A DNA stretch of 64,000 nt. Origin: Lineus longissimus (lineage: Eukaryota; Nemertea; Pilidiophora; Heteronemertea; Lineidae). The DNA lies in contig NC_088312.1 in assembly GCF_910592395.1 (NCBI RefSeq), positions 7,006,001 through 7,070,000 of the forward strand. Reading direction: 5' to 3'. The translations under genes were made by a program, and so were the position numbers. The notes below the pieces were generated by a model that worked only from the letters and a program-made list of their open reading frames with translations, was not told where the DNA came from and did not search any database. Positions 1 to 64,000 of the stretch are shown here, in pieces. Position 1 is the stretch's first letter, and every line of letters begins with the position of its first letter.

Positions 1-123
1 AATTCCTATTTCAACGTAGTCTCTGTGTTCACCTTTCCACACACACTATCAATATGATGCAACATAGCAGGCAGAATCCTCGCCAAACCCACGTATAATA
101 CACCTGTCTTCTATTCTTTGCAG

Positions 124-453
124 TTCTCATCTCCCCTCGTGTCAAGACTATCTCATGGCCACGTTATCCGTACATCTCACCCTGCTATAAAAGTCCCTTC
201 AGACCTCCAGATAGCTCGGCAGGCCCATCGTCTTGGTCTTGATCAAAAGATTGTGGCAAAATTCAGGGATAGTGATGAAGATAGTTGTCGGTATTGTAAG
301 AAATATTTTGGACCTTTCCGCAAGGCCAATCTGAAGAAGCACGAAAGAATACACACAGGAGAGAAACCATACGCATGCCACGTCTGCGGTCGTCAGTTCA
401 GTGATCCGTCGTCGAAAATCCGCCACATGCGTCTGCATAAAATTCCAAAATAA
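124..453 (+). CDS. E1: alternative terminal exon, 2 C2H2 fingers
   Basis: Acceptor CAG ends at 123; 109 residues to TAA. A 54-residue linker precedes fingers at about 55-77 and 85-105, joined by TGEKPYA. Finger 1 is odd: 14 residues instead of 12 separate its second Cys from its first His ([14 protein letters not shown]), so the helix numbering is uncertain. Finger 2 reads [16 protein letters not shown] follows at 576. First exon of the array inside the window; earlier ones may exist to the left. Confidence 0.85.
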
Positions 454-727
454 ACAGTCGTCTATGGCAAATGTGTTCTTTTTGTCAGTCCCAGTTGGTC
501 TTAAAAATTCATCTGTGTTTCATTCCTTCCATTTGACAGACTTGAATCTCTGAGTTCTTGTAAAGATCTTTGACCAATAAAGTAGGTTAGATATGAATTG
601 AAGTCTCAGTGTTTCTCTTTCCAAGGTCTACCCAAGTCAATTCCTGTAGATATTCAGCATAGTAACAACCCTGCATGGTCTCTGTAACAAAATTTATACA
701 ACTAGTCTTCGTCTTTTGTTCTTGCAG

Positions 728-1027
728 TCCCTACCTCAAATCCCTGCTTTCAAAAGGCACATGGGATTTCATGTGTGTCCCACATGTGACAGGCTGTGCA
801 GAACACGCAAAGCACTAGAAGAACACTACACTATGCACACTGGGGAAAAACCATTTAGATGCACATATTGTGGAAAGTGTTTCAGTCGGCGTGAATACTG
901 GGAGAAACATCAACGCGTTCATACTAAGGAAAAGCCTTATAGGTGTAGCTTCTGTGATCGGGCGTTCAGTGATAGGGCAGCATTATCGAGGCATCGGCGA
1001 ATTCATACAAGGGAAATGGGAAAATGA
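728..1027 (+). CDS. E2: alternative terminal exon, 3 C2H2 fingers
   Basis: Acceptor CAG ends at 727; 99 residues. Fingers at about 17-37, 45-65 and 73-93 with TGEKPF and TKEKPY linkers. Recognition segments are CRTRKALEEH, FSRREYWEKH and FSDRAALSRH. Finger 1 has Cys (CRTR) where the core Phe normally sits. The Trp at helix position 4 of finger 2 is unusual (Leu is normal). AATAAA at 1415 lies before the next exon. Confidence 0.85.
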   Translation, partial: SLPQIPAFKRHMGFHVCPTCDRLCRTRKALEEHYTMHTGEKPFRCTYCGKCFSRREYWEKHQRVHTKEKPYRCSFCDRAFSDRAALSRHRRIHTREMGK

Positions 1028-1525
1028 AAGAAAGTGGGGACCCCTGCAATGTGCTGCTGACATTTTTCAAGCGAGGACTTGGGTTGTTCCAGTTTGGAAA
1101 GTGCAATCTCGAAAAGATGCATCATGCAGTAATTTTGATAGTAGCAACAATCAGAAGGCCTTGTTTTGATCTTGCCTGATTGATCATGGATGTTGAGTTG
1201 GTATAGAGTCCCCAGGTTCATTTGACTGGTCATTATCTTGTGATTCGTTTGATAATATCTTATGATACCTTCTCTGATGATGTCAACCCTGATTTTCCAT
1301 CATTCAACTTCAGCATTTTTTCTTCAACAATATTTTGAAAAGCATTCGTTTGTCTATTGCAGCTAACATACGGTTGTCAATTTTCGAAGTGTATTCTCTT
1401 CTACACAGAACTGAAATAAAACTGGCCTATCTCTTCTTATTTCTTAAGTAGCTATGATCTCACGCTCTCACTCTCAGCTAACACAAATTTTCCAAAACTC
1501 AGCTGAAAACTTCTTACTTTTTCAG

Positions 1526-1801
1526 TTCCAGTTCAAAGTCGTGCTATCAGCGCCTAGTAAGAAGAGGAAACGTGATTGGAAAATAGGGAAATACGGCGAC
1601 TTCAATTGTGATATCTGCAATAAAAAGTTCCTTCGGCGGGATTCATATTCAAGACATATGAGATCACATAACAATGACCCATATGAATGTCCAGTTTGCT
1701 TGAAAAAGTTCAACGATCGTTCCAATTTCAAACGTCATTGTCGTTCTATGCACCCAAATCAAATCGGCGAGGATTACAGCCCCCTGAAAAGTTCAAAATG
1801 A
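1526..1801 (+). CDS. E3: alternative terminal exon, 2 C2H2 fingers
   Basis: Acceptor CAG ends at 1525; 91 residues. A basic patch KKRKR near residues 12-16 could serve nuclear import. Fingers at about 28-48 (FLRRDSYSRH) and 55-76 (FNDRSNFKRH, final pair spaced H-x4-H). The linker is NNDPYE, not the usual TGEKP, which may loosen the two-finger grip. The 1802-2082 gap is AT-rich without a canonical poly(A) signal that I can see. Confidence 0.85.
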   Translation, partial: FQFKVVLSAPSKKRKRDWKIGKYGDFNCDICNKKFLRRDSYSRHMRSHNNDPYECPVCLKKFNDRSNFKRHCRSMHPNQIGEDYSPLKSSK

Positions 1802-2082
1802 CTTGTGATGAGAACTCGGATAAGTTCAAAGTTTGTGTATAGATATTTACGAATGTAGGATTTAAATTATATATAGTATAGACAAAGAAACAATGTATTC
1901 CAATTTATACAAAATATTTTATATTGCTCATGCTGCATGTATTGACGAAGAAATGTATGGCGTCTCCTGATACCTTGATGTGTTTTGTAAACTGTGATCA
2001 CCTCTGGCTTTCAGAACTTACTAAATCTTACTTTTAGTTAATTTGTAGGAAATTTTACTCAAGGTATTGTTTGTCGTTTCAG

Positions 2083-2295
2083 TTTACGATGCCATCTTTA
2101 GGGCAGCCAGCGTTGCAACCATATCGGGAAGTCTACTGCTCTGTTTGCAACAAAATGTTCAAACGGAAGGACACCCTTAGTGTGCACATGCGTATCCACA
2201 CCCAGGAAATGCCATACACTTGTGGTTATTGTGGGAGGAAGTTTCGAGACAAATCAAACTATAGGCGACATGTCAAATTGAAACATTTGTTGTAA
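2083..2295 (+). CDS. E4: alternative terminal exon, 2 C2H2 fingers
   Basis: Acceptor CAG ends at 2082; only 70 residues, the shortest intact exon. Fingers at about 19-39 (FKRKDTLSVH) and 47-68 (FRDKSNYRRH, H-x4-H). Linker TQEMPYT. The 'RKD(T/S)L' helix is shared with E5 and, as YRKDHYKSH, with E6, which suggests local duplication. The 460-base gap to E5 shows nothing else. Confidence 0.85.
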   Translation, partial: FTMPSLGQPALQPYREVYCSVCNKMFKRKDTLSVHMRIHTQEMPYTCGYCGRKFRDKSNYRRHVKLKHLL

Positions 2296-2755
2296 ACTTC
2301 GAAGTTCTAAGTGCACATCTGTACATCTTGACCCGCAAGGTTTTGAGATCGCTAAGTCACCCACTTAAAATTGGATCCCTATAGTGGTGACGCAAAAGCA
2401 TGAGAGTCAGGATGACTTTTGGAGTGCTCCACAGTTTTCATTTTCTGAACCTTGTAACTCAGTTATGAGAACTAGGGACTTGGCTGTTTGGTTGTCAAGT
2501 TCCAGATCTGCTTTTATGACGTGTCCTGTCATCTCTTCCTACTTCCAGTTTTGACGCTGTTATATCTTTTAGATTGGCTCTACATGTTGTGTCGGGGAGG
2601 AGGCAATGTTTTTCTTGGCTTTTTATGATTTTTATGGCGTGTTCTTTGCAATTTATTGCAGTTTCTTTCTGTTCTTGGTTTGTTGAGAGAAATCATGTCC
2701 CACATATTAAAGTAGTACAAGGATCACCAATTTATTCTGATTATTGTACTTTCAG

Positions 2756-2995
2756 TTTCTTAACTTTTCTGGACCGGTGCCGGATAATCGTCGTACTCGT
2801 CGTACTCTTCTTACCCATTTCTGTGAATTCTGCGGAAAAGGTTTCAATCGCAAAGATTCATTGAAACGACACGTGCTTCTCGTTCATTCAAATGAAGCGC
2901 CTTACGTTTGCGATAAGTGTCACAGAGGATTCAAGTACCGCCATAACATGATGCAGCACTGGCATAGCAACTGTCAGCTAAACAACTTCAAATAG
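2756..2995 (+). CDS. E5: alternative terminal exon, 2 fingers (second is C2HC)
   Basis: Acceptor CAG ends at 2755; 79 residues. Fingers at about 23-44 (FNRKDSLKRH, H-x4-H) and 52-73 (FKYRHNMMQH, closing with Cys instead of His). An Arg-rich stretch NRRTRR precedes finger 1. Just after the stop, at about 3029-3066, the last codons of the exon (around CQLNNFK and the stop) are duplicated in degenerate form. No donor is seen. Confidence 0.82.
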   Translation, partial: FLNFSGPVPDNRRTRRTLLTHFCEFCGKGFNRKDSLKRHVLLVHSNEAPYVCDKCHRGFKYRHNMMQHWHSNCQLNNFK

Positions 2996-3412
2996 ACCAG
3001 GCTTTAGGTTTGAGGGTGAGGCTTTAGTTAAGCAACTCTCAGCTGAACCACTTCAAATTGATCAGGCTAGGTTTGAGGGCAAGAATGTCATTTAAAAGTC
3101 TACAGAGTAACTTAAGCAATATCAATATGTAGAGATCTGATTTGAGGATTTTAAGATTTTACTGTTGAAAAAATTGTGTGTTCTTCAAAGTCAGTCCTGA
3201 TTTGCACTCCTGGTATGGCTATATTGTATATTGAGGGGGTATGTCTTGATCCAACCCACTTTGTTTACCTCATACCATGTCCACAATTACATACGTCTTC
3301 ACTAAACCGATGCGCTTGTTCTCTAAGTGTCTTTGAAAAAAATGACCGAAGAGTCAGAGATGAACAATTTACAATGATTGGGTACTAATACTTCTCCGGC
3401 TCTGTTTTGCAG

Positions 3413-3811
3413 TCAAATGCTGCCAACTGGTCAGACATGTCACAGGCACTTGCACGGAATGGGAAATGTGCAGTATGTAAACAAATGTTCTGGAGTGAGT
3501 CAGCCCTTCGGAAACACGTCTTGGCAGAACATGCGGATGAACACCCTTATGATTGTCATATCTGTGGCAAAGGCTTCTATCGTAAAGATCACTATAAGAG
3601 TCATTTGCGAGTTCACACGAATGACAAGGCATACGAGTGTTTCGAGTGCAAGAAACAGTACAAAGACCCATGGTCCTTGCGGCGTCACAATCGTCAAAAA
3701 CATCAACCGGTAACTTGCAGTATCTGTAGCGATGTTTTCAGCAATAAGTTGGAGCTTGTTACTCATCTGAAAGATGCCCATGGTCATTTCAAGATCCCCA
3801 GTTCAGAGTAG
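3413..3811 (+). CDS. E6: alternative terminal exon, 4 C2H2 fingers
   Basis: Acceptor CAG ends at 3412; 132 residues, the most fingers of any exon here. Fingers at about 19-40 (FWSESALRKH), 48-68 (FYRKDHYKSH), 76-97 (YKDPWSLRRH) and 102-123 (FSNKLELVTH). Linkers ADEHPYD and TNDKAYE are non-canonical and finger 4 follows finger 3 almost directly, so fingers 3 and 4 may pack differently. The 700-base gap after it holds AATAAA at 4329 and no gene. Confidence 0.87.
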   Translation, partial: SNAANWSDMSQALARNGKCAVCKQMFWSESALRKHVLAEHADEHPYDCHICGKGFYRKDHYKSHLRVHTNDKAYECFECKKQYKDPWSLRRHNRQKHQPVTCSICSDVFSNKLELVTHLKDAHGHFKIPSSE

Positions 3812-4506
3812 AATAGATAGGATATCTTTGTCTATGTAACTTTTCTGATCTCAGTTCTGACTTCTGATATAGCTATTCTGTTCTGAAACGTTGAGACTTC
3901 AGCAATGTTAAGAGATGGGGCAAATCCAGCCATGACATTCCTTTTGTCAGTAAGAGATAGCTCGCTCTCTGCATCTGATTTGCAGATGTGTGTGTATATT
4001 AGTACATTCTAACCTCACTACCATAAAGATATCAGGCAAGCCTACATTATTTGCTAAAAAAATGTGAAACATAGGAAATGTGTTCTCTGTATCCAAAGCC
4101 AAGGTCACACTGTCCAGGGTAAACCTTTAGAATGCATTCATGTGAGATGGGAGTGGGGAATTCAGTTCACTATGACAATGTATTCACTGTAAAAGTTATC
4201 ATCATGAAGAATATCCACTGTAGGTAAACAAAAAGGAGTTTTTTATGTTGGAAAGCAGGTCAGGATTGGTGATAGCAGTTTTAGTAGCCCACTTATGTAT
4301 TAAAATGTGTAATGTCTTTTTCGAGTGAAATAAATGCCAAGATTTGTAAAATTTTCACCTTTTTGTTTTTCGTTTGTATTCAATCGCGTCTTGAACAAAG
4401 TACACTACTGATGTGGATGAATTGGTCAGAGTTGAAAACTGTCACAGTCAGTTATCCCCTTTGGGACACAGACAACCATGCCAATACCCACTGTTTTCTC
4501 TTGCAG

Positions 4507-4830
4507 TTTTTGGCATCTGGGCACATATCAACTGCAAGGAAAGTCATGGTAGACGGTCAACAGAGAGGGTGGCAGTGTAACTGGTGTGGAAAAGTCTTCC
4601 CGTCAAAACACAGCTATAATATTCACGCCAGGGTTCACACAGGAGAGAAGCCATTCCGGTGCAAGTTTTGTGACAAGGCGTTTTCCCAGAGTAACTCTCT
4701 TCAGCGACATATTCGAATCCACACTGGTGATAAACCTTATGTTTGTAAACAGTGTGGCAAAGCCTTCAGCGACCAGTCATCTTTCGTGCGACATTCGGTT
4801 GTCCATAAAAGAGCAGACCTTCTACAGTGA
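4507..4830 (+). CDS. E7: alternative terminal exon, 3 C2H2 fingers
   Basis: Acceptor TTGCAG ends at 4506; 107 residues. Fingers at about 24-44 (FPSKHSYNIH), 52-72 (FSQSNSLQRH) and 80-100 (FSDQSSFVRH), with canonical TGEKPF and TGDKPY linkers, so a continuous 9-bp reading block is likely. The open frame runs back to 4312, but that part lies upstream of the acceptor and has no finger sequence. Closest neighbour in sequence is E8. Confidence 0.88.
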   Translation, partial: FLASGHISTARKVMVDGQQRGWQCNWCGKVFPSKHSYNIHARVHTGEKPFRCKFCDKAFSQSNSLQRHIRIHTGDKPYVCKQCGKAFSDQSSFVRHSVVHKRADLLQ

Positions 4831-5186
4831 TGTAAAAGTACATTGTGACTATATATATAAAAAACTGCTGCGCACAGCTACGATAGTCAAATGACAGCCC
4901 GTAGCCGTAATCGGGTCTTGCGTTTGTCCTCGGCCACCTGACCTAATATCAACAACGTGTTGCTGCTGGCAATGGAGTTATTCTCAGTATGGAGGGGCTG
5001 TGACTGTCTAAGGTCTAATTTTCAATTCAGCTACATCTAGGATTTAAGCGTTTCATGGTATTCGCTTTCACTAGCTTCGATATTTACCCAAAAACGGTCT
5101 TCAGTTGTGGTTCATGAGTGTAATCAATTAATATCAAGTGTAAATACAAACATAGCCATATTGATATTGATTGCTTGATTTTTCAG

Positions 5187-5513
5187 GATTCTTTCAGAGC
5201 TAGGAAACTCTCGGACTCACTAAAGTCCAAGGATGGAATAGTCATACCTGGATACGATGGCAAAAAATGGCAGTGCTCATGGTGTGGCAAAATATTCTTG
5301 CAACGCTTCTCAATGCTGATTCATGTCCGTATTCACACCGGTGAAAAACCGTACCATTGTCATCTTTGTCCAAAGGCTTTTGCCCAAGGTTGTGACTTGA
5401 AAAAGCATATTCGTATTCACACGGGAGAGAAACCTTACGCTTGCAAATACTGTGGCAAATTGTTCAGTGATTGCTCATACATGAAGAGGCACCTTCGGTC
5501 GCATGAACGATGA
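5187..5513 (+). CDS. E8: alternative terminal exon, 3 C2H2 fingers
   Basis: Acceptor TTTTTCAG ends at 5186; 108 residues. Fingers at about 30-50 (FLQRFSMLIH), 58-78 (FAQGCDLKKH) and 86-106 (FSDCSYMKRH), both linkers TGEKPY. Shares the KxWQCxWCGK entry into finger 1 with E7, which indicates a sister duplication. The 5514-5836 gap has a short internal repeat 'ataggtcaaggctgt' near 5620-5680 and nothing else. Confidence 0.88.
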   Translation, partial: DSFRARKLSDSLKSKDGIVIPGYDGKKWQCSWCGKIFLQRFSMLIHVRIHTGEKPYHCHLCPKAFAQGCDLKKHIRIHTGEKPYACKYCGKLFSDCSYMKRHLRSHER

Positions 5514-5836
5514 GCTGGGTCCCTTTTGTGTTGAATCACTGGAAAGGGATGAACATGGACTTGACTGAGTTCTAATCTTGACCAAAATGGAGGTCCATGT
5601 GTCCTACTTATCAAGTGAAAATAGGTCAAGGGCTGTGCAAGTAGGTCAAGGCTGTAAGAATAGGTCAAGGCTGTAACAGGCAAGAGGCAAGAGTGCCACT
5701 TTAAAGGCTCAATACCGAAAGCTAATAATAGTTTATTTCTCAGTTTGGGACTACTAGTATCGACAGCTTTTTTCAGCACTATCATCAGGACTTTTTTGGC
5801 AAAAGACTGACACTTGTGTCGTATTATATTTTGCAG

Positions 5837-6076
5837 TTGTTCCGAGAGGTACTGAAGAGAAAGCCCTTCGTAATGAATGAATACGCTTGTCCGCACTGTG
5901 CCAAGGTGTTCTCGTGGAAGTCTCATTTGACTCGTCATCTTCTTGTTCACACCAATGTCAGGTCTTTTCAGTGCGAGCTATGCGAGAAGACTTTCAAGTT
6001 GCGCAATCATTTAGTAGACCATATAAGGGGTTGTGCAAAACTGAATGAGGAGCAACGAAGGGCGCGGAAGCAGTAA
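5837..6076 (+). CDS. E9: alternative terminal exon, 2 fingers (W-helix subfamily, second C2HC)
   Basis: Acceptor TTTTGCAG ends at 5836; 79 residues. Fingers at about 18-38 (FSWKSHLTRH) and 46-66 (FKLRNHLVDH, last ligand Cys). First member of the E9-E13 subfamily, in which finger 1 always has Trp at helix position -1 and Ser at 2. Basic C-terminus (RRARKQ). Linker TNVRSFQ. No AATAAA before E10 except the one at 6345. Confidence 0.87.
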   Translation: MFREVLKRKPFVMNEYACPHCAKVFSWKSHLTRHLLVHTNVRSFQCELCEKTFKLRNHLVDHIRGCAKLNEEQRRARKQ

Positions 6077-6390
6077 TTCTGGTCGCACTTTTCCATTGGT
6101 CAATTCTGTACTTCTGTTCAGTTTTGTATGATTGAATGGTTGCATTAGCTCATTGGCATCCTTGTGCTTAGGAGCAATGGGTAACTGCTTGATAGTTATT
6201 GGACATGGTGTTCTTTTACCGCCCTGGACTTCAACGGACAATGCAAGTTTTTACATCGGATTCTGGCATGCAAAACGTTGTAGCAATACTAACTAATTTG
6301 ACCTCACCCAATGTGTAATCTGTGGTCCATGTCTGTTTAGAGGAAATAAATTGGCGTATCCCAATGAAGTCTCTTTGCTTGTCTTTTCAG

Positions 6391-6684
6391 TTGGACAGGT
6401 TCGGTTTGCCGAGACACGTCTGTGGATTGAGCGCAACATCTAATAACCCGTCAAAGATTCTTTTCTGTCGGTACTGCGAGAAGGCATTTGCCTGGAGGTC
6501 TCATTTGAAGCGACATCTTTTGATCCATACTGGAAATAGGCAGTTCATTTGCAAAGAATGTGGTGCGACATTTAAACGGCGTGATCATTGGAAGGAGCAT
6601 GTTTCCAGACACCAAAAGGAGGGGGCCTCCGCTTTTGGTGGTCAGAACTTAACATTCATAGAGGACTTAAATGACACTTTATGA
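6391..6684 (+). CDS. E10: alternative terminal exon, 2 C2H2 fingers (W-helix subfamily)
   Basis: Acceptor TTTTCAG ends at 6390; 97 residues. Fingers at about 26-46 (FAWRSHLKRH) and 54-74 (FKRRDHWKEH), linker TGNRQFI. Finger 1 matches E9, E11, E12 and E13; finger 2 differs at contact positions. A 20-residue tail ends in acidic EDLNDTL. Confidence 0.88.
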   Translation: MDRFGLPRHVCGLSATSNNPSKILFCRYCEKAFAWRSHLKRHLLIHTGNRQFICKECGATFKRRDHWKEHVSRHQKEGASAFGGQNLTFIEDLNDTL

Positions 6685-6818
6685 TGAAAATGTAATTAAT
6701 AGTACTGTCATAAGTGCCATATATTATTGACTCTTCACTAGTTTGGCATTTGCAATTCATTGTTTTTCAAGAAGAGGTGAAAACCGGAAGACTGAATCCC
6801 TAATTCTGCTATTTTCAG

Positions 6819-7136
6819 TTCAGCTATCCTCCTGGTGTTGGTATGCGACCAGACACGGCACAACGACCCCCCAAACAGGCCGGAGAGTTCACCCCGCACT
6901 TCTGCCCTATTTGTCACAAGTCATTTCCATGGAAATCCTACTTGAAAAGACACTTGGCAACACACACTGAAGCTCGGCCACATATGTGTTTGAAGTGCAA
7001 CAAAGATTTTAAACGTTCTGATCAGTTGGCAGCACACATGATCCATGTTCATAATGAAGTATCTTGGCAGAGATATGGACCGTTCTCCGGGTTAAATAAC
7101 CAAAACATTGGCTCCGCTTCTGGCAAGATCCAGTAG
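6819..7136 (+). CDS. E11: alternative terminal exon, 2 C2H2 fingers (W-helix subfamily)
   Basis: The acceptor ATTTTCAG ends at 6818 and the phase-0 frame joins the ATG at 6843 without a break, so the exon begins FSYPPG; 105 residues. Fingers at about 29-49 (FPWKSYLKRH) and 57-78 (FKRSDQLAAH, H-x4-H), linker TEARPHM. About 27 further residues follow finger 2, without a recognisable motif. Confidence 0.87.
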   Translation, partial: FSYPPGVGMRPDTAQRPPKQAGEFTPHFCPICHKSFPWKSYLKRHLATHTEARPHMCLKCNKDFKRSDQLAAHMIHVHNEVSWQRYGPFSGLNNQNIGSASGKIQ

Positions 7137-7483
7137 ACGTTGTATAAACTTAGATGTGGAGCCAGTGGACGTTGTAACTTGGAATACATGTAGAGTCATC
7201 ATTAGCATTGTTCTCTTCCTCTCCTCCCACCCATAGAGATCAGATCAGATAGAAAAAACCCACAACCAGGCTTCGTTTTCGAGTTGAGCCAGCCATACAT
7301 GATGTTGGCTCTAAGGGGTTATTTCCATACCAGTGTTCTTTCTTTGCAGTGCACCAGGTACAATGTATTGAGGTGTTTTCTCAAGGAGTTTCGGTTCTTC
7401 ACGCAAAGACTTAACCACTCTGTTAAGCTAAAGTGGTTTTGAACAAGCCAGTCAAGTAATTGAGTTTTTTCTGTATTTTTCAG

Positions 7484-7975
7484 TTTGGCATTTATCATAC
7501 AAGTTCTAGTCGTAGATTCATGGGCCAACCTTCTCCAAAATCGCCCATGAAAGTGCACACTTGCCACATCTGCCAAAAATCGTTCGCCTGGAAGTCTTTC
7601 CTGCGGCGCCATCTAGTCGTCCATCAGGATGAAAGGCCCTTTAGTTGTCAATTCTGCTCTCTGACATTCAAACGCCAGGATAAGCTTCAGTATCATTTGC
7701 ACGTACAACATGCAAAGTTTTCGAAGACATCGGATAGGGTCGAGTTGTCTGGGATTATGAAGGACCCGCGTAAACTTGTCGATTCCTCAGCATTCCGATC
7801 TGCAGGAATGGTAGATTTGGAATCTGTTCATCCCATGCCTGGAACAGATCAAGGGCCTTCACAATATGACCCAGGCTTAGAGGAGAATCCATCTCGTGAA
7901 ATAGACATGTGTTCAGAAGAAAATCAGAATCCCATGAAATTAGAGGACTTCAATGATGACCGTGATAAAATTTAG
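7484..7975 (+). CDS. E12: alternative terminal exon, 2 C2H2 fingers with a long acidic tail
   Basis: Acceptor TTTTTCAG ends at 7483; 163 residues, the longest exon. Fingers at about 27-47 (FAWKSFLRRH) and 55-76 (FKRQDKLQYH, H-x4-H), linker QDERPFS. The last 85 or so residues are finger-free and rich in Asp, Glu, Ser and Pro (for example LEENPSREIDMCSEEN and EDFNDDRD). Such a tail could act as a transcription effector surface, but that is inference. No other member of the E9-E13 group has it. Confidence 0.88.
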   Translation, partial: FGIYHTSSSRRFMGQPSPKSPMKVHTCHICQKSFAWKSFLRRHLVVHQDERPFSCQFCSLTFKRQDKLQYHLHVQHAKFSKTSDRVELSGIMKDPRKLVDSSAFRSAGMVDLESVHPMPGTDQGPSQYDPGLEENPSREIDMCSEENQNPMKLEDFNDDRDKI

Positions 7976-8119
7976 CTTACTTGCATTTGTGTTTATATTA
8001 TTCAGTTGGAGGATGTATTTTGTTTGTCTCTTCTTCAGATGTTCAGAAGCTGGTATTTCCTTGTGATTGAGGCCCGATTTTTAATCCACGACTCAACCTA
8101 GCCTCCTTTGTTCTTTCAG

Positions 8120-8344
8120 TTGTACCACCAGTCCTCAGCGTCAATGGTTCCACTCGCCCGAAAGCATAAATGCATCCACTGCAATAAACTCTTCCTTTGG
8201 AAGTCTTACCTCAAGCGGCACATGCTGATGCATACAGATTCGCGCAGCTTCACCTGTGATTTTTGCGGGGCAAAGTTCAAACACGTGCACCATTTGTCTC
8301 AACATAAAAGGGTTGCGCATGGTGTTTGGGCTCCGGTAACCTGA
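8120..8344 (+). CDS. E13: alternative terminal exon, 2 C2H2 fingers (W-helix subfamily)
   Basis: Acceptor TTCTTTCAG ends at 8119; 74 residues. Fingers at about 18-38 (FLWKSYLKRH) and 46-67 (FKHVHHLSQH, H-x4-H), linker TDSRSFT. Last of the E9-E13 run. AATAAA at 8738 follows, about 390 bases past the stop, inside an 800-base gap with no other gene. Confidence 0.88.
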   Translation: MYHQSSASMVPLARKHKCIHCNKLFLWKSYLKRHMLMHTDSRSFTCDFCGAKFKHVHHLSQHKRVAHGVWAPVT

Positions 8345-9147
8345 GGCATTCTTCTTCTCTGTTCAAACTTTTTTTAAGATGCACACTGGACAGTCGGCCC
8401 GTTGTTGGTAATGAAGTTGGCTGTCCTAGATAGTTCCACCACATAGCCCCAGAGTTTTGTTGTCAGGGTGGTGTCCTTTGGCCAGTCTTCCTCTCTTCAT
8501 TAGGAAGACCTGAGGTATAGTATTGGATGTTTCATGGAGTGTGAATAGACCTTGCTTTGATGGGACAATTGACTGAAATTCCTTTTATATCCGTAAAAAC
8601 TGCTGTCAGAGGAAAAACTTATAAAAATACGTACTATCAAAATCAAAAAGTTGCAGTCGGCAGTTTATAAGTGACGTTATTTGAATGTAAAATGTATGTG
8701 ATTGTTGCATGCTATTCACTGAAACTGCCATGGCTTAAATAAAACAATTTATTTCATAGTAACACCGCTGTCCCTTCTTTTATTGATACGGTTGTTGTTT
8801 GGTGGTCATCCCCTTCCATACTACGTTACAACCAAAAGCAACGTGCTAGACTGAATGGCTGATGAGTCCTTGGCTATCATCCAGTACTTCAACATTTCGT
8901 ATTATGCTCTAATACCTTTAAGAGTTTTGTGTCTGGCAAACATCCTGGGACAAAAAGTTGGGTCATGTGACTTGTGAGGAATATTGGAAAAAATGTAGCC
9001 AAAATGTGTCCTAAAAGACCAAGATGGCTTCCATCTATTAAAAAGACATTACTTTGATCAGACTGAGACAGTGACAGCCTCCTTTGACCTGATACTGGAA
9101 TGCTAAACTTTCATATCTCTAAAAGAAAGCATTGTTGTATTTTCCAG
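8345..9147 (+). other. 803-base gap between E13 and E14
   Basis: AT-rich presumed 3' UTR of E13 to the AATAAA at 8738-8743, then presumed intron up to the E14 acceptor (TTTTCCAG). I see no finger remnants, tandem repeat or other gene here. Confidence 0.6.
8738..8743 (+). terminator. AATAAA poly(A) signal after E13
   Basis: Canonical hexamer about 390 bases past the E13 stop and ahead of the E14 acceptor; supports E13 as a terminal exon. Confidence 0.55.
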
Positions 9148-9492
9148 GCGTTTCCACCTTTGAACTGGCCGAGTTGGCGGCCAACAGACACATTGAAACG
9201 ACCCGGCCACTTCAACTATGACCAACACCTTTGTAGCGTGTGCAATTCGAGTTACAATTCTGCAGAGACACTGCAACTTCACATTCAGGCCTCTCATAGC
9301 ATTGCGGGCGTTGTTCACCCGTGTCCAATGTGTGAGAAAAACTTTGTCGAAGGTTGGCGTCTCCGGCGTCATATGAGGACCCACTCAACTGAGCGGCCAT
9401 TCAAATGTCAACTATGCGCAGCGACGTTTAAACGCAAAGATCATTTGCACGATCACAATAAGTTAAAACACTTTCATGGGAAAACAAACTAA
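9148..9492 (+). CDS. E14: alternative terminal exon, 3 C2H2 fingers
   Basis: Acceptor TTTTCCAG ends at 9147 (first residue Ala); 114 residues. Fingers at about 29-50 (YNSAETLQLH, H-x4-H), 59-79 (FVEGWRLRRH) and 87-108 (FKRKDHLHDH, H-x4-H). The first linker is two residues longer than usual (SIAGVVHP). Finger 3 shares FKRKDHL with E15, marking the E14-E15 pair, with E16 close by. Confidence 0.87.
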   Translation, partial: AFPPLNWPSWRPTDTLKRPGHFNYDQHLCSVCNSSYNSAETLQLHIQASHSIAGVVHPCPMCEKNFVEGWRLRRHMRTHSTERPFKCQLCAATFKRKDHLHDHNKLKHFHGKTN

Positions 9493-9986
9493 ATTTCATA
9501 TGAAGTTGTCTTTGGACAGCATGTTTGGATGTTCCCCTAATCCTACATCATCATGCACTTTAGCCTGCTGCATGGTTTTGTCCAGGTTTATATACAAGTA
9601 TGATTCAGGTTGTTACTTGTCAAGAGCAGGTTCGTTAACCGACAAAGGCTGGAATGACAAGAGGATGAAAAGTGAAATTCTGAATCTTCTGTAACCTGCT
9701 CTTTGGAGTAAATTACTTGTTCGTTCTTAAATGTGTGAGTGACACGAAGCTTTATCTAATTCAGTGAATCTCATTTACAGTCATAGCATTAATGCCAACA
9801 TTTCCGCTAAATACCGATTGAGCGATTGGGCCCGCCAGGCCTTGGTGAAAATTTCACGGGTGCAATGATCTGGGACAAAAATGACCTCATCCAACTAACC
9901 CTGTCGAGTGGGCTGCTGGGAACCATCATCTACTGTAGTGTGACCAATTTTCCTTTTTAACGCAAGACACTGTTTGTATTTTTCAG

Positions 9987-10325
9987 TCTGACTTTCATTG
10001 GTTTGGGTCAAGTCAAATCCCCACACCGAGTGGGTTTACAAGAAAACATACCAGTAGCACTACGTACCACTGTTCTCACTGTGGCAAGGATTACTCGAGA
10101 GATAGTGTGTTAAAGGCACACATACTTGCCAAGCACACCAGTATGGGGAACTATACGTGTTCCATTTGCAAGAAATCCTTCATTCAAAAGCATGATTTGT
10201 TGCGTCACATGACTGTCCACGGGTCCGACCGCCCATTTAAATGTGATTTCTGTGGCAAAACATTTAAACGTAAGGACCATCTGAGGGTGCACAGAGTGAG
10301 CCATTTAGCGGATCGACAGGCTTGA
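9987..10325 (+). CDS. E15: alternative terminal exon, 3 C2H2 fingers
   Basis: Acceptor TTTTTCAG ends at 9986; the phase-0 frame runs through before the first ATG at 10107, giving 112 residues and adding finger 1. Fingers at about 29-50 (YSRDSVLKAH, H-x4-H), 58-78 (FIQKHDLLRH) and 86-106 (FKRKDHLRVH). Linkers TSMGNYT and GSDRPFK. The 9493-9986 gap upstream shows no gene. Confidence 0.86.
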   Translation, partial: SDFHWFGSSQIPTPSGFTRKHTSSTTYHCSHCGKDYSRDSVLKAHILAKHTSMGNYTCSICKKSFIQKHDLLRHMTVHGSDRPFKCDFCGKTFKRKDHLRVHRVSHLADRQA

Positions 10326-10491
10326 GGCAATCTTGGTTAAAGGAAACCTGGTCCTCTCATTTATTGCAATCCTGAAAAATTTTCTCATTTCAGCCATTGT
10401 GGAAAGGCAAAATGTAGCCCTCACAGGTTTCTTTGAGTTGGAATAAAAATTTTAAGTGAGGCTATAAAATTTGCTTTGTTGTATTTTTCAG

Positions 10492-10836
10492 ACAAAGTGG
10501 GGGGTTGACTTTAGTGGACAAGGTCAGATGCAAAACTTCCAACATGGTGCTGCCCTCAGGATTTTCCCGTGCGAGTTTTGCCCGAAGAAATTCAAATGGG
10601 CCTTGAGTCTTAAAGTGCACATGGCCACTCATACGAATAAGGGTGACTACAAGTGCGTGTACTGCCCGCGCGAGTTTGTTCAAATGTCGCACCTCAAACG
10701 GCACATGTATACACATGCAAAGGGTAAAAATGGGATGCTCTATTGCAAATCCTGTGACAAGAATTTCAACTACTTTAAAGAGTTGAAGACACATTTGCGC
10801 TGCTTAACATCGTCAAGTCACCAAGGTCTAAACTAA
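10492..10836 (+). CDS. E16: alternative terminal exon, 3 fingers (third C2HC)
   Basis: Acceptor ATTTTTCAG ends at 10491; 114 residues. Fingers at about 27-47 (FKWALSLKVH), 55-75 (FVQMSHLKRH) and 85-104 (FNYFKELKTH, final ligand Cys at H-x2-C spacing). The second linker is long (AKGKNGMLY). Two AATAAA sites follow at 10991 and 11036. Confidence 0.86.
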   Translation, partial: TKWGVDFSGQGQMQNFQHGAALRIFPCEFCPKKFKWALSLKVHMATHTNKGDYKCVYCPREFVQMSHLKRHMYTHAKGKNGMLYCKSCDKNFNYFKELKTHLRCLTSSSHQGLN

Positions 10837-12646
10837 TAAGGTGCTGGCAGTTGAATGATCAGCTCAGCTCAAAGGTTTGATCCCTCAGTTATTTCATGTT
10901 CCGTACATGTACCTTAAGAGCTATGTAGATGATACTGGGTACATCTGTTAGCTGCTAGAGTGAAGTGGCTTGCCCAAGGTCGTTATTTTCAATAAATGTT
11001 GTAATGATCTGTCTGTACATATCGTTTGACTTTTGAATAAACATCATTTAAAAGGATGAGTTCTTTTTGCTGTTCTTCAGTCCACTTTCTCTCTTCCCTC
11101 TGTTGATGGCATTGTTTGTCTGGCCGACTTGTCCTTGCTCCTGGCTTAATTTGGTTCTAATGAGTTTATAGGCCTACATGTTTAAGGTATTGGGCTTTTT
11201 GGTTTGGTACACAGTGTGTGGCATTGTATTGGAAAACTCATAGGAGGAAAATCTACGGTTTACAATAGTATAATATATTATTCAGAAGTGATGGGTTAAT
11301 CAGTTTGCTTCTGAAGTTGTAAAAAACCAAACGGAAATAAGGACAACAGAAGAAAAAAGAATAGCATTCTCCCAATTGTCTTTTCCCCTTGATTCATCTC
11401 TGGTTGCCTTCCACTTCCTTAAAACTGGCATATTGCTGCCATAGTCAGTTCACATTGCTTGTAAAACACATAGCTATACCACCAGCTTTGTCTACCAACC
11501 ATTTACACGTAAGCGCTTTCCACCAGTTGGCAGAGTGCCGGTAACAGCTTAGACTATATTCACTCCTATAGGATTGTACAGAGTATTGCTCTCCTGTAGT
11601 AGACCTGCTACAGTATACCAACCAGTGGTCTAGATCAATATTCGCCTGACATCACCATGGTAACCAGTTGCCCCTCATTGTTATCATGGGGTGACTGGGC
11701 TGGCATTGAAGTGCTGGCATGTGGAGTTGAAGTGGGTTATGATAATTATGCAGACAACCTGGCGTGCCCAGGGTTGTTGTGTGTGAGTGGTGCTCTGACT
11801 GGCGCACATTGGAAATGTTGTCGTTTGTAGACAATCAAGATGGCGGTGCAAAATTTTCCGTCTGGAAGCCCATATGGTGGGTAATTATCTGATAGAAATG
11901 TTGTGGACAGAACTATGACCAAGTAGGTTTAAAAATATGGTTGATACATGATTTTTTGGATGGAAAAATATCTAGAATTGATTGACATGATCTGTTTTTG
12001 GAAAAATGTAGTAATTCAGAAAAGTGGACTCAAGAATTCAGATGAATTGATGAATTGAAGATGACAAAGCTCATTGCAGAGTTGTGTACAGTACAGCTGA
12101 AGATAATGATTTTGATATTCAGGAGCGATGGGTATATTCGTTTGCTTAAACTGAATGGGAATATAAAGACAACAGAAGAAAAAAGAATAGCATACTCCCA
12201 ATTGTCTTTTCCCCTTGATTCATCTCTCTGGTTTGTAAGCTAAGCTTTGACATTTTTCAGTTGGTAGAATTCTTTAAAATCAATGAAGTTGTGAAGAGTA
12301 GGTTCTGTTGATGTAAGGATGGAAATCATATATGTTAGAATAAAAAACTGGAACCCGGGGCTAAATTATTGATTTCTTGCTAATGGTACAATCAGTTATT
12401 AACAGTCCACCAGGTTCCTTTAGGTCTTGGCTACCATGGTGGCAGCACCAATCAGGAGCTAGTCCTGAGACGTGCTAAAAAAAGAATTAAGGTGGTTTGT
12501 GAGAGGGCAGCAGTGGACAATTTGTTGTCGTTGCTGCTTAAATAAAGCGCCAATTAGGCCATTGCAGGGGATACGATATTCTGACATATCTCCAATGCTT
12601 CAACCACACAAAGATTCTAAGCTACTGTTCCCTGTTTGTCTTACAG
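10837..12646 (+). other. 1.8-kb gap, largest inside the array, with a local duplication
   Basis: No finger exon is recognisable. AATAAA at 10991 and 11036 would end E16. A segment near 11,275-11,400 recurs, diverged, at about 12,110-12,235; both share 'gacaacagaagaaaaaagaa' followed by 'tcccaattgtcttttcccct'. Neither copy has a long open frame. This may be the scar of a duplicated and lost exon unit, but no finger residue survives to prove it. Confidence 0.55.
10991..11041 (+). terminator. Two AATAAA poly(A) signals after E16
   Basis: Hexamers at 10991-10996 and 11036-11041, 155 and 200 bases past the E16 stop, then a T/G-rich stretch. Good fit to a 3' end. Confidence 0.6.
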
Positions 12647-13042
12647 TTTGCCCATCCCTGCTTGCAAGACGACTCGGGACAGCTGGGTGTCAGTCAAGGC
12701 CACGGTGTTGGAGGGAGGGGCAGGGCGAGTAGAGGCCACCAAGCGGTAAAGGGTGTTAATGTGTTGACCAGGGACCTCCGGGAGAGACTGGGACAGTCTA
12801 CGGGTCATTCACGTGGTTTCACGTGTCGTATCTGTGGCCGTGGTCTCTCAAGCGCGGCCAATCTCCATGTCCATCTTCGTGTGCACACAAAGAATGTTCG
12901 TTTTACGTGTTGCTTTTGCGGCGACAGGTTCAACCACAGTAACTCACTAAATCGGCATGTGAGACAGAAACACAATGTTGTGATGAAGCGTGGTGCCATC
13001 CAGGGACACATTGGGGTGGTGGATGAGGATAAGACAATGTAG
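12647..13042 (+). CDS. E17: alternative terminal exon, 2 C2H2 fingers with Gly/Arg-rich linker
   Basis: Acceptor TCTTACAG ends at 12646 and the frame is open from FAHPCLQDD; 131 residues. A 59-residue linker includes GVGGRGRASRG. Fingers at about 60-80 (LSSAANLHVH) and 88-109 (FNHSNSLNRH, H-x4-H), linker TKNVRFT. Finger 1 uses Leu in place of the core Phe. Sister of E18 (same LxxxANLxVHLRVH and FNHxNSLxRH). Confidence 0.87.
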   Translation, partial: FAHPCLQDDSGQLGVSQGHGVGGRGRASRGHQAVKGVNVLTRDLRERLGQSTGHSRGFTCRICGRGLSSAANLHVHLRVHTKNVRFTCCFCGDRFNHSNSLNRHVRQKHNVVMKRGAIQGHIGVVDEDKTM

Positions 13043-13105
13043 TGAATATGATCTCTTTGATATTCAGTGATTCAAAGATAACACTAATACAATGCAGAAG
13101 GCAAA

Positions 13106-13280
13106 TACAGTGGAACCTCAGACAACTCTCTTTGCAGGACACCCTCTCTATTAAGGGACAGTGGTTTTGGTTCCTTATGGATTGTTTCTGGACAATTTGA
13201 CCCTTGTAATTAGGACACCTTCCTAATAAGGACAGCATTTGACAGTCCCAATGTTGTCCTTAATAGAGAGGTCTACTGTA
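13106..13280. mobile_element. 175-bp MITE-like element with TACAGT...ACTGTA ends
   Basis: The ends are imperfect inverted repeats: TACAGTGGAACCTC at the left and GAGGTCTACTGTA at the right. The body repeats short motifs such as 'ctctctattaaggaca' and 'ccttaatagagagg'. Related, incomplete stretches occur near 19,830-19,940 and 29,010-29,170. TA next to CAGT-type ends fits the Tc1/mariner-type MITE pattern, an inference from ends alone. It sits between E17 and E18. Confidence 0.65.
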
Positions 13281-13590
13281 ATTAAAAAGGACAAGAATAT
13301 CACCATCATATTCTAAATCTGATTGATGTATGTATTGTAGCTGTAACCCTTCTGAGAGTCTTTTCTAATAAAATATCTTAAGAGACAAAACTTGTTTCTT
13401 GCATGTCTTTGTGCGAGACGCTTTTCCTGTGTTATTACTCTTGCCCAAATGTGTCCCTTGCAATGGCTACCTGGGTCTACTGTTGGTTTGTCATAGCAAA
13501 AACACCTGGCAGGAAAAGTTGTTAAGACCAAATTCAAACTAAAAACAGAACTGCAGCAGACATCTTATAGTCTTAATTATTTTTTTGCAG

Positions 13591-13869
13591 TTTGTTGAAC
13601 CAAGCTGGAGCTTGTGCAATCGTATCCCAAAGTCGAGAAATGTGCGTCCCCCTAGTCTTCTGAAGTCCACCCACCCTGATAAACTTAAGAGTTTGAAGTG
13701 TCATATCTGTGGGCGTGTCCTTTCAAAACTCGCCAATCTCAAGGTCCATCTACGTGTACATACCAGGGACGTTCATTTTCCTTGTCGTCAGTGCGGCAAG
13801 ATCTTCAATCACAGAAACTCTCTCAGCCGACATTTGAAAACTCATCACCAAGAGTGTACCATGCCATGA
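13591..13869 (+). CDS. E18: alternative terminal exon, 2 C2H2 fingers
   Basis: Acceptor TTTTTTTGCAG ends at 13590; 92 residues. Fingers at about 37-57 (LSKLANLKVH) and 65-86 (FNHRNSLSRH, then THH). Linker TRDVHFP. Finger 1 has Leu at the core Phe position as in E17. AATAAA at 13367 lies upstream and would serve E17. Confidence 0.87.
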   Translation, partial: FVEPSWSLCNRIPKSRNVRPPSLLKSTHPDKLKSLKCHICGRVLSKLANLKVHLRVHTRDVHFPCRQCGKIFNHRNSLSRHLKTHHQECTMP

Positions 13870-14165
13870 TATGAAAACCAAGGAATGCCATACGGCAGAT
13901 CGATATACGCTTCTGGTCATCCTTGCATTTTCAGAGATGAATGTTATGATTTTACTGACTGGCATGAAAAGAAGACATGGTCTGCTATGCTTGGGTCAAA
14001 CACATGCTCCATCCATTGCATGTTGTTCCCTGGATCTTGATATAACTGAATGAGTTACCATCCAGTTGGAAAGATGGAGTACATACACTAGGGTGCGTTC
14101 AAAATCTACACCTGAAATGTTTTCCATCATGGGTCCTGGTATAATGTGTCTTTCTCTCACTTCAG

Positions 14166-14516
14166 TTCGCGATGTCACCACCGCCCAATCCCGGCCAGCG
14201 TCATAATCAATCTCACCACCTTGGTCTCCCCATAAGCAAGTCTGCGTCGAGGTTTCCTTGTATGATATGCAACAAAAGTTTGAAGAGTAGCACGTCTTTG
14301 TCAAGTCATATGCTGATACATACGAAGGAAAAACCATTCAAATGTCCGTTCTGTGATCTCGCGTTCACTTTTCGCAACTCGCTATGGCGGCATAAAAAGT
14401 TACACACGGGCGAGAAACCGCACAAATGTGATTTTTGCGATCGGCGCTTCATCCAAGCTTCTGACGCCAAGAAACACATGATTGTTCATTTCAGTAGTCT
14501 GAACAAAACAAGTTAG
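14166..14516 (+). CDS. E19: alternative terminal exon, 3 C2H2 fingers
   Basis: Acceptor CACTTCAG ends at 14165; starts FAMSPPP, 116 residues. Fingers at about 32-52 (LKSSTSLSSH), 60-80 (FTFRNSLWRH) and 88-108 (FIQASDAKKH). Canonical linkers TKEKPFK and TGEKPHK. Ser-rich helix 1 is unusual for strong base contact. Only 129 bases separate its stop from the next exon. Confidence 0.88.
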   Translation, partial: FAMSPPPNPGQRHNQSHHLGLPISKSASRFPCMICNKSLKSSTSLSSHMLIHTKEKPFKCPFCDLAFTFRNSLWRHKKLHTGEKPHKCDFCDRRFIQASDAKKHMIVHFSSLNKTS

Positions 14517-14645
14517 AATCTTTTTTCAGTTTTTTGGCTCCGGGGCGCTGTAATACAGGAGCCTATACTCTGAAATTGAAAGGTATTCGTAAACTTCCAC
14601 ATAGTTTCAAAACACTCAAGAATACATACATTGCTTATCTTGCAG

Positions 14646-14939
14646 AACATTGGACGTGTGAAAAATTCGACCCTGAGTGCATGCGGAGACACCCAGTGTG
14701 CAGTGTGTGGCATGGTCCTCTCGACTAGAAATTCTCTCAAAGCCCACTTGATGCGTCACACTGGCGAACGGCCGCGGGAGTGTTCAGTGTGTCACATGAC
14801 CTTCAAGTACGCGAATTCATTGCGGCGACACATGTTCATTCACTCCGGAGAACATCCTTACGCTTGCGAGAATTGTGGGAAGAAATTCGTCCAGCTCAGT
14901 ACATTGAAATTGCATCTCTTCACTTGTAAAAATAGATAA
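14646..14939 (+). CDS. E20: alternative terminal exon, 3 fingers (third C2HC)
   Basis: Acceptor ATCTTGCAG ends at 14645; 97 residues. Fingers at about 18-38 (LSTRNSLKAH), 46-66 (FKYANSLRRH) and 74-94 (FVQLSTLKLH, final Cys). Linkers TGERPRE and SGEHPYA. The 129-base spacing to E19 leaves little room for a separate 3' UTR and intron, so E19 and E20 might share a downstream poly(A) site. Confidence 0.87.
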   Translation, partial: NIGRVKNSTLSACGDTQCAVCGMVLSTRNSLKAHLMRHTGERPRECSVCHMTFKYANSLRRHMFIHSGEHPYACENCGKKFVQLSTLKLHLFTCKNR

Positions 14940-15179
14940 TATTGTCATTTAAACTGCTTTACTGTTGTCGAGTATGCATATACTTGCAGTCGTGTATGTC
15001 TTAATCATCTATAGAATTCACATTGGATTTGACTTTTTCTGGGTGCAGTTGCTGATTGATACACTATAAAGACATTGCGTTGCCATCTGAGGACAGCACT
15101 TGCCATCTGAGGAAATGTCCAAGGAGTGAATGTCCATCAAATTCATCGCGGCCCACCCCTCCAAAACTGCAAAAGTAGG

Positions 15180-15324
15180 AACAGTCAAATTCCTGCTGGT
15201 CTCAGTTGTACATGATGGACGCTTGACATCCCAGCATCATTTTTCCGGAAAACTTAACTGGGGTTGCAGGTGTAGGGGCTCTTGTTTAAGGTTTGCGATA
15301 ACAGTAGCTTACTTTATGCGCTAA
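15180..15324 (+). pseudogene. Relic of an E21-type zinc-finger exon
   Basis: About 100-200 bases upstream of E21, the frame ending at 15324 reads WGCRCRGSCLRF, which lines up with WGYRCRGCGLRF of E21 and WGYRCKTCGLRF behind the E22 stop. The expected Cys pair is scrambled and no earlier finger remains. A decayed acceptor-like TCTCAG lies near 15,205. Read as a dead duplicate of the E21-E24 family. Confidence 0.5.
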
Positions 15325-15405
15325 TCAGAGTCTATCATCGTAACTGGATCTGATGAATATTAAACTACTTCTGACAGAAATCTTATGTGCTGCTTCTCTT
15401 TGCAG

Positions 15406-15720
15406 TTGGAGGGCCCCTTGCCGCAAGTGGTTGGTTCGATGTCAATAGAACGGGCAAAGTGGCATGAATGCGACATCTGTCAGAAGGTTCTGGCAAGTGC
15501 CAACGGACTACTGGTTCACAAACGCAAACACACTGGAGAAAGACCATATAAATGCCCATCTTGCAAAATGTCGTTTGCTTATTATACCTCATGTAGATAC
15601 CACACGAAGATCTGCCGTACTAAAGACTGGGGGTACAGGTGTAGGGGCTGTGGTCTAAGGTTTACAAATAACGATGACTTATTAAAGCACTCATACAAAT
15701 GTTCTGAATATAAGACTTGA
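15406..15720 (+). CDS. E21: alternative terminal exon, 3 fingers (last two C2HC)
   Basis: Acceptor TCTTTGCAG ends at 15405; 104 residues. Fingers at about 22-42 (LASANGLLVH), 50-70 (FAYYTSCRYH, final Cys) and 79-99 (FTNNDDLLKH, final Cys). The second linker, RTKDWGYR, is unusual and is a signature of the E21-E24 family. This is the only member of that family with an undamaged frame. Confidence 0.85.
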   Translation: MEGPLPQVVGSMSIERAKWHECDICQKVLASANGLLVHKRKHTGERPYKCPSCKMSFAYYTSCRYHTKICRTKDWGYRCRGCGLRFTNNDDLLKHSYKCSEYKT

Positions 15721-15729
15721 TGATCCTAA

Positions 15730-16131
<402 letters not shown>

Positions 16132-16311
16132 TTCTGTTACTTAACTGCAGTGTCTGCTGTCAAAATGAAACAGCATCCTTATTTTTTTCAACAAGATGTT
16201 TTTACCACCATACTCGCTTGGATGACATATTACAAACAAGAGAGAAAACCTATGTTGATATTCTCATCTCGTGTAACCTTGATGCTAAGTTACCTCCCTT
16301 ACTTATTTCAG

Positions 16312-16595
16312 TTTCATGTAGCGTATCCCATTCCAAGGGACGTATTCCCCACAGCTACATGCAAGATCTGTGGATTGACCCTTGGGACCAGGATGGCGTT
16401 ACGTCACCACATGCAAAGACACAGCGGTGAACAACCTCACAAATGTTCAAACGGTTTTCATACCAGTCCTCCTTGTGGCGCCACCTTAAGTTACACACTG
16501 GAGAGAAGCCTCATGCTTGCACAGTCTGTGGCAAACGCTTTATCCAGTCATGTGATCAGAAAAAACACATGCTTACCCATCTTATGCTGAAGTGA
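16312..16595 (+). pseudogene. E23: zinc-finger exon with deletion and frameshift
   Basis: Acceptor TTATTTCAG ends at 16311. Finger 1 (about residues 17-37, LGTRMALRHH) is intact. Finger 2 starts KCS at about residue 44, then loses its second Cys. From about 16,470 the coding sense moves to another frame, where SLWRHLKLH, the linker HTGEKPHA and a full third finger (FIQSCDQKKH) continue to a stop at 16593-16595. The literal frame ends at 16588-16590 with no second finger. Confidence 0.72.
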
Positions 16596-16978
16596 CAGAA
16601 TTATGTTGGTCTGCAAAAAATGTGGAGAAAAAACTCCCGATCATGACCTTCTTGTGCAAGGAAACGAGGCAAAGAGCAGGCCTGATGGACAGTAATAGTA
16701 CGACTTTTGAAATTATGGAGTGTCATTTTGACCTTTAACAGAAAGATATTGATTGACTGATGATGTGTTTGTGGTGATGGTCTTCCTCATCTTGCATGTT
16801 TTTGGTGTTTGAAGGTTTTGTCAAGGAGTATTCTGGAACTTTCTGTCATCAGGACTCTCCCATTTTTCTCTCCTTGATGGTTTATCAATTGACCATTTGT
16901 TGTCTTTAGATTCTGAAATGTTCTTCTCTTGCCTGGCTTAAAACTTTGACACTAAGTTGCCTCCCTTACTTGTTCAAG

Positions 16979-17218
16979 TGGCCTGTAACGTATAGGCAAG
17001 CTTTCCAACCACCTTCCGTAATGTGTAAGACGTGTGGATTGTCCGTTTCCACGACAATGGTGCTACGTATCCACATGTGCCGCCACACCGGCAAAAAAAC
17101 GCACAAATGTAAAAAATGTGACAAGACATTTTCGCGTTTTTCACTTGGTCTTCTCTTCATTTCATTGTCTGGAGAGTGCGTTGCAGGAGGATATAAATCC
17201 TCATTTAAGACGATTTGA
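16979..17218 (+). pseudogene. E24: degenerate zinc-finger exon with one whole finger
   Basis: The upstream tract 'cctcccttact' matches E23, but the acceptor reads TTCAAG instead of TTTCAG. 79 residues: finger 1 at about 16-36 (VSTTMVLRIH), finger 2 begins at C44 and dissolves after FSRF. In another frame near 17,190-17,260 a faint WGTGFSC..MAEH echo of the family's third finger persists. The 17,219-17,517 stretch shows nothing further. Confidence 0.65.
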
Positions 17219-17517
17219 ATGGGGTACAGGCTTCAGTTGCCGACAAAGTATGGCTGAACACGGATCCCCTGCAGTTGGTCCCTCCTTGAGCACTGCAGAT
17301 AGACGTTCTCAATGTGCATCAGCAAATGGCACTGTGCATCAGAATTCTACCTGGATAAGTCCTAGTGTTGCCACCCAGCAATTCCCTGTCACTTTTGACT
17401 TTGGTCTGAATTTTCAAATAATACCTGATCTGAAACGTAGCCTACTAACACTATACTAACAGTCGCACCCCCAGTGTAAATTTCACAGTCATTAACCCTC
17501 GACTTTGCTTGTTCCAG

Positions 17518-17829
17518 AGCCATAAACTGAGGTTAAAGGAAAGGTCACAGCAACCACAGAGAAACGACTCGGTCGTTGATTGTCAGATATGTGGAGTGCA
17601 ATGGGCGTCAGAGGAAATATTAAAGAAACACATTTTGACTCATCGGACACGACGATCGATCAGATGCAATATTTGCGGCCAGACGTTTACGCAGACGTGG
17701 TCGTTGCGACGACACAAATTGATTCACACTGGAGAGAAGCCATTTTCTTGTCGGGTTTGCGGCAAGGGCTTCCGCCAGTCCTCGGATCTGAGGAGGCATT
17801 CACGGGTCCACTTTAAGGATGCAGATTAA
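17518..17829 (+). CDS. E25: alternative terminal exon, 3 C2H2 fingers
   Basis: Acceptor TTGTTCCAG ends at 17517; 103 residues. Fingers at about 22-42 (WASEEILKKH), 50-70 (FTQTWSLRRH) and 78-98 (FRQSSDLRRH). The first linker, RTRRSIR, is strongly basic; the second is TGEKPFS. Finger 1 has Trp for the core Phe. The stop is followed by a 151-base gap to E26. Confidence 0.87.
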   Translation, partial: SHKLRLKERSQQPQRNDSVVDCQICGVQWASEEILKKHILTHRTRRSIRCNICGQTFTQTWSLRRHKLIHTGEKPFSCRVCGKGFRQSSDLRRHSRVHFKDAD

Positions 17830-17980
17830 TAGTGTTGACAATGGACATGCTTATTTTTTGGTTGGAAACAATTGCCATATGACTCACTTAAGTTAAAATG
17901 AAGGAGAAAGCTGTCAAATGTCCTTTTTTTTTTTATCTCCAAAAATGTTCTAAAATTTTGTCTTGTGTCATGTTTTTCAG

Positions 17981-18232
17981 TATCCAGAGCTAGATGCACG
18001 TAGTTTTCTTGGATCGAAACAGGCCGAGACACCATACCAGTGTGAGGTGTGTAATTTTTACCTGACATCTAAAAATAGCCTCGTCAATCACCTTAGAAGA
18101 CACACTGGTGAACGACCTTTTAAATGTCGGTTCTGTGACAAGGCATTTCCACGGACATTCTCGTTGAAACGACACGTAGTGTCAAAGCATACCTCTGTCA
18201 GTTCAAGACACTCGGACGATTACCCTCACTGA
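17981..18232 (+). CDS. E26: alternative terminal exon, 2 C2H2 fingers
   Basis: Acceptor TGTTTTTCAG ends at 17980; 83 residues. Fingers at about 21-41 (LTSKNSLVNH) and 49-70 (FPRTFSLKRH, H-x4-H), linker TGERPFK. The C-terminal tail is Ser/His-rich (SVSSRHSDD). AATAAA at 18871 could end this unit. Confidence 0.87.
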   Translation, partial: YPELDARSFLGSKQAETPYQCEVCNFYLTSKNSLVNHLRRHTGERPFKCRFCDKAFPRTFSLKRHVVSKHTSVSSRHSDDYPH

Positions 18233-18239
18233 AAATGGC

Positions 18240-18640
18240 ACATCGTCTCAATACCAGTGAAAGGTCTGTTCAGTGCCAAGGGATCCTCTGGTTATTTTCT
18301 TTGGAATGACACATTGTATCAAGTCCTTATTGGGTCTATCTTTTAGCTCCTGTATACTGTTCTATATCGATAGTTGACAAGCAGGAGTGTGTAGTTGATG
18401 TGCACATTGGCTTCTAGGATTGCGCATGCACTGTGGACCACATCCTGACTCTTTAACAGTGAAAGATCCAGTTCGTTCTGTGACAAGACATCCTCCGGTC
18501 ATTTTGTTAGAAATGACGCATTATATCAAGGCATTCTTCTACTGACTCTATGTTCTTTCTATCCTATACACTGTTCTATATCAACACATGGGACCATGTT
18601 TCATTCTGACTCTTTGGTGTTTTGTTTCTTCTGCATTCTC
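18240..18640 (+). pseudogene. Two tandem decayed finger-exon remnants after E26
   Basis: Two diverged copies, about 18,255-18,395 and 18,455-18,595, share 'cactgttctatatc'-type endings and 'cagtgaaag' starts. The second reads FCDKTSSGHFVRNDA, similar to FCDKAFPRTFSLKRH in E26. Both carry stops and lack most zinc ligands. I call them relics by resemblance only. 18,641-18,978 holds AATAAA at 18871 and no gene. Confidence 0.35.
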
Positions 18641-18870
18641 TGTAATTGTGTAAAATATTGTAGGTAGTTTGTTTGAGGTCCGATTGCTCTGAGGTGATAA
18701 TTTTGAATTTTCAAGTGCATCCTTGATGTTATTGTACAGTTAAACCTGAAATAATTGTATTCTTATGTCATAAAGTACGGTAGTCTTGTAAGCTACATGT
18801 ACTTGCATATAAATTGAGATAGTGTGTACATGCATTAATTGTCTCACACCTTATTACAAGTATATAGTTC

Positions 18871-18876
18871 AATAAA
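18871..18876 (+). terminator. AATAAA poly(A) signal between E26 and E27
   Basis: Hexamer within 'ttcaataaaaaaatg', followed by a T/G-rich stretch ('gtgtgttttcgtgg'). Just 100 bases before the E27 acceptor. Confidence 0.55.
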
Positions 18877-18978
18877 AAAATGCATATTCTTTAAAAGTGT
18901 GTTTTCGTGGTCATTTCCCTTTATCTTATGTTTGTAATCCTGTCTTTGCTCTTAGAGTCTTCTTCATTCGTCTTACAG

Positions 18979-19269
18979 TTGGAGCAACGGCGACGATCAA
19001 ACCAACAGGGGCGGTTCGGCTGTCCAGTTTGCTTTATCACACTTTGGACCCACCAGGATCTGGTACGGCACATGAGACGCCATACGGGGGAAAAACCATA
19101 TCCTTGTCCCCACTGTGGCAAGAAATTTGCACGGAACTTCTCAATGTTGCGGCACAAAAAAATTCATAGGCTCGATGAAACGCATCGTTGCCGTTTGTGT
19201 GGCTTTGAAAGTCACTCGCCAGAAGAACTGAAGGAGCACTTCAAATTGAAACATCAGTACACTTTGTGA
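18979..19269 (+). CDS. E27: alternative terminal exon, 3 C2H2 fingers
   Basis: Acceptor GTCTTACAG ends at 18978; 96 residues. Basic start LEQRRRSNQQG. Fingers at about 15-35 (LWTHQDLVRH), 43-63 (FARNFSMLRH) and 71-92 (ESHSPEELKEH, acidic helix, H-x4-H). Linkers TGEKPYP and RLDETHR. The acidic third finger looks less suited to DNA contact and may bind protein. Only 64 bases separate its stop from E28. Confidence 0.86.
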   Translation: MEQRRRSNQQGRFGCPVCFITLWTHQDLVRHMRRHTGEKPYPCPHCGKKFARNFSMLRHKKIHRLDETHRCRLCGFESHSPEELKEHFKLKHQYTL

Positions 19270-19333
19270 GCTCAAAGTGTTCTTTTCTAGCCATGCGAAT
19301 ATATAACAGAAATCCCCTATTCTAATCTTCCAG

Positions 19334-19651
19334 ATCTACCCACCAAGCCAACCAACGCGGCTGCATGAACCTTCAGTGCCAGGTTCGCTCATAGCGTGCG
19401 AAGTTTGCTCCAAATGTTTCACAACGAAGCGGGATATTCGACGTCATATGCGTCGCCACACAGGCGAGCAGCCGTACATGTGTTCCTATTGCGCACGGAG
19501 ATTTTCCTGTTCGAATTCGTTGACTAGACACACCAGAATTCATACCGGTGAACGACCGCATTCTTGTCCGATATGTAATCGCGGTTTCATTACAGCGTCG
19601 TCGTTCAAGAATCACATGATGTCGAAACATCACAAGGAACTTTCTAGATGA
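19334..19651 (+). CDS. E28: alternative terminal exon, 3 C2H2 fingers
   Basis: Acceptor TCTTCCAG ends at 19333; phase-0 frame begins IYPPSQPTRL, 105 residues. Fingers at about 22-42 (FTTKRDIRRH), 50-70 (FSCSNSLTRH) and 78-99 (FITASSFKNH, H-x4-H). Linkers TGEQPYM and TGERPHS. The shortest inter-exon gap in the array (64 bases) lies upstream, so E27 cannot have a long private 3' UTR. Confidence 0.86.
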   Translation: MYPPSQPTRLHEPSVPGSLIACEVCSKCFTTKRDIRRHMRRHTGEQPYMCSYCARRFSCSNSLTRHTRIHTGERPHSCPICNRGFITASSFKNHMMSKHHKELSR

Positions 19652-20005
19652 GAATGTCATTTTGGAGAATTGTCTATAGCAAATTAAAGCACAATTGCAT
19701 TGTAACAAGCCCTATTTGCCTGCATCACTTCTGTTTAGTCACATTGCTCCGATAGAGAATACTATTCTGCATTACATCACAAAATGTTCAAAAACATTCT
19801 ACCAACTGTTAGGTTGCTCATTTTGAATGTGTACAATGAAATCTCCCTTAGCAGACACCTCGCTGTTAACGCCCCTCTCTATCAAGGACAGCACTTGTCA
19901 GTCCCGAGGGTGTCCCGAAAAGAGAGGTTCTACAGTATATCAATCCACAAAACAACAGACGTGTTCATCAAAACTAAGCCAGGTTTTTTCCTTTGTGTTT
20001 TCCAG

Positions 20006-20299
20006 TTGAGACCTGGCAAATTGAGGTTTGAGCCAAGACGACAACCGTACCTACCCTCAACAAGCCAGCAACGTGGCTCGTACTGTTATCCTTGTAAAAA
20101 ATGTGGGATGACGCTCTCTTCGGGTTGGAACCTCAAACGCCATATGTTGACACATTCAGGGGAGCGACCCTTTAAGTGTCGATTGTGTGATAAACGGTTC
20201 AGTCAGAGTAATACATTGTATAGACATATGATGGCGAGTCATGGAGATGTTAAAAGATCAAGTTCTAAAAAGAGGATGGTGACACATCCTGACATTTGA
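20006..20299 (+). CDS. E29: alternative terminal exon, 2 C2H2 fingers
   Basis: Acceptor GTTTTCCAG ends at 20005; 97 residues. Fingers at about 30-50 (LSSGWNLKRH) and 58-79 (FSQSNTLYRH, H-x4-H), linker SGERPFK. Basic tail KRSSSKKRM. The upstream intron carries a degraded copy of the 13,106 MITE-like element at about 19,831-19,940. Confidence 0.87.
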   Translation: MRPGKLRFEPRRQPYLPSTSQQRGSYCYPCKKCGMTLSSGWNLKRHMLTHSGERPFKCRLCDKRFSQSNTLYRHMMASHGDVKRSSSKKRMVTHPDI

Positions 20300-20527
20300 A
20301 GTTAACAACAGATGAAACAACAGCATTATAGTTGTCGTTGCCATGATGCATGTGTTTTTATTAACATATTTTGATTTGCGTCAGTGTTGGTTTAAGCAAA
20401 GCTGTTGGAGATGTCATTTCAATGTACAGGCCATGAAAAGGTACATGAGTCACAGCGCTACCTGCAGGGTTTGACAATAATTCCACTCCCTCATTATTCT
20501 AAGACTATTTTCTTCTGTCATTTACAG

Positions 20528-20860
20528 TCCTACACAAGGGGTCGAGCTTCATCCCTTCTGCTCATGAAATCAACAGAAAGCTGCGTCTCGTTCTACCGAT
20601 GTCCAACGTGCGGTATTGGCTTTGGTTCTAGCAGTTCATTACGGGTTCACATCCGCTCACACACCAAGGAGAGACCATTCCAGTGTCGGCAGTGCTCAAT
20701 GGGCTTCACCAGTTGTTCAAACCTTTACCGTCATGTCAAACTTCACATTGGGGAACGACCTCATAAGTGTCGCTTCTGTGGCATGGGATTTATACAGACT
20801 GGGAATATGAAACTACATATACGTCAGAAACACGCTGACATGCTTAAAGAGGGGGAATGA
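20528..20860 (+). CDS. E30: alternative terminal exon, 3 C2H2 fingers
   Basis: Acceptor CATTTACAG ends at 20527; 110 residues. Fingers at about 25-45 (FGSSSSLRVH), 53-73 (FTSCSNLYRH) and 81-102 (FIQTGNMKLH, H-x4-H). Linkers TKERPFQ and IGERPHK. Shares the FIQ(T/S)GN(M/L) third finger and HIRQKH/HLRQKH ending with E31, marking them as sisters. Confidence 0.88.
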   Translation, partial: SYTRGRASSLLLMKSTESCVSFYRCPTCGIGFGSSSSLRVHIRSHTKERPFQCRQCSMGFTSCSNLYRHVKLHIGERPHKCRFCGMGFIQTGNMKLHIRQKHADMLKEGE

Positions 20861-21110
20861 ATGCTTGCTTGATGACTGTTTATATCAAGCTCATAGTAGA
20901 GAAGCTCAGACGTTTGCTTCAAGACCTATTCAGATTGTTATGCATATTGTTTATTTCTTAGATGGTCCCTTTGGCTCCTTGACATAGTCTGTGTCCTCTT
21001 AAAGGGGGACTTCAGCGTGGTGTTCTATTGCATGTTGTTCAGTGTATGTCACGCATCCTTCTTAAACTGTGCATGACTTCCAATGACTCATGTGTTCATT
21101 TATCTTACAG

Positions 21111-21518
21111 TTCCATGTCAAAACGGACACTTCAGCCTTTGAGAGGAAAATCCCGGCATCTGGCCTCACGCCCACCAAGTTTCAGTGCATGATCTGTGAA
21201 GCCTTCTTCTCGGCCCGGAGTTCAATGGTCGTACATATTCGAAAACACACCAAAGAAAAACCATATGCGTGTCGTCACTGCTCCAGGGCTTTTACGAATC
21301 GTTCAAGTCTCGCACGCCATGAGAAGACGCACTCGGGAGTCAGACCACACGGTTGTCACATCTGTGACAAACGCTTCATCCAGTCTGGGAACCTGCGCTT
21401 GCATCTGCGTCAGAAGCACCCAGAGCTGTTCGAGCTACAGCCTTCGGAATCTCTTACTGACAGCATATACATGGAGGAACCGCAGTCAGATGAAAGACAC
21501 TCAGACTGTGATGATTAA
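21111..21518 (+). CDS. E31: alternative terminal exon, 3 C2H2 fingers with acidic tail
   Basis: Acceptor ATCTTACAG ends at 21110; 135 residues. Fingers at about 26-46 (FSARSSMVVH), 54-74 (FTNRSSLARH) and 82-103 (FIQSGNLRLH, H-x4-H). Linkers TKEKPYA and SGVRPHG. A 32-residue tail is acidic and ends DERHSDCDD. The 21,519-21,952 gap shows no gene. Confidence 0.88.
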   Translation, partial: FHVKTDTSAFERKIPASGLTPTKFQCMICEAFFSARSSMVVHIRKHTKEKPYACRHCSRAFTNRSSLARHEKTHSGVRPHGCHICDKRFIQSGNLRLHLRQKHPELFELQPSESLTDSIYMEEPQSDERHSDCDD

Positions 21519-21952
21519 ACAGTCAAACTTCTGCTACCAGTAGACTTGATTTTGCATGAATTAGAATGTGTTGTTTAAAATCACTTCAGCATGAAAGACA
21601 CTAATCGTGTTCCAGCTTCCATTTACAGTGAACAGCCATTGTGTACCATTTGATATGTGTTTGCTCTTGCTGGTTATGTCTGGTGTGCATATTACTGTGG
21701 TTTCTAGCATGGTGTCATGTTGGCCAAGGAACTTCTGCTTTGACTCAGTTAGGAGCTATGTTAGAATGGAAATCGCTGCACGAGACAATTTCATGGTGTC
21801 ATGCTTGAATATGTTTTACAGCATGGAATGTTCTAACTATAGACCCGCATATTGGGGGCAAGATTTCCTTGATGTCCTTGATTTCTCCTTTCCTTTCTCC
21901 AAAAAAACTGAGGGGCTTCAATATGGCCTAAATCTGATGTTATATTTTTCAG

Positions 21953-22297
21953 ACTCTTGGCCTGGGCAGATCCCAAGTGTTGTGTCATTCGGCTGGTATT
22001 CGGCATTCCTTGTCTGGTCTGAAACATGGGTTTGGTCAGAGACTTGGTAACCCCGGGATTTTCTCCTCACCCCACGTCCACTTTAGTGAGAAGCAACACA
22101 AGTGTCCAGTGTGTTCCATGGCATTCTCTCGCAACTTTTCTCTCCAGAGGCATTTACGTATTCACACAGGAGAGAAACCGTACTCGTGTCATATCTGCCA
22201 GAAGACGTTCCGTCAGGGCCAACATCTTGTTAGACACCTGAGACAGATTCACAACAAACTGGGAACGGAAGCTAAAAACCTTGAGCAATCATTCTGA
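21953..22297 (+). CDS. E32: alternative terminal exon, 2 C2H2 fingers with long linker
   Basis: Acceptor ATATTTTTCAG ends at 21952; phase 0 begins TLGLGRSQ, 114 residues. A 50-residue linker rich in His, Gly and Ser precedes fingers at about 51-71 (FSRNFSLQRH) and 79-100 (FRQGQHLVRH, H-x4-H), linker TGEKPYS. A different open frame at 21,607-22,050 overlaps the linker and is not used. Confidence 0.86.
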   Translation, partial: TLGLGRSQVLCHSAGIRHSLSGLKHGFGQRLGNPGIFSSPHVHFSEKQHKCPVCSMAFSRNFSLQRHLRIHTGEKPYSCHICQKTFRQGQHLVRHLRQIHNKLGTEAKNLEQSF

Positions 22298-22467
22298 AGG
22301 ATCGAACCACAGACGTGTTTTACCATGAGTGTACATCGTACTTTGTATCATGATTGAGGAAAAGTTAATAGTTGTTGTAGACATTTGAGATTCAGAAAAA
22401 GTGTGTTCACTACCCGTTCAGTCTTCATTTTGGCCTTGGTACTAATTCCTTGACATTTGTTTTGCAG

Positions 22468-22764
22468 TCTATTGGATTGGCCAAACAGCAGGAGAGCAGG
22501 GGACAATTCAGGTGTCATATCTGTGGGGTATACCTTGTGGCAAAGCAAGGGTTAGAGAGACATATGAGGCGGCACACAGGAGAGAAGCCATACGAATGCC
22601 TAGTTTGCAAACGCGCATTCCCACACGGCAATTCCTTGTCAAGGCACTTGAAGCTCCATACTGGTGAAAGGCCATTCAAGTGCTCTCAGTGTGGCAAAGC
22701 GTTTATAGAATCTGGTGCGCTGAGGAAGCATGCTTTTGAGAAACACAGGCATAGCTTGAATTGA
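22468..22764 (+). CDS. E33: alternative terminal exon, 3 C2H2 fingers
   Basis: Acceptor TTTTGCAG ends at 22467; 98 residues. Fingers at about 16-36 (LVAKQGLERH), 44-64 (FPHGNSLSRH) and 72-93 (FIESGALRKH, H-x4-H). Linkers TGEKPYE and TGERPFK. First of the E33-E38 family, which shares finger layout and the CxxCG..L..K finger 1. Confidence 0.88.
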   Translation, partial: SIGLAKQQESRGQFRCHICGVYLVAKQGLERHMRRHTGEKPYECLVCKRAFPHGNSLSRHLKLHTGERPFKCSQCGKAFIESGALRKHAFEKHRHSLN

Positions 22765-23009
22765 CAAAAACTTGGATGCTTCGCAGGAGTGAAAGAGACG
22801 CATGGTTCATGATCCCATGTTGGCCTGAATGCTAATATGGGAATCTAGTTCTAGGAGGATCTGATGACTCTTACCAGCAGCAGTCATACACTGCTGCTCT
22901 TATTACATGTTATCTGTTCTTGTCACTTTATAGTTGGCTGTTTTGCATTCCATGTCATTCCAAAACCAAGTGTACTTATGTTATTGATGGTTTGCACTTT
23001 ATCTTGCAG

Positions 23010-23318
23010 TACTACCAGAATCGTACCCCAGCCTCCCCATGGCCTCTTGTGCTATTCCCGTGTCAAGTCTGCGGCATGAAATTCACCCGGAAACAAGTCC
23101 TCCACAGGCACTGGCGGACTCACACCGGAGAGAAGCCATACCGGTGTTCTCAATGTGGCAAGGCTTTCTCACAGAAAAACTCCCTTCAGCGACACATTCG
23201 TATCCACACCGGAGAAAGACCATTCAAGTGCAAATACTGTTCCAAGGATTTCATTCAGTCTAGTCACTTGAAATACCACATGGTTGAGCACCATAGGGCC
23301 TTGGCAGGGAAGGAATAA
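23010..23318 (+). CDS. E34: alternative terminal exon, 3 C2H2 fingers
   Basis: Acceptor ATCTTGCAG ends at 23009; 102 residues. Fingers at about 18-38 (FTRKQVLHRH), 46-66 (FSQKNSLQRH) and 74-95 (FIQSSHLKYH). Linkers TGEKPYR and TGERPFK are canonical, giving a likely continuous 9-bp reader. The 680-base gap after it shows no other gene and no relic that I can recognise. Confidence 0.88.
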   Translation, partial: YYQNRTPASPWPLVLFPCQVCGMKFTRKQVLHRHWRTHTGEKPYRCSQCGKAFSQKNSLQRHIRIHTGERPFKCKYCSKDFIQSSHLKYHMVEHHRALAGKE

Positions 23319-23997
23319 GTGATCTCTTGATGTTGCTGACAGATTCTACCATGATGCAGCTGCGAGTGGGTCGACTCATAAAACTCCACCAATTTACACA
23401 GAGACGTAGCTGCCCTTTTCCTCACATGTTTGTAAAGCAATATTACCGTGTAACAAACAAAATAAGCATAGGCACTACCAGGTATAAGGAATGTCAGTGA
23501 AACGTCTTCGCCAAGGTCACAAATGTTGTCACATTTCTGTCTCAGGTATTGACCCATGATGTTCAGATAAGGAGTTTGGTGTCTTAACCTCTGTTATATC
23601 ACCCTCCTGAATATTTTATAGTTGTTCCAATGCATTTCTCTCAATGTCTAGGAAGAAGTTGAGTTTGAAAACACAAAAAATCAGATTCTTCGATAATTTT
23701 CAGTTCTTCTGGTGATACTTTCTGTTCTGGCTTTTATGCTTTTTTCGAGTTTGAGCCCAATGATAGACTTAACCTGTCGGCCTTTAATACGAGGTGCAGC
23801 ACTGTAATGTTTAATACTGTAGGCTGAACTATGGAGTAATCATACTTTTGTTTTATATAGTGGAAGAGAGAGAACAATCAATTTTCTTTTCTTTTTCATT
23901 GAGGGGACTTCAGGTCAGCTTAGACCCTGTGTCAAAGATCACACACGTCGTGAATCTCATCGGTTGTAAATAATGCTATTCCTCTACTATTTTGCAG

Positions 23998-24309
23998 CCA
24001 AAGTCAAAGTGTTCAGCAGCCTTGCAGTGGTCCATGACAAAAGACGGAAAGTTCAATTGTTCAACCTGCGGAGCGTTTCTGAAAACTAAGCTTGCGATGC
24101 GACAACACTTGATGAGGCACACCGGTGAAAAACCTTATAAATGTGCTCACTGTAACCAGGCGTTCATCCAGAAGCAGGCCCTGAACCGACATGTTCGAAC
24201 TCACACGGGCGAGAGGCCTTATCAGTGTCAGATATGTCGGAAAGGATTCATTCAGTCGAGTGATCTGCGGTATCATACGATACAGCATCATATGGGAGCC
24301 AGTCACTAG
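23998..24309 (+). CDS. E35: alternative terminal exon, 3 C2H2 fingers; its 3' end seeds an 82-bp tandem array
   Basis: Acceptor ATTTTGCAG ends at 23997; 103 residues. Fingers at about 21-41 ([10 protein letters not shown]), 49-69 ([10 protein letters not shown]) and 77-98 ([11 protein letters not shown]-x4-H). Linkers TGEKPYK and TGERPYQ. The last dozen codons, with MGASH and the TAG at 24307, form the start of the first of 13 tandem 82-bp units that follow. Confidence 0.88.
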
Positions 24310-25341
24310 CCTTGGCAATAGAGATATCCATGTGCTCTGTTTAGTTTGCTTGGTACTTACGATACAGCATCATATGGGAGCCAGTCACTAGCCTTGGCAA
24401 TAGAGATATCCATGTGCTCTGTTTGGTTTGCTTGGTACTTACGATACAGCATCATATGGGAGCCAGTCAATAGCCTTGGCAATAGAGATATCCATGTGCT
24501 CTGTTTAGTGTGCTTGGTACTTACGATACAGCATCATATGGGAGCCAGTCACTAGCCTTGGCAATAGAGATATCCATGTGCTCTGTTTGGTTTGCTTGGT
24601 ACTTACGATACAGCATCATATGGGAGCCAGTCACTAGCCTTGGCAATAGAGATATCCATGTGCTCCGTTTAGTTTGCTTGGTACTTACGATACAGCATCA
24701 TATGGGAGCCAGTCACTAGCCTTGGCAATAGAGATATCCATGTGCTCTGTTTAGTTTGCTTGGTACTTACGATACAGCATCATATGGGAGCCAGTCACTA
24801 GCCTTGGCAATAGAGATATCCATGTGCTCTGTTTAGTTTGCTTGGTACTTACGATACAGCATCATATGGGAGCCAGTCACTAGCCTTGGCAATAGAGATA
24901 TCCATGTGCTCTGTTTAGTTTGCTTGGTACTTACGATACAGCATCATATGGGAGCCAGTCACTAGCCTTGGCAATAGAGATATCCATGTGCTCTGTTTGG
25001 TTTGCTTGGTACTTACGATACAACATCATATGGGAGCCAGTCACTAGCCTTGGCAATAGAGATATCCATGTGCTCTGTTTAGTGTGCTTGGTACTTACGA
25101 TACAGCATCATATGGGAGCCAGTCACTAGCCTTGGCAATAGAGATATCCATGTGCTCTGTTTGGTTTGCTTGGTACTTACGATACAGCATCATATGGGAG
25201 CCAGTCACTAGCCTTGGCAATAGAGATATCCATGTGCTCTGTTTAGTGTGCTTGGTACTTACGATACAGCATCATATGGGAGCCAGTCACTAGCCTTGGC
25301 AATAGAGATATCCATGTGCTCTGTTTAGTGTGCTTGGTACT
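24276..25341 (+). repeat. Minisatellite, 13 tandem copies of an 82-bp unit derived from the end of E35
   Basis: The motif 'acgatacagcatcatatggg' recurs every 82 bases from 24277 to 25261, 13 times. Copies are nearly identical: mainly T/G swaps in 'tttagtttg', 'tttggtttg' or 'tttagtgtg', one cat/caa change near 25020, and one cact/caat change. Unit 1 overlaps the E35 coding end. Several alternating unit types two repeats apart suggest recent two-unit duplications. Short open frames seen across it are by-products of the repetition. Confidence 0.93.
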
Positions 25342-25703
25342 TCTGTGCGTTGAACTGCCGGAAACTCTGGCCCCTCCCTGCTTCATTCAGTATGGAGGTG
25401 TTCATGGCCCATGTATTAATACAGGATGCTCCATGCTGCAACCATATACCAGTACTAGTAGTCATTAAGCTAGGTTCTTGCTGTTTTGCTTTGATGCAGT
25501 CTACCAGGTACCAATTATACTTCTGTTGTGTTATAGACGTACTAATGTCTTAGAAACTTTCTTACCTCTTTTTTGTCTTTACATGTAGGTGCAGTTTAGT
25601 TATGGTAGCTTTGTGTCAACTATGAGGCTCGCTTCTGCCATTTCCAGTTCGTCTGCAAAATTGATGGTATCTTTCATTCCGTTTCTTTCTGTTTATCTTA
25701 CAG

Positions 25704-26021
25704 AACTTGCCCATTCCAGAAAAGCCTTTACAAAAATCACAACAAATGAAAGGAGCCCTCCGGTGTTCGATCTGTGGTGTCGGCCTGTCTTCCAAGACTT
25801 GCCTCTCTCGTCACATGAGGGTCCACACAGGAGAGAAACCATTCCAGTGTCCGCAGTGCAGCAAGGCTTTCTCACAGAATAACTCCCTCCGTAGGCACAT
25901 TTGTATCCATACTGGAGAAAGACCATACAAGTGCAAATACTGTTCAAAGGGTTTTGTTCAGTCGAGTGATTTGAGGTATCACATGTTTGAGCATCATGGA
26001 GGCATTGAAGAAAAAGAATAG
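25704..26021 (+). CDS. E36: alternative terminal exon, 3 C2H2 fingers
   Basis: Acceptor ATCTTACAG ends at 25703; phase 0 begins NLPIPEK, 105 residues. Fingers at about 21-41 (LSSKTCLSRH), 49-69 (FSQNNSLRRH) and 77-98 ([10 protein letters not shown]). Linkers TGEKPFQ and TGERPYK. Finger spacing is identical to E35 and E37. Near 26,066-26,099 the last codons (around EHHGGIEEKE) recur once in degenerate form. Confidence 0.88.
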   Translation, partial: NLPIPEKPLQKSQQMKGALRCSICGVGLSSKTCLSRHMRVHTGEKPFQCPQCSKAFSQNNSLRRHICIHTGERPYKCKYCSKGFVQSSDLRYHMFEHHGGIEEKE

Positions 26022-26509
26022 GCTCAGAGACATTGTTTTCGATAGCTGTCAAATTCTTCATTGTTTCTTGAGCATCACAGAGGCATCAAAGAAAAAGTGA
26101 TATTAATATGAAAAGTACTGTTTGGAACTCTTCTGGGTTTGAGGTTGCTGCGTCAGTTTCACATGGCTGAAGGCATGCTCTGCGTTACAGTTCCTTTCTC
26201 CTACAGGCAAGACATTTTGGGAGGGTTTTATCCCCTACAGTTGGAAAAATCTATGGTTCAGCTCTCTGTAGAACTTCGAATTTTCAAAATCAGACAAAGA
26301 ACAACTATTTCAGAGACATATTTTGCAAGTGAGGGCGCTGCCATGGACATCATTTTCTCATGAATTTTTTTTCAGTGTTTTGCTCTTGCCACTGTCACAT
26401 CCCAGCTTTATACTACACATTTAGTTAGAAATTTGTATCCGCATTATCTTTGCTGTTAAGATTATTCATGACGTGCATAAATCCTAAATATTTCTGTTTA
26501 TGCTTACAG

Positions 26510-26815
26510 AAATTTCAATATCGACGAAGGCCAAGTCAAAAATCCGGCCCAGCGAAGGGAGCTTTCAAGTGCATGATCTGTGGTGCCTGTCTGGCAGCTA
26601 AGAATTGCCTCGCTCGTCACATGCGGAGACACACAGGAGAAAAACCTTTTAAGTGTCTCGTGTGTGGCCGGCGGTTCCCTCACAACAGCTCCTTACTCCG
26701 ACACATGCGTATACATACAGGAGAGCGACCGTATAAGTGCACACAGTGTGGTAAAGGCTTCATACAGTCTAGTGACTTGAAGTATCATTTGGCAGATCAA
26801 CATCGCAAGTTTTGA
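26510..26815 (+). CDS. E37: alternative terminal exon, 3 C2H2 fingers
   Basis: Acceptor TGCTTACAG ends at 26509 (first residues KFQYRRR); 101 residues. Fingers at about 21-41 ([10 protein letters not shown]), 49-69 ([10 protein letters not shown]) and 77-98 ([10 protein letters not shown]). Linkers TGEKPFK and TGERPYK. Finger 1 and linker closely match E36, finger 2 resembles E33, which hints at mixing between family members by gene conversion or unequal exchange. Confidence 0.88.
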
Positions 26816-27255
26816 GGATATAGCGACTATACTACAGCTTCGAGAGTCGAATGTCAGCCCCCCAGGTGCATTTGGTCCTTCACATTGGTCTAATACCTCC
26901 TGGGCCTTGTCATGCCCATGGTGCAGTAGGCAATGCAGTTGTTTCGGATGGAGTTGTGCTATTTTCGATGTGGTATTTTGAAGTTGTGTCATCATTGGCT
27001 TTTCTGATTTGGATCAGTAATGGTATATGGTATAGTGTATTCAACCATGGCTGTATAGTCAATCATATATTTGTTTGAAGACTTAGGTTGGTGTTTATCA
27101 TCATTTTCTTTCTTAGAGAGCAGGTTCTAAACACCAATCGTTGGTACATTTTGTCTGCAGGGAATTCCTATGGATATCAGTGCAAAACCAAATCAACATC
27201 AGTTAATAAAAGGGCTTTAACAAGTGAATTTATAAGATTGTTCTATATCTTCCAG

Positions 27256-27471
27256 ACTTTGTTATCCTCAGGCAAGTTACCCTACGGCTCCTGGCTAAGA
27301 ACATGCCCGATCTGCGGCGATCAACTTCGAAGCAAACACGGCCTCGAGCAGCACATGACGAGACATACAGGGTCAAGGCCGTTTAAATGTCCACTCTGTC
27401 CAGAGACATTTACACGGAAGTTCACGTTGAATCGACACGCACATGTTCATACTCGGGAAAGACCTTATTAA
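27256..27471 (+). CDS. E38: last zinc-finger exon, truncated after 2 fingers
   Basis: Acceptor ATCTTCCAG ends at 27255; 71 residues. Fingers at about 17-37 (LRSKHGLEQH) and 45-65 (FTRKFTLNRH), linker TGSRPFK, then TRERPY and TAA at 27469. Beyond the stop the frame still shows a decayed third finger: Cys, then TGA where the second Cys belongs, then FIQNSDLRYH. So the exon lost its third finger through two nonsense changes. The two whole fingers may still be used. Confidence 0.75.
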   Translation, partial: TLLSSGKLPYGSWLRTCPICGDQLRSKHGLEQHMTRHTGSRPFKCPLCPETFTRKFTLNRHAHVHTRERPY

Positions 27472-28320
27472 TGCTTGATATGAGCACAAGCATTTATACA
27501 GAATAGTGATTTGAGGTACCACGTCCTGGAACAGCAGAAACGACTACAGTCTTGCCCTAATCCATGTCAAACGTTACAAAGCAACAGGGTTGGGACTGAT
27601 GCATTGGGTCTTTCAAAAGTCACAATGATACCAGCAGATGCCTGGCTTTCTGAAGCTCAGATATCACTGGACCACATTATTGTTCAGAAATGTATTTACC
27701 TTTGGCTGTCAGAGTTTAGTTGGTATGAAATTTTAGCAGTTGTCTATGGTAATTTTTTTTCAGGAAGAATCTTTCAAGTTCCACATCGCACTTCAGTGAC
27801 AGTCACGCGACCCGGTAGCCCAGCCACCTCATAGTCTGATTTTGTTACACTACAGTAATAGACTAGGTAAATGCATGTGTTCATTACTGTACAGCAATGG
27901 ACTAGGTAAAATGCAATTTGTCATTACATGTACTGTACAGTAATGGACAAGGTAAATGCCAGTGTTCATTACTGTACTTGATTGCACTGTTATGAATGAC
28001 CAATGTGTTTCATAGAGTTGTTGGCTATTCATGATTGTTCGATTGTTGATTCGTGAAAGTCTGTTTTTCTTTCATCCACGCTGTTCTTGATTCATATAAA
28101 GAGGGACATTTTATATGACACTGTATTCGAGTCTACGCGAAAGCATCATAAAGTGATGATTATTCCCTGTAATTGTAATGTACATATAAATTTGATTTGT
28201 CAAGTACAATGTATGCCTCATAATCAGATTTATGTCTCATATTATGCTGTATGTGTTGTATTCTGTGCTGTAAATATTATTACCAATAAAGGCGTTTGGA
28301 AATTTACTCATAAATAAACA
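27472..28320 (+). other. Tail of the array: E38 remnant, short tandem repeat and poly(A) signals
   Basis: After the decayed third finger (to about 27,540) there is no recognisable protein. Near 27,848-27,985 a motif of about 50 bases containing 'tactgtacag.aatgga' recurs three times. AATAAA at 28285 and again at 28313 makes this a good candidate for the end of the whole locus. Confidence 0.6.
28285..28318 (+). terminator. AATAAA pair at the end of the zinc-finger array
   Basis: Hexamers at 28285-28290 and 28313-28318 with a 'gtgtttgtttctg' stretch about 30 bases beyond. Confidence 0.6.
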
Positions 28321-31300
28321 TTATAGATTATTTTACAAAAAGGACTTGACTTGTGTTTGTTTCTGACTAAAATCCTCAGTTATCAAGCATTAGGCTCCTG
28401 TCATAGCCTAATTTTGTCATCCTGAAATACTACTTTTCTGGAGGCCCCAGGTGAATACCACTGCATCAGGAGTGTACCAAGCATTGTTTACCTGGATACC
28501 TCATTTTCAGGTCCCAATAAAAAAAACCCTGAGAAACAAGTATTTTGACCGTAAATGATCACAATGAGACGCTTCCCTTAAACTCCTAAAACTACTGGAA
28601 GAATTTCTAAGGCTGCGTATCTATAGACTGTGCCCTTGTGCAGTTTTCTTCAATTCTGTGTCTCGCTTATTGATAACCTTGTGATGTGCCAAGCACAAAG
28701 TGAAGACATTTCCTTTGGTTCAACCAGGGAACATCAAATGGAGACAATGGGTGATATGAATAAAGACTAGCAAATGCTTTTACTCCGGTTTTGTACAGGA
28801 AGGCCTAGTGTAAATGTACATGGAGATTTAGATAAAAGCATTTGCTGGTCTTTATTCATATCACCCAATGCCTCAAGGTAACAATCTATGAAATACGCAG
28901 CCTGATGTAGCACAGCACAACCCATCCACATGCTAGAGCCCCCTCTGTCACAGCCTAAGACAAAGAGTACAACCTACCAGTATGATAAGACTAGTTGGTC
29001 AAAACATCAAAAGACCTCTCTGATAAGGACACCCTTGGGGGCGACAAAAGCTGTCCATAATTGAGAGGAGTCCAAGGCCAAATTCAATGGAATGTCCACT
29101 CAAGTGCACTGTCCATAATAGAGAGGGTGTTCTTAATAGAGAGGTGTCCACTTACAGAGGTTCCACTGTTCATCCAATTCTACATGTGGAAAGTCTGGTT
29201 ATCCCCATTGGCATTAGACATCTAGTGGGACATCCACACACGATGTCCAATGAACATCATTATAGGTTCCCTTGTGTACTTTGCCTTTCCAGGTCACAAT
29301 CAAAACGGACGAGGACAACTCTACCTTAGGTAAAATGAGGACCAGGACTTGGTCCTTCGACCTCCGCAGTTGTGATGAATGAAGAAATCATATGCTTTAA
29401 TGACTTGGTTGTAGTTTTTGGACATAACAATAACAACTTCTTCGTCACAACCTTGTCGTCCTGTTTTGGTGGAGGCAGAGGAGTGGAATGACAGGTCTTG
29501 GTATATATGTCTGAGGATTGGTCTTCCATCTCTGACGCCGATGTTCGGGTTGGCTGGAGGAAGATACTGGCGGAGTGATTACCCAAAGAAAGATTGAAGG
29601 AAGAATCCGATTTAAAATTTGTGAGGAGCAGTTTGGGTCACAACCAAAACTTTTTTTGTCTTCGGTCATCTAGGCCACGATGTCTGGGACATTTTTACCC
29701 ATATCTCGCCCTGGCCCCTTCGTAACCAGGCCTCCCATTGGGTCTGAGCCACGCATAGGTTGGATAAGGGATGTTTTAGCACAGCCTCCCTTGTTTGGTA
29801 AGAGGTTTTAATCATACCTTTTATCTTTTAGCTGTTGACGGTCACGGCCTCTGTAAAACCATAGGTCTTCACCATAATTCGTCAGACCAATAGCGACGGA
29901 CACTTTTTTCCAGGGGGACATATTCTACTTCTACACTGGACTAAAGAATTAATGACAGATGATCAGTATTGAAGATCACCCGGGCGCAAACAGGATTAAT
30001 ACGTTAACTAGGTCACCAATAATCCACTTCACGTAGGCCAACTCAAAGCCAAAATGAACACATTTTGATTGAGTCTACCTTGGCCTTTTATTGATATATC
30101 CTCTCACGCCTGTCATAAACAAATAATGCCCACCAGGGATTGAATTCGCCAAGTGTCCTGTCTGTGCTGTTAAGATCTGTTTGTGGTTCAATTCAATGTA
30201 AACTTCGTCATACTTTTGGACAGCACTTGCACAACTAGGCCTGGTGTCCTTTGTACATAGGCATATGACAGTGGTTAGAAAGAATCGTCTTGGCGACTTA
30301 GCGTCAGTGTGTCAAAGCTTATACTAAAATATCCACGTTTTAAGGATCAAGAAAGAAGAAGAGGAAGGAGACAAGACAAGACAAGACAAGACAGAAACAT
30401 GACAACTGGTGGTGAGTTGGCCAATATCTATTTTCACGTCGATGGTTGGGTTGACGATTTCAAACAAAGTGATATTCTTCAAGAGATATGAGTGACTCGT
30501 TCGTCTGCCTCACTACCTATTCTTGAAGTTTGATACCTCTCACTTGAACCAGGGAGGTTCAACCACACAACCCGCATATACTTTTGCCGCCGTCAACGAA
30601 GACGACCTCCAACCCAGGTGCGGCGGATAGCGACAGCCACATGGCTAGGGGAAGAACTCGTATAAGACTACCAACATTTGTATAGAGGTTCTCATGGATG
30701 AGACTGATGCCTGAAAGTTCGGTTGTGATGGTGGCAATGTGGTCCGAAATTTCCTTAAAATGTCACTGATTGAGTGGTATACGGGAGCTCGATGTGGCAG
30801 TCGCCAGTCACATCCTACATGTAATTGCTGTGATAAACATCTTTGTAGACTGTAAAAAATATACATGTATATCTCGGCTGTAAAGGTCTGTTTTCGAAGG
30901 CCCACAATGAACCACAAAACATTGATTTTACTCTAAATATTAGAGAACCTTTACTATTCCTTTGATCAGAGAGTTTTGAAAAAAAAATTATTCCCTCTGA
31001 TTGGATGCGAAATTCTTCGCACAGTTAAATACTACAGTAAACAAGCTCACTGGAATCGACTGAATCATGTTTTTGTAGACCAGGATGATTTTTAAATGTA
31101 GTTTTCTCCAGCCAAATGTCCCCCCCCCCTCCCACTTATCGCGAAACTGGCGAGAAATCATCCTCAATACTATAAAAGCTACACAAACAAGAGGCTCAAG
31201 GGCCGCATACTCTGCTGATTGTGCAGTGTGTTGTGCTACATGTTTCCACAGACAAATGTAGCTTCTTTATTGTCATCTCTAGTTTTGCCCAAAAAATCGA

Positions 31301-31390
31301 ACACAAAGTTTACAAGGTATTGGTAGCTTGTTTATCCCCTTTATTCATTTTCTTTTCAGATTTTATTCTTGGAACACACATCTCAGTGCA
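28321..31390. other. 3.1-kb intergenic stretch
   Basis: Between the zinc-finger locus and the CUB/LDLa gene. It holds a 116-bp palindromic MITE (28,750), a degraded relative of the 13,106 element (about 29,010-29,170), a short 'gacaa' microsatellite (30,370-30,393) and a run of ten C near 31,120. No open frame resembles a protein I know. Confidence 0.6.
28750..28865. mobile_element. 116-bp palindromic MITE, copy 1
   Basis: Left end GGTGATATGAATAAAGACTA is the inverse of the right end, with further pairing through 'gcaaatgctttta' (about 35 bp in all) around a 45-bp loop. Flanked on both sides by the direct repeat CAATG. Copies at 31,484 and 57,832 are the same length. Superfamily is not clear; a 5-bp duplication is only suggestive. 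Confidence 0.8.
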
Positions 31391-34300
31391 ATGATGAATG
31401 TAGCTGTGATAGGGCTGGTGCTGATGTTCGCTGGTCCAATCATTGGTAAGTTCAAATGAGATAGCTTTTTAAAAGACACAATGGGTGATTTGAATAAAGA
31501 CTAGCAAATGCTTTTACTCCGGTTTTGTACAGGAAGGCCTAGTGTAAATGTACATGGAGATTTAGATAAAAGCATTTGCTAGTTTTTATTCATATCACCC
31601 AATGTCTTTTATTATTTTTTATCTGTTACATGTATTTTGAGTTGGTCAGTATTTTGTGATCCATACTAAGTAGAGTTCAATAGATAGGCAATTGACTTCC
31701 CTGATCTGTCATAGGTCCTGGTTATTTGCCAGTTCTCTGGTCATTTCTATCAAACCTCCTTTTTTCATATCCTGTGGATTCGATTCTTAACGACTTCCTC
31801 TTTCACCATTCTGCTGCCTCGGAGCAGGAAGATACACCTCAGTTTGACCTGAGCGGACGAACAGTGGACTCGTTTGGTACATTTTTTTGTAAGATTGAGG
31901 CCCCATCCCATGTGATGGTAGGAAACTAAAGGACATGCCACTTGCTCATGGTGTACGTTTCTTACAGGTCTCGACACAACAAACTGCGGCGGCCTCTTTT
32001 ACATCAATAGTCAAGACGACACAGGAGAAATCAAATCTCCTAACTACCCAAACAACTATGGAATTATGGACAAATGCATTTGGAAGTTCGTGGCATGTAA
32101 TAACTACTCTGTAGCACTGACCATCCCATCGTTTGCTGGCCAGGAAGGTTTTAACGGGTCGTGTAGGGACTACTTAGAGGTATGGGAAACTCGCCAAAGC
32201 CGTGTCTTTTGATCATGAGACACCAAACTACATGTATCTCCATTCTGAACAATCACAGGAACACCGTCCGTAATCTATATTGTAGCTCCCCTCGCGGAGA
32301 CCGCTCATTTCCACAATTGCGCATTTCTTCATGCCGATCCACCATCGCTGTGGGTATATCACCGCGGTATCCTCCTTGGGGTATATCCATCCTTCACCGC
32401 TGATAACTCCCCCTGATCAGCCGTCAGAAGGGCTGTTACTTTATCGGTAGTCTCCCTGCATTCCCTTCCTTGAACGATTTTGACTTGATTTATCATTAGG
32501 ATTGTTGTGAGCATTTTGTTGCAGGAGATTGATAAAATAATCATCCATCCTACCATTTTTGTCTTTAGATTCGGGATGGCAGCTCAAAAGAGGCCCTCTT
32601 GGCCGTAGTCTGTAACAGCAGTACTAATATGGTTGTGCAATCAAGAAGCAAGTGGCTTTGGGTGAAGTTTTACAGTGACTATGAAGGGGTGAATACTGGG
32701 TTCAGAGCCACCTGGAAGTTGGTATACCATGGATACAACAGTCAGCAGAACCCAATCAATTGTAAGTAGTTTTTTTGATGTGACCACCAGAGGGAACTTG
32801 GGCATGGGATCTACATGGCCACGGGATAATACCCCTGCTCCCTGACACCATGCTCCGCCACTTGTAGTATCACACGAATGCTGATACTCTAATAATGACT
32901 TCCGCCAGTGTTGCGAGGCTGTTTTGGACATGCCTGGTGAATTTCGGACAGGCCTATGGTTATACCCCGTTCTAGTGCATTTTTTATCATTAGTAATAGT
33001 AGTTCAATGATTTTTTTTCAAATGTCCTGTTTGGAGAAGTCACGGGCCTGCTGGAAGCCATTTTGAAAAATCAACATATCGGATTCCAAAGTTGTCCCTT
33101 TAAAGATTATGTAAAATTTCTTGCCTTCACTTGACCAATCACATCTGGTCTGATGACAGCATCTGTCATCTGCGGAAGTCGTCCTAGGTATAGCTTTAGC
33201 TTGGAACGTCTCTCGATTATGAATCTCTCTATAGTCAGTTGTTTTACTTGACTTTTTTCCATTGTAGTTGCTCGCTGCATGACACCCATGATCTCCTGTC
33301 CGAACGGGGAATGTGTTCCCATCTCCTATCGCTGTGATGGCGTCAATGATTGTGGTTACAGCGGGACGGGGTCGGACGAAGACTATTGGTGTGACTACAA
33401 GCTCATGGGTATGTTGCACATAATTTTTCAGTCGGAACAGAATTTGTCTACATTGTTTTTACAAAATTGAGGTATCTAACAGCGTTTAAACAGAACTCAC
33501 ACTTGTCATCTCATGCTATTAAAGGGACAACTTGGGCGTGGGATGTACAGGCCAGGTGGATATTGTCCCTGATTACCACCATGTATAGTATCAGACTGAT
33601 GCTAATCTCTGAATATGATTTTCGGCAGTGTTGCGAGGCAGTTTTGGACACGGTCTTGTGAATTTTAGACAGGACCCGGATTACACCTTGTTCTAGTGCA
33701 TTGCTTATTGCAGTTAAATCATTTTTCAATTATACTGCTTGGAGAAGCACGGTCCTGCCGGAAGATATTTTTTTATGAAACACCAACATATCTTCAACAC
33801 AGAGGTGAATGTCTGCCATTTAATGGTTCTGTGTGCTCCCATGCGACAGTATTCTACGGATCCAGTCAGAAAACAACCAGTCTTGCCCTCATTAAACCAC
33901 AGGCTCTCCCTGATTTCAGAACAACCAGTAATCTACGCGTGGGGATTCGGCTCGGGTGCCATCGCGTGCGTCCTTGTCTTCCTGCTGGCATTGTGCATGG
34001 AAGGCTACTGCAGTTGCTGTTGCCCGAAAGGGACGATCGAGAAGTTAGCCTGTTACAAATGTATGAACAGACTCAGTGGGAAGGGTGCCAATCATGAGAG
34101 AAAGAACTGGCCGACCTACATGCGGAATCCTGCAATCCTCAAGCTGACTGGTGACGTGGAGGGGTACAAGGAATATGAGAAGTTCGACAAGGAGAGGGAT
34201 CAAAAGAAGTACGAGAAGATTAAGAAGTTGAAGGAGGAGGAAGAACAGAGGGTGCGCAAAGTTTCGATGATGAGTAGTATGGTATCCTTGCAGGCAATTA

Positions 34301-34698
34301 GCCCGAGCCCCACCCCGAAAGGGAAAGGAAAAGCCAAAGCAGTGAGCACTGCTGTGGCGAAGGATAACAAGCCAGAAAACAAGACTGTTAAGAAAGGCGA
34401 AGTGAATCTGGCCTTCGAGAATGAGAATACAAGCGACCCTAAATCAGTTAAGAAATTAACGCGGCAGAAGGCGTTTAATTATGAAGAGCAGCCCCAACTT
34501 GAAGACTTGGAATTCAGGGAGGGATTGACACCTCTGCCATCCCCGAGCCCAAGTGAAAGGAGTTCGGCTCCGGACCTTGAGCCCACTAAGGAGGCTAAGA
34601 AGGCTGATGATGCCAAAAACACTGAGGTTGCAAAGAAGACTCCAGATTCAAAGGGTGTAACGAAAGGCAGGGTGAAAGGCGTTGCAAAGAAAAAATAA
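31391..34698 (+). CDS. CUB and LDLa domain single-pass membrane protein with Lys/Glu-rich cytoplasmic tail
   Basis: Exons: 31391-31445, 31968-32179, 32569-32761, 33268-33408, 33920-34698 (phases agree; 459 residues). Residues 1-18 form a hydrophobic signal peptide. Residues 25 to about 143 are a CUB domain, opening CGGLFYINSQ with SPNYPNNY and later YSDYEG..TGFRATW. Exon 4 (about 154-201) is one LDL-receptor class A module with CPNGECVPISYRCDG, NDC and SDED, carrying a small insertion before SDE. A transmembrane helix (about 204-227) is followed by a Cys cluster CSCCC, a possible palmitoylation site. The tail of about 230 residues is rich in Lys, Glu, Ser and Pro and has no known domain. The family suggests a surface receptor or co-receptor binding ligand through CUB/LDLa; which ligand is unknown. 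ATG ATG precedes the signal peptide, so the start could be either. Confidence 0.85.
31484..31599. mobile_element. 116-bp palindromic MITE, copy 2, in intron 1 of the CUB/LDLa gene
   Basis: Nearly identical to the 28,750 copy, including the loop 'tgtacaggaaggcctagtgt'. Also flanked by CAATG on both sides. Starts 38 bases after the exon 1 donor. Confidence 0.8.
32785..33790 (+). repeat. Duplicated intron segment on both sides of the LDLa exon
   Basis: About 32,785-33,090 (intron 3) and 33,520-33,790 (intron 4) are diverged copies in the same order: both contain 'agtgttgcgaggc.gttttgg', 'ttctagtgcatt' and 'ttggagaag.cacgg..ctgc.ggaag'. The LDLa exon lies between them, so it sits inside the footprint of a direct duplication. 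Confidence 0.7.
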
Positions 34699-35459
34699 AC
34701 CATCAAAGTATGCAGAAATCTGAATTGCGGCATGTATAGGCCTCTAATGGTCAGTAACATCATTGGCCGATCAATAAGTGTGTTTTAAGCACGGAGAAGT
34801 TCCGTTGCAAATTCACAGTACCAGCGCAGAGCATCCTGGACTGTTTCTTTCCATGGATCATGGATCCTACCGGGTATATACATCGTAGATGTCGAACTTC
34901 ACCTATCCGATGAACCTGTAGTTGTCTCCTGGTTGAGCATGGCATATCATGATGTTTATTTGTAAATAGTAGTATGACTACTTAATGAGTCAATTCTTGC
35001 CAAATCTGACGAACATGTATTGTTATTTTATTACATGTAAATATCATTCTGTATAAAATCTTCAACACTTATATAAGTTACATTTTGTAGTTAATTCATG
35101 TCTAGCCAAATCAGAGTATAAGGACAGTTATGATCTGGCATGTAATTAGGAAGCTCAACTCTTCAGATTCGAGGGACTTTCTCCAAAACTGTAATTTAAG
35201 GAAACACGCAAAGACCTTGAATCGGCCTCATGACTAGTGTTTCTGTGTCTGTTTCCCCAACAAAAGATCCGCCTCGAATGGTTGCTTTTTGGTTAGTGGC
35301 TGCATTCTCCATAAATAGAGGAAAACTAAGAGAAACACTAAGTATAGGAAACACTGACAGGTTACACCGGACTTACAAACTACTTTTGGGTCTGAATTCT
35401 GCATGGTCAAGAAGATCTATGCAAAGTAATCGAGGAACTTTCGAAGTTAACGGTTTTTG
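34699..35459. other. Intergenic stretch; distal part belongs to the inverted duplication
   Basis: Presumed 3' UTR of the CUB/LDLa gene, then from about 35,070 the 3' flank of the minus-strand GMC gene, which matches the flank at 48,457-48,610 in reverse. No gene seen. Confidence 0.6.
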
Positions 35460-38400
35460 CTATTGGTAATTTTTCTTCTCCTTGGTAAGATCGATAGGTT
35501 CTACCGACATGACTCCCTTGATGAAATCCGCCCCTCTCTCCGCTATCATGATGGTAGGGGCATTCGTGTTCCCAGATGTCACAAATGGCATGACGGACGC
35601 ATCGATCACCCGGAGGCCTCGAAGTCCTTTCACCCTGAAAACGAGAAGAGATTTACCTATGATTAATTAATTAAGTGAGTCATCGGATCCGTGTCACCAT
35701 TGATAGATGTAATATCAGCTATACGCACTTCGTTTGAATTACTGCATTTAAACAATCTGCCTTCCGCTGTTTTTTTTTCACTTCTCCGAGTTGTGGTCTT
35801 TGGCGATCGCTGGAAAGCAAGTTGACCCGTTGATCTACCTTACCCCCGCTTTTGGATGTGATTGACTGACAATAAGCTGCTTTTGGAAGTGTAAACCCCT
35901 TTTCCGTTACTACACTTTCAAGAATATATAATATGAGATAGGACTGGCCATGCAGTAGGGCCAAATGTAACCTACAGTGATGAGTCCCCCTTCACTAGAC
36001 TTTACAGTGCATAGTACTTCACCCAGACACTCTTACCGAAGTTGTGGATCGACTACAGTGGTTGGGTCTGCTACCGCCCCCATCTTGCAGGTTCCGGACA
36101 GATGGTACATGCTCTGCACATTCTGCCTCAAGTAGCATCTCCAGTATTCATCAGATCCCGCATTGAGATGCTCACATCCGGGCATCTTTCTCACGGATTC
36201 ACGAAGTCTTGGATTCAATTTCTTCATCGCTTTGGTTCCTATCAACTTCTCGGTGAATCTTATACCTAGAAGGAAACGGTTCTTAGGTATATATATCTTG
36301 ACGGCGTGCACTTCGAATTGTACAGAGTAAAAAGAATAGTCTATAGTTGCAGAATATTCGTGATAAAGTGACTATTGGAAACGGTAACTGGGTTGACCAT
36401 GTGGGAATCAGTGACCGTGTTGAAGGAGGTTGTGTCCGAAGGAAAGAGCGTCCGGGCCACGAACAGTTTCTATCGTGGCCTATATGTCCCACCCAAAATA
36501 ATAAGGACTAAATAAAGCCAAGCTTCGACGTCTTAACGCTCGCCAACTACATGTAACAATATAACAGAACATGCCCTCCAGGGGAACACAAACTACTGTT
36601 ACACCGGGTTGACCGTAAAATATCTTCAGTCCGCATGGTATCACTGATTACAAGTACCTACATAGTATAGCTGTGAATAATGCTGAATCGGTTAAGAAAA
36701 AGTAAAAAACTCGCCTTCAATCAACCGCTTGACGTCATCATCGTCTGCTAGATAGTTTAGGTGAATGATTGGATCTTCTTCTGGGTCCTTTGACCTGAGT
36801 TGCAGATAGCCGGTTGTTGTAGGCCTTGTAAGTATGACCATGGCCGTTATCCCATGCTGACCTTTCTTGTAGGCGTAATAGTCTCTCTTCACCTAAAGGT
36901 AAATGGAAGCAACGACTTTAGGTTGACTTTCCCGTCCTGGAGTCGGAGCTTCCACGTTGCACATTTTCTTTGGAAATAGGCTCTGATTCGCTAGAGAAAT
37001 GGGCTTGTCGATCCCGCTTCCACGATGTTACAACATGTCACATTCCGGATGAAGTGGACCGGCCTCATCAGTGACGTGCCAAAACTACGGAATGGCTGAA
37101 ACTTCGGTTTTCGCCGTAGTTGACAAGCCTTCGGTTGAGTTGCTAAAACTTCGGCGTTTCCTGTTGCAAAACCTTCGGTGCAGTTGCTGAACCTTCGGCG
37201 TACGTCCCCGCCCTCCGAGTAAGATAGCTCATGACTATAAATTCCTTCGAATTTCCAGTTATCGGTATAGAAATTAAGAGAGCTTCCTGGCGGATGATCG
37301 TTCCAAAAAGTTGCATTCCGGGCGCAGTGGACCGGCCTCATCCTGTAGCCCGGAAGGCTATAGGAGATCCAATAAGGATGATACAGGTGGACTGTCCCAG
37401 GAGTCTACAAAATGTTTACTTACCTTCTCATCCCAGTTATATAGTCTCACAACCCCATCCTGATCAACATCGTTAGAGGCAAGGAACGGGAACAAATGAA
37501 CTTGTATGTCAGGCCAAGATGCTGTCTGCAGACTTGTCTTGGTCCACATCACGTTATCACACCCATATGCTAGGGTGTAAATGCCTGAGGAAGAAGTAAT
37601 AAGAAACCATTTTGGTCCATCACATGCGATCACACCCATATGTTAGGGTGTACAAAATGCCTAAAGAAGAAGTAATAAGAAACCATTTTGGTCCATCTCA
37701 TGTGATCACACCCATATGTTAGTGTGTACAAAATGCCTAAAGAAGAAGTAATAAGAAACCATTTTGGTCCATCTCATGTGATCACACCCATATGTTAGGG
37801 TGTGCAAAATGTCTAAAGAAGAAGTAATACGGTACAATGATAAACTAAGTACAATAATTTTGGACAGATTCTGGTGGAGGTACATGTATCAAGGAGTTTC
37901 GATGACCAAAAGTTGCTTCCGGGAATGTGATATCGCTGGTGTAAAATTTAAGTATTGTTACTATCTCATTGCTAGCTAAGTATTAAAACGTCCACTGGCA
38001 GAAACCTCGCGAAAAAATATAATATTCATATGCCAGCAAGTACTTTCGACTACAGTTACTCCTTGTAACGAAGGTGCGGGTCGGCGTGGAATCCAAACCT
38101 TCAGGGTCAAGTTGGTTCATGTGAGCTTGCATCCAGACACACAATTCTACGAAAAATCGCGAGGCTTTTTACCTGTTCTTAACCAATCGTATTTCAACTC
38201 TTCGAGATAGTCATTAAAATCTTCTTCAATGCGTCCGATTAGTTCGTCAATGTAGATCTCTGGGCCCCAAGTTGTCGGGTGGTCCTGCAGGTTGTGTCCA
38301 ACTGGTAAGTCCGCTACGACAGGGATCTGGGAAAGAAACAGGAAATCTCATTTTGAGGTGAGCCGAGATAAAACTCGTGCAACCAGCAAGCATGAACACG

Positions 38401-41180
38401 AGTTCAGCAATTTGTCAGTAATCTTTTCTTCAGTGTTAGAGCACAAAAGTCCTGAAACCCCTCAACTAGGCCCCAATTCCAGCAAACCTTTTTGATGGCG
38501 CAACTTACCCCAAGTTTCTCGAGCTGCTCCTTTGGTCCCACTCCAGACAGCAGCAACAGCTGGGGGCTTCCAATCACTCCCGCTGAGAGGATCACTTCCT
38601 TCCTTGCCAGCACCGTGACATGCCCAGAAAGAGGAGTGGCGTATTCAATACCAGTGGTAAGATCCCCTTTAAAAAGAATCTGCAAACCAGATCAGACAGT
38701 AGTGAAATCTGAACTACTTTTTATGCGTCACTGTGATATTGAGACAATCTTAGGCCTAATACAAAGCCCATTGGCAAAGAAGGTTGCATTGAAAATTCTT
38801 TGAAAATTCTTGCGGTGTCGAATCTATTCGTGCTTTTTAAATCTCCGTAAGCACTGACTGCCATGGTCTCTATAGAACCCTAATCCGTCAGAATACAGTT
38901 AGGTCGGACACCATTTCCAGGGGGACATTTTCGACTGCCACGGCTGTATCTTCAATTGGCCACAAGCCGATCCAGTGACAAAGGGCAGCAGACCCCGGGT
39001 GAGAGTGGCCTCCGTCTCCCAAAGAGTCTTTGACAGCCCTGCAAAATTTAAACTACCAACTCTATTTCCTTACCTTTTTGACATGTGCATGAACCACAAC
39101 ATGTAAGTTCTCCTTGTCCATGACTGGGAATAGATACATCCTTGAGGTGCTGGACCTCTCTCCACCACCCATGGTAGACTGGCCATAATGCATACCTGGA
39201 ACACAGACAATTCAGAGTTTGACTTCGAAGAACGTCCATAGAATTGGTCTTAGAATCGGCGGTGAGCGTCAATCCTAAAGTATCCTCCAACGCACAACCC
39301 CGATAGATCGGCATGATGATTGGAACATGTTCTCTCACTTTGAATGTTTACATGTATAATCGTGAGGTCCATACTAAGAAAAGAAAAAAACGATCAAGGC
39401 AGCATGCATATTCTCCCACTAAACAACATTACCTTGAAAGGTAACTGGCCTTGGCAAAGACAAACACATTCAAACGTACATTGCTTAAAACTTCGAGGCC
39501 TTACCGATTTGTTCTTCAGCATTATAGTCACTGCTGGTGACATTCAATTCCTTTGCTGCTGCTAGAAGATAATCTCCAATGGGTGTGTTTGGGATGAGAG
39601 ATGTCTTTAGAGGACCACTGGTTCCATGGTAGGCTGGAACGGAATTATTAAGATTGTTTGAAATGATTTGAAACGGGAGTTTGCTTCAATACTCGAAGGG
39701 ACATGTTCTAAATCTTCTTCTGCACATCCTGTTCCCAGGATCAAGCAATTCAAAACCACTCGAGGGTTACTCTATGAATATCTTTGTTAGCTGGAAAGGG
39801 CCTACGGATGATGACGAGAACACTGTAACTCTTAACCGGAATTGGGTTCCTTTTCAGGGGAAAGCCATCAGAAGAAATCCCCAAAATGTGCCTTGCATCT
39901 TCGCTAGGGCATCATCATTGGATGTCTGATACAGAAATTACGGGTTAGGCCCATAGCATATGCCACTATCCGTGTGTATAGCCAGAGTCAAGACGCTGGT
40001 ATAGAGTCTAGCTGTTACCCCAATCGTTTCTTACTGAAGACTCCAACATGAAGGTTGGACAACTTGGTATGGGGATGATGTGACAGGATCAACTCACGCG
40101 AGTTTCTAAATTGCTTAACTTCCGTGTTCTCCGCCTTGACAAAGTATGGTAGAACTTTATCATAGTTCCAACCAGTCGCTCCCATTTCATGCCACTCGTC
40201 ATAATCCGCCTTGTTGCCTCTCGCGTAAAGCATGGCATTGATGGCGCTTGTACCACCAAGGGTTTTACCGCGGGGAATGAGACACTCCTGCAATGGAAAT
40301 GATCATCTATCGAATGAGAAGGACAGAAAGAGGTATCTACATGTAGCACCTGAAAAGTGCAATGTTGATTTATGGTTTCCTTTTCATTTAGTACAGAAGT
40401 CCAAAGTTGGAGACTGGATTTGATAAACTAACCCTCTGCCCAACGGCAAACGGCAAACATCCTGTTTGGTCGGAGCATGCAGTAAAAGGTCCGAAAGACT
40501 TTGCGACCTGAAAGAACGTAACTATACCCTACCCGATTGGGCCAATTCCCGCAAGCATTCTCCTGCCTCACACTCTTGTACTTCCAATCCCTTGGACCGT
40601 GGATTTCCTTCCCCCCCAACGATGGCGCCTCCAACTCCTTTGCCGTACCCTCGTCTCCAGCTTCCAGTAACAGCACCTTATTATTCTTGTCCTCGCTGAG
40701 GCGGTTTGCCAGCACACATCCCGCCGAACCTGCACCAACTGAAAAACCCAAACGGAGTGACCAAAGAAACCTCTGAACTCATTTCTCATCCAGGCTTAAA
40801 AAATACAGATTCAGGTGGGAAAGAGTTAGTCTTTCTTGGCCGGCAACTTCTGCAACATTTTGACTCTTATGGCGTATACTCATTTTAAAGGCACATGTAC
40901 AGTGACGAAATGTAAAAAAATTGATAGTCAAGATGCACCTGCAATAGCTGCATGGTCATCTCCACAAAACATATAAGAAAAATTACACGCGTGTTTGAAA
41001 AGTTGGGCCCTTTCTTGTGCTCGACAGTGTCCTCTCATACCTACCAATGATGTAGTCATATTCCTTCATGGACTCTGTCCTCACTGGAATCTCGGGTCGA
41101 GCATTCTTGGCGGTATAGTAGTAACCGAGGGCAGCGCCCACAACAAGAATGATCGCAGCAACTTTACCCGCTCCCATCAT
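35460..41180 (-). CDS. FAD-dependent GMC oxidoreductase (choline/glucose dehydrogenase-like), intact copy
   Basis: Eleven exons on the minus strand: 41045-41180, 40533-40738, 40098-40287, 39505-39633, 39074-39195, 38509-38679, 38173-38326, 37424-37584, 36715-36892, 36037-36265, 35460-35634. Phases agree and the sum is 617 codons with stop, a normal family length. An N-terminal helix (about 4-24, [18 protein letters not shown]) should anchor or export it. FAD-binding GAGSAG is at 47-52, GMC signature 1 near 125-138 ([14 protein letters not shown]), signature 2 near 295-309 ([15 protein letters not shown]), LQDHP at 331-335, catalytic His537 in [10 protein letters not shown], and the C-terminal [16 protein letters not shown] holding the second active-site residue (Asn). 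The family oxidises alcohols or sugars with FAD; the substrate cannot be read from sequence. The exon 9 donor is GC rather than GT. Start: ATG ATG at 41180; the second ATG would cost one residue. Confidence 0.9.
37080..37205. repeat. Degenerate short repeat 'ccttcgg...agttg' in intron 8 of the intact GMC gene
   Basis: Phrases such as 'aacttcggttttcgccgtag', 'ccttcggttgagttgct', 'cttcggcgtttcctgttgc', 'ccttcggtgcagttgct' and 'ccttcggcgtacg' follow each other at about 25-30 bases. Local slippage product. Confidence 0.55.
37540..37860 (-). repeat. 76-bp tandem repeat spanning the exon 8 acceptor of the intact GMC gene
   Basis: On the minus strand the unit reads through 'cttctttaggcattttgtac' and 'cacatgagatggaccaaaat'. 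Its phase marker falls at 37,581, 37,657, 37,733 and 37,809, each 76 bases apart. The first unit includes the true acceptor and the first codons of exon 8; the other three are decoy copies of that exon edge within the intron. Confidence 0.85.
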
Positions 41181-41468
41181 CGTGGATTAAGGGATATCTT
41201 GAAGACAAAAGCGGGAAAGGTTCAGATAAGCCCCGCAGCATGTCTCTTTCATATTTTCTATCTTAAAAAGACGATTTTGAGGCGGTTGGGGAATCGTATT
41301 ACGACGATGTCAATAGGTAGATTTCGCAATCCCTATTCAAACCGCCTTGAAGTAAAAGAAGAACGGTATAGCTTCTGTGCTACATAGTCGTAAATCATCT
41401 CTTGTACTAACATGTAGCTGTATAGCACAGTCTGTGGTTGAAGGGGGAATCAAGGGCATTTTCAAAAG

Positions 41469-42577
41469 ATAAGTCGTCGATAAAATGTATTTACATTCTT
41501 CATACTTCCTCGTTGGTAGCTCTTCGTAATGTTTTGCGAAACCTGACTAATTTCTTTAGATGACCTTGGCATGGACATCGATGACCGGAAAGACCTGGGA
41601 CGCTTTAACCAACCTATATTGATATGGCAGATTTCGCTACATTTCAACAAGCCCCTTATGTGGATAGAAATCGACTAAAAGGCCTACTAACCAATGCACC
41701 GTGTATCCGAACTCTTCCAAGCGCGAAGACAATGCGTCAGTCAACAACTGTGACCATTACGCACTAGGTTCGATTGTCAGTTGACTGGAAATTGTGATAT
41801 CATTGAAAGTAATTTGGTTTTTTGGAACGTTATGTCGATATGATGACCCAGATCTTAGTGAATGGGGGCAATCGGGACGTATATAAGGACTTGACATGTA
41901 ATACAATAAAGTATTGCTCCACTTTTCAAGATGTGAAAAAAAAATTTGTTTGAACGCGACTGACGCCATTCATACCCGGTGGCTTATCAGATTTTGGTTA
42001 TCATGTCGCCCTTACGTTCTTAATAACAATATATATGTACTTATAATAATATCACAAAGAAATTTCGAGTCAACTTGACGACTTTTAAAACCCAATTTTA
42101 ATCACAGTTGTTGACCTACACTGAGGGCGTTTACTTCGCGCTTGGGATAGACAGTAGAGGGTGAGTCTTTCAATCGATTTGTACACATTTACAGATTTGT
42201 TGAATTATGGCAGAATCTGCAGAGCAGTTATATTGAGATTATCATTATCAGTTCACCCTGATGGAGAATCAATTCCCCAGCTAGCCGAGAATTTTTTTAT
42301 CTAAATCGTATGTATCAAAGGAAGACCCTCCGACTTGCCGAGCTCTGGTGCCTAGAAGAGGCATTTTGTAATGCCGGCATTACAAATAAAACATCCAAAA
42401 TGTGCGCTCATTCATGATTTTCCCATGATGATATGTGTCTATCTGGTTATTTGGACACTTGCACATCATATGCATAAAATGTTGAGGTGTATTATTACCA
42501 CCCGGTTCTTTTGAAGTGCACGCACAAATCAGTTGATGCAAAACTTGCAATGTTTTTGCTCTCCTAGGACAAACCTT
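41469..42577. other. Unique spacer between the divergent GMC copies
   Basis: Not shared between arms. Contains no open frame of note. A perfect 22-bp palindrome centred on GCCGGC lies at 42365-42386 (half-site TTTGTAATGCC). Both GMC copies are transcribed away from this spacer, so promoter elements for each should lie in or near it. Confidence 0.6.
42365..42386. promoter_or_regulatory. Perfect 22-bp palindrome in the divergent spacer
   Basis: Half-site TTTGTAATGCC followed at once by its exact inverse. A dimeric factor site is possible; no known factor is assigned. Confidence 0.35.
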
Positions 42578-43924
42578 AACTTTTGAAAATGCCCTTGATT
42601 CCTCCTTTAACCACAGACATTGACAGACTGTGCTTTATCCAACTACATTTAAGTACTACTGTCGCCGATAAATGAATATAGCACAGAAGCTATTATACCA
42701 TATATACTTCGTTTACTTCGACGCCGTTCGTACGAATTGCGAAATATGCCTATTGGCATCATATGACCCCCAGTTGCCCCAAAATTCGGAAAATATGAAA
42801 GAGACTTGCTACAGCGCTTATCTGAACCCTTCCCACTTCTGTCTTCAAGATATTGAACCCCTTAATCCATGGTGATGGGAGCGGGCAAAGTTGCTGCGAT
42901 CATTCTTGTTGTGGGCGCTGCCCTCGGTTACTACTATACCGCCAAGAATGCCCGACCCGAGATTCCAGTGAGGACAGAGTCCATGAAGGAATATGACTAC
43001 ATCGTTGGTGGGTATGAAAGGACACTGCCAAGCCAAAGAAGTCGGGCCGCCAACTTTTCAAACATGGGTGTGGCTTTAGCTGGATAGCTTTTTCACATCT
43101 ATTATCAGGAACATTTGTATCACAGGCGCAACTTGACCATCACCCTTTTACATCTCATCACTGTTCATTTAAAAGGAGTTTACATTTGAAGCCATAGTCA
43201 TGTTGTTCAGACGTTGCCGGCTAAGAAAGATCAATTCTTTCCCACTGAATCTATATTTTCTGAGCCTGGATGTGAAATGAGTTCACCAATGTACACCGTA
43301 GCACTGCATTGGTTTTTCAGTTGGTGCAGGTTCGGCGGGATGTGTGCTGGCAAACCGCCTCAGCGAGGACAAGAATAATAAGGTGCTGTTACTGGAGGCT
43401 GGAGACGAGGGTACGGCAAAGGAGTTGGAGGCCCCAGCAATGGGGGCGGGGGAAGTCCACGGTCCAAGATATTGGAAGTACAAGAGTGTGAGGCAGGAGA
43501 ATGCTTGCGGGAATTGGCCAAATCGGGTAGGGTATAGTTACCTTCTTTGCGAACTTATTCGCTACTCCGTCCAAAACATCCTGTATTCATTTGTCACCAG
43601 CAGGTTGTCTATAGCGGTTAACCGAAGACATCATATACCGTGAGTTTTATGAATCCTGTGTCCAACGACGGGCTTTTGTACTAAAAGAAAAAAGGAATCA
43701 TAATCTACATTTTGCGCGGGTTTTTCGACCATACATGTAGGCACTCGCGGCAACAGAGGGTTTTTCGGTATTTTAAAGGGTTCTGAAAACCCTCCTACGG
43801 TTTTCCACTTGGCTGAAAAACTTCTGTTCTGACAAATCTTTAAATATATTTTTCAGAACCTCAATGACCTTATTTTTAGGAGTGACGACAGTTGCTAGAA
43901 CCGCTTCTTATCCTTCGCACTTGA

Positions 43925-44095
43925 TTCCATGGTCATTTCCATTGCAGGAGTGTCTCACCAGTTTCCAACTTGGGACTTCTGTACTAAAAGGAAAGGAAAC
44001 CATAATCAATATTTTTGACTTTTCAGCTGCTATGTATCACTTCCTGTCCTTCTCATTCGATAGATGATCATTTCCATTGCAGGAGTGTCTCATTC
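43925..44095 (+). repeat. Duplicated exon 3 acceptor in the inactive GMC copy
   Basis: The string 'catttccattgcaggagtgt' occurs at about 43,935-43,955 and again at the true exon 3 acceptor (about 44,069-44,088), about 134 bases apart. The first is followed by unrelated codons. The intact copy has only one. Confidence 0.75.
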
Positions 44096-46289
44096 CCCGC
44101 GGTAAAACCCTTGGTGGTACAAGCGCCATCAATGCCATGCTTTACGCGAGAGGCAACAAGGCGGATTATGACGGGTGGCATGAAATGGGAGCGACTGGTT
44201 GGAACTATGATAATGTTCTACCATACTTTGTCAAGGCAGAGAACACGGAGGCTAAGCAATTTAGAAACTCGCGTGAGTTGATCCCGCCACATCATCCCCA
44301 TACCAAGTTGTCCAACCTTCATGTTGGCGTCTTCAGCAAGAAACAATTTGGAGCGACAGCTCAACTTAGACAGTGGCATACACTCTTGAAAATAAAGCAT
44401 CTAGGTTTTTTTAGCCAACACAAATATGCACCCTGGTAGAGGTTTTCAGGGAAATAAAAAAAACCTTTGCGGTTAAACACTTACAATGTAAGAGGTTGGT
44501 CACTTTTCTGAAAAAAAACATCTCATGGGGTGCATATTAATTTTGTGTTGGCTGAAAAATCCTGAAAGTTTTTTCACAAGCACAACTTTTCTTTTTAAGA
44601 GAGTAAATGTAGATAACATAACCCCTAACTACTGTATGAGACGTTCCGTGATGATGCCCTTGCGATGATGCCATATTTTGGTGATTCCTTCTGATGGCTT
44701 TCCCCTGAAAAGAAACCAATTCCGGTCAAAATATCCAGTGTTTTCGTCATTACCCCCTTTTCCAGCTAATGTCGGTATTCAAAGAATAATTCTTGAGTGG
44801 TTTTGAATAGTCTGACCCTGGCAATAGGATGTATAATAAGAAGACTAAGAATATGTCTCTAGGAATGTGAAAACAATCTCACGTTTCGAATCATTTCAAA
44901 CAATCTAATAATTCTGTTCCAGCCTACCACGGAACCAATGGTCCCCTAAAAACAACTCTCATCCCAAACACACCCACTGGGGACTATCTTCTAGCAGCAG
45001 CAGAGGAATTGAATATCACCAGCGGTGACTATAATGCTGAAGAACAAATCGGTAAGGTCTCGAAGTTTACAGCAATGATAACGTACCAGGGAGTTATTTC
45101 TGTTAGTTCATTTGTCTTTGCCAAGGCCCGTTGCCGTTCACGGTAATTTTCGTGGTCTTTTTCTTAGAACTACAGGATCGCACAAATATTAAACAATTCA
45201 AATTGAGAGTACGTGTACCAATCAGCAGTCCGGCGTTCTGCGTCGGAGCATACTTTAGGATTGACGCTCAATGCCGATAAATCGGCACGACCAATTATAA
45301 GCAAGTTCTTCAAAGGTCAACTCAGAATTGACTGTGTTCTAGGTGTGCATTATGGCCAGTTTACCATGGGTGGTTGAGAGAGGTCCAGCACATCCAGGAT
45401 GTATCTGTTCCGAGTCATAGACAGGGAGAACTTGCATGTTGTGGTTCATGCACGCGTCAAAAAGGTAAGGAAAGAGATGATCCGTTCAGCCTTCAGCTTG
45501 GGACGAGCTTGTGGGTCGAAGTGAAAACGGTCGGGTTGCAGCTCATATCATGGCATTGCCTTTGGCACTTATTGCAAGGGATCAAAGGAGAGTATCAGTA
45601 ACGAATCTTATACCACGGCTTGCAAGTCTTTCAGCTGATCCGGTGCAAGTTTAATGCAACCTCCGCTGCCAATGATTCATAGGCCTATTAAAGATCGCCT
45701 AAATATGACAGTGACACATAAAAGCAGAGTTCATTTCTGTCCGATCTGGTTTGCAGATTCTTTTTAAAGGAGATCTTACCACAGGTGTTGAATACGCCAC
45801 TCCTCTTTCTGAGCACGTCACGGTGCTGGCAAGGAAGGAGGTGATCCTCTCAGCGGGAGCGATTGGAAGCCCTCACCTCTTGCTGTTGTCTGGAGTTGGT
45901 CCAAAGGAGCAGCTAGAGAAACTTGGGGTAAGTTGCGCCGTCAACAAGGTTTGCGGGAATGGTGGCCTAGTTGAGGGGTTTCAGGACTTTTGTGCCCCAT
46001 TACTGCTGAAGAGATGAGCGACAAATTGTTAGTCTCTTGTTCATGCTTGCTATTTGCCAGGAGTTACATCTCAACTCACCTCAAAGATGGGATTTCCTCT
46101 TTCTTTCCCAGATCCCTGTCGTTGTTGACTTACCAGTTGGACAAAACGATTGGTTTAGAACAGGTAAAAAGCCTTGCGACTTCATGAAAATTTTTCACGA
46201 GGTCTTTTCCAGTAATCGTAATACTGAGCAAGCCACCAGATTGTAGCATGGGTGTGAGCACGTGATATGGACCAAACTGGTTTCTTATT

Positions 46290-46400
46290 ACTTCTTCTTT
46301 AGGCATATGGGTGTGATCACATGATATGGACCAAACTGGTTTCTTACCACTTCTTCTTTAGGCATTTACAGCGCAGCATATGGGTGTGATATCCTTATAT
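46290..46400 (+). repeat. Partial duplication at the exon 8 acceptor of the inactive GMC copy
   Basis: 'cttctttaggcat' occurs at about 46,292 and again at the real junction (46,361), with 'gatatggaccaaactggttt' between and before. Equivalent to, but shorter than, the 76-bp array in the intact copy. Confidence 0.75.
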
Positions 46401-46542
46401 ATATCAAGACAACTCTGCAGAGAGCATCTTGGCCTGACATACAAGTTCAAATGATGCCAAACCTTGCCACGAACGATATCGACCAGGATGGGCTTGTTAA
46501 AATATTTAAGTGGGATGATAAGGTAAGCAAAGGTTGTGTTGC

Positions 46543-46717
46543 CCTAGTAGCAAGTTCAAGTGTTTTAACACTTGAACTTGCTACTAGGCCGAACACTTGA
46601 ACTTGCTACTAGGCCGATGCGCTTTTACTATCACAATAACAAACTTTTGTTATAGTGATGCGCTTTTACTATCACTATAACAAACTTTTGTTATAGTGAT
46701 AGTAAAAGCGCATCGGC
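46543..46717. mobile_element. Fold-back element in intron 8 of the inactive GMC copy
   Basis: Two adjacent perfect or near-perfect hairpins. The first pairs 'cctagtagcaagttcaagtg' with its inverse directly after it; the second pairs 'gatgcgcttttactatcact' with its inverse around 46,686. Partial extra copies of both arms lie between them. Absent from the intact copy, so inserted or expanded after the duplication. Confidence 0.7.
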
Positions 46718-48456
46718 CAAGAAACCTTCATTGTTTCTTTATCGTTTACCACACTAGAAATCCGAAGGAATTCGTCGTGAGATGGCCGCCCCATCAGGAC
46801 AATACGTCCTTCGACAACCATGTAGCTTTCATGTAGACTCCCGGGACAGTCCATTTCGTCATTCTGCATCGTCTCTCCTTATATGGGCAGGGACGAGGCC
46901 TGTCCACAGCGTACGGAATGCCCGCCAGAAAGTAACATATTGAGCACCATGGAAGCTCCGACTCTTGGACGGAAAGGTCAACCTAAAGTTGTTGCTTCCA
47001 TCTTTGGTAAGTTTTACTAAACCCTTTGCCTTTAGGTGAAGAGAGACTATTACGCCTACAAGAAAGGTCAGCATGGGATAACGGCCATTGTCATGCTAAC
47101 TAGGCCTGTAACAACGGGATATCTGCAGCTCAGGTCAAAGAACCCAGAAGAAGATCCAATCATTCAACCAAACTATCTAGCAGACGATGATGACGTGAAG
47201 CGGTTGATTGAAGGTGAGTTTTTCGCATGCCAATTTAATGGCGATAAATCGGCTTCTTAACCGATTGCGACATAAATCAAGTCGGATTTTTTTCATCTAC
47301 CGAGGTAAACTTGTAAGATGAGAATTCGTTATTTTGAGCGGGACATGACAGGCCATTGTAGAAGAATCGTTGGCCCGGTCACTCATTCCTTCGGACAGAA
47401 TTTTCTTCCACACTGTCACTGATCCACGTTTGGCCAACTTGGTTATTACCTGGCCAAGGACACACCTTGCCATGAATATACGACATATACTGCAGCTGTA
47501 CTATTATGTTCTTTGCGCAATTTAAAGTGCATGCTGTCAAGAAATTTACCAAAGAACTTTCCCCTTCTAGGTATAAGATTCATGGAGAAGTTGATAGGAA
47601 CCAAAGCGATGAAGAAATTGAATCCAAGACTTCGTGAATCCGTGAGAAAGATGCCCGGATGTGAGCATCTCAATGCGGGATCTGATGAATACTGGAGATG
47701 CTACTTGAGGCAGAATGTGCAGAGCATGTACCATCTGTCCGGAACCTGCAAGATGGGGGCGGTAGCAGACCCAACCGCTGTAGTTGATCCACAACTTCGG
47801 TAAGATGCAAGAAGCGATGCTAAGCAATGATTTCGGAGAGTTTGGGTGAAGTACACTAGTGTCAAACTCTAGTGAAGAGCATCCTGAACTTCAGGCCAAC
47901 ACTCGGCAATAACGACCGGGCTCAGTAACGCGTGCGAGGGGTGAATCTGGGCTTTCGAGGATGAGTGAAAAGGGACATCGTTCACCGGAGATTATATCTG
48001 GCCATCTTGCATGGCTCTCCCATCTCCTATATTTCATATTCTTGCGAGTGTACAATGTATAACGGAAATGACCTACCTCATCTTGGGATAACAACCCCGC
48101 TCCCCAAAACAGTGCGGTGTCGGTCAAACGCACCGAAGCACAGGCGGTATCAAGGATGAAATGGGTCAAACTGCACTCGGTCAGCGATCGCCGAACACGT
48201 GGATTGGCTGGTTAATGGTGACACAGATCGGATGGCTCGTTTGAAATACCAGCACATCATAGGTAAATCTCTTCTCATTTTCAGGGTGAAAGGACTTCGA
48301 GGCCTCCGAGTGATCGATGCGTCCGTCATGCCATTTGTGATAGCTGGGAACACGAATGCGCCTACCATCATGATAGCGGAGAGAGGGGCGGATTTCATCA
48401 AGGGAGTCATGTCAGTAGATCCTATCGATCTTACCAAGGAGAAAAAGAATTACTAA

Positions 48457-49526
48457 AAGCGAAAACTGCTTCTTTCCTTAAATGACAATTTTGGAGAAAG
48501 TCCCTCGAATCTGAGGAGTTGGGGCTTCCTAATTACATGCCCGATATATAACTGTACTTATACTATGATTAGGCTAGATATGAATTAACTACAATATGTA
48601 ACTTTTTAAAAGTGACGCTCAGATGACAACTATGTATAAAGTTATGTGCTTGTGCGACAAACAGTATTAGAGTCGTGAGCAAAAAATGCCTAAAACATAT
48701 TTTGAACACTCTTAGGGAAGGCAGCCTCAGCCCGATGAGGGCAAGGACATATTGTATAGCCTATATTATTTACACTCCGGATGCAGTGGATCGTCCTCGT
48801 CCCGTCACCCATTCAGGAAAGACGACCAGGATGACGAAATGGACTGCATCGGAGTCTAATATCATTATGACCGTGGGTTTGTCTAAACTGTTATTATATC
48901 GAACCATCGGATTAGATCAGTAATCCCGATGGCGATAGATGGCAGTGTTGGTGCCAAGTCAAAGACAACCGTTTCAAGAGTAAATGTTTTTTTCCTACCC
49001 GGATAACTTGGGGCAGATAACTACATTCTACCTCAAACTGGTCGATAGACGAGTGTTAGAATAGTGCAACTATGTATGTTTGGTCTTAACTGTTCGATAT
49101 TTATGTATAGCACCCATGACGTTCTATTATGCCATTTTACCACCAGTCGCCAATCTCTTGCCTAAAGTGAAATCCAATGTACAATTAGTGTGAAATGTAT
49201 AAAGGCGTCAATCGATATGAACGTGACCAACTGTCATAACCCGAACTGAAGCAACATCTGGGTCTTTGAATCTGTCTCCATTTTTTTGGTAACTCTTTGA
49301 CTTTCACCGTACTGAAATATCCTACTTTAGTTGTTGTTTTTGCATTAATACCGCAAGCTAATTGGTATTGGAACTTTCGACCAATCAGGCTAGAGAACAC
49401 TAATTGGTTGTCTGTCATCATACCATGCAGGCGGTGTTAGTATATGCATCACCGTGATAAAGTGTGGTGAAAGTAGTTGTTTTTCGTGATGCTGGAGAAA
49501 AACAAGGACAGTCTTGGACATCAAAC
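48457..49526. other. Gap between the GMC pseudogene and the LRR gene
   Basis: The first 150 bases are right-arm 3' flank. Further on, TATAAA at 49198-49203 lies about 330 bases before the LRR start codon and could be its core promoter. No other gene seen. Confidence 0.5.
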
Positions 49527-50693
49527 ATGCTGTCGAGTGGAACTAAGGCTAGGAACCCACATAATTATCTATTCCTTGTGATATGGATGTACATTTATTC
49601 TACATGTCTGTGGCCGGACAAACAGGTTTACGCTTACGGGCATGGCGGTAACTTCATGTGCCCAGATAAATGCCAATGCGATTTTCGATTGGCAAAGGTC
49701 GCCTGCATCAATACGCAATTCACGGATGTGAACGTTTTCAAAAAGTTACCGGAGCACACTAGGGAAGTTATATTCACTGGAAATTTCATCCCTGAAATTC
49801 CGTCTCAACTTTTGGGTGAGTGTAATAGTTCTTATACCCATCACATTCTCCTTGATAAGTTAGATTTGTCCAATAACAGCATCATGACGATACGGTCTGA
49901 CAGCTTCATGTGCATGCGGCGGTTACAGTCGCTCAAACTCAACTACAATCATTGGGAAATAAAGAACCACACAGGAGTATTCTCGAAGTTGGTCAGCATA
50001 GAGAAACTAGAGTTACAGAACTCCTTTCTCCCGCTGGTGAATTCAACGGAACATATGAAACAGTTAGGAGAAACTTTCAAAGAAGCCAAAATGCCCGAGT
50101 TGAGGGAATTACACATGGAACGTAACAATATCAAACACATCACCGCGGATGACTTTCACGTGTTCTGCCCACTCCGAAACCTCAAGAAACTTTATTTGTC
50201 TCATAACTTCATATCACATCCCGGAATTGACCCGAGTTGCGCTGAGAACCTCGACGAGTTACACTTAGATAACAACTCTATTCCATTCCTGAGCGACGTC
50301 ATGATAAAAGTCGTTGAGGATCTTCCGGAGTTGACTTTAATCAATATCACTGACAATCCTTTCGTGTGCGACTGCCAAGTCGACAACTTTTACCACTTCT
50401 TGAAGAGTACGATTCTCCTTCTAGACGTGGAAGGTTTAAAATGTGTTGCAGGTTATCCCGTCTCTAATGTCGGACACAAAATTGTTGATCTCCATGTGAC
50501 TGACTTCCGATGTAAAGATGTACACACAGTGACAACGAAACTGAATGCATCCTATGTTATAATGGGTTGTATCTTTGTTATTATTTTCATGCTCTTCCTT
50601 GTTGTCCTGTACCTGAATCGAGCGGGAATCAAACGGACTTTCAGAAAGTGCACGGACCCTTTCACCGCAACGTATTCTTCAATGTCTTTATGA
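49527..50693 (+). CDS. Leucine-rich-repeat single-pass membrane protein, intronless
   Basis: 388 residues from the first ATG; the frame is open further upstream but only with non-ATG codons. A hydrophobic segment (about 14-29, YLFLVIWMYIYSTCLW) acts as signal peptide. An LRR N-terminal cap follows (CPDKCQCDFRLAKVAC, about 45-60), then several repeats (for example LDKLDLSNNSIMTI, LRELHMERNNIKHI, LKKLYLSHNFI, LDELHLDNNSI), a C-terminal Cys cap (NPFVCDCQVDNFYHF to DFRC) and a transmembrane helix (about 343-364). The cytoplasmic end is short and basic, closing in SSMSL. Such proteins act as adhesion molecules or receptors; no signalling domain is present, so it would need partners. No close family name can be assigned. 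Confidence 0.85.
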   Translation: MLSSGTKARNPHNYLFLVIWMYIYSTCLWPDKQVYAYGHGGNFMCPDKCQCDFRLAKVACINTQFTDVNVFKKLPEHTREVIFTGNFIPEIPSQLLGECNSSYTHHILLDKLDLSNNSIMTIRSDSFMCMRRLQSLKLNYNHWEIKNHTGVFSKLVSIEKLELQNSFLPLVNSTEHMKQLGETFKEAKMPELRELHMERNNIKHITADDFHVFCPLRNLKKLYLSHNFISHPGIDPSCAENLDELHLDNNSIPFLSDVMIKVVEDLPELTLINITDNPFVCDCQVDNFYHFLKSTILLLDVEGLKCVAGYPVSNVGHKIVDLHVTDFRCKDVHTVTTKLNASYVIMGCIFVIIFMLFLVVLYLNRAGIKRTFRKCTDPFTATYSSMSL

Positions 50694-52870
50694 CTAGCAA
50701 CAAATAAGGAGGGTCCCTCCAATCCTCCTGGTTCCACCACTTCTCCGAGGGAACACCCGCTGGCGGCGGGCAACGAAAGATTCTGGGAGATTACTGACAA
50801 GAGTTAACGCTGGTGTTATGTGGGAATATGAACATTGATTAATTGGGTAACACTAGTAAGGCGGTGACACTGATATGTGATAAAGCATTTTGCGTGTAGT
50901 CTTATGCCCGATCTCTGCGGAGACTAACCCGATTGGACATTCTTCAAAGCAGCGATGATATTCAAGCACAGCGCAAGGAGTATACTGATTGGTAACACTT
51001 GAAGACTTGGAAAATGTAAAGTTTTTGATGTTATTTATCGTCACCAAGATATGTTTTACTGGATTTCGCAATCCTAAGAGTAATCCAGGCAATACGCTTA
51101 ACACTGGTGGACAAATGGGTTCTACTTATCATATCCGTAAGGTGGCAGCAGACCGAAAGTGGTGAAACTATACTTAGGAAATGATACTGGCATTGGACAA
51201 GCTGCGAAGTATTTTGGATGAGCTTACATTGCCATGTGACTTTTATGATCTCAACGCATGTATTATTAATAACGCCAGTTTAATTGGTTCAAACCACATG
51301 TACATGTACATGTTGATGTATTCCCTAGACCAACTTACTGCTTCTGAAGATGGCACTAATTCGTGCAGAACAAGATGACGGCGCTCTGGAGTGCCAATCC
51401 TTCCATGCACGGAACGTATAATCTAGTAAATGCAGCGTCGCATGGGACAGCTCGTCAACTGGCATCGATTGCAAACGGACGAGTTACATGTAGGAACTGT
51501 ATCGACTAGCGCATCGTATCGCCCCTGAAACTCATACAGACCAACTTGTGAATCTTTACCGCATGCGTTCGTCGTGGAAGATGATATTAGTTTTGGCAAA
51601 TATTTGGCCACTTGTGTCAATCATATCAATCTTAATATTTTGTGCAACTTACTTTTATGATTTTTGCACCAGTTCTTCCTTATCCAGCCTGTCCACGACT
51701 TCGGAATGAGCACAATCGGCGTATACTCATAGTATTTATGGTTATTCGGCATGTCTCAGTGTCTCCATAAATAGACAGCTAAGAAAGACTACGACTTTTC
51801 AATATAGGGGGAAACACTGGAAATCGTATCAATCTCTCTTTCACTGAGCGATCCGAAACATTGAGGGGACAGTCAGAAACGTTACACCGGCACCGTGCCT
51901 ACAGCATCTTGGCCCGCAGTGTTTTGAGATCGCATCTCGCAAACGCGAGTCAGGATGTGCCTATACAGGAAGAGTTGGCAAACCTGTGGAGAGTTTAAGA
52001 GATACGTGTATACAATCAGCGACATCGTTTTTCCCTCTATGAATCATTTTAATTTATTGGCATTATCATGTAAAAATGACAATTTTTTAACCTCACCTCT
52101 AACACGGATGTACAGCTCCGTCTCTAAGTAGCGGTAAACTACATTTTAGCTACTGCTGATGCCGATTTATCATTCATATCAGAGGCGGAGGGGTAGCAAC
52201 CAACAACGCCGATAGATCAGGCCATGTCTTCTCGCCAAATCATCCGCCGATTACGTATTAACGCCAACGCTGGACCACTCTATAATATTTTATAGCTTAA
52301 GACATATTGTACATGAACAATAAACTTTTATCCACTCTTACCGTTCAATGGATTGATATTTGTACCCTTAGTTATGTTGTCCTTGTGTGGAAAACATCAT
52401 GTTCGGATGAGGGCTCAGCATCAATATTCTGTAACAGTTACCTTGCGGATATAATGACTATTTTACATTTGAAGTCCACATCAAATATTGAAAGGCAGCC
52501 CTGTCCACATGTAGCAGGTACATAATGTACGATGTCAAGTGTCGGACAAGTGACTAGGATGAAACCCCAAGTCTAATTGGTGAAGCAATCTGGCAGTTTA
52601 AATTTTTCCAATCAATATGCCTGCATGTACATGTATATGTGGAGCTGGTACAGGCATCCCATATGGTGGTATACAGTTTGAGTTTGCAGTTCAATATTGG
52701 TTTCAACCAACTGCGGCTCGTTTTCGGTTAAAGGGGTTTATCCCCCTTTCAAATATTCCACAAAATGCATTTTCGTTGTCTGTGAAAATATGCCAAACGA
52801 CTTGCTGTCCCTTCAAAATGAAAAGGCCAGGGGCCATTGTCCTCACCGGTATTTAGGTAACAACGTAATT
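50694..52870. other. 2.2-kb stretch without a gene
   Basis: Presumed 3' flank of the LRR gene and intergenic DNA. Near 52,735-52,820 a phrase ('aatattccacaaaatgcatt' and context) recurs at about 57,170-57,245, so an interspersed repeat is present. No supported protein. Confidence 0.55.
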
Positions 52871-52879
52871 GACAATGGG

Positions 52880-53825
52880 CCTTGAAAAGTAGGTCAAATC
52901 AAAAACCTGTATAATATGCAATGTATCCTTGCTGGGAGTACCAACCATAACAACGTTATCGAATACGAATCACTAATGAGCGAGATATCACACTTTCTAG
53001 GTTTTCACTTTTTGCCCCCTGGTGTCCAAGTCAAGAAAGAGATCAGACCAAAATCCAGTGTTAGAGGTAACCTGACCTAGGGGGTCTTGTCTACAAAGTT
53101 TCTAGCCCATAGCCCTAGCAGTTACGAAACGTGCCACAGTTACGCTCAAACGGCCAATTTATGCCATTTGACCTCTATGACCTTGAAAAATAGGTCAAAC
53201 CAAAAACCTCTATGATATGTAATGTATCCTGGCTGGGAGTACCTACCATAAAAATTTCTTCACAAACAAATCACTAATAAGTGAGATATCACACATTTTG
53301 TGTTTTCAGTTTTGACCCCCTGGTGGCCAAGTCAACAATCAGATCAGACCAAAATTCGCTGTCAGAGGTCATCTGACCTAGGGGGTCATGCATAAAAACT
53401 TCCAAGCTCATAGCCCTACCAGTTAAGAAATGTGCCACAGTTACACTCAAACGGCAAATTTACGCCATTTGACCTCTGTGACCTTGAAAAGTTGGTCAAA
53501 TCAAAAATACGTAGGATATGTAATAATCCTTGCTAGGAGTACCTACCATAAAAATTTCATCAAAAACGAATCACTAATAAGTGAGATATCACATTATTTA
53601 TGTTTTCAGTTTCGGCCCCCTGGTGGCCAAGTCAAGTATCAGACCGGACCGAAATTCGGTGTCTAAGATCATCTGACCTAGGGGGTCATGCATACAAAGT
53701 TTTGAGTCCATAGCCCTAGTAGTTAAGAAACGTGACACTGTTTTTGAAATATGATACGACGGACGACGACGGCGGACGACAGACACTGCGGTGTTGTGTA
53801 GACTCACCGTACCGGTGAGCCAAAA
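52880..53825. repeat. Three tandem copies of a 301-bp unit with a hairpin end
   Basis: 'ccttgaaaa.t.ggtcaaa' marks unit starts at 52880, 53181 and 53482, so the period is about 301. Each holds 'gtgagatatcaca', 'ccccctggtg.ccaagtcaa' and 'gacctagggggtc'. The last ends in 'ggacgacgacggcggacgac' and a hairpin 'ctcaccgtaccggtgag'. Dispersed invertebrate repeats with such acgacgg tracts are common, but no family is assigned here. Confidence 0.8.
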
Positions 53826-55120
53826 AGGGACTCTGATTAGCCGGGGTGAAAATAGGCCTAGCTGAGAACGACTGATGACAACAACTGAGACATCATCAGG
53901 AATGAGTTTACTGGGCATTAGGAACTGTCAACCCATGCAGGAAGGGTGCCGACGACTTTTTATGACTGAGAATTGTATCAGCAGCTGAAACTGAGCGATC
54001 TAAACGACCAATTTATAGACATACGATAATCACATTCGACTCCGTAATCATAATAAATTGGCTAAAATACCTCCTCTCCATCAATGCCGTGAAAGATCGG
54101 TTAATTTAACCCTGTTGTCTTATTTGATCTCCATAATAGAGATTTTTGCTCTTGCTGGATGTATATTGGTGACAGCAGAGACAAGAACGTAACTATTCAT
54201 CAGTTAGTTCTAACTAGTCCTTTAAAAAAAAGAACATCGTTATAGCAGCAAAATATCGTATGCACCAATCATTTTCTTCACAATCCCGATCTCGCTGATA
54301 GAGATTTTTTCTCTTGCTATAGTGGGATCAGCAGGGACAACAGTCTGAATTCCTCAGTTAGTGCATCCTGAACACCAAGACTTTTGCATCTTATCAGGAC
54401 TTATACATTAAAAGAGAACATGACGATGAGGTTCAGGATGCAGTTATAAAGACATTGTTATGGCAGCAAAATATCATGAACCAATCATTCCCTTCACAAT
54501 CCTTATCAAACACATACCGCGGTGCCTGTCTTTTGTACACTAGAGACGCAGTGGATTGGCCTCGTTCCTCCCCCAGGAAGACAATGGAACGATGATGAAT
54601 GAATTCCCTTGGGAGTCTAATGTTTAGGTGATAGTCTCATCACTCAAATTGTGGTCACCTGAAGGGCGTAGAGGACCATTGTTTTATATAACGCGAGTAT
54701 TCATTCGTGGCAGTTCACCTCAGACGATTTTGTACTCGGTTATATTGATGACTTGATTAAACAGCACCTTGATCAAACACTCACCAACATGAGTCCTTAA
54801 CCTTCTTATCCAATTATTATCTATATCGAACAATTAAAAAAGGCATAATGTATTTTGATCTCGAGAGGCCCATCTATCATTCTTATAGCGTGTTTACTGT
54901 CTGGTTAGCCCCGGACTTTTAAAAGCTGCACTTGATTGTCTTAGACACCCCCGGTCATCGATCCCAGGGCTTATGGCATCTGCATCAATAATTAATCTTA
55001 TTTGAAAATACGCGTATAATGGAGTATTGCCTACCCAAATAAGGTAAATTAAAGAAGTTTCGTTGCCCTAGAGAACTTCGTTAAATGAAAACATGAGTGT
55101 TCTCACGGACCTTGCGTTTT
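53826..55120. other. Stretch with paired internal repeats
   Basis: 'catcgttatagcagcaaaat' near 54,235 recurs as 'cattgttatggcagcaaaat' near 54,453, both leading to 'caatcattttcttcacaatc'-type text. No gene seen. Confidence 0.5.
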
Positions 55121-55129
55121 TGTGTTAAC

Positions 55130-56260
55130 AGTCTACCATCCTCCAATCATCTTTCTGTCGCCAGGATGTGCCTTTTCAGTCTACCATCTTCCATTTACCA
55201 ATCACATGGCCGGGATGTGCCTTTAGCAATCTACTACCATCCTCCAATCATCAATCATGTCGCCAGGATGTGCCTTACAGTCTACCAATCGATCTTGTCG
55301 CCAGGATGTGTCTTTGCAGTCTATATCACCAACCATTCACCCATCATGTCGCCACAGGGTGTACCTTTACAGTCTACCATTCTCCAGTCACCTATGTATC
55401 TTGTCGACAGAATGTGCCTTCAACACTATAACGGTATTTTATCCCCAAGTCCCCTATCTTGTTTCTAGGATGTGCCTTCAACAGTCTACCTACCTCAAGA
55501 AGCGCATCTTACTCAAAGCCCGAGAAAATCAGCAGATGCTCCTTGAGAAGAAGTCAGTTAGTTTCTTTTAAAACTATCAGAGAACGTCTTTAGAGATAAA
55601 CAGCCCTTGTACCAGAGTCAGAACTGGTTTCGAGACTGAGACGATCGATTTGCAGCATGAAAGATCACAGGTGCAGCATCCAGCAACAATCAGGAAACGC
55701 TCCATGACACCCATCAATAAAATATGATGTCGAATGTATTTTGGTCTCGGGAGGCCCATCTATCATTCTTATACAGTGTTTCTGGCAACTTTAATTGAAT
55801 GGTTAGCCCCAGGCTTAGCTACACTCGATTGTTTTAGACACCCCCGGTGATCGATCCAAGGGCTATATCATCTTCATCAACAATTAATCTTATTTGAAAC
55901 TACATGGAATGTTGACCACCTAGGATATGCCTTCACTATTCTGACAGTCTATCACCAACCAGTCACATATCGTGTCGCCAGGATGTGCCTTCAACACTCA
56001 AACAGTCTTGCATCCCCCAGTCCCCTACATCATGTCGCCAGGATGTGCTATCAACAGCATGCCATCCTCTAGCCGCCCAAACATCCTGTCGCCAGGATGT
56101 GCCTTCGACAGTCTATCTTATCCTTCAACACTCTAAGTCTAGCTAGCGTCCCCCAGTCCCCTATCTTGTCGCAAGGATGTGCCTTCTGTATTCTACCTTC
56201 CTCAAGAAGCACATCTCACTCGGAGACCGCCCGAGACAATCAGCAGAATGCTACTTGAGA
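55130..56260. repeat. Irregular tandem repeat 'tgtcgccaggatgtgcctt' in two blocks
   Basis: The 19-20 base core recurs about ten times between 55,155-55,480 and 55,915-56,185, spaced by 'cagtctaccatcctccaatc'-like text of varying length. Between the blocks, text at about 55,735-55,880 ('gaggcccatctatcattctt') repeats 54,868-54,990. Both blocks end in 'ctcaagaagc.catct.act', so the whole segment was probably duplicated. Confidence 0.75.
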
Positions 56261-58430
56261 AGAAGACATTAAAGTAAAAAGTAATACCAGAACTATCAGA
56301 GAACGTCTTTAAAAAGATGTTGCAGCCTACATGTATAGAATTGTTTTTTTTTTAAATTTAAGGCTGAGACGATCGATATGCAGCTTGAAAGATCACAGGT
56401 GCAGCGACAATATACAATCAGGGAACGCTCCATGTCACTCATCAATAAATAATAATGTCACAACCACTACATAGGATGATAATCTGTTCAAGCAGCAACC
56501 TATTATACTCCTCACCTTCAATAATCGCTAACCCGTGGCGAACTGGGACCGTTATGAAAACGCGCAGTAATAATAATTTATTAGCGATCCATCCGTTTTC
56601 AATGTGATACATTGTAGTTGAAAGGAATAGTAAGATAAACTTAAAGGGTAGACCATATGTCTCGCCATTAAAGTATTGGCTAGAACTTGAAATCCTAAAG
56701 CAATTAGAACTTCTCCAAAATGAAGGGATGCTCAATTAAAACCTGGGAGGCTGCTCTATGGAAAACAAAGAACAGACTCCAAGCCTTGAAATTGGCATAT
56801 GTGCATGTGCACTTTCGTTTTGAGCTCTAACTGCTTCAGGATTTGAAGGTCAATCCTTGAATACATGTACCGCGAAAAATGAAATAGCCTGCATATGGGT
56901 TTAAATTGCTCTTCACATGCGATGCAGCTTGCGTATGACTTGCGGAGTAGGTAATTTAACCGCCATTGCCCCGGTCCCAATGGAGGTATCAAAGTGTGAT
57001 TAATGGCCAAAGAAATATGAATACACAACCGCTTGCCGTGTTCTATTCCCAAGACATCAGAGTTTTCACCTGAGTTAACCGTGTATTCTTCGTCCTGATC
57101 CCATTCGCACCTCCGAAAACAATCTGTCGTCTCCCATTTGTGGTACACCAGCTGTGGATTAAAGGATATCCATACCCCCTCTTTAAATATTCCACAAAAA
57201 TGCATTTTCGTGAGCCATAAAAATGTACCAAACTGCTTCCTCTCCTTCAACAATTTGCCTAGTAATAACACTTTGATCATTAAAATTATATCATTCCGTT
57301 TCGCCCAAATTTGTCATTGAGGACAAAGTCACAACCAAAACGAAGAGATAAGTTCACTTTAAGACAAGACTGCTGTGCGATCAGGTGTTGTAATCCGCTG
57401 TCTTGTGGTTTTTATGTCCATTTCGTTTGAGAACATAATGAAGAAGAGCACTTCATCTTGTTAAAATCTGTGTAAATGGAAGAATGAAGAATTCAGGGGA
57501 GAATTAGCCAGAAGCCACCAGATTTTTCATACTTTGAATGCATTTCAGTGCATGGAAAATCTCTACGGGAACTCAACAGCGAAATACTATCGTACTTCGT
57601 CAATAGCTCAGTGAGATAGAAGCTATCTAACAGAGGCAGAAGGGTCCCGATGCTGTCTCGGGGAGGCCAAATCACAACCAGACAGACACAGCGTTTGGGC
57701 GACGATCACAGACTTGCCAGCAGTACAGGTCTGACAGAGATTACTCGACCTTGTCGCTCCCTTTATTGGGCCAAGTCGCTCCCTTGCTGGTAGTTCCAGT
57801 GGCCCAGACATAGTCACAACATAGCAGACATGGTGATATGAATAAACACCAGTAAATGCTTTTACTTCTATTTTGTACAGAAATGCCTAGTGTAAATGTA
57901 CGTGAATTTTTAAGTAAAAGCATTTCCTAGTCTTTATTCATATCACCCCATGAGTTGGGGCCACAGTCACAGTCTTGCCAGCAGCAGCACATGCAAGACA
58001 TAGCATATTGGGCTCAGTTGCTCCCTTGCTAGCAGTACTAGAGGCAAAGACATAGTCACAGCTATTGATACACAGCTTATACAGCCTGCTAGTAGGACAT
58101 GTAAGACAGAGTAGGCCTGTCGGGCCTATAAGCGAGAAACTAGGGTACTTGTGTCTGTCGTCATTAATAGCTCAATGTGATAGCGCTCTCCACAGGAGGC
58201 AGAAGGTTGCTGTTGTCACTCTGCCCCCTCCTCCAACTGACAACTGCCCTAGTCCTTCCCCATATGCTTCACAACCTTGCTAGCAGTATGTCAGTGTGGT
58301 TCTATAAACTATAGAAGCCAAGACATAGTCACAACCTGGTACACAGAGTTTGGGACAGTCATAGTTTGCTGGATATCAGACACAGTGTTTTGGGCATTGT
58401 GTCAACGTTGTTACACAACAACACAATTCA
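56261..58430. other. Gene-free stretch with degenerate repeats and a MITE
   Basis: From about 57,690 to 58,400 phrases such as 'gacatagtcacaac', 'ttgctagcagta' and 'cagtcttgccagcag' alternate irregularly. A 116-bp MITE copy lies at 57,832. A minus-strand open frame at 56,756-57,280 has no recognisable domain and overlaps an interspersed repeat. Confidence 0.5.
57832..57947. mobile_element. 116-bp palindromic MITE, copy 3
   Basis: Same length and layout as the copies at 28,750 and 31,484 but more diverged. Flanks are GACAT and CCATG, so the target duplication is less clear than in the other two. Confidence 0.75.
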
Positions 58431-61400
58431 AATAGCACTTTTATTCACCAATATGTTCCAACATCCATGATGGTACAATCATGCTAGAGTCTTGGAAGTA
58501 AAACTGATGAAGCCAAGAACTGAAAATGTTTCTTCTCCTTTTTTTTGGCCAACTATGGATCATTAAAGGCTTACACAGTTTGTTGAACATTTTGGGTTGC
58601 TTCAAATTTGTTTGATACTTCATGACTGTAAGTGAAAGAGCACTGTCAAAAACGTTTATTTCAAGGCACTAAATTTAAAGCCAAATAATTCTCTCCACAA
58701 CTAACAGTGAAGTTTTGAACCAAAAACTTTTTGCCAACTTAAGAAATGGACAGTCAGTTTCACTTTCACCAGAAAAACTTAATAGAATTAGCTTGAATTG
58801 ATGATGCTTGGTATTTTAGTGGCACATTTGTCACAAATGGGTCCAAGTTGCTCAAATGCCATTGTAGACAAATGCCAGCAATAACTCTAAAACGCTTGGA
58901 CTTAATGCAAACATTACTGCTAAACGTTGATTGAGCTGTCAGGCCCTGGTCACTAGACTCATATCTCAAATAGCTCAAAGCTGAGGCAATTGCCTCGAAG
59001 ATTCTACGATAGCAAGTGAACATGGCCATGTCTATTGAATATGGAAAAAACACCGTAACCCACATAACTATATTTTCTAAGTGCCCTGTTTTGGACTCTC
59101 CATTCTAACTGAATTGGTACATGCAAGCAATGCCATCATCTTCCTTTACAATTACTGACCTACCACCAAGTCCAAGATAACAACTTTCTATATGGGGTTG
59201 TCCCAAATAAGCTAGTGCTATTAGACAAGAAAATACTACATGGCAAAATACTCTAAATTTGGTTTTAGTCAAGCTTAGTCCTGCCACCACCGGGATATCA
59301 GCATTCAATCCTCTGTTAACAGTTAAACAGCCAAACCTTAACTCCATCCTATTTATTCAAACTTATTTTGCTCCAGATGAAAGACTAACGTTACATATTA
59401 TGCCACAGTCTTCTTACCCAATACTTCAAGAATATCTTTGAGAGAATATAATATCGGACAGATACTGATAATACAAGTATATTTACAATAAATCTGCACC
59501 CATAACCCACGCCTAAAACCTTAGTAAGCATTTCAGAGAAAACTGAAAACCAATTGAAATAGATACTAGGGCTGTTTACACAGGACCAAACCAGACCAGA
59601 TCAGATCACATGGCTCTCGATGTCATGAATGCCGTATTCTCAAAATGACATCAGTATTCGCATCGAATCAGATCAGAACACATTTGTGTATGTTTATACG
59701 GAAGACCAATCCGGATTGATCTACATCGGTTTGGTCCCGTGTAAACGGCCCTATTGCTACATACAAAGCCAACCATGGTCAGGAGCCTTACGCAATTCCA
59801 ACAACACTTCACAGGCATGACTGCATCATCATTTTGTATCATAAAACAAGAACAAATGATATCGGAGGATTACCCTGCAACCTACCAGAAATGTTATCCA
59901 AATCAAACTGCCAACGATATTTCCCAATTGAAAATGGTAATCATTTCAAAAAATCGAATGAAAGGATGGTAGGACAGGACAAGAAACTCCAAGTTATCCT
60001 CCTCTTTTACCCTTTAACCAGGTTTGATCAGCAGCTGACATTGTTGAACGATCAGGAAACATCCCACTTCTTTGTTAAATGTGATTCTCACTCAAATTTT
60101 TTATCAAATACATGTACCAGGTTTGAAATATCACAAACATTTTCAATGGGGCAATATTTTTCAACCCTGTACTCTCATAAAAGAAATAAATTTGCTTATC
60201 TATGTACATTTTGATCATTTGTGAAAGACTCGAGTTCCCATGGCAACCTTGGATATCCAAGTCGCCACTCACCAAAATTTGGAATGACCAAAATTGCAAA
60301 AAGTTTGATATACATAGAAGCACCAGCTACTTGTAGAAGATAAATATACACATATACTTGGCATAAATATTTTTCACAAATTCACGAATAAGATATATAG
60401 TTCTCCGTCCTTTTCACAGTGAGGTGCATGTCACTGCGGATGCACCACAAAAGCAGCAGTAAGACTCGAGGATGCGTATATCAGCTTCCAGATTTGGCGC
60501 CGAGGGAAAGTTTGTTGTTCCTTTCATATTGATATGCCTTATCTTCAATTGGCCAAATCCTCAGTCCTGACTTCTGCAATAGGAAACGCAATACAATTAT
60601 TGGCGCATAATACAACTTAACAGGGTTTCCAAAAAGTACTTCACAGCCTTTTGTGACAACTTGATTATTAAGATAATGAGATGGAAGAGTTGAGTATACA
60701 GGAAGTCCCAGAGAAATGCAACATCCCTCTTTGAATTCTAATCAATATCAGTGAATATTTGTCTTTGAACCAGTCAAATTTCAGTTTCAGCAGTTGCTCA
60801 AACTTCAGTGGATGGGTCTAGGACCCCAAAATTGTGACCAGGCAATGCAAGGGATTCAGGTACATGTAGGTACCAGTACGGTCAATTGGTCATGTCACCT
60901 TCATGAACTTAAAGACAAGGAATACAGCAACTAAGAGGTTTTTTTCTAGGACATTTGGTAATAAAAGAAGGTTTACAGGAGAAGAACAGAGAATCATAAA
61001 GTGAGCAAGATATCATGAAATTTATAGTGGCAGACTGCTATGAATTGTAGCAAGCATTTAAAGTAGCAGCCAACTCACTATTCAGGGCTCAAAAAATCCG
61101 CTTGGTCGACGAATGCCATCACTGAAAGTGAAAAATCAAGGGGCACATCGAAACAAACATTTAACACATACGGTGTAGTTTGTCGTTGGTGCCATGAGTG
61201 CCAATTCAAGTTTGTGAGCCCATGTCGATCATGCAACTTTGTTTCTGGAATTGTTTTCTCTTATTAGGCCATTGCCTGAGTAAAGGCTACTGAAATCAAA
61301 TGCTATGCATGTACATTTCTTGGAACTGAACCCCCACATGATGAAATGAAATGGGGTTAAATTCTGATGAATGGCTTATCTTCATCTGTAATATATTCAA

Positions 61401-62183
61401 TTCAGTTCAGAATGAAGATTCAATCTTAAAACCATGATACAAATATGCCATGCAACTAACACTCTGCTGATGCAGACAAATGCTTTTAGGGCCACAAACT
61501 CTAATGGTCTTATTCATGAAGGCATGTTAACCAAAGCAGCATTTCAAAGATTGCATCGGGCTGTATGCATAGATGCACAGACATCCAGGCTCTGAATCAC
61601 CACAGCTTATTCAACAGAGAAATGCTGGAATGATCAAATGCTTACATGAATAATACCAATTTTACATAAATTACATTGTCGGAGTCCACTGTGAAAAAGT
61701 GTGTTTGGGATTTTTTGAACCCTGAAACAAAGTTGCAACTGGGGGTGTCCCACAAAGGCAGGTGCAGTAGGAATATTAGTGTAGTAGGTCAGTGTGTAGG
61801 CCTACTTACCCACTTGGCACTTGTGGCCCATATGGGAAGATACCACGAGAGGCCTTAGACCTATTGGGGCTAGCCAGAGACATGGGCTCATGGGTCGACT
61901 TGTTGGACAGTGGGGCTAGCTCTCCCCTGTGAATACGTAAGTAGGGATTGAGTTTATCACATTTGGCTGTTGACGGTGACTTGATTTGTACGAAAAAAAC
62001 TAATAAAGGCTTCATGGTAGGCCCTGGTCTCTTTCCTTGTGATATGATTTGTCAAACTGCATAGCAGACATCCAACATGTCATATTATAGAGTGTTTGTA
62101 CCTTAACATTGAAACAGTCAACTTCTACATCTCTCAGTATTTTTATTTTCATTGACATTTCAAATCAATTCGAAACTGCATAC
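58431..62183 (-). other. 3.7-kb stretch downstream of HGD, possibly long 3' UTR in part
   Basis: No open frame of note on either strand. On the minus strand AATAAA-type signals occur, for example near 58,440. A MITE-like element lies at 59,569. How far the HGD 3' UTR reaches cannot be told from sequence. Confidence 0.4.
59569..59751. mobile_element. 183-bp MITE-like element with 24-bp terminal inverted repeats
   Basis: Left end GGGCTGTTTACACAGGACCA; right end, inverted, GGGCCGTTTACACGGGACCA; 22 of 24 positions match. The interior repeats 'ccagatcagatcacat'-like text. GGGC...TTTACAC ends resemble non-autonomous DNA transposons of several superfamilies, so no finer call. Confidence 0.7.
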
Positions 62184-64000
62184 TCACTCATCAGGCTTGT
62201 CGTCTGGGTTGAAGTTCCTCTTCATGTTTTGCCAGCAGAGGAAGTACTCATGGTCCACCTTATTGCACGCCTCGTTACCCCACTTGGTCACAGACATGCT
62301 GAACGAGGACTCAAACTTGAATGCCTGCAAAGGAAGTTATCAGGCTAAATTGCTCAGTATATAAAGTTCCCAAAGGGAATCAAACTGTCCAATTTACCAT
62401 CCTGTTTAAAGGGTTGAAATAATTAGCAACTTCAGAAATCTCTTTGAATATCTTCATATCCAATTTGATATATTCAGCCACCATTTTTGATTTCAGAAAT
62501 TTTAATGAAAACCATCAGATCTAATTCGACAAATTCGTCTCAAACTTATAGGTTGATTGGGAGTATTTAGAGTATTTCGAACCATTGCTGATATTGTGAA
62601 AATAACTTATTCATAGAATATTCCCTCATACCAGAGATCCATCACCGATCCTGGCAGGCTTGACATCATTGGTGGAGGCTCCTTTCTCATAAGTCTCCGT
62701 ATCAGGGCCGTGAGCCGACATCATGCCGTGGAGGCACGCACCACCTGGCCGAAACTTGGAGTTCTTGCCTTCGTACTGACCATAGAGCAAACCAATGACT
62801 TCACTCATCGCACTTCCTAGAAAAAAAAACCGTGAATGATTTGAAACTTAGCTACGAGAACACTGAATTACTCCGAGAAGTGCATGCATCAGATGCCACA
62901 CGATGAACTCCCAAGGACAGCCAACAGAAAAAGAAATTGAGGACACTAAAAAGAGACCTGGCGCCTTACCATACCACAGGAGATGAAAGAGATTTGCATG
63001 AAATTCAGAAATATCTATAATCATATACACATATGGGTCCTTTTAGTCATGTCTAAACACTACCAATACATTTTGATAACAGATATGACTTACTGTGGAA
63101 GTAGGGCTTCTTGAAAGTCTTTTCTGCGCAGTGCCAGCGTGGTGGGCAGATGGTGAAGCTTGCCGCAGGGATTCCCGGGGTCCTTGAAGGGCAAGTCAGC
63201 ACGGTGTACAGGGAGGAGTCGGGCGTGTCAAAGGAGACACTGCCCATGACTTGGAAGTTCTTCAAGTTGTACTTGAATGGGGCATAGTTTCCGTGCCAGG
63301 CGACAACATCAAAGGGCGAATGGTTCTGAAGTGAAAGTAGTTATGCTATCATGTCCTAGCAGGCATAAGGCAAGCCAATGAATGTAGGCACCAATTCTTG
63401 CAAACAGCCACCAAATCCCAAATTAAACAAAAGCAAGTGTAACGGAAGGCTGTATTGCTGAAATGCTGGTATTGGACTGTTAAGTTCAGTGGCTTGTCAT
63501 TTCTTTGTCTTTGACTTATGGGTTTTCGTCCTCAGAAATCTCATCACCATCGATTTATATTAGACAGCTCATCAGTCTCGGGGAGTCAGTGAGGCAAGGT
63601 CGTACCTGATCAGCCATAAAGAGTGCCCCCTGGAACTTTGTGATGACTGAATAAGTCACATTGTCTCTGTCTTCATACCAGGCGACAGGGGTCAGGAAGT
63701 GACGAGGGCTGGCTAAACCATTGGCACCTGCAAAGAAGAAATATATTCTAAACACACAAAAGGTGTAAAGGTGTTGATCGAAATGTCACAGTAAAGTGTT
63801 TCATCGCTATACGAGATAGATCCCTTTTTGCCATTTTGAGAAAATGACTTGAAAGTTTGGAAATAAATTCCTAAATGTCAGAGATGGCGCATATTCTTTT
63901 CTGCAATGAAACACTTCAAATGCAGGTCTATTGGTTTTACTAAGGATCGATTAATCCATTCTTGGTTTTACCTACCAACAACTCCAAGATTGGGCAATTC
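62184..64000 (-). CDS. HGD: Homogentisate 1,2-dioxygenase, C-terminal half (5' part outside window)
   Basis: Five exons on the minus strand: 63976-64000 (cut by the edge), 63606-63727, 63094-63325, 62632-62816, 62184-62324, with agreeing phases and TGA at 62184-62186. The product opens the aromatic ring of homogentisate to maleylacetoacetate in tyrosine/phenylalanine breakdown, using Fe(II). Family landmarks in order: [74 protein letters not shown] (including an iron-ligand His region), the [14 protein letters not shown] stretch, [16 protein letters not shown], and the end [18 protein letters not shown]. The human family positions Fe with two His and one Glu in this half; the relevant His and Glu are present here. 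No lesion in the visible part. Confidence 0.93.

Follow-up and report, generated by a model that had tools for sequence, protein, structure and literature searches.

The window analysed here, a stretch of 64,000 bp, lies on chromosome 5 (C5) of the ribbon worm Lineus longissimus (Nemertea), its first base corresponding to C5:7006001. The plus strand revealed 38 zinc-finger units, spanning positions 124 to 27471 from the first acceptor to the last stop, of which 34 are intact and four are broken. All of them are alternative terminal exons of a single gene, here referred to as gene D (NCBI LOC135487574), which extends beyond the left edge; most of its 3' half lies within the window. A preliminary description, made from the sequence alone, had reported 38 same-strand units with about 94 fingers in a probably non-insect animal, in agreement with the nemertean host and with our count of 92 regular fingers in the main frames plus three encoded by the latter halves of two of the broken units. 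Domain matches in the units were of the C2H2 type, the linkers between fingers within a unit are those usual for polyfinger proteins, and every unit closes with a stop in its own frame.

All units of the window are located on the plus strand. Three fingers each were identified in units 24 (728-1027), 29 (4507-4830), 30 (5187-5513), 37 (9987-10325), 41 (14166-14516), 42 (14646-14939), 43 (15406-15720), 49 (17518-17829), 51 (18979-19269), 52 (19334-19651), 55 (20528-20860), 56 (21111-21518), 58 (22468-22764), 59 (23010-23318), 60 (23998-24309), 61 (25704-26021), and 62 (26510-26815), and four in unit 28 (3413-3811). Two fingers are present in units 25 (1478-1801; alternative acceptors possible at 1526 and 1532), 26 (2083-2295), 27 (2756-2995), 31 (5837-6076), 33 (6819-7136), 35 (8120-8344), 38 (10492-10836; both regular), 39 (12647-13042), 40 (13591-13869), 50 (17981-18232), 53 (20006-20299), and 57 (21953-22297), while units 23 (124-453), 32 (6391-6684), 34 (7484-7975), and 36 (9148-9492) form the ends of the NCBI isoforms X9, X19, X1, and X5, respectively. 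Among the broken units, 44 (15817-16131) contains an in-frame TGA at 15964, 46 (16312-16595) a frameshift, and 63 (27256-27471) a stop at 27469 ahead of its third finger, and 48 (16910-17218) is degraded with a weak acceptor. An AATAAA motif at 28285-28290 on the same strand may serve the locus as its final poly(A) signal.

The preliminary description had placed the array at positions 1 to 28320. Though all 38 units indeed lie there, the window edge cuts the array: five further gene D units were found to the left (-3057 to 98; C5:7002943-7006098), the last of them crossing the edge and two of the five missing a usable acceptor. The whole array comprises 43 units, 37 of them intact, and its left end lies 3 kb beyond the window. 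A tblastn search of the gaps in the window array with 66 units revealed no missed units, and Rfam and tRNA scans of the window resulted in no matches. This set of 66 covers the gene D array and two neighbouring arrays and was obtained from 69 rows after removal of one spurious row and of two rows that each represented only the second half of a broken unit; counts for intact units (donors, Met codons, contact residues, dN/dS, and k-mers) leave out six units judged broken or without acceptor.

A protein search yielded 69 proteins, 68 of which were NCBI models from L. longissimus (191 member sequences), 67 encoded on chromosome 5 and one on chromosome 11, the metagenome protein P0061 being left out of this count by chromosome. 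The gene D models P0015-P0019 (five clusters with 12 member sequences, of which the five representatives were inspected) share 430 identical residues ending in GDGK and then continue exactly with units 32, 21, 23, 36, and 34, respectively. The models display five distinct ends, four of them within the window and one unit per model, at the very junctions between constant part and units predicted here, which supports the earlier proposal that the units are 3' ends used in a mutually exclusive manner by a single transcription factor. We take these X-labelled models to be automatic predictions. Models of the neighbouring gene C employ three of its six minus-strand units, and for gene A, the other neighbour, with 17 units, the protein search returned no NCBI isoform or model. 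Database names vary even within one gene (spalt-like, Krueppel-like, ZNF853-like, MECOM-like, and so on), and these shifting names for isoforms conceal one family.

The constant part of gene D consists of two exons 7.8-9.4 kb to the left of the window, a coding coiled-coil exon (C5:6996604-6997278) and a linker exon (C5:6997614-6998228). Both end in a phase-0 donor, as had been anticipated, but the BTB domain expected upstream was not there: what the constant part encodes is a long coiled coil followed by a linker, most of which is predicted to be disordered, and the search for an upstream BTB exon was negative. Neither the constant part of gene A nor the coiled coil of gene C nor the gene D model P0015 revealed a BTB match, and among 115 candidates scored, the only BTB matches on C5 lie near 0.31 Mb, 6.7 Mb from the locus. 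A structure model of P0015, weak overall (pTM 0.30), displayed a pair of long helices, with most of the linker disordered. Comparison of the coiled coil with solved structures resulted in three weak matches to viral spike chains (E 0.0077-0.0098), which we took as generic coiled coil.

Splice sites were scored with weights of our own, set from general knowledge. The best in-frame acceptor was phase 0 in 37/38 window units, in line with the preliminary description, and in 62/66 units across the three arrays, with a median acceptor score of 6.2 for phase 0 against -3.7 for phase 1 and -2.0 for phase 2. The units had further been described as lacking donors, which is true in part, as internal donors are scarcer than chance, yet present. 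Of the 60 intact units, 8 contain a donor of at least 3 bits (16.6 expected), one a donor of at least 5 bits (5.1 expected), and 27 a donor that reaches the score of the first constant donor of gene D (35.4 expected). This test is blunt, since the same weights give the two constant donors of gene D scores of just 1.2 and 5.3; for the same reason a threshold of 6 bits, at which no intact unit (0/60) contained a donor, is too strict. A canonical poly(A) signal before the next acceptor was detected in 30/66 units compared to 20.3 expected from shuffling, an enrichment too weak to support a separate poly(A) site for each unit. A k-mer search for selector or docking motifs common to the units, which covered the intron that follows exon 2 and the sequence preceding 37 units and is a weak test, yielded nothing clearly above shuffles.

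The single locus of the preliminary description is an understatement, as the gene D array is not the only one. Genes A and D are arranged in tandem, both with phase-0 donors, and gene C lies on the opposite strand. Assignment of all 60 plus-strand finger units to one gene was rejected, because a second coiled-coil exon within the run divides them into 17 units of gene A and 43 of gene D. With the coiled-coil exon of gene A as query, 45 matches were found in the genome, 44 on C5 and one on C11, the weakest of which (E up to 5.7e-4) might represent fragments. In 26/26 cases, a match to exon 2 follows a same-strand coiled-coil exon at a distance of 139-825 bp. Among 206 unit-like matches found, those counted were 69 listed on C5 and C11, including 13 in the locus, and 37 elsewhere. 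All 56 listed on C5 and C11 outside the locus have a same-strand coiled-coil exon no more than 60 kb upstream, compared to 4/56 with strands flipped and a mean of 2.4/54 at random, and they belong to 20 coiled-coil exons. Altogether, at least 23 of the c. 45 coiled-coil exons are followed by finger units and a few by helix-turn-helix ends, such as HTH_psq in gene B and HTH_Tnp_Tc5 in P0026, where CENP-B_N was just below the cut-off. HTH_psq has 16 matches in the genome, two of them behind coiled-coil exons.

In regard to their sequence, neighbouring units share a mean identity of 38%. Only three of the 14 nearest unit pairs had an unsaturated dS, and their dN/dS of 0.21-0.25 points to constraint. 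The units thus look old and constrained, with no recent burst in the gene D array. In the 59 units that have a canonical finger, contact residues, assigned by the finger code from general knowledge, formed 58 different sets.

Based on this anatomy, the reading frames, the family, and the isoform models, gene D very probably combines a constant coiled-coil half with one of c. 40 terminal finger exons and belongs to a family of c. 45 coiled-coil exons. The last constant donor would be joined to one of the c. 40 terminal exons, each consisting of an acceptor, one to four C2H2 fingers, and a stop, and a single adaptor half would thereby serve many tails predicted to bind DNA. The end would presumably be chosen by competing acceptors within one pre-mRNA, the coiled coil probably dimerises, and each end may have its own DNA targets. 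An in-frame Met lies between the acceptor and the first finger in 28/60 intact units, as might be expected if the array were a group of small independent zinc-finger genes, each with a promoter and start codon of its own, but such a Met is absent in 32/60, a phase-0 acceptor precedes nearly every unit, and the NCBI models attach the constant part to five of the units, so that this arrangement is highly improbable. Tandem polyfinger genes of the KRAB type, with a start for each finger block, likewise differ from gene D in these missing Met codons and in its common constant part. It is scarcely conceivable that the units are serially joined exons of one long polyfinger protein; their linkers and some internal donor-like sites would suit such a protein, but each unit ends in its own stop, internal donors are scarcer than chance, the five gene D models contain one unit apiece, and the frames around unit-like matches on other chromosomes are long (median 451 aa, 37 counted) compared to 124.5 aa on C5 and C11 outside the locus.

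Two further explanations keep the same anatomy. Joining might be partly in trans, as is the case for lola and mod(mdg4) according to PMC11426971 and PMC1947980, or the constant part of gene A might also use the ends of gene D, to which the tandem order of both genes and their phase-0 donors would lend themselves. We consider either variant unlikely, as each array follows its own constant exons in the same orientation, so that trans joining is not required, and no gene A model was found at all. Vertebrate KRAB-finger genes form a genome-defence repertoire, and the family could serve the same purpose rather than a developmental code. The expansion in this worm, the many fingers, some broken units, and some helix-turn-helix ends of transposase-related types are consistent with such a role, which nevertheless appears rather doubtful given the old, constrained units and the lack of a recent burst in the gene D array.

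Gene D, read as a constant half with exchangeable ends, shares features with several known systems. Dscam1, a receptor gene, harbors a large store of mutually exclusive internal exons selected by docking/selector pairing; gene D also has many mutually exclusive exons in one gene, but they are terminal, the product is likely a DNA-binding protein, and the k-mer search, a weak test, revealed no shared selector. The BTB genes fruitless, Broad-complex, and tramtrack carry alternative finger ends on a common front half, as gene D does, but have a BTB domain and fewer ends. For lola of Drosophila, PMC11426971 gives 20 isoforms, 17 of them with fingers, compared to 43 units (37 intact) in gene D, and PMC1947980 describes cis and trans splicing of the lola isoforms. 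Both have a constant N-terminal part and one of many C-terminal, mostly C2H2, ends, the constant part being a TTK-type BTB domain in lola and a coiled coil in gene D. Drosophila mod(mdg4) likewise unites a constant part with many alternative ends, at least 30 according to PMC11426971, but its ends are mostly FLYWCH and trans-spliced and its constant part is BTB, while gene D has C2H2 ends on a coiled coil and each array here follows its own constant exons on one strand. What characterizes both insect genes, a constant part joined to many terminal exons and DNA-binding or zinc-finger ends, was found for gene D in the automatic models P0015-P0019 and in the C2H2 domains predicted in its units, respectively, other ends of the family being of the HTH_psq and HTH_Tnp_Tc5 types. 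The insect design is founded on a BTB domain of the TTK type, described in PMC11426971 as not found outside arthropods. Lacking BTB, gene D is not a member of the lola/mod(mdg4) type, though built alike. A literature search, judged mostly without full texts, revealed nothing on this coiled-coil family or on nemertean alternative finger ends.

The coiled-coil family apparently evolved independently of the comparable insect genes. As a tentative proposal, the c. 45 nemertean coiled-coil genes, nearly all on one chromosome, might form a chromosome-scale combinatorial system independent of that of insects, in which the largest gene would choose among c. 40 DNA-binding ends, coils would pair within and between genes, and the ends present in a cell would provide a very large paired-specificity code for cell identity. 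A lola-like design recurs here in a ribbon worm on an unrelated N-terminal domain and with more ends in one gene. This provides a natural test case for why exchangeable tails evolve in animal transcription factors, and for how a single donor selects one of forty acceptors.

A six-frame scan of the window revealed 38 zinc-finger units on the plus strand (58-27471), while the opposite strand gave just three isolated, irregular matches. Each unit displayed a pyrimidine-rich acceptor followed by a short open frame with one to four regular fingers and a stop; 34 were intact and 4 broken. Together, the main frames of all 38 encode 92 regular fingers, and broken halves add 3 more. For the 66 units of the array of gene D (NCBI LOC135487574) and the two adjoining arrays, acceptors within the open frame were scored, and the best acceptor was in phase 0 in 62 of these, in phase 1 in 2, and in phase 2 in 2. 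For the window itself, phase 0 was best in 37 of 38 units, confirming the 38 same-strand finger exons with acceptor, phase-0 frame, and stop of the preliminary description. Its expectation of a non-insect array was also borne out, since Lineus longissimus is a nemertean; database proteins of this species matched the gene D locus at 100% in the protein search.

The window spans C5:7006001-7070000 (chromosome 5) in the genome assembly (391,118,348 bases, 30 contigs), and examination of 200 kb to its left revealed further plus-strand units. A genome search with the coiled-coil exon of the neighboring gene A located a second coiled-coil exon inside this run (contig C5:6996655-6997215), so the run comprises two genes, A and D. 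The array of gene D contains 43 units (C5:7002943-7033471), 37 of them intact. A BTB exon with a phase-0 donor had been expected on this side. Phase-0 donors were indeed found on the plus strand, namely in constant exon 1 of gene D (TCA|GTAAGT) and constant exon 2 (C5:6997614-6998228, AAG|GTAGGG), while the constant parts searched gave no match to a BTB domain. Among 23 aligned NCBI models, the coiled-coil consensus holds LTKAWSDLFSFITKYQAEL.VKEN, and the linker consensus holds VIEIPDSPPTLDLS and GPVP.SGPIP...DGK. By its appearance, we take the first linker motif, VIEIPDSPPTLDLS, to be a putative SUMO-interacting or corepressor motif. In the AlphaFold2 model of P0015, a cluster of gene D proteins, residues 13-76 and 78-220 are predicted as helices with mostly high local confidence, and residues 222-448 as mostly disordered, plus two fingers (pTM 0.30).

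When the gene D constant part served as query in a protein search, 69 proteins were retrieved, comprising 68 NCBI models of L. longissimus and one metagenome protein. Five clusters (P0015-P0019; 12 member sequences), labeled as isoforms X19, X13, X9, X5, and X1, are identical across 430 residues ending in GDGK, after which they run into units 32, 21, 23, 36, and 34, respectively, at the previously chosen acceptors; units 32, 23, 36, and 34 lie inside the window. The proposed alternative 3' ends on one common front half were thus supported by five predicted isoform ends. We take X-numbered models to be automatic predictions, and the label X19 would imply at least 19 named isoforms of gene D. 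For gene C, three clusters of models (7 member sequences) used 3 of its 6 minus-strand units, while no NCBI model was found for gene A in the protein search.

One constant part is followed by many alternative ends on a single strand with matching phases. In the proposed mechanism, the exon-2 donor of gene D would be spliced, within one pre-mRNA, to one among the array acceptors. Donor-like sites of at least 3 bits inside units were rarer than expected by chance (8 of 60 vs. 16.6), which fits units being terminal exons. AATAAA or ATTAAA preceded the next acceptor in 30 of the 66 units, with 20.3 expected by chance, and a search for a selector sequence common to the units found none; this partial poly(A)-signal coverage and the missing common selector count against a simple picture.

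Judged by sequence, the finger units look old. Mean identity was 38% between array neighbors vs. 33% between units at least 12 places apart, and 11 of the 14 nearest unit pairs were saturated at synonymous sites, the other 3 showing dN/dS of 0.21-0.25. With 58 different sets of contact residues among the 59 units with a canonical finger, the ends are likely to have different DNA targets.

Gene A carries 17 finger units (C5:6979383-6994387, plus strand) and a first end (C5:6978804-6979217, plus strand) with a basic, arginine-rich, non-finger frame for which no Pfam match was found; P0073, from another family gene, has a basic stretch resembling it by eye. Gene B (C5:6970859-6973286, minus strand) encodes a coiled coil followed by an HTH_psq exon, the single end seen. 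Gene C (C5:6955663-6960454, minus strand), 46-50 kb left of the window, combines a coiled coil with 6 finger units, and two small leftover pieces resembling a third finger lie behind its unit 67. Between genes C and B, C5:6964225-6968661 (plus strand) presumably holds a MiaB/CDK5RAP1 methylthiotransferase gene, judging by eye. Further left, in a long tandem repeat (C5:6945333-6948066), three copies of one 87-aa frame are spaced 1235 bases apart. To the right of the array, the window harbors two copies of a short, by eye small-transposon-like element with inverted ends (~28740-28870 and ~31480-31610), CUB and LDL-receptor class A domains (31994-33400, plus strand) belonging to a gene that directly follows the array, a divergently oriented pair of similar GMC oxidoreductase genes (~35480-40778, minus strand; 43302-48456, plus strand), and a single 410-aa frame for a leucine-rich-repeat protein (49461-50693, plus strand).

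Across the genome, the gene A coiled-coil exon gave 45 matches, 44 on C5 in 15 clusters and one on contig C11, and all 26 matches to gene D exon 2 were located 139-825 bases downstream of a same-strand coiled-coil exon. A single finger unit as query resulted in 206 matches (150 of 1677 candidates scored). All 56 matches listed for C5 and C11 outside the gene A-D locus had a same-strand coiled-coil exon no more than 60 kb upstream of them, compared to 4 of 56 with strands flipped and a mean of 2.4 of 54 at random places on C5. These 56 belong to 20 coiled-coil exons; together with genes A, C, and D, at least 23 of the 45 thus possess finger units. Median open-frame length was 124.5 aa for the matches on C5 and C11 outside the locus vs. 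451 aa for the 37 matches that were counted on other chromosomes; the latter look like ordinary polyfinger genes. Other types of ends also occur: protein cluster P0026 ends in HTH_Tnp_Tc5, with CENP-B_N barely below the cut-off. Of the 16 HTH_psq matches genome-wide, one is the gene B end, another follows the coiled-coil exon at C5:6737122 at a distance of about 2 kb, and the remaining 14 lie away from family coiled-coil exons. Further relatives, unassigned to species, were 13 JGI metagenome proteins (P0001-P0004, P0006-P0013, P0061) and one ENA protein, in searches that reach only proteins with exact words in common, so that more distant relatives could escape.

NCBI's automatic annotation already holds these isoforms under scattered names, and literature searches found no published account of these nemertean genes. 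PMC11426971 describes 20 isoforms of lola, 17 with differing C2H2 ends, and at least 30 of mod(mdg4), mostly FLYWCH. Trans-splicing is reported for both in PMC11426971 and PMC1947980, where their BTB type is described as not found outside arthropods. The nemertean genes are alike in working design but lack a BTB match, and are thus not members of the lola/mod(mdg4) type. Since their constant part appears unrelated to BTB, we infer that they have an origin separate from that of lola and mod(mdg4).
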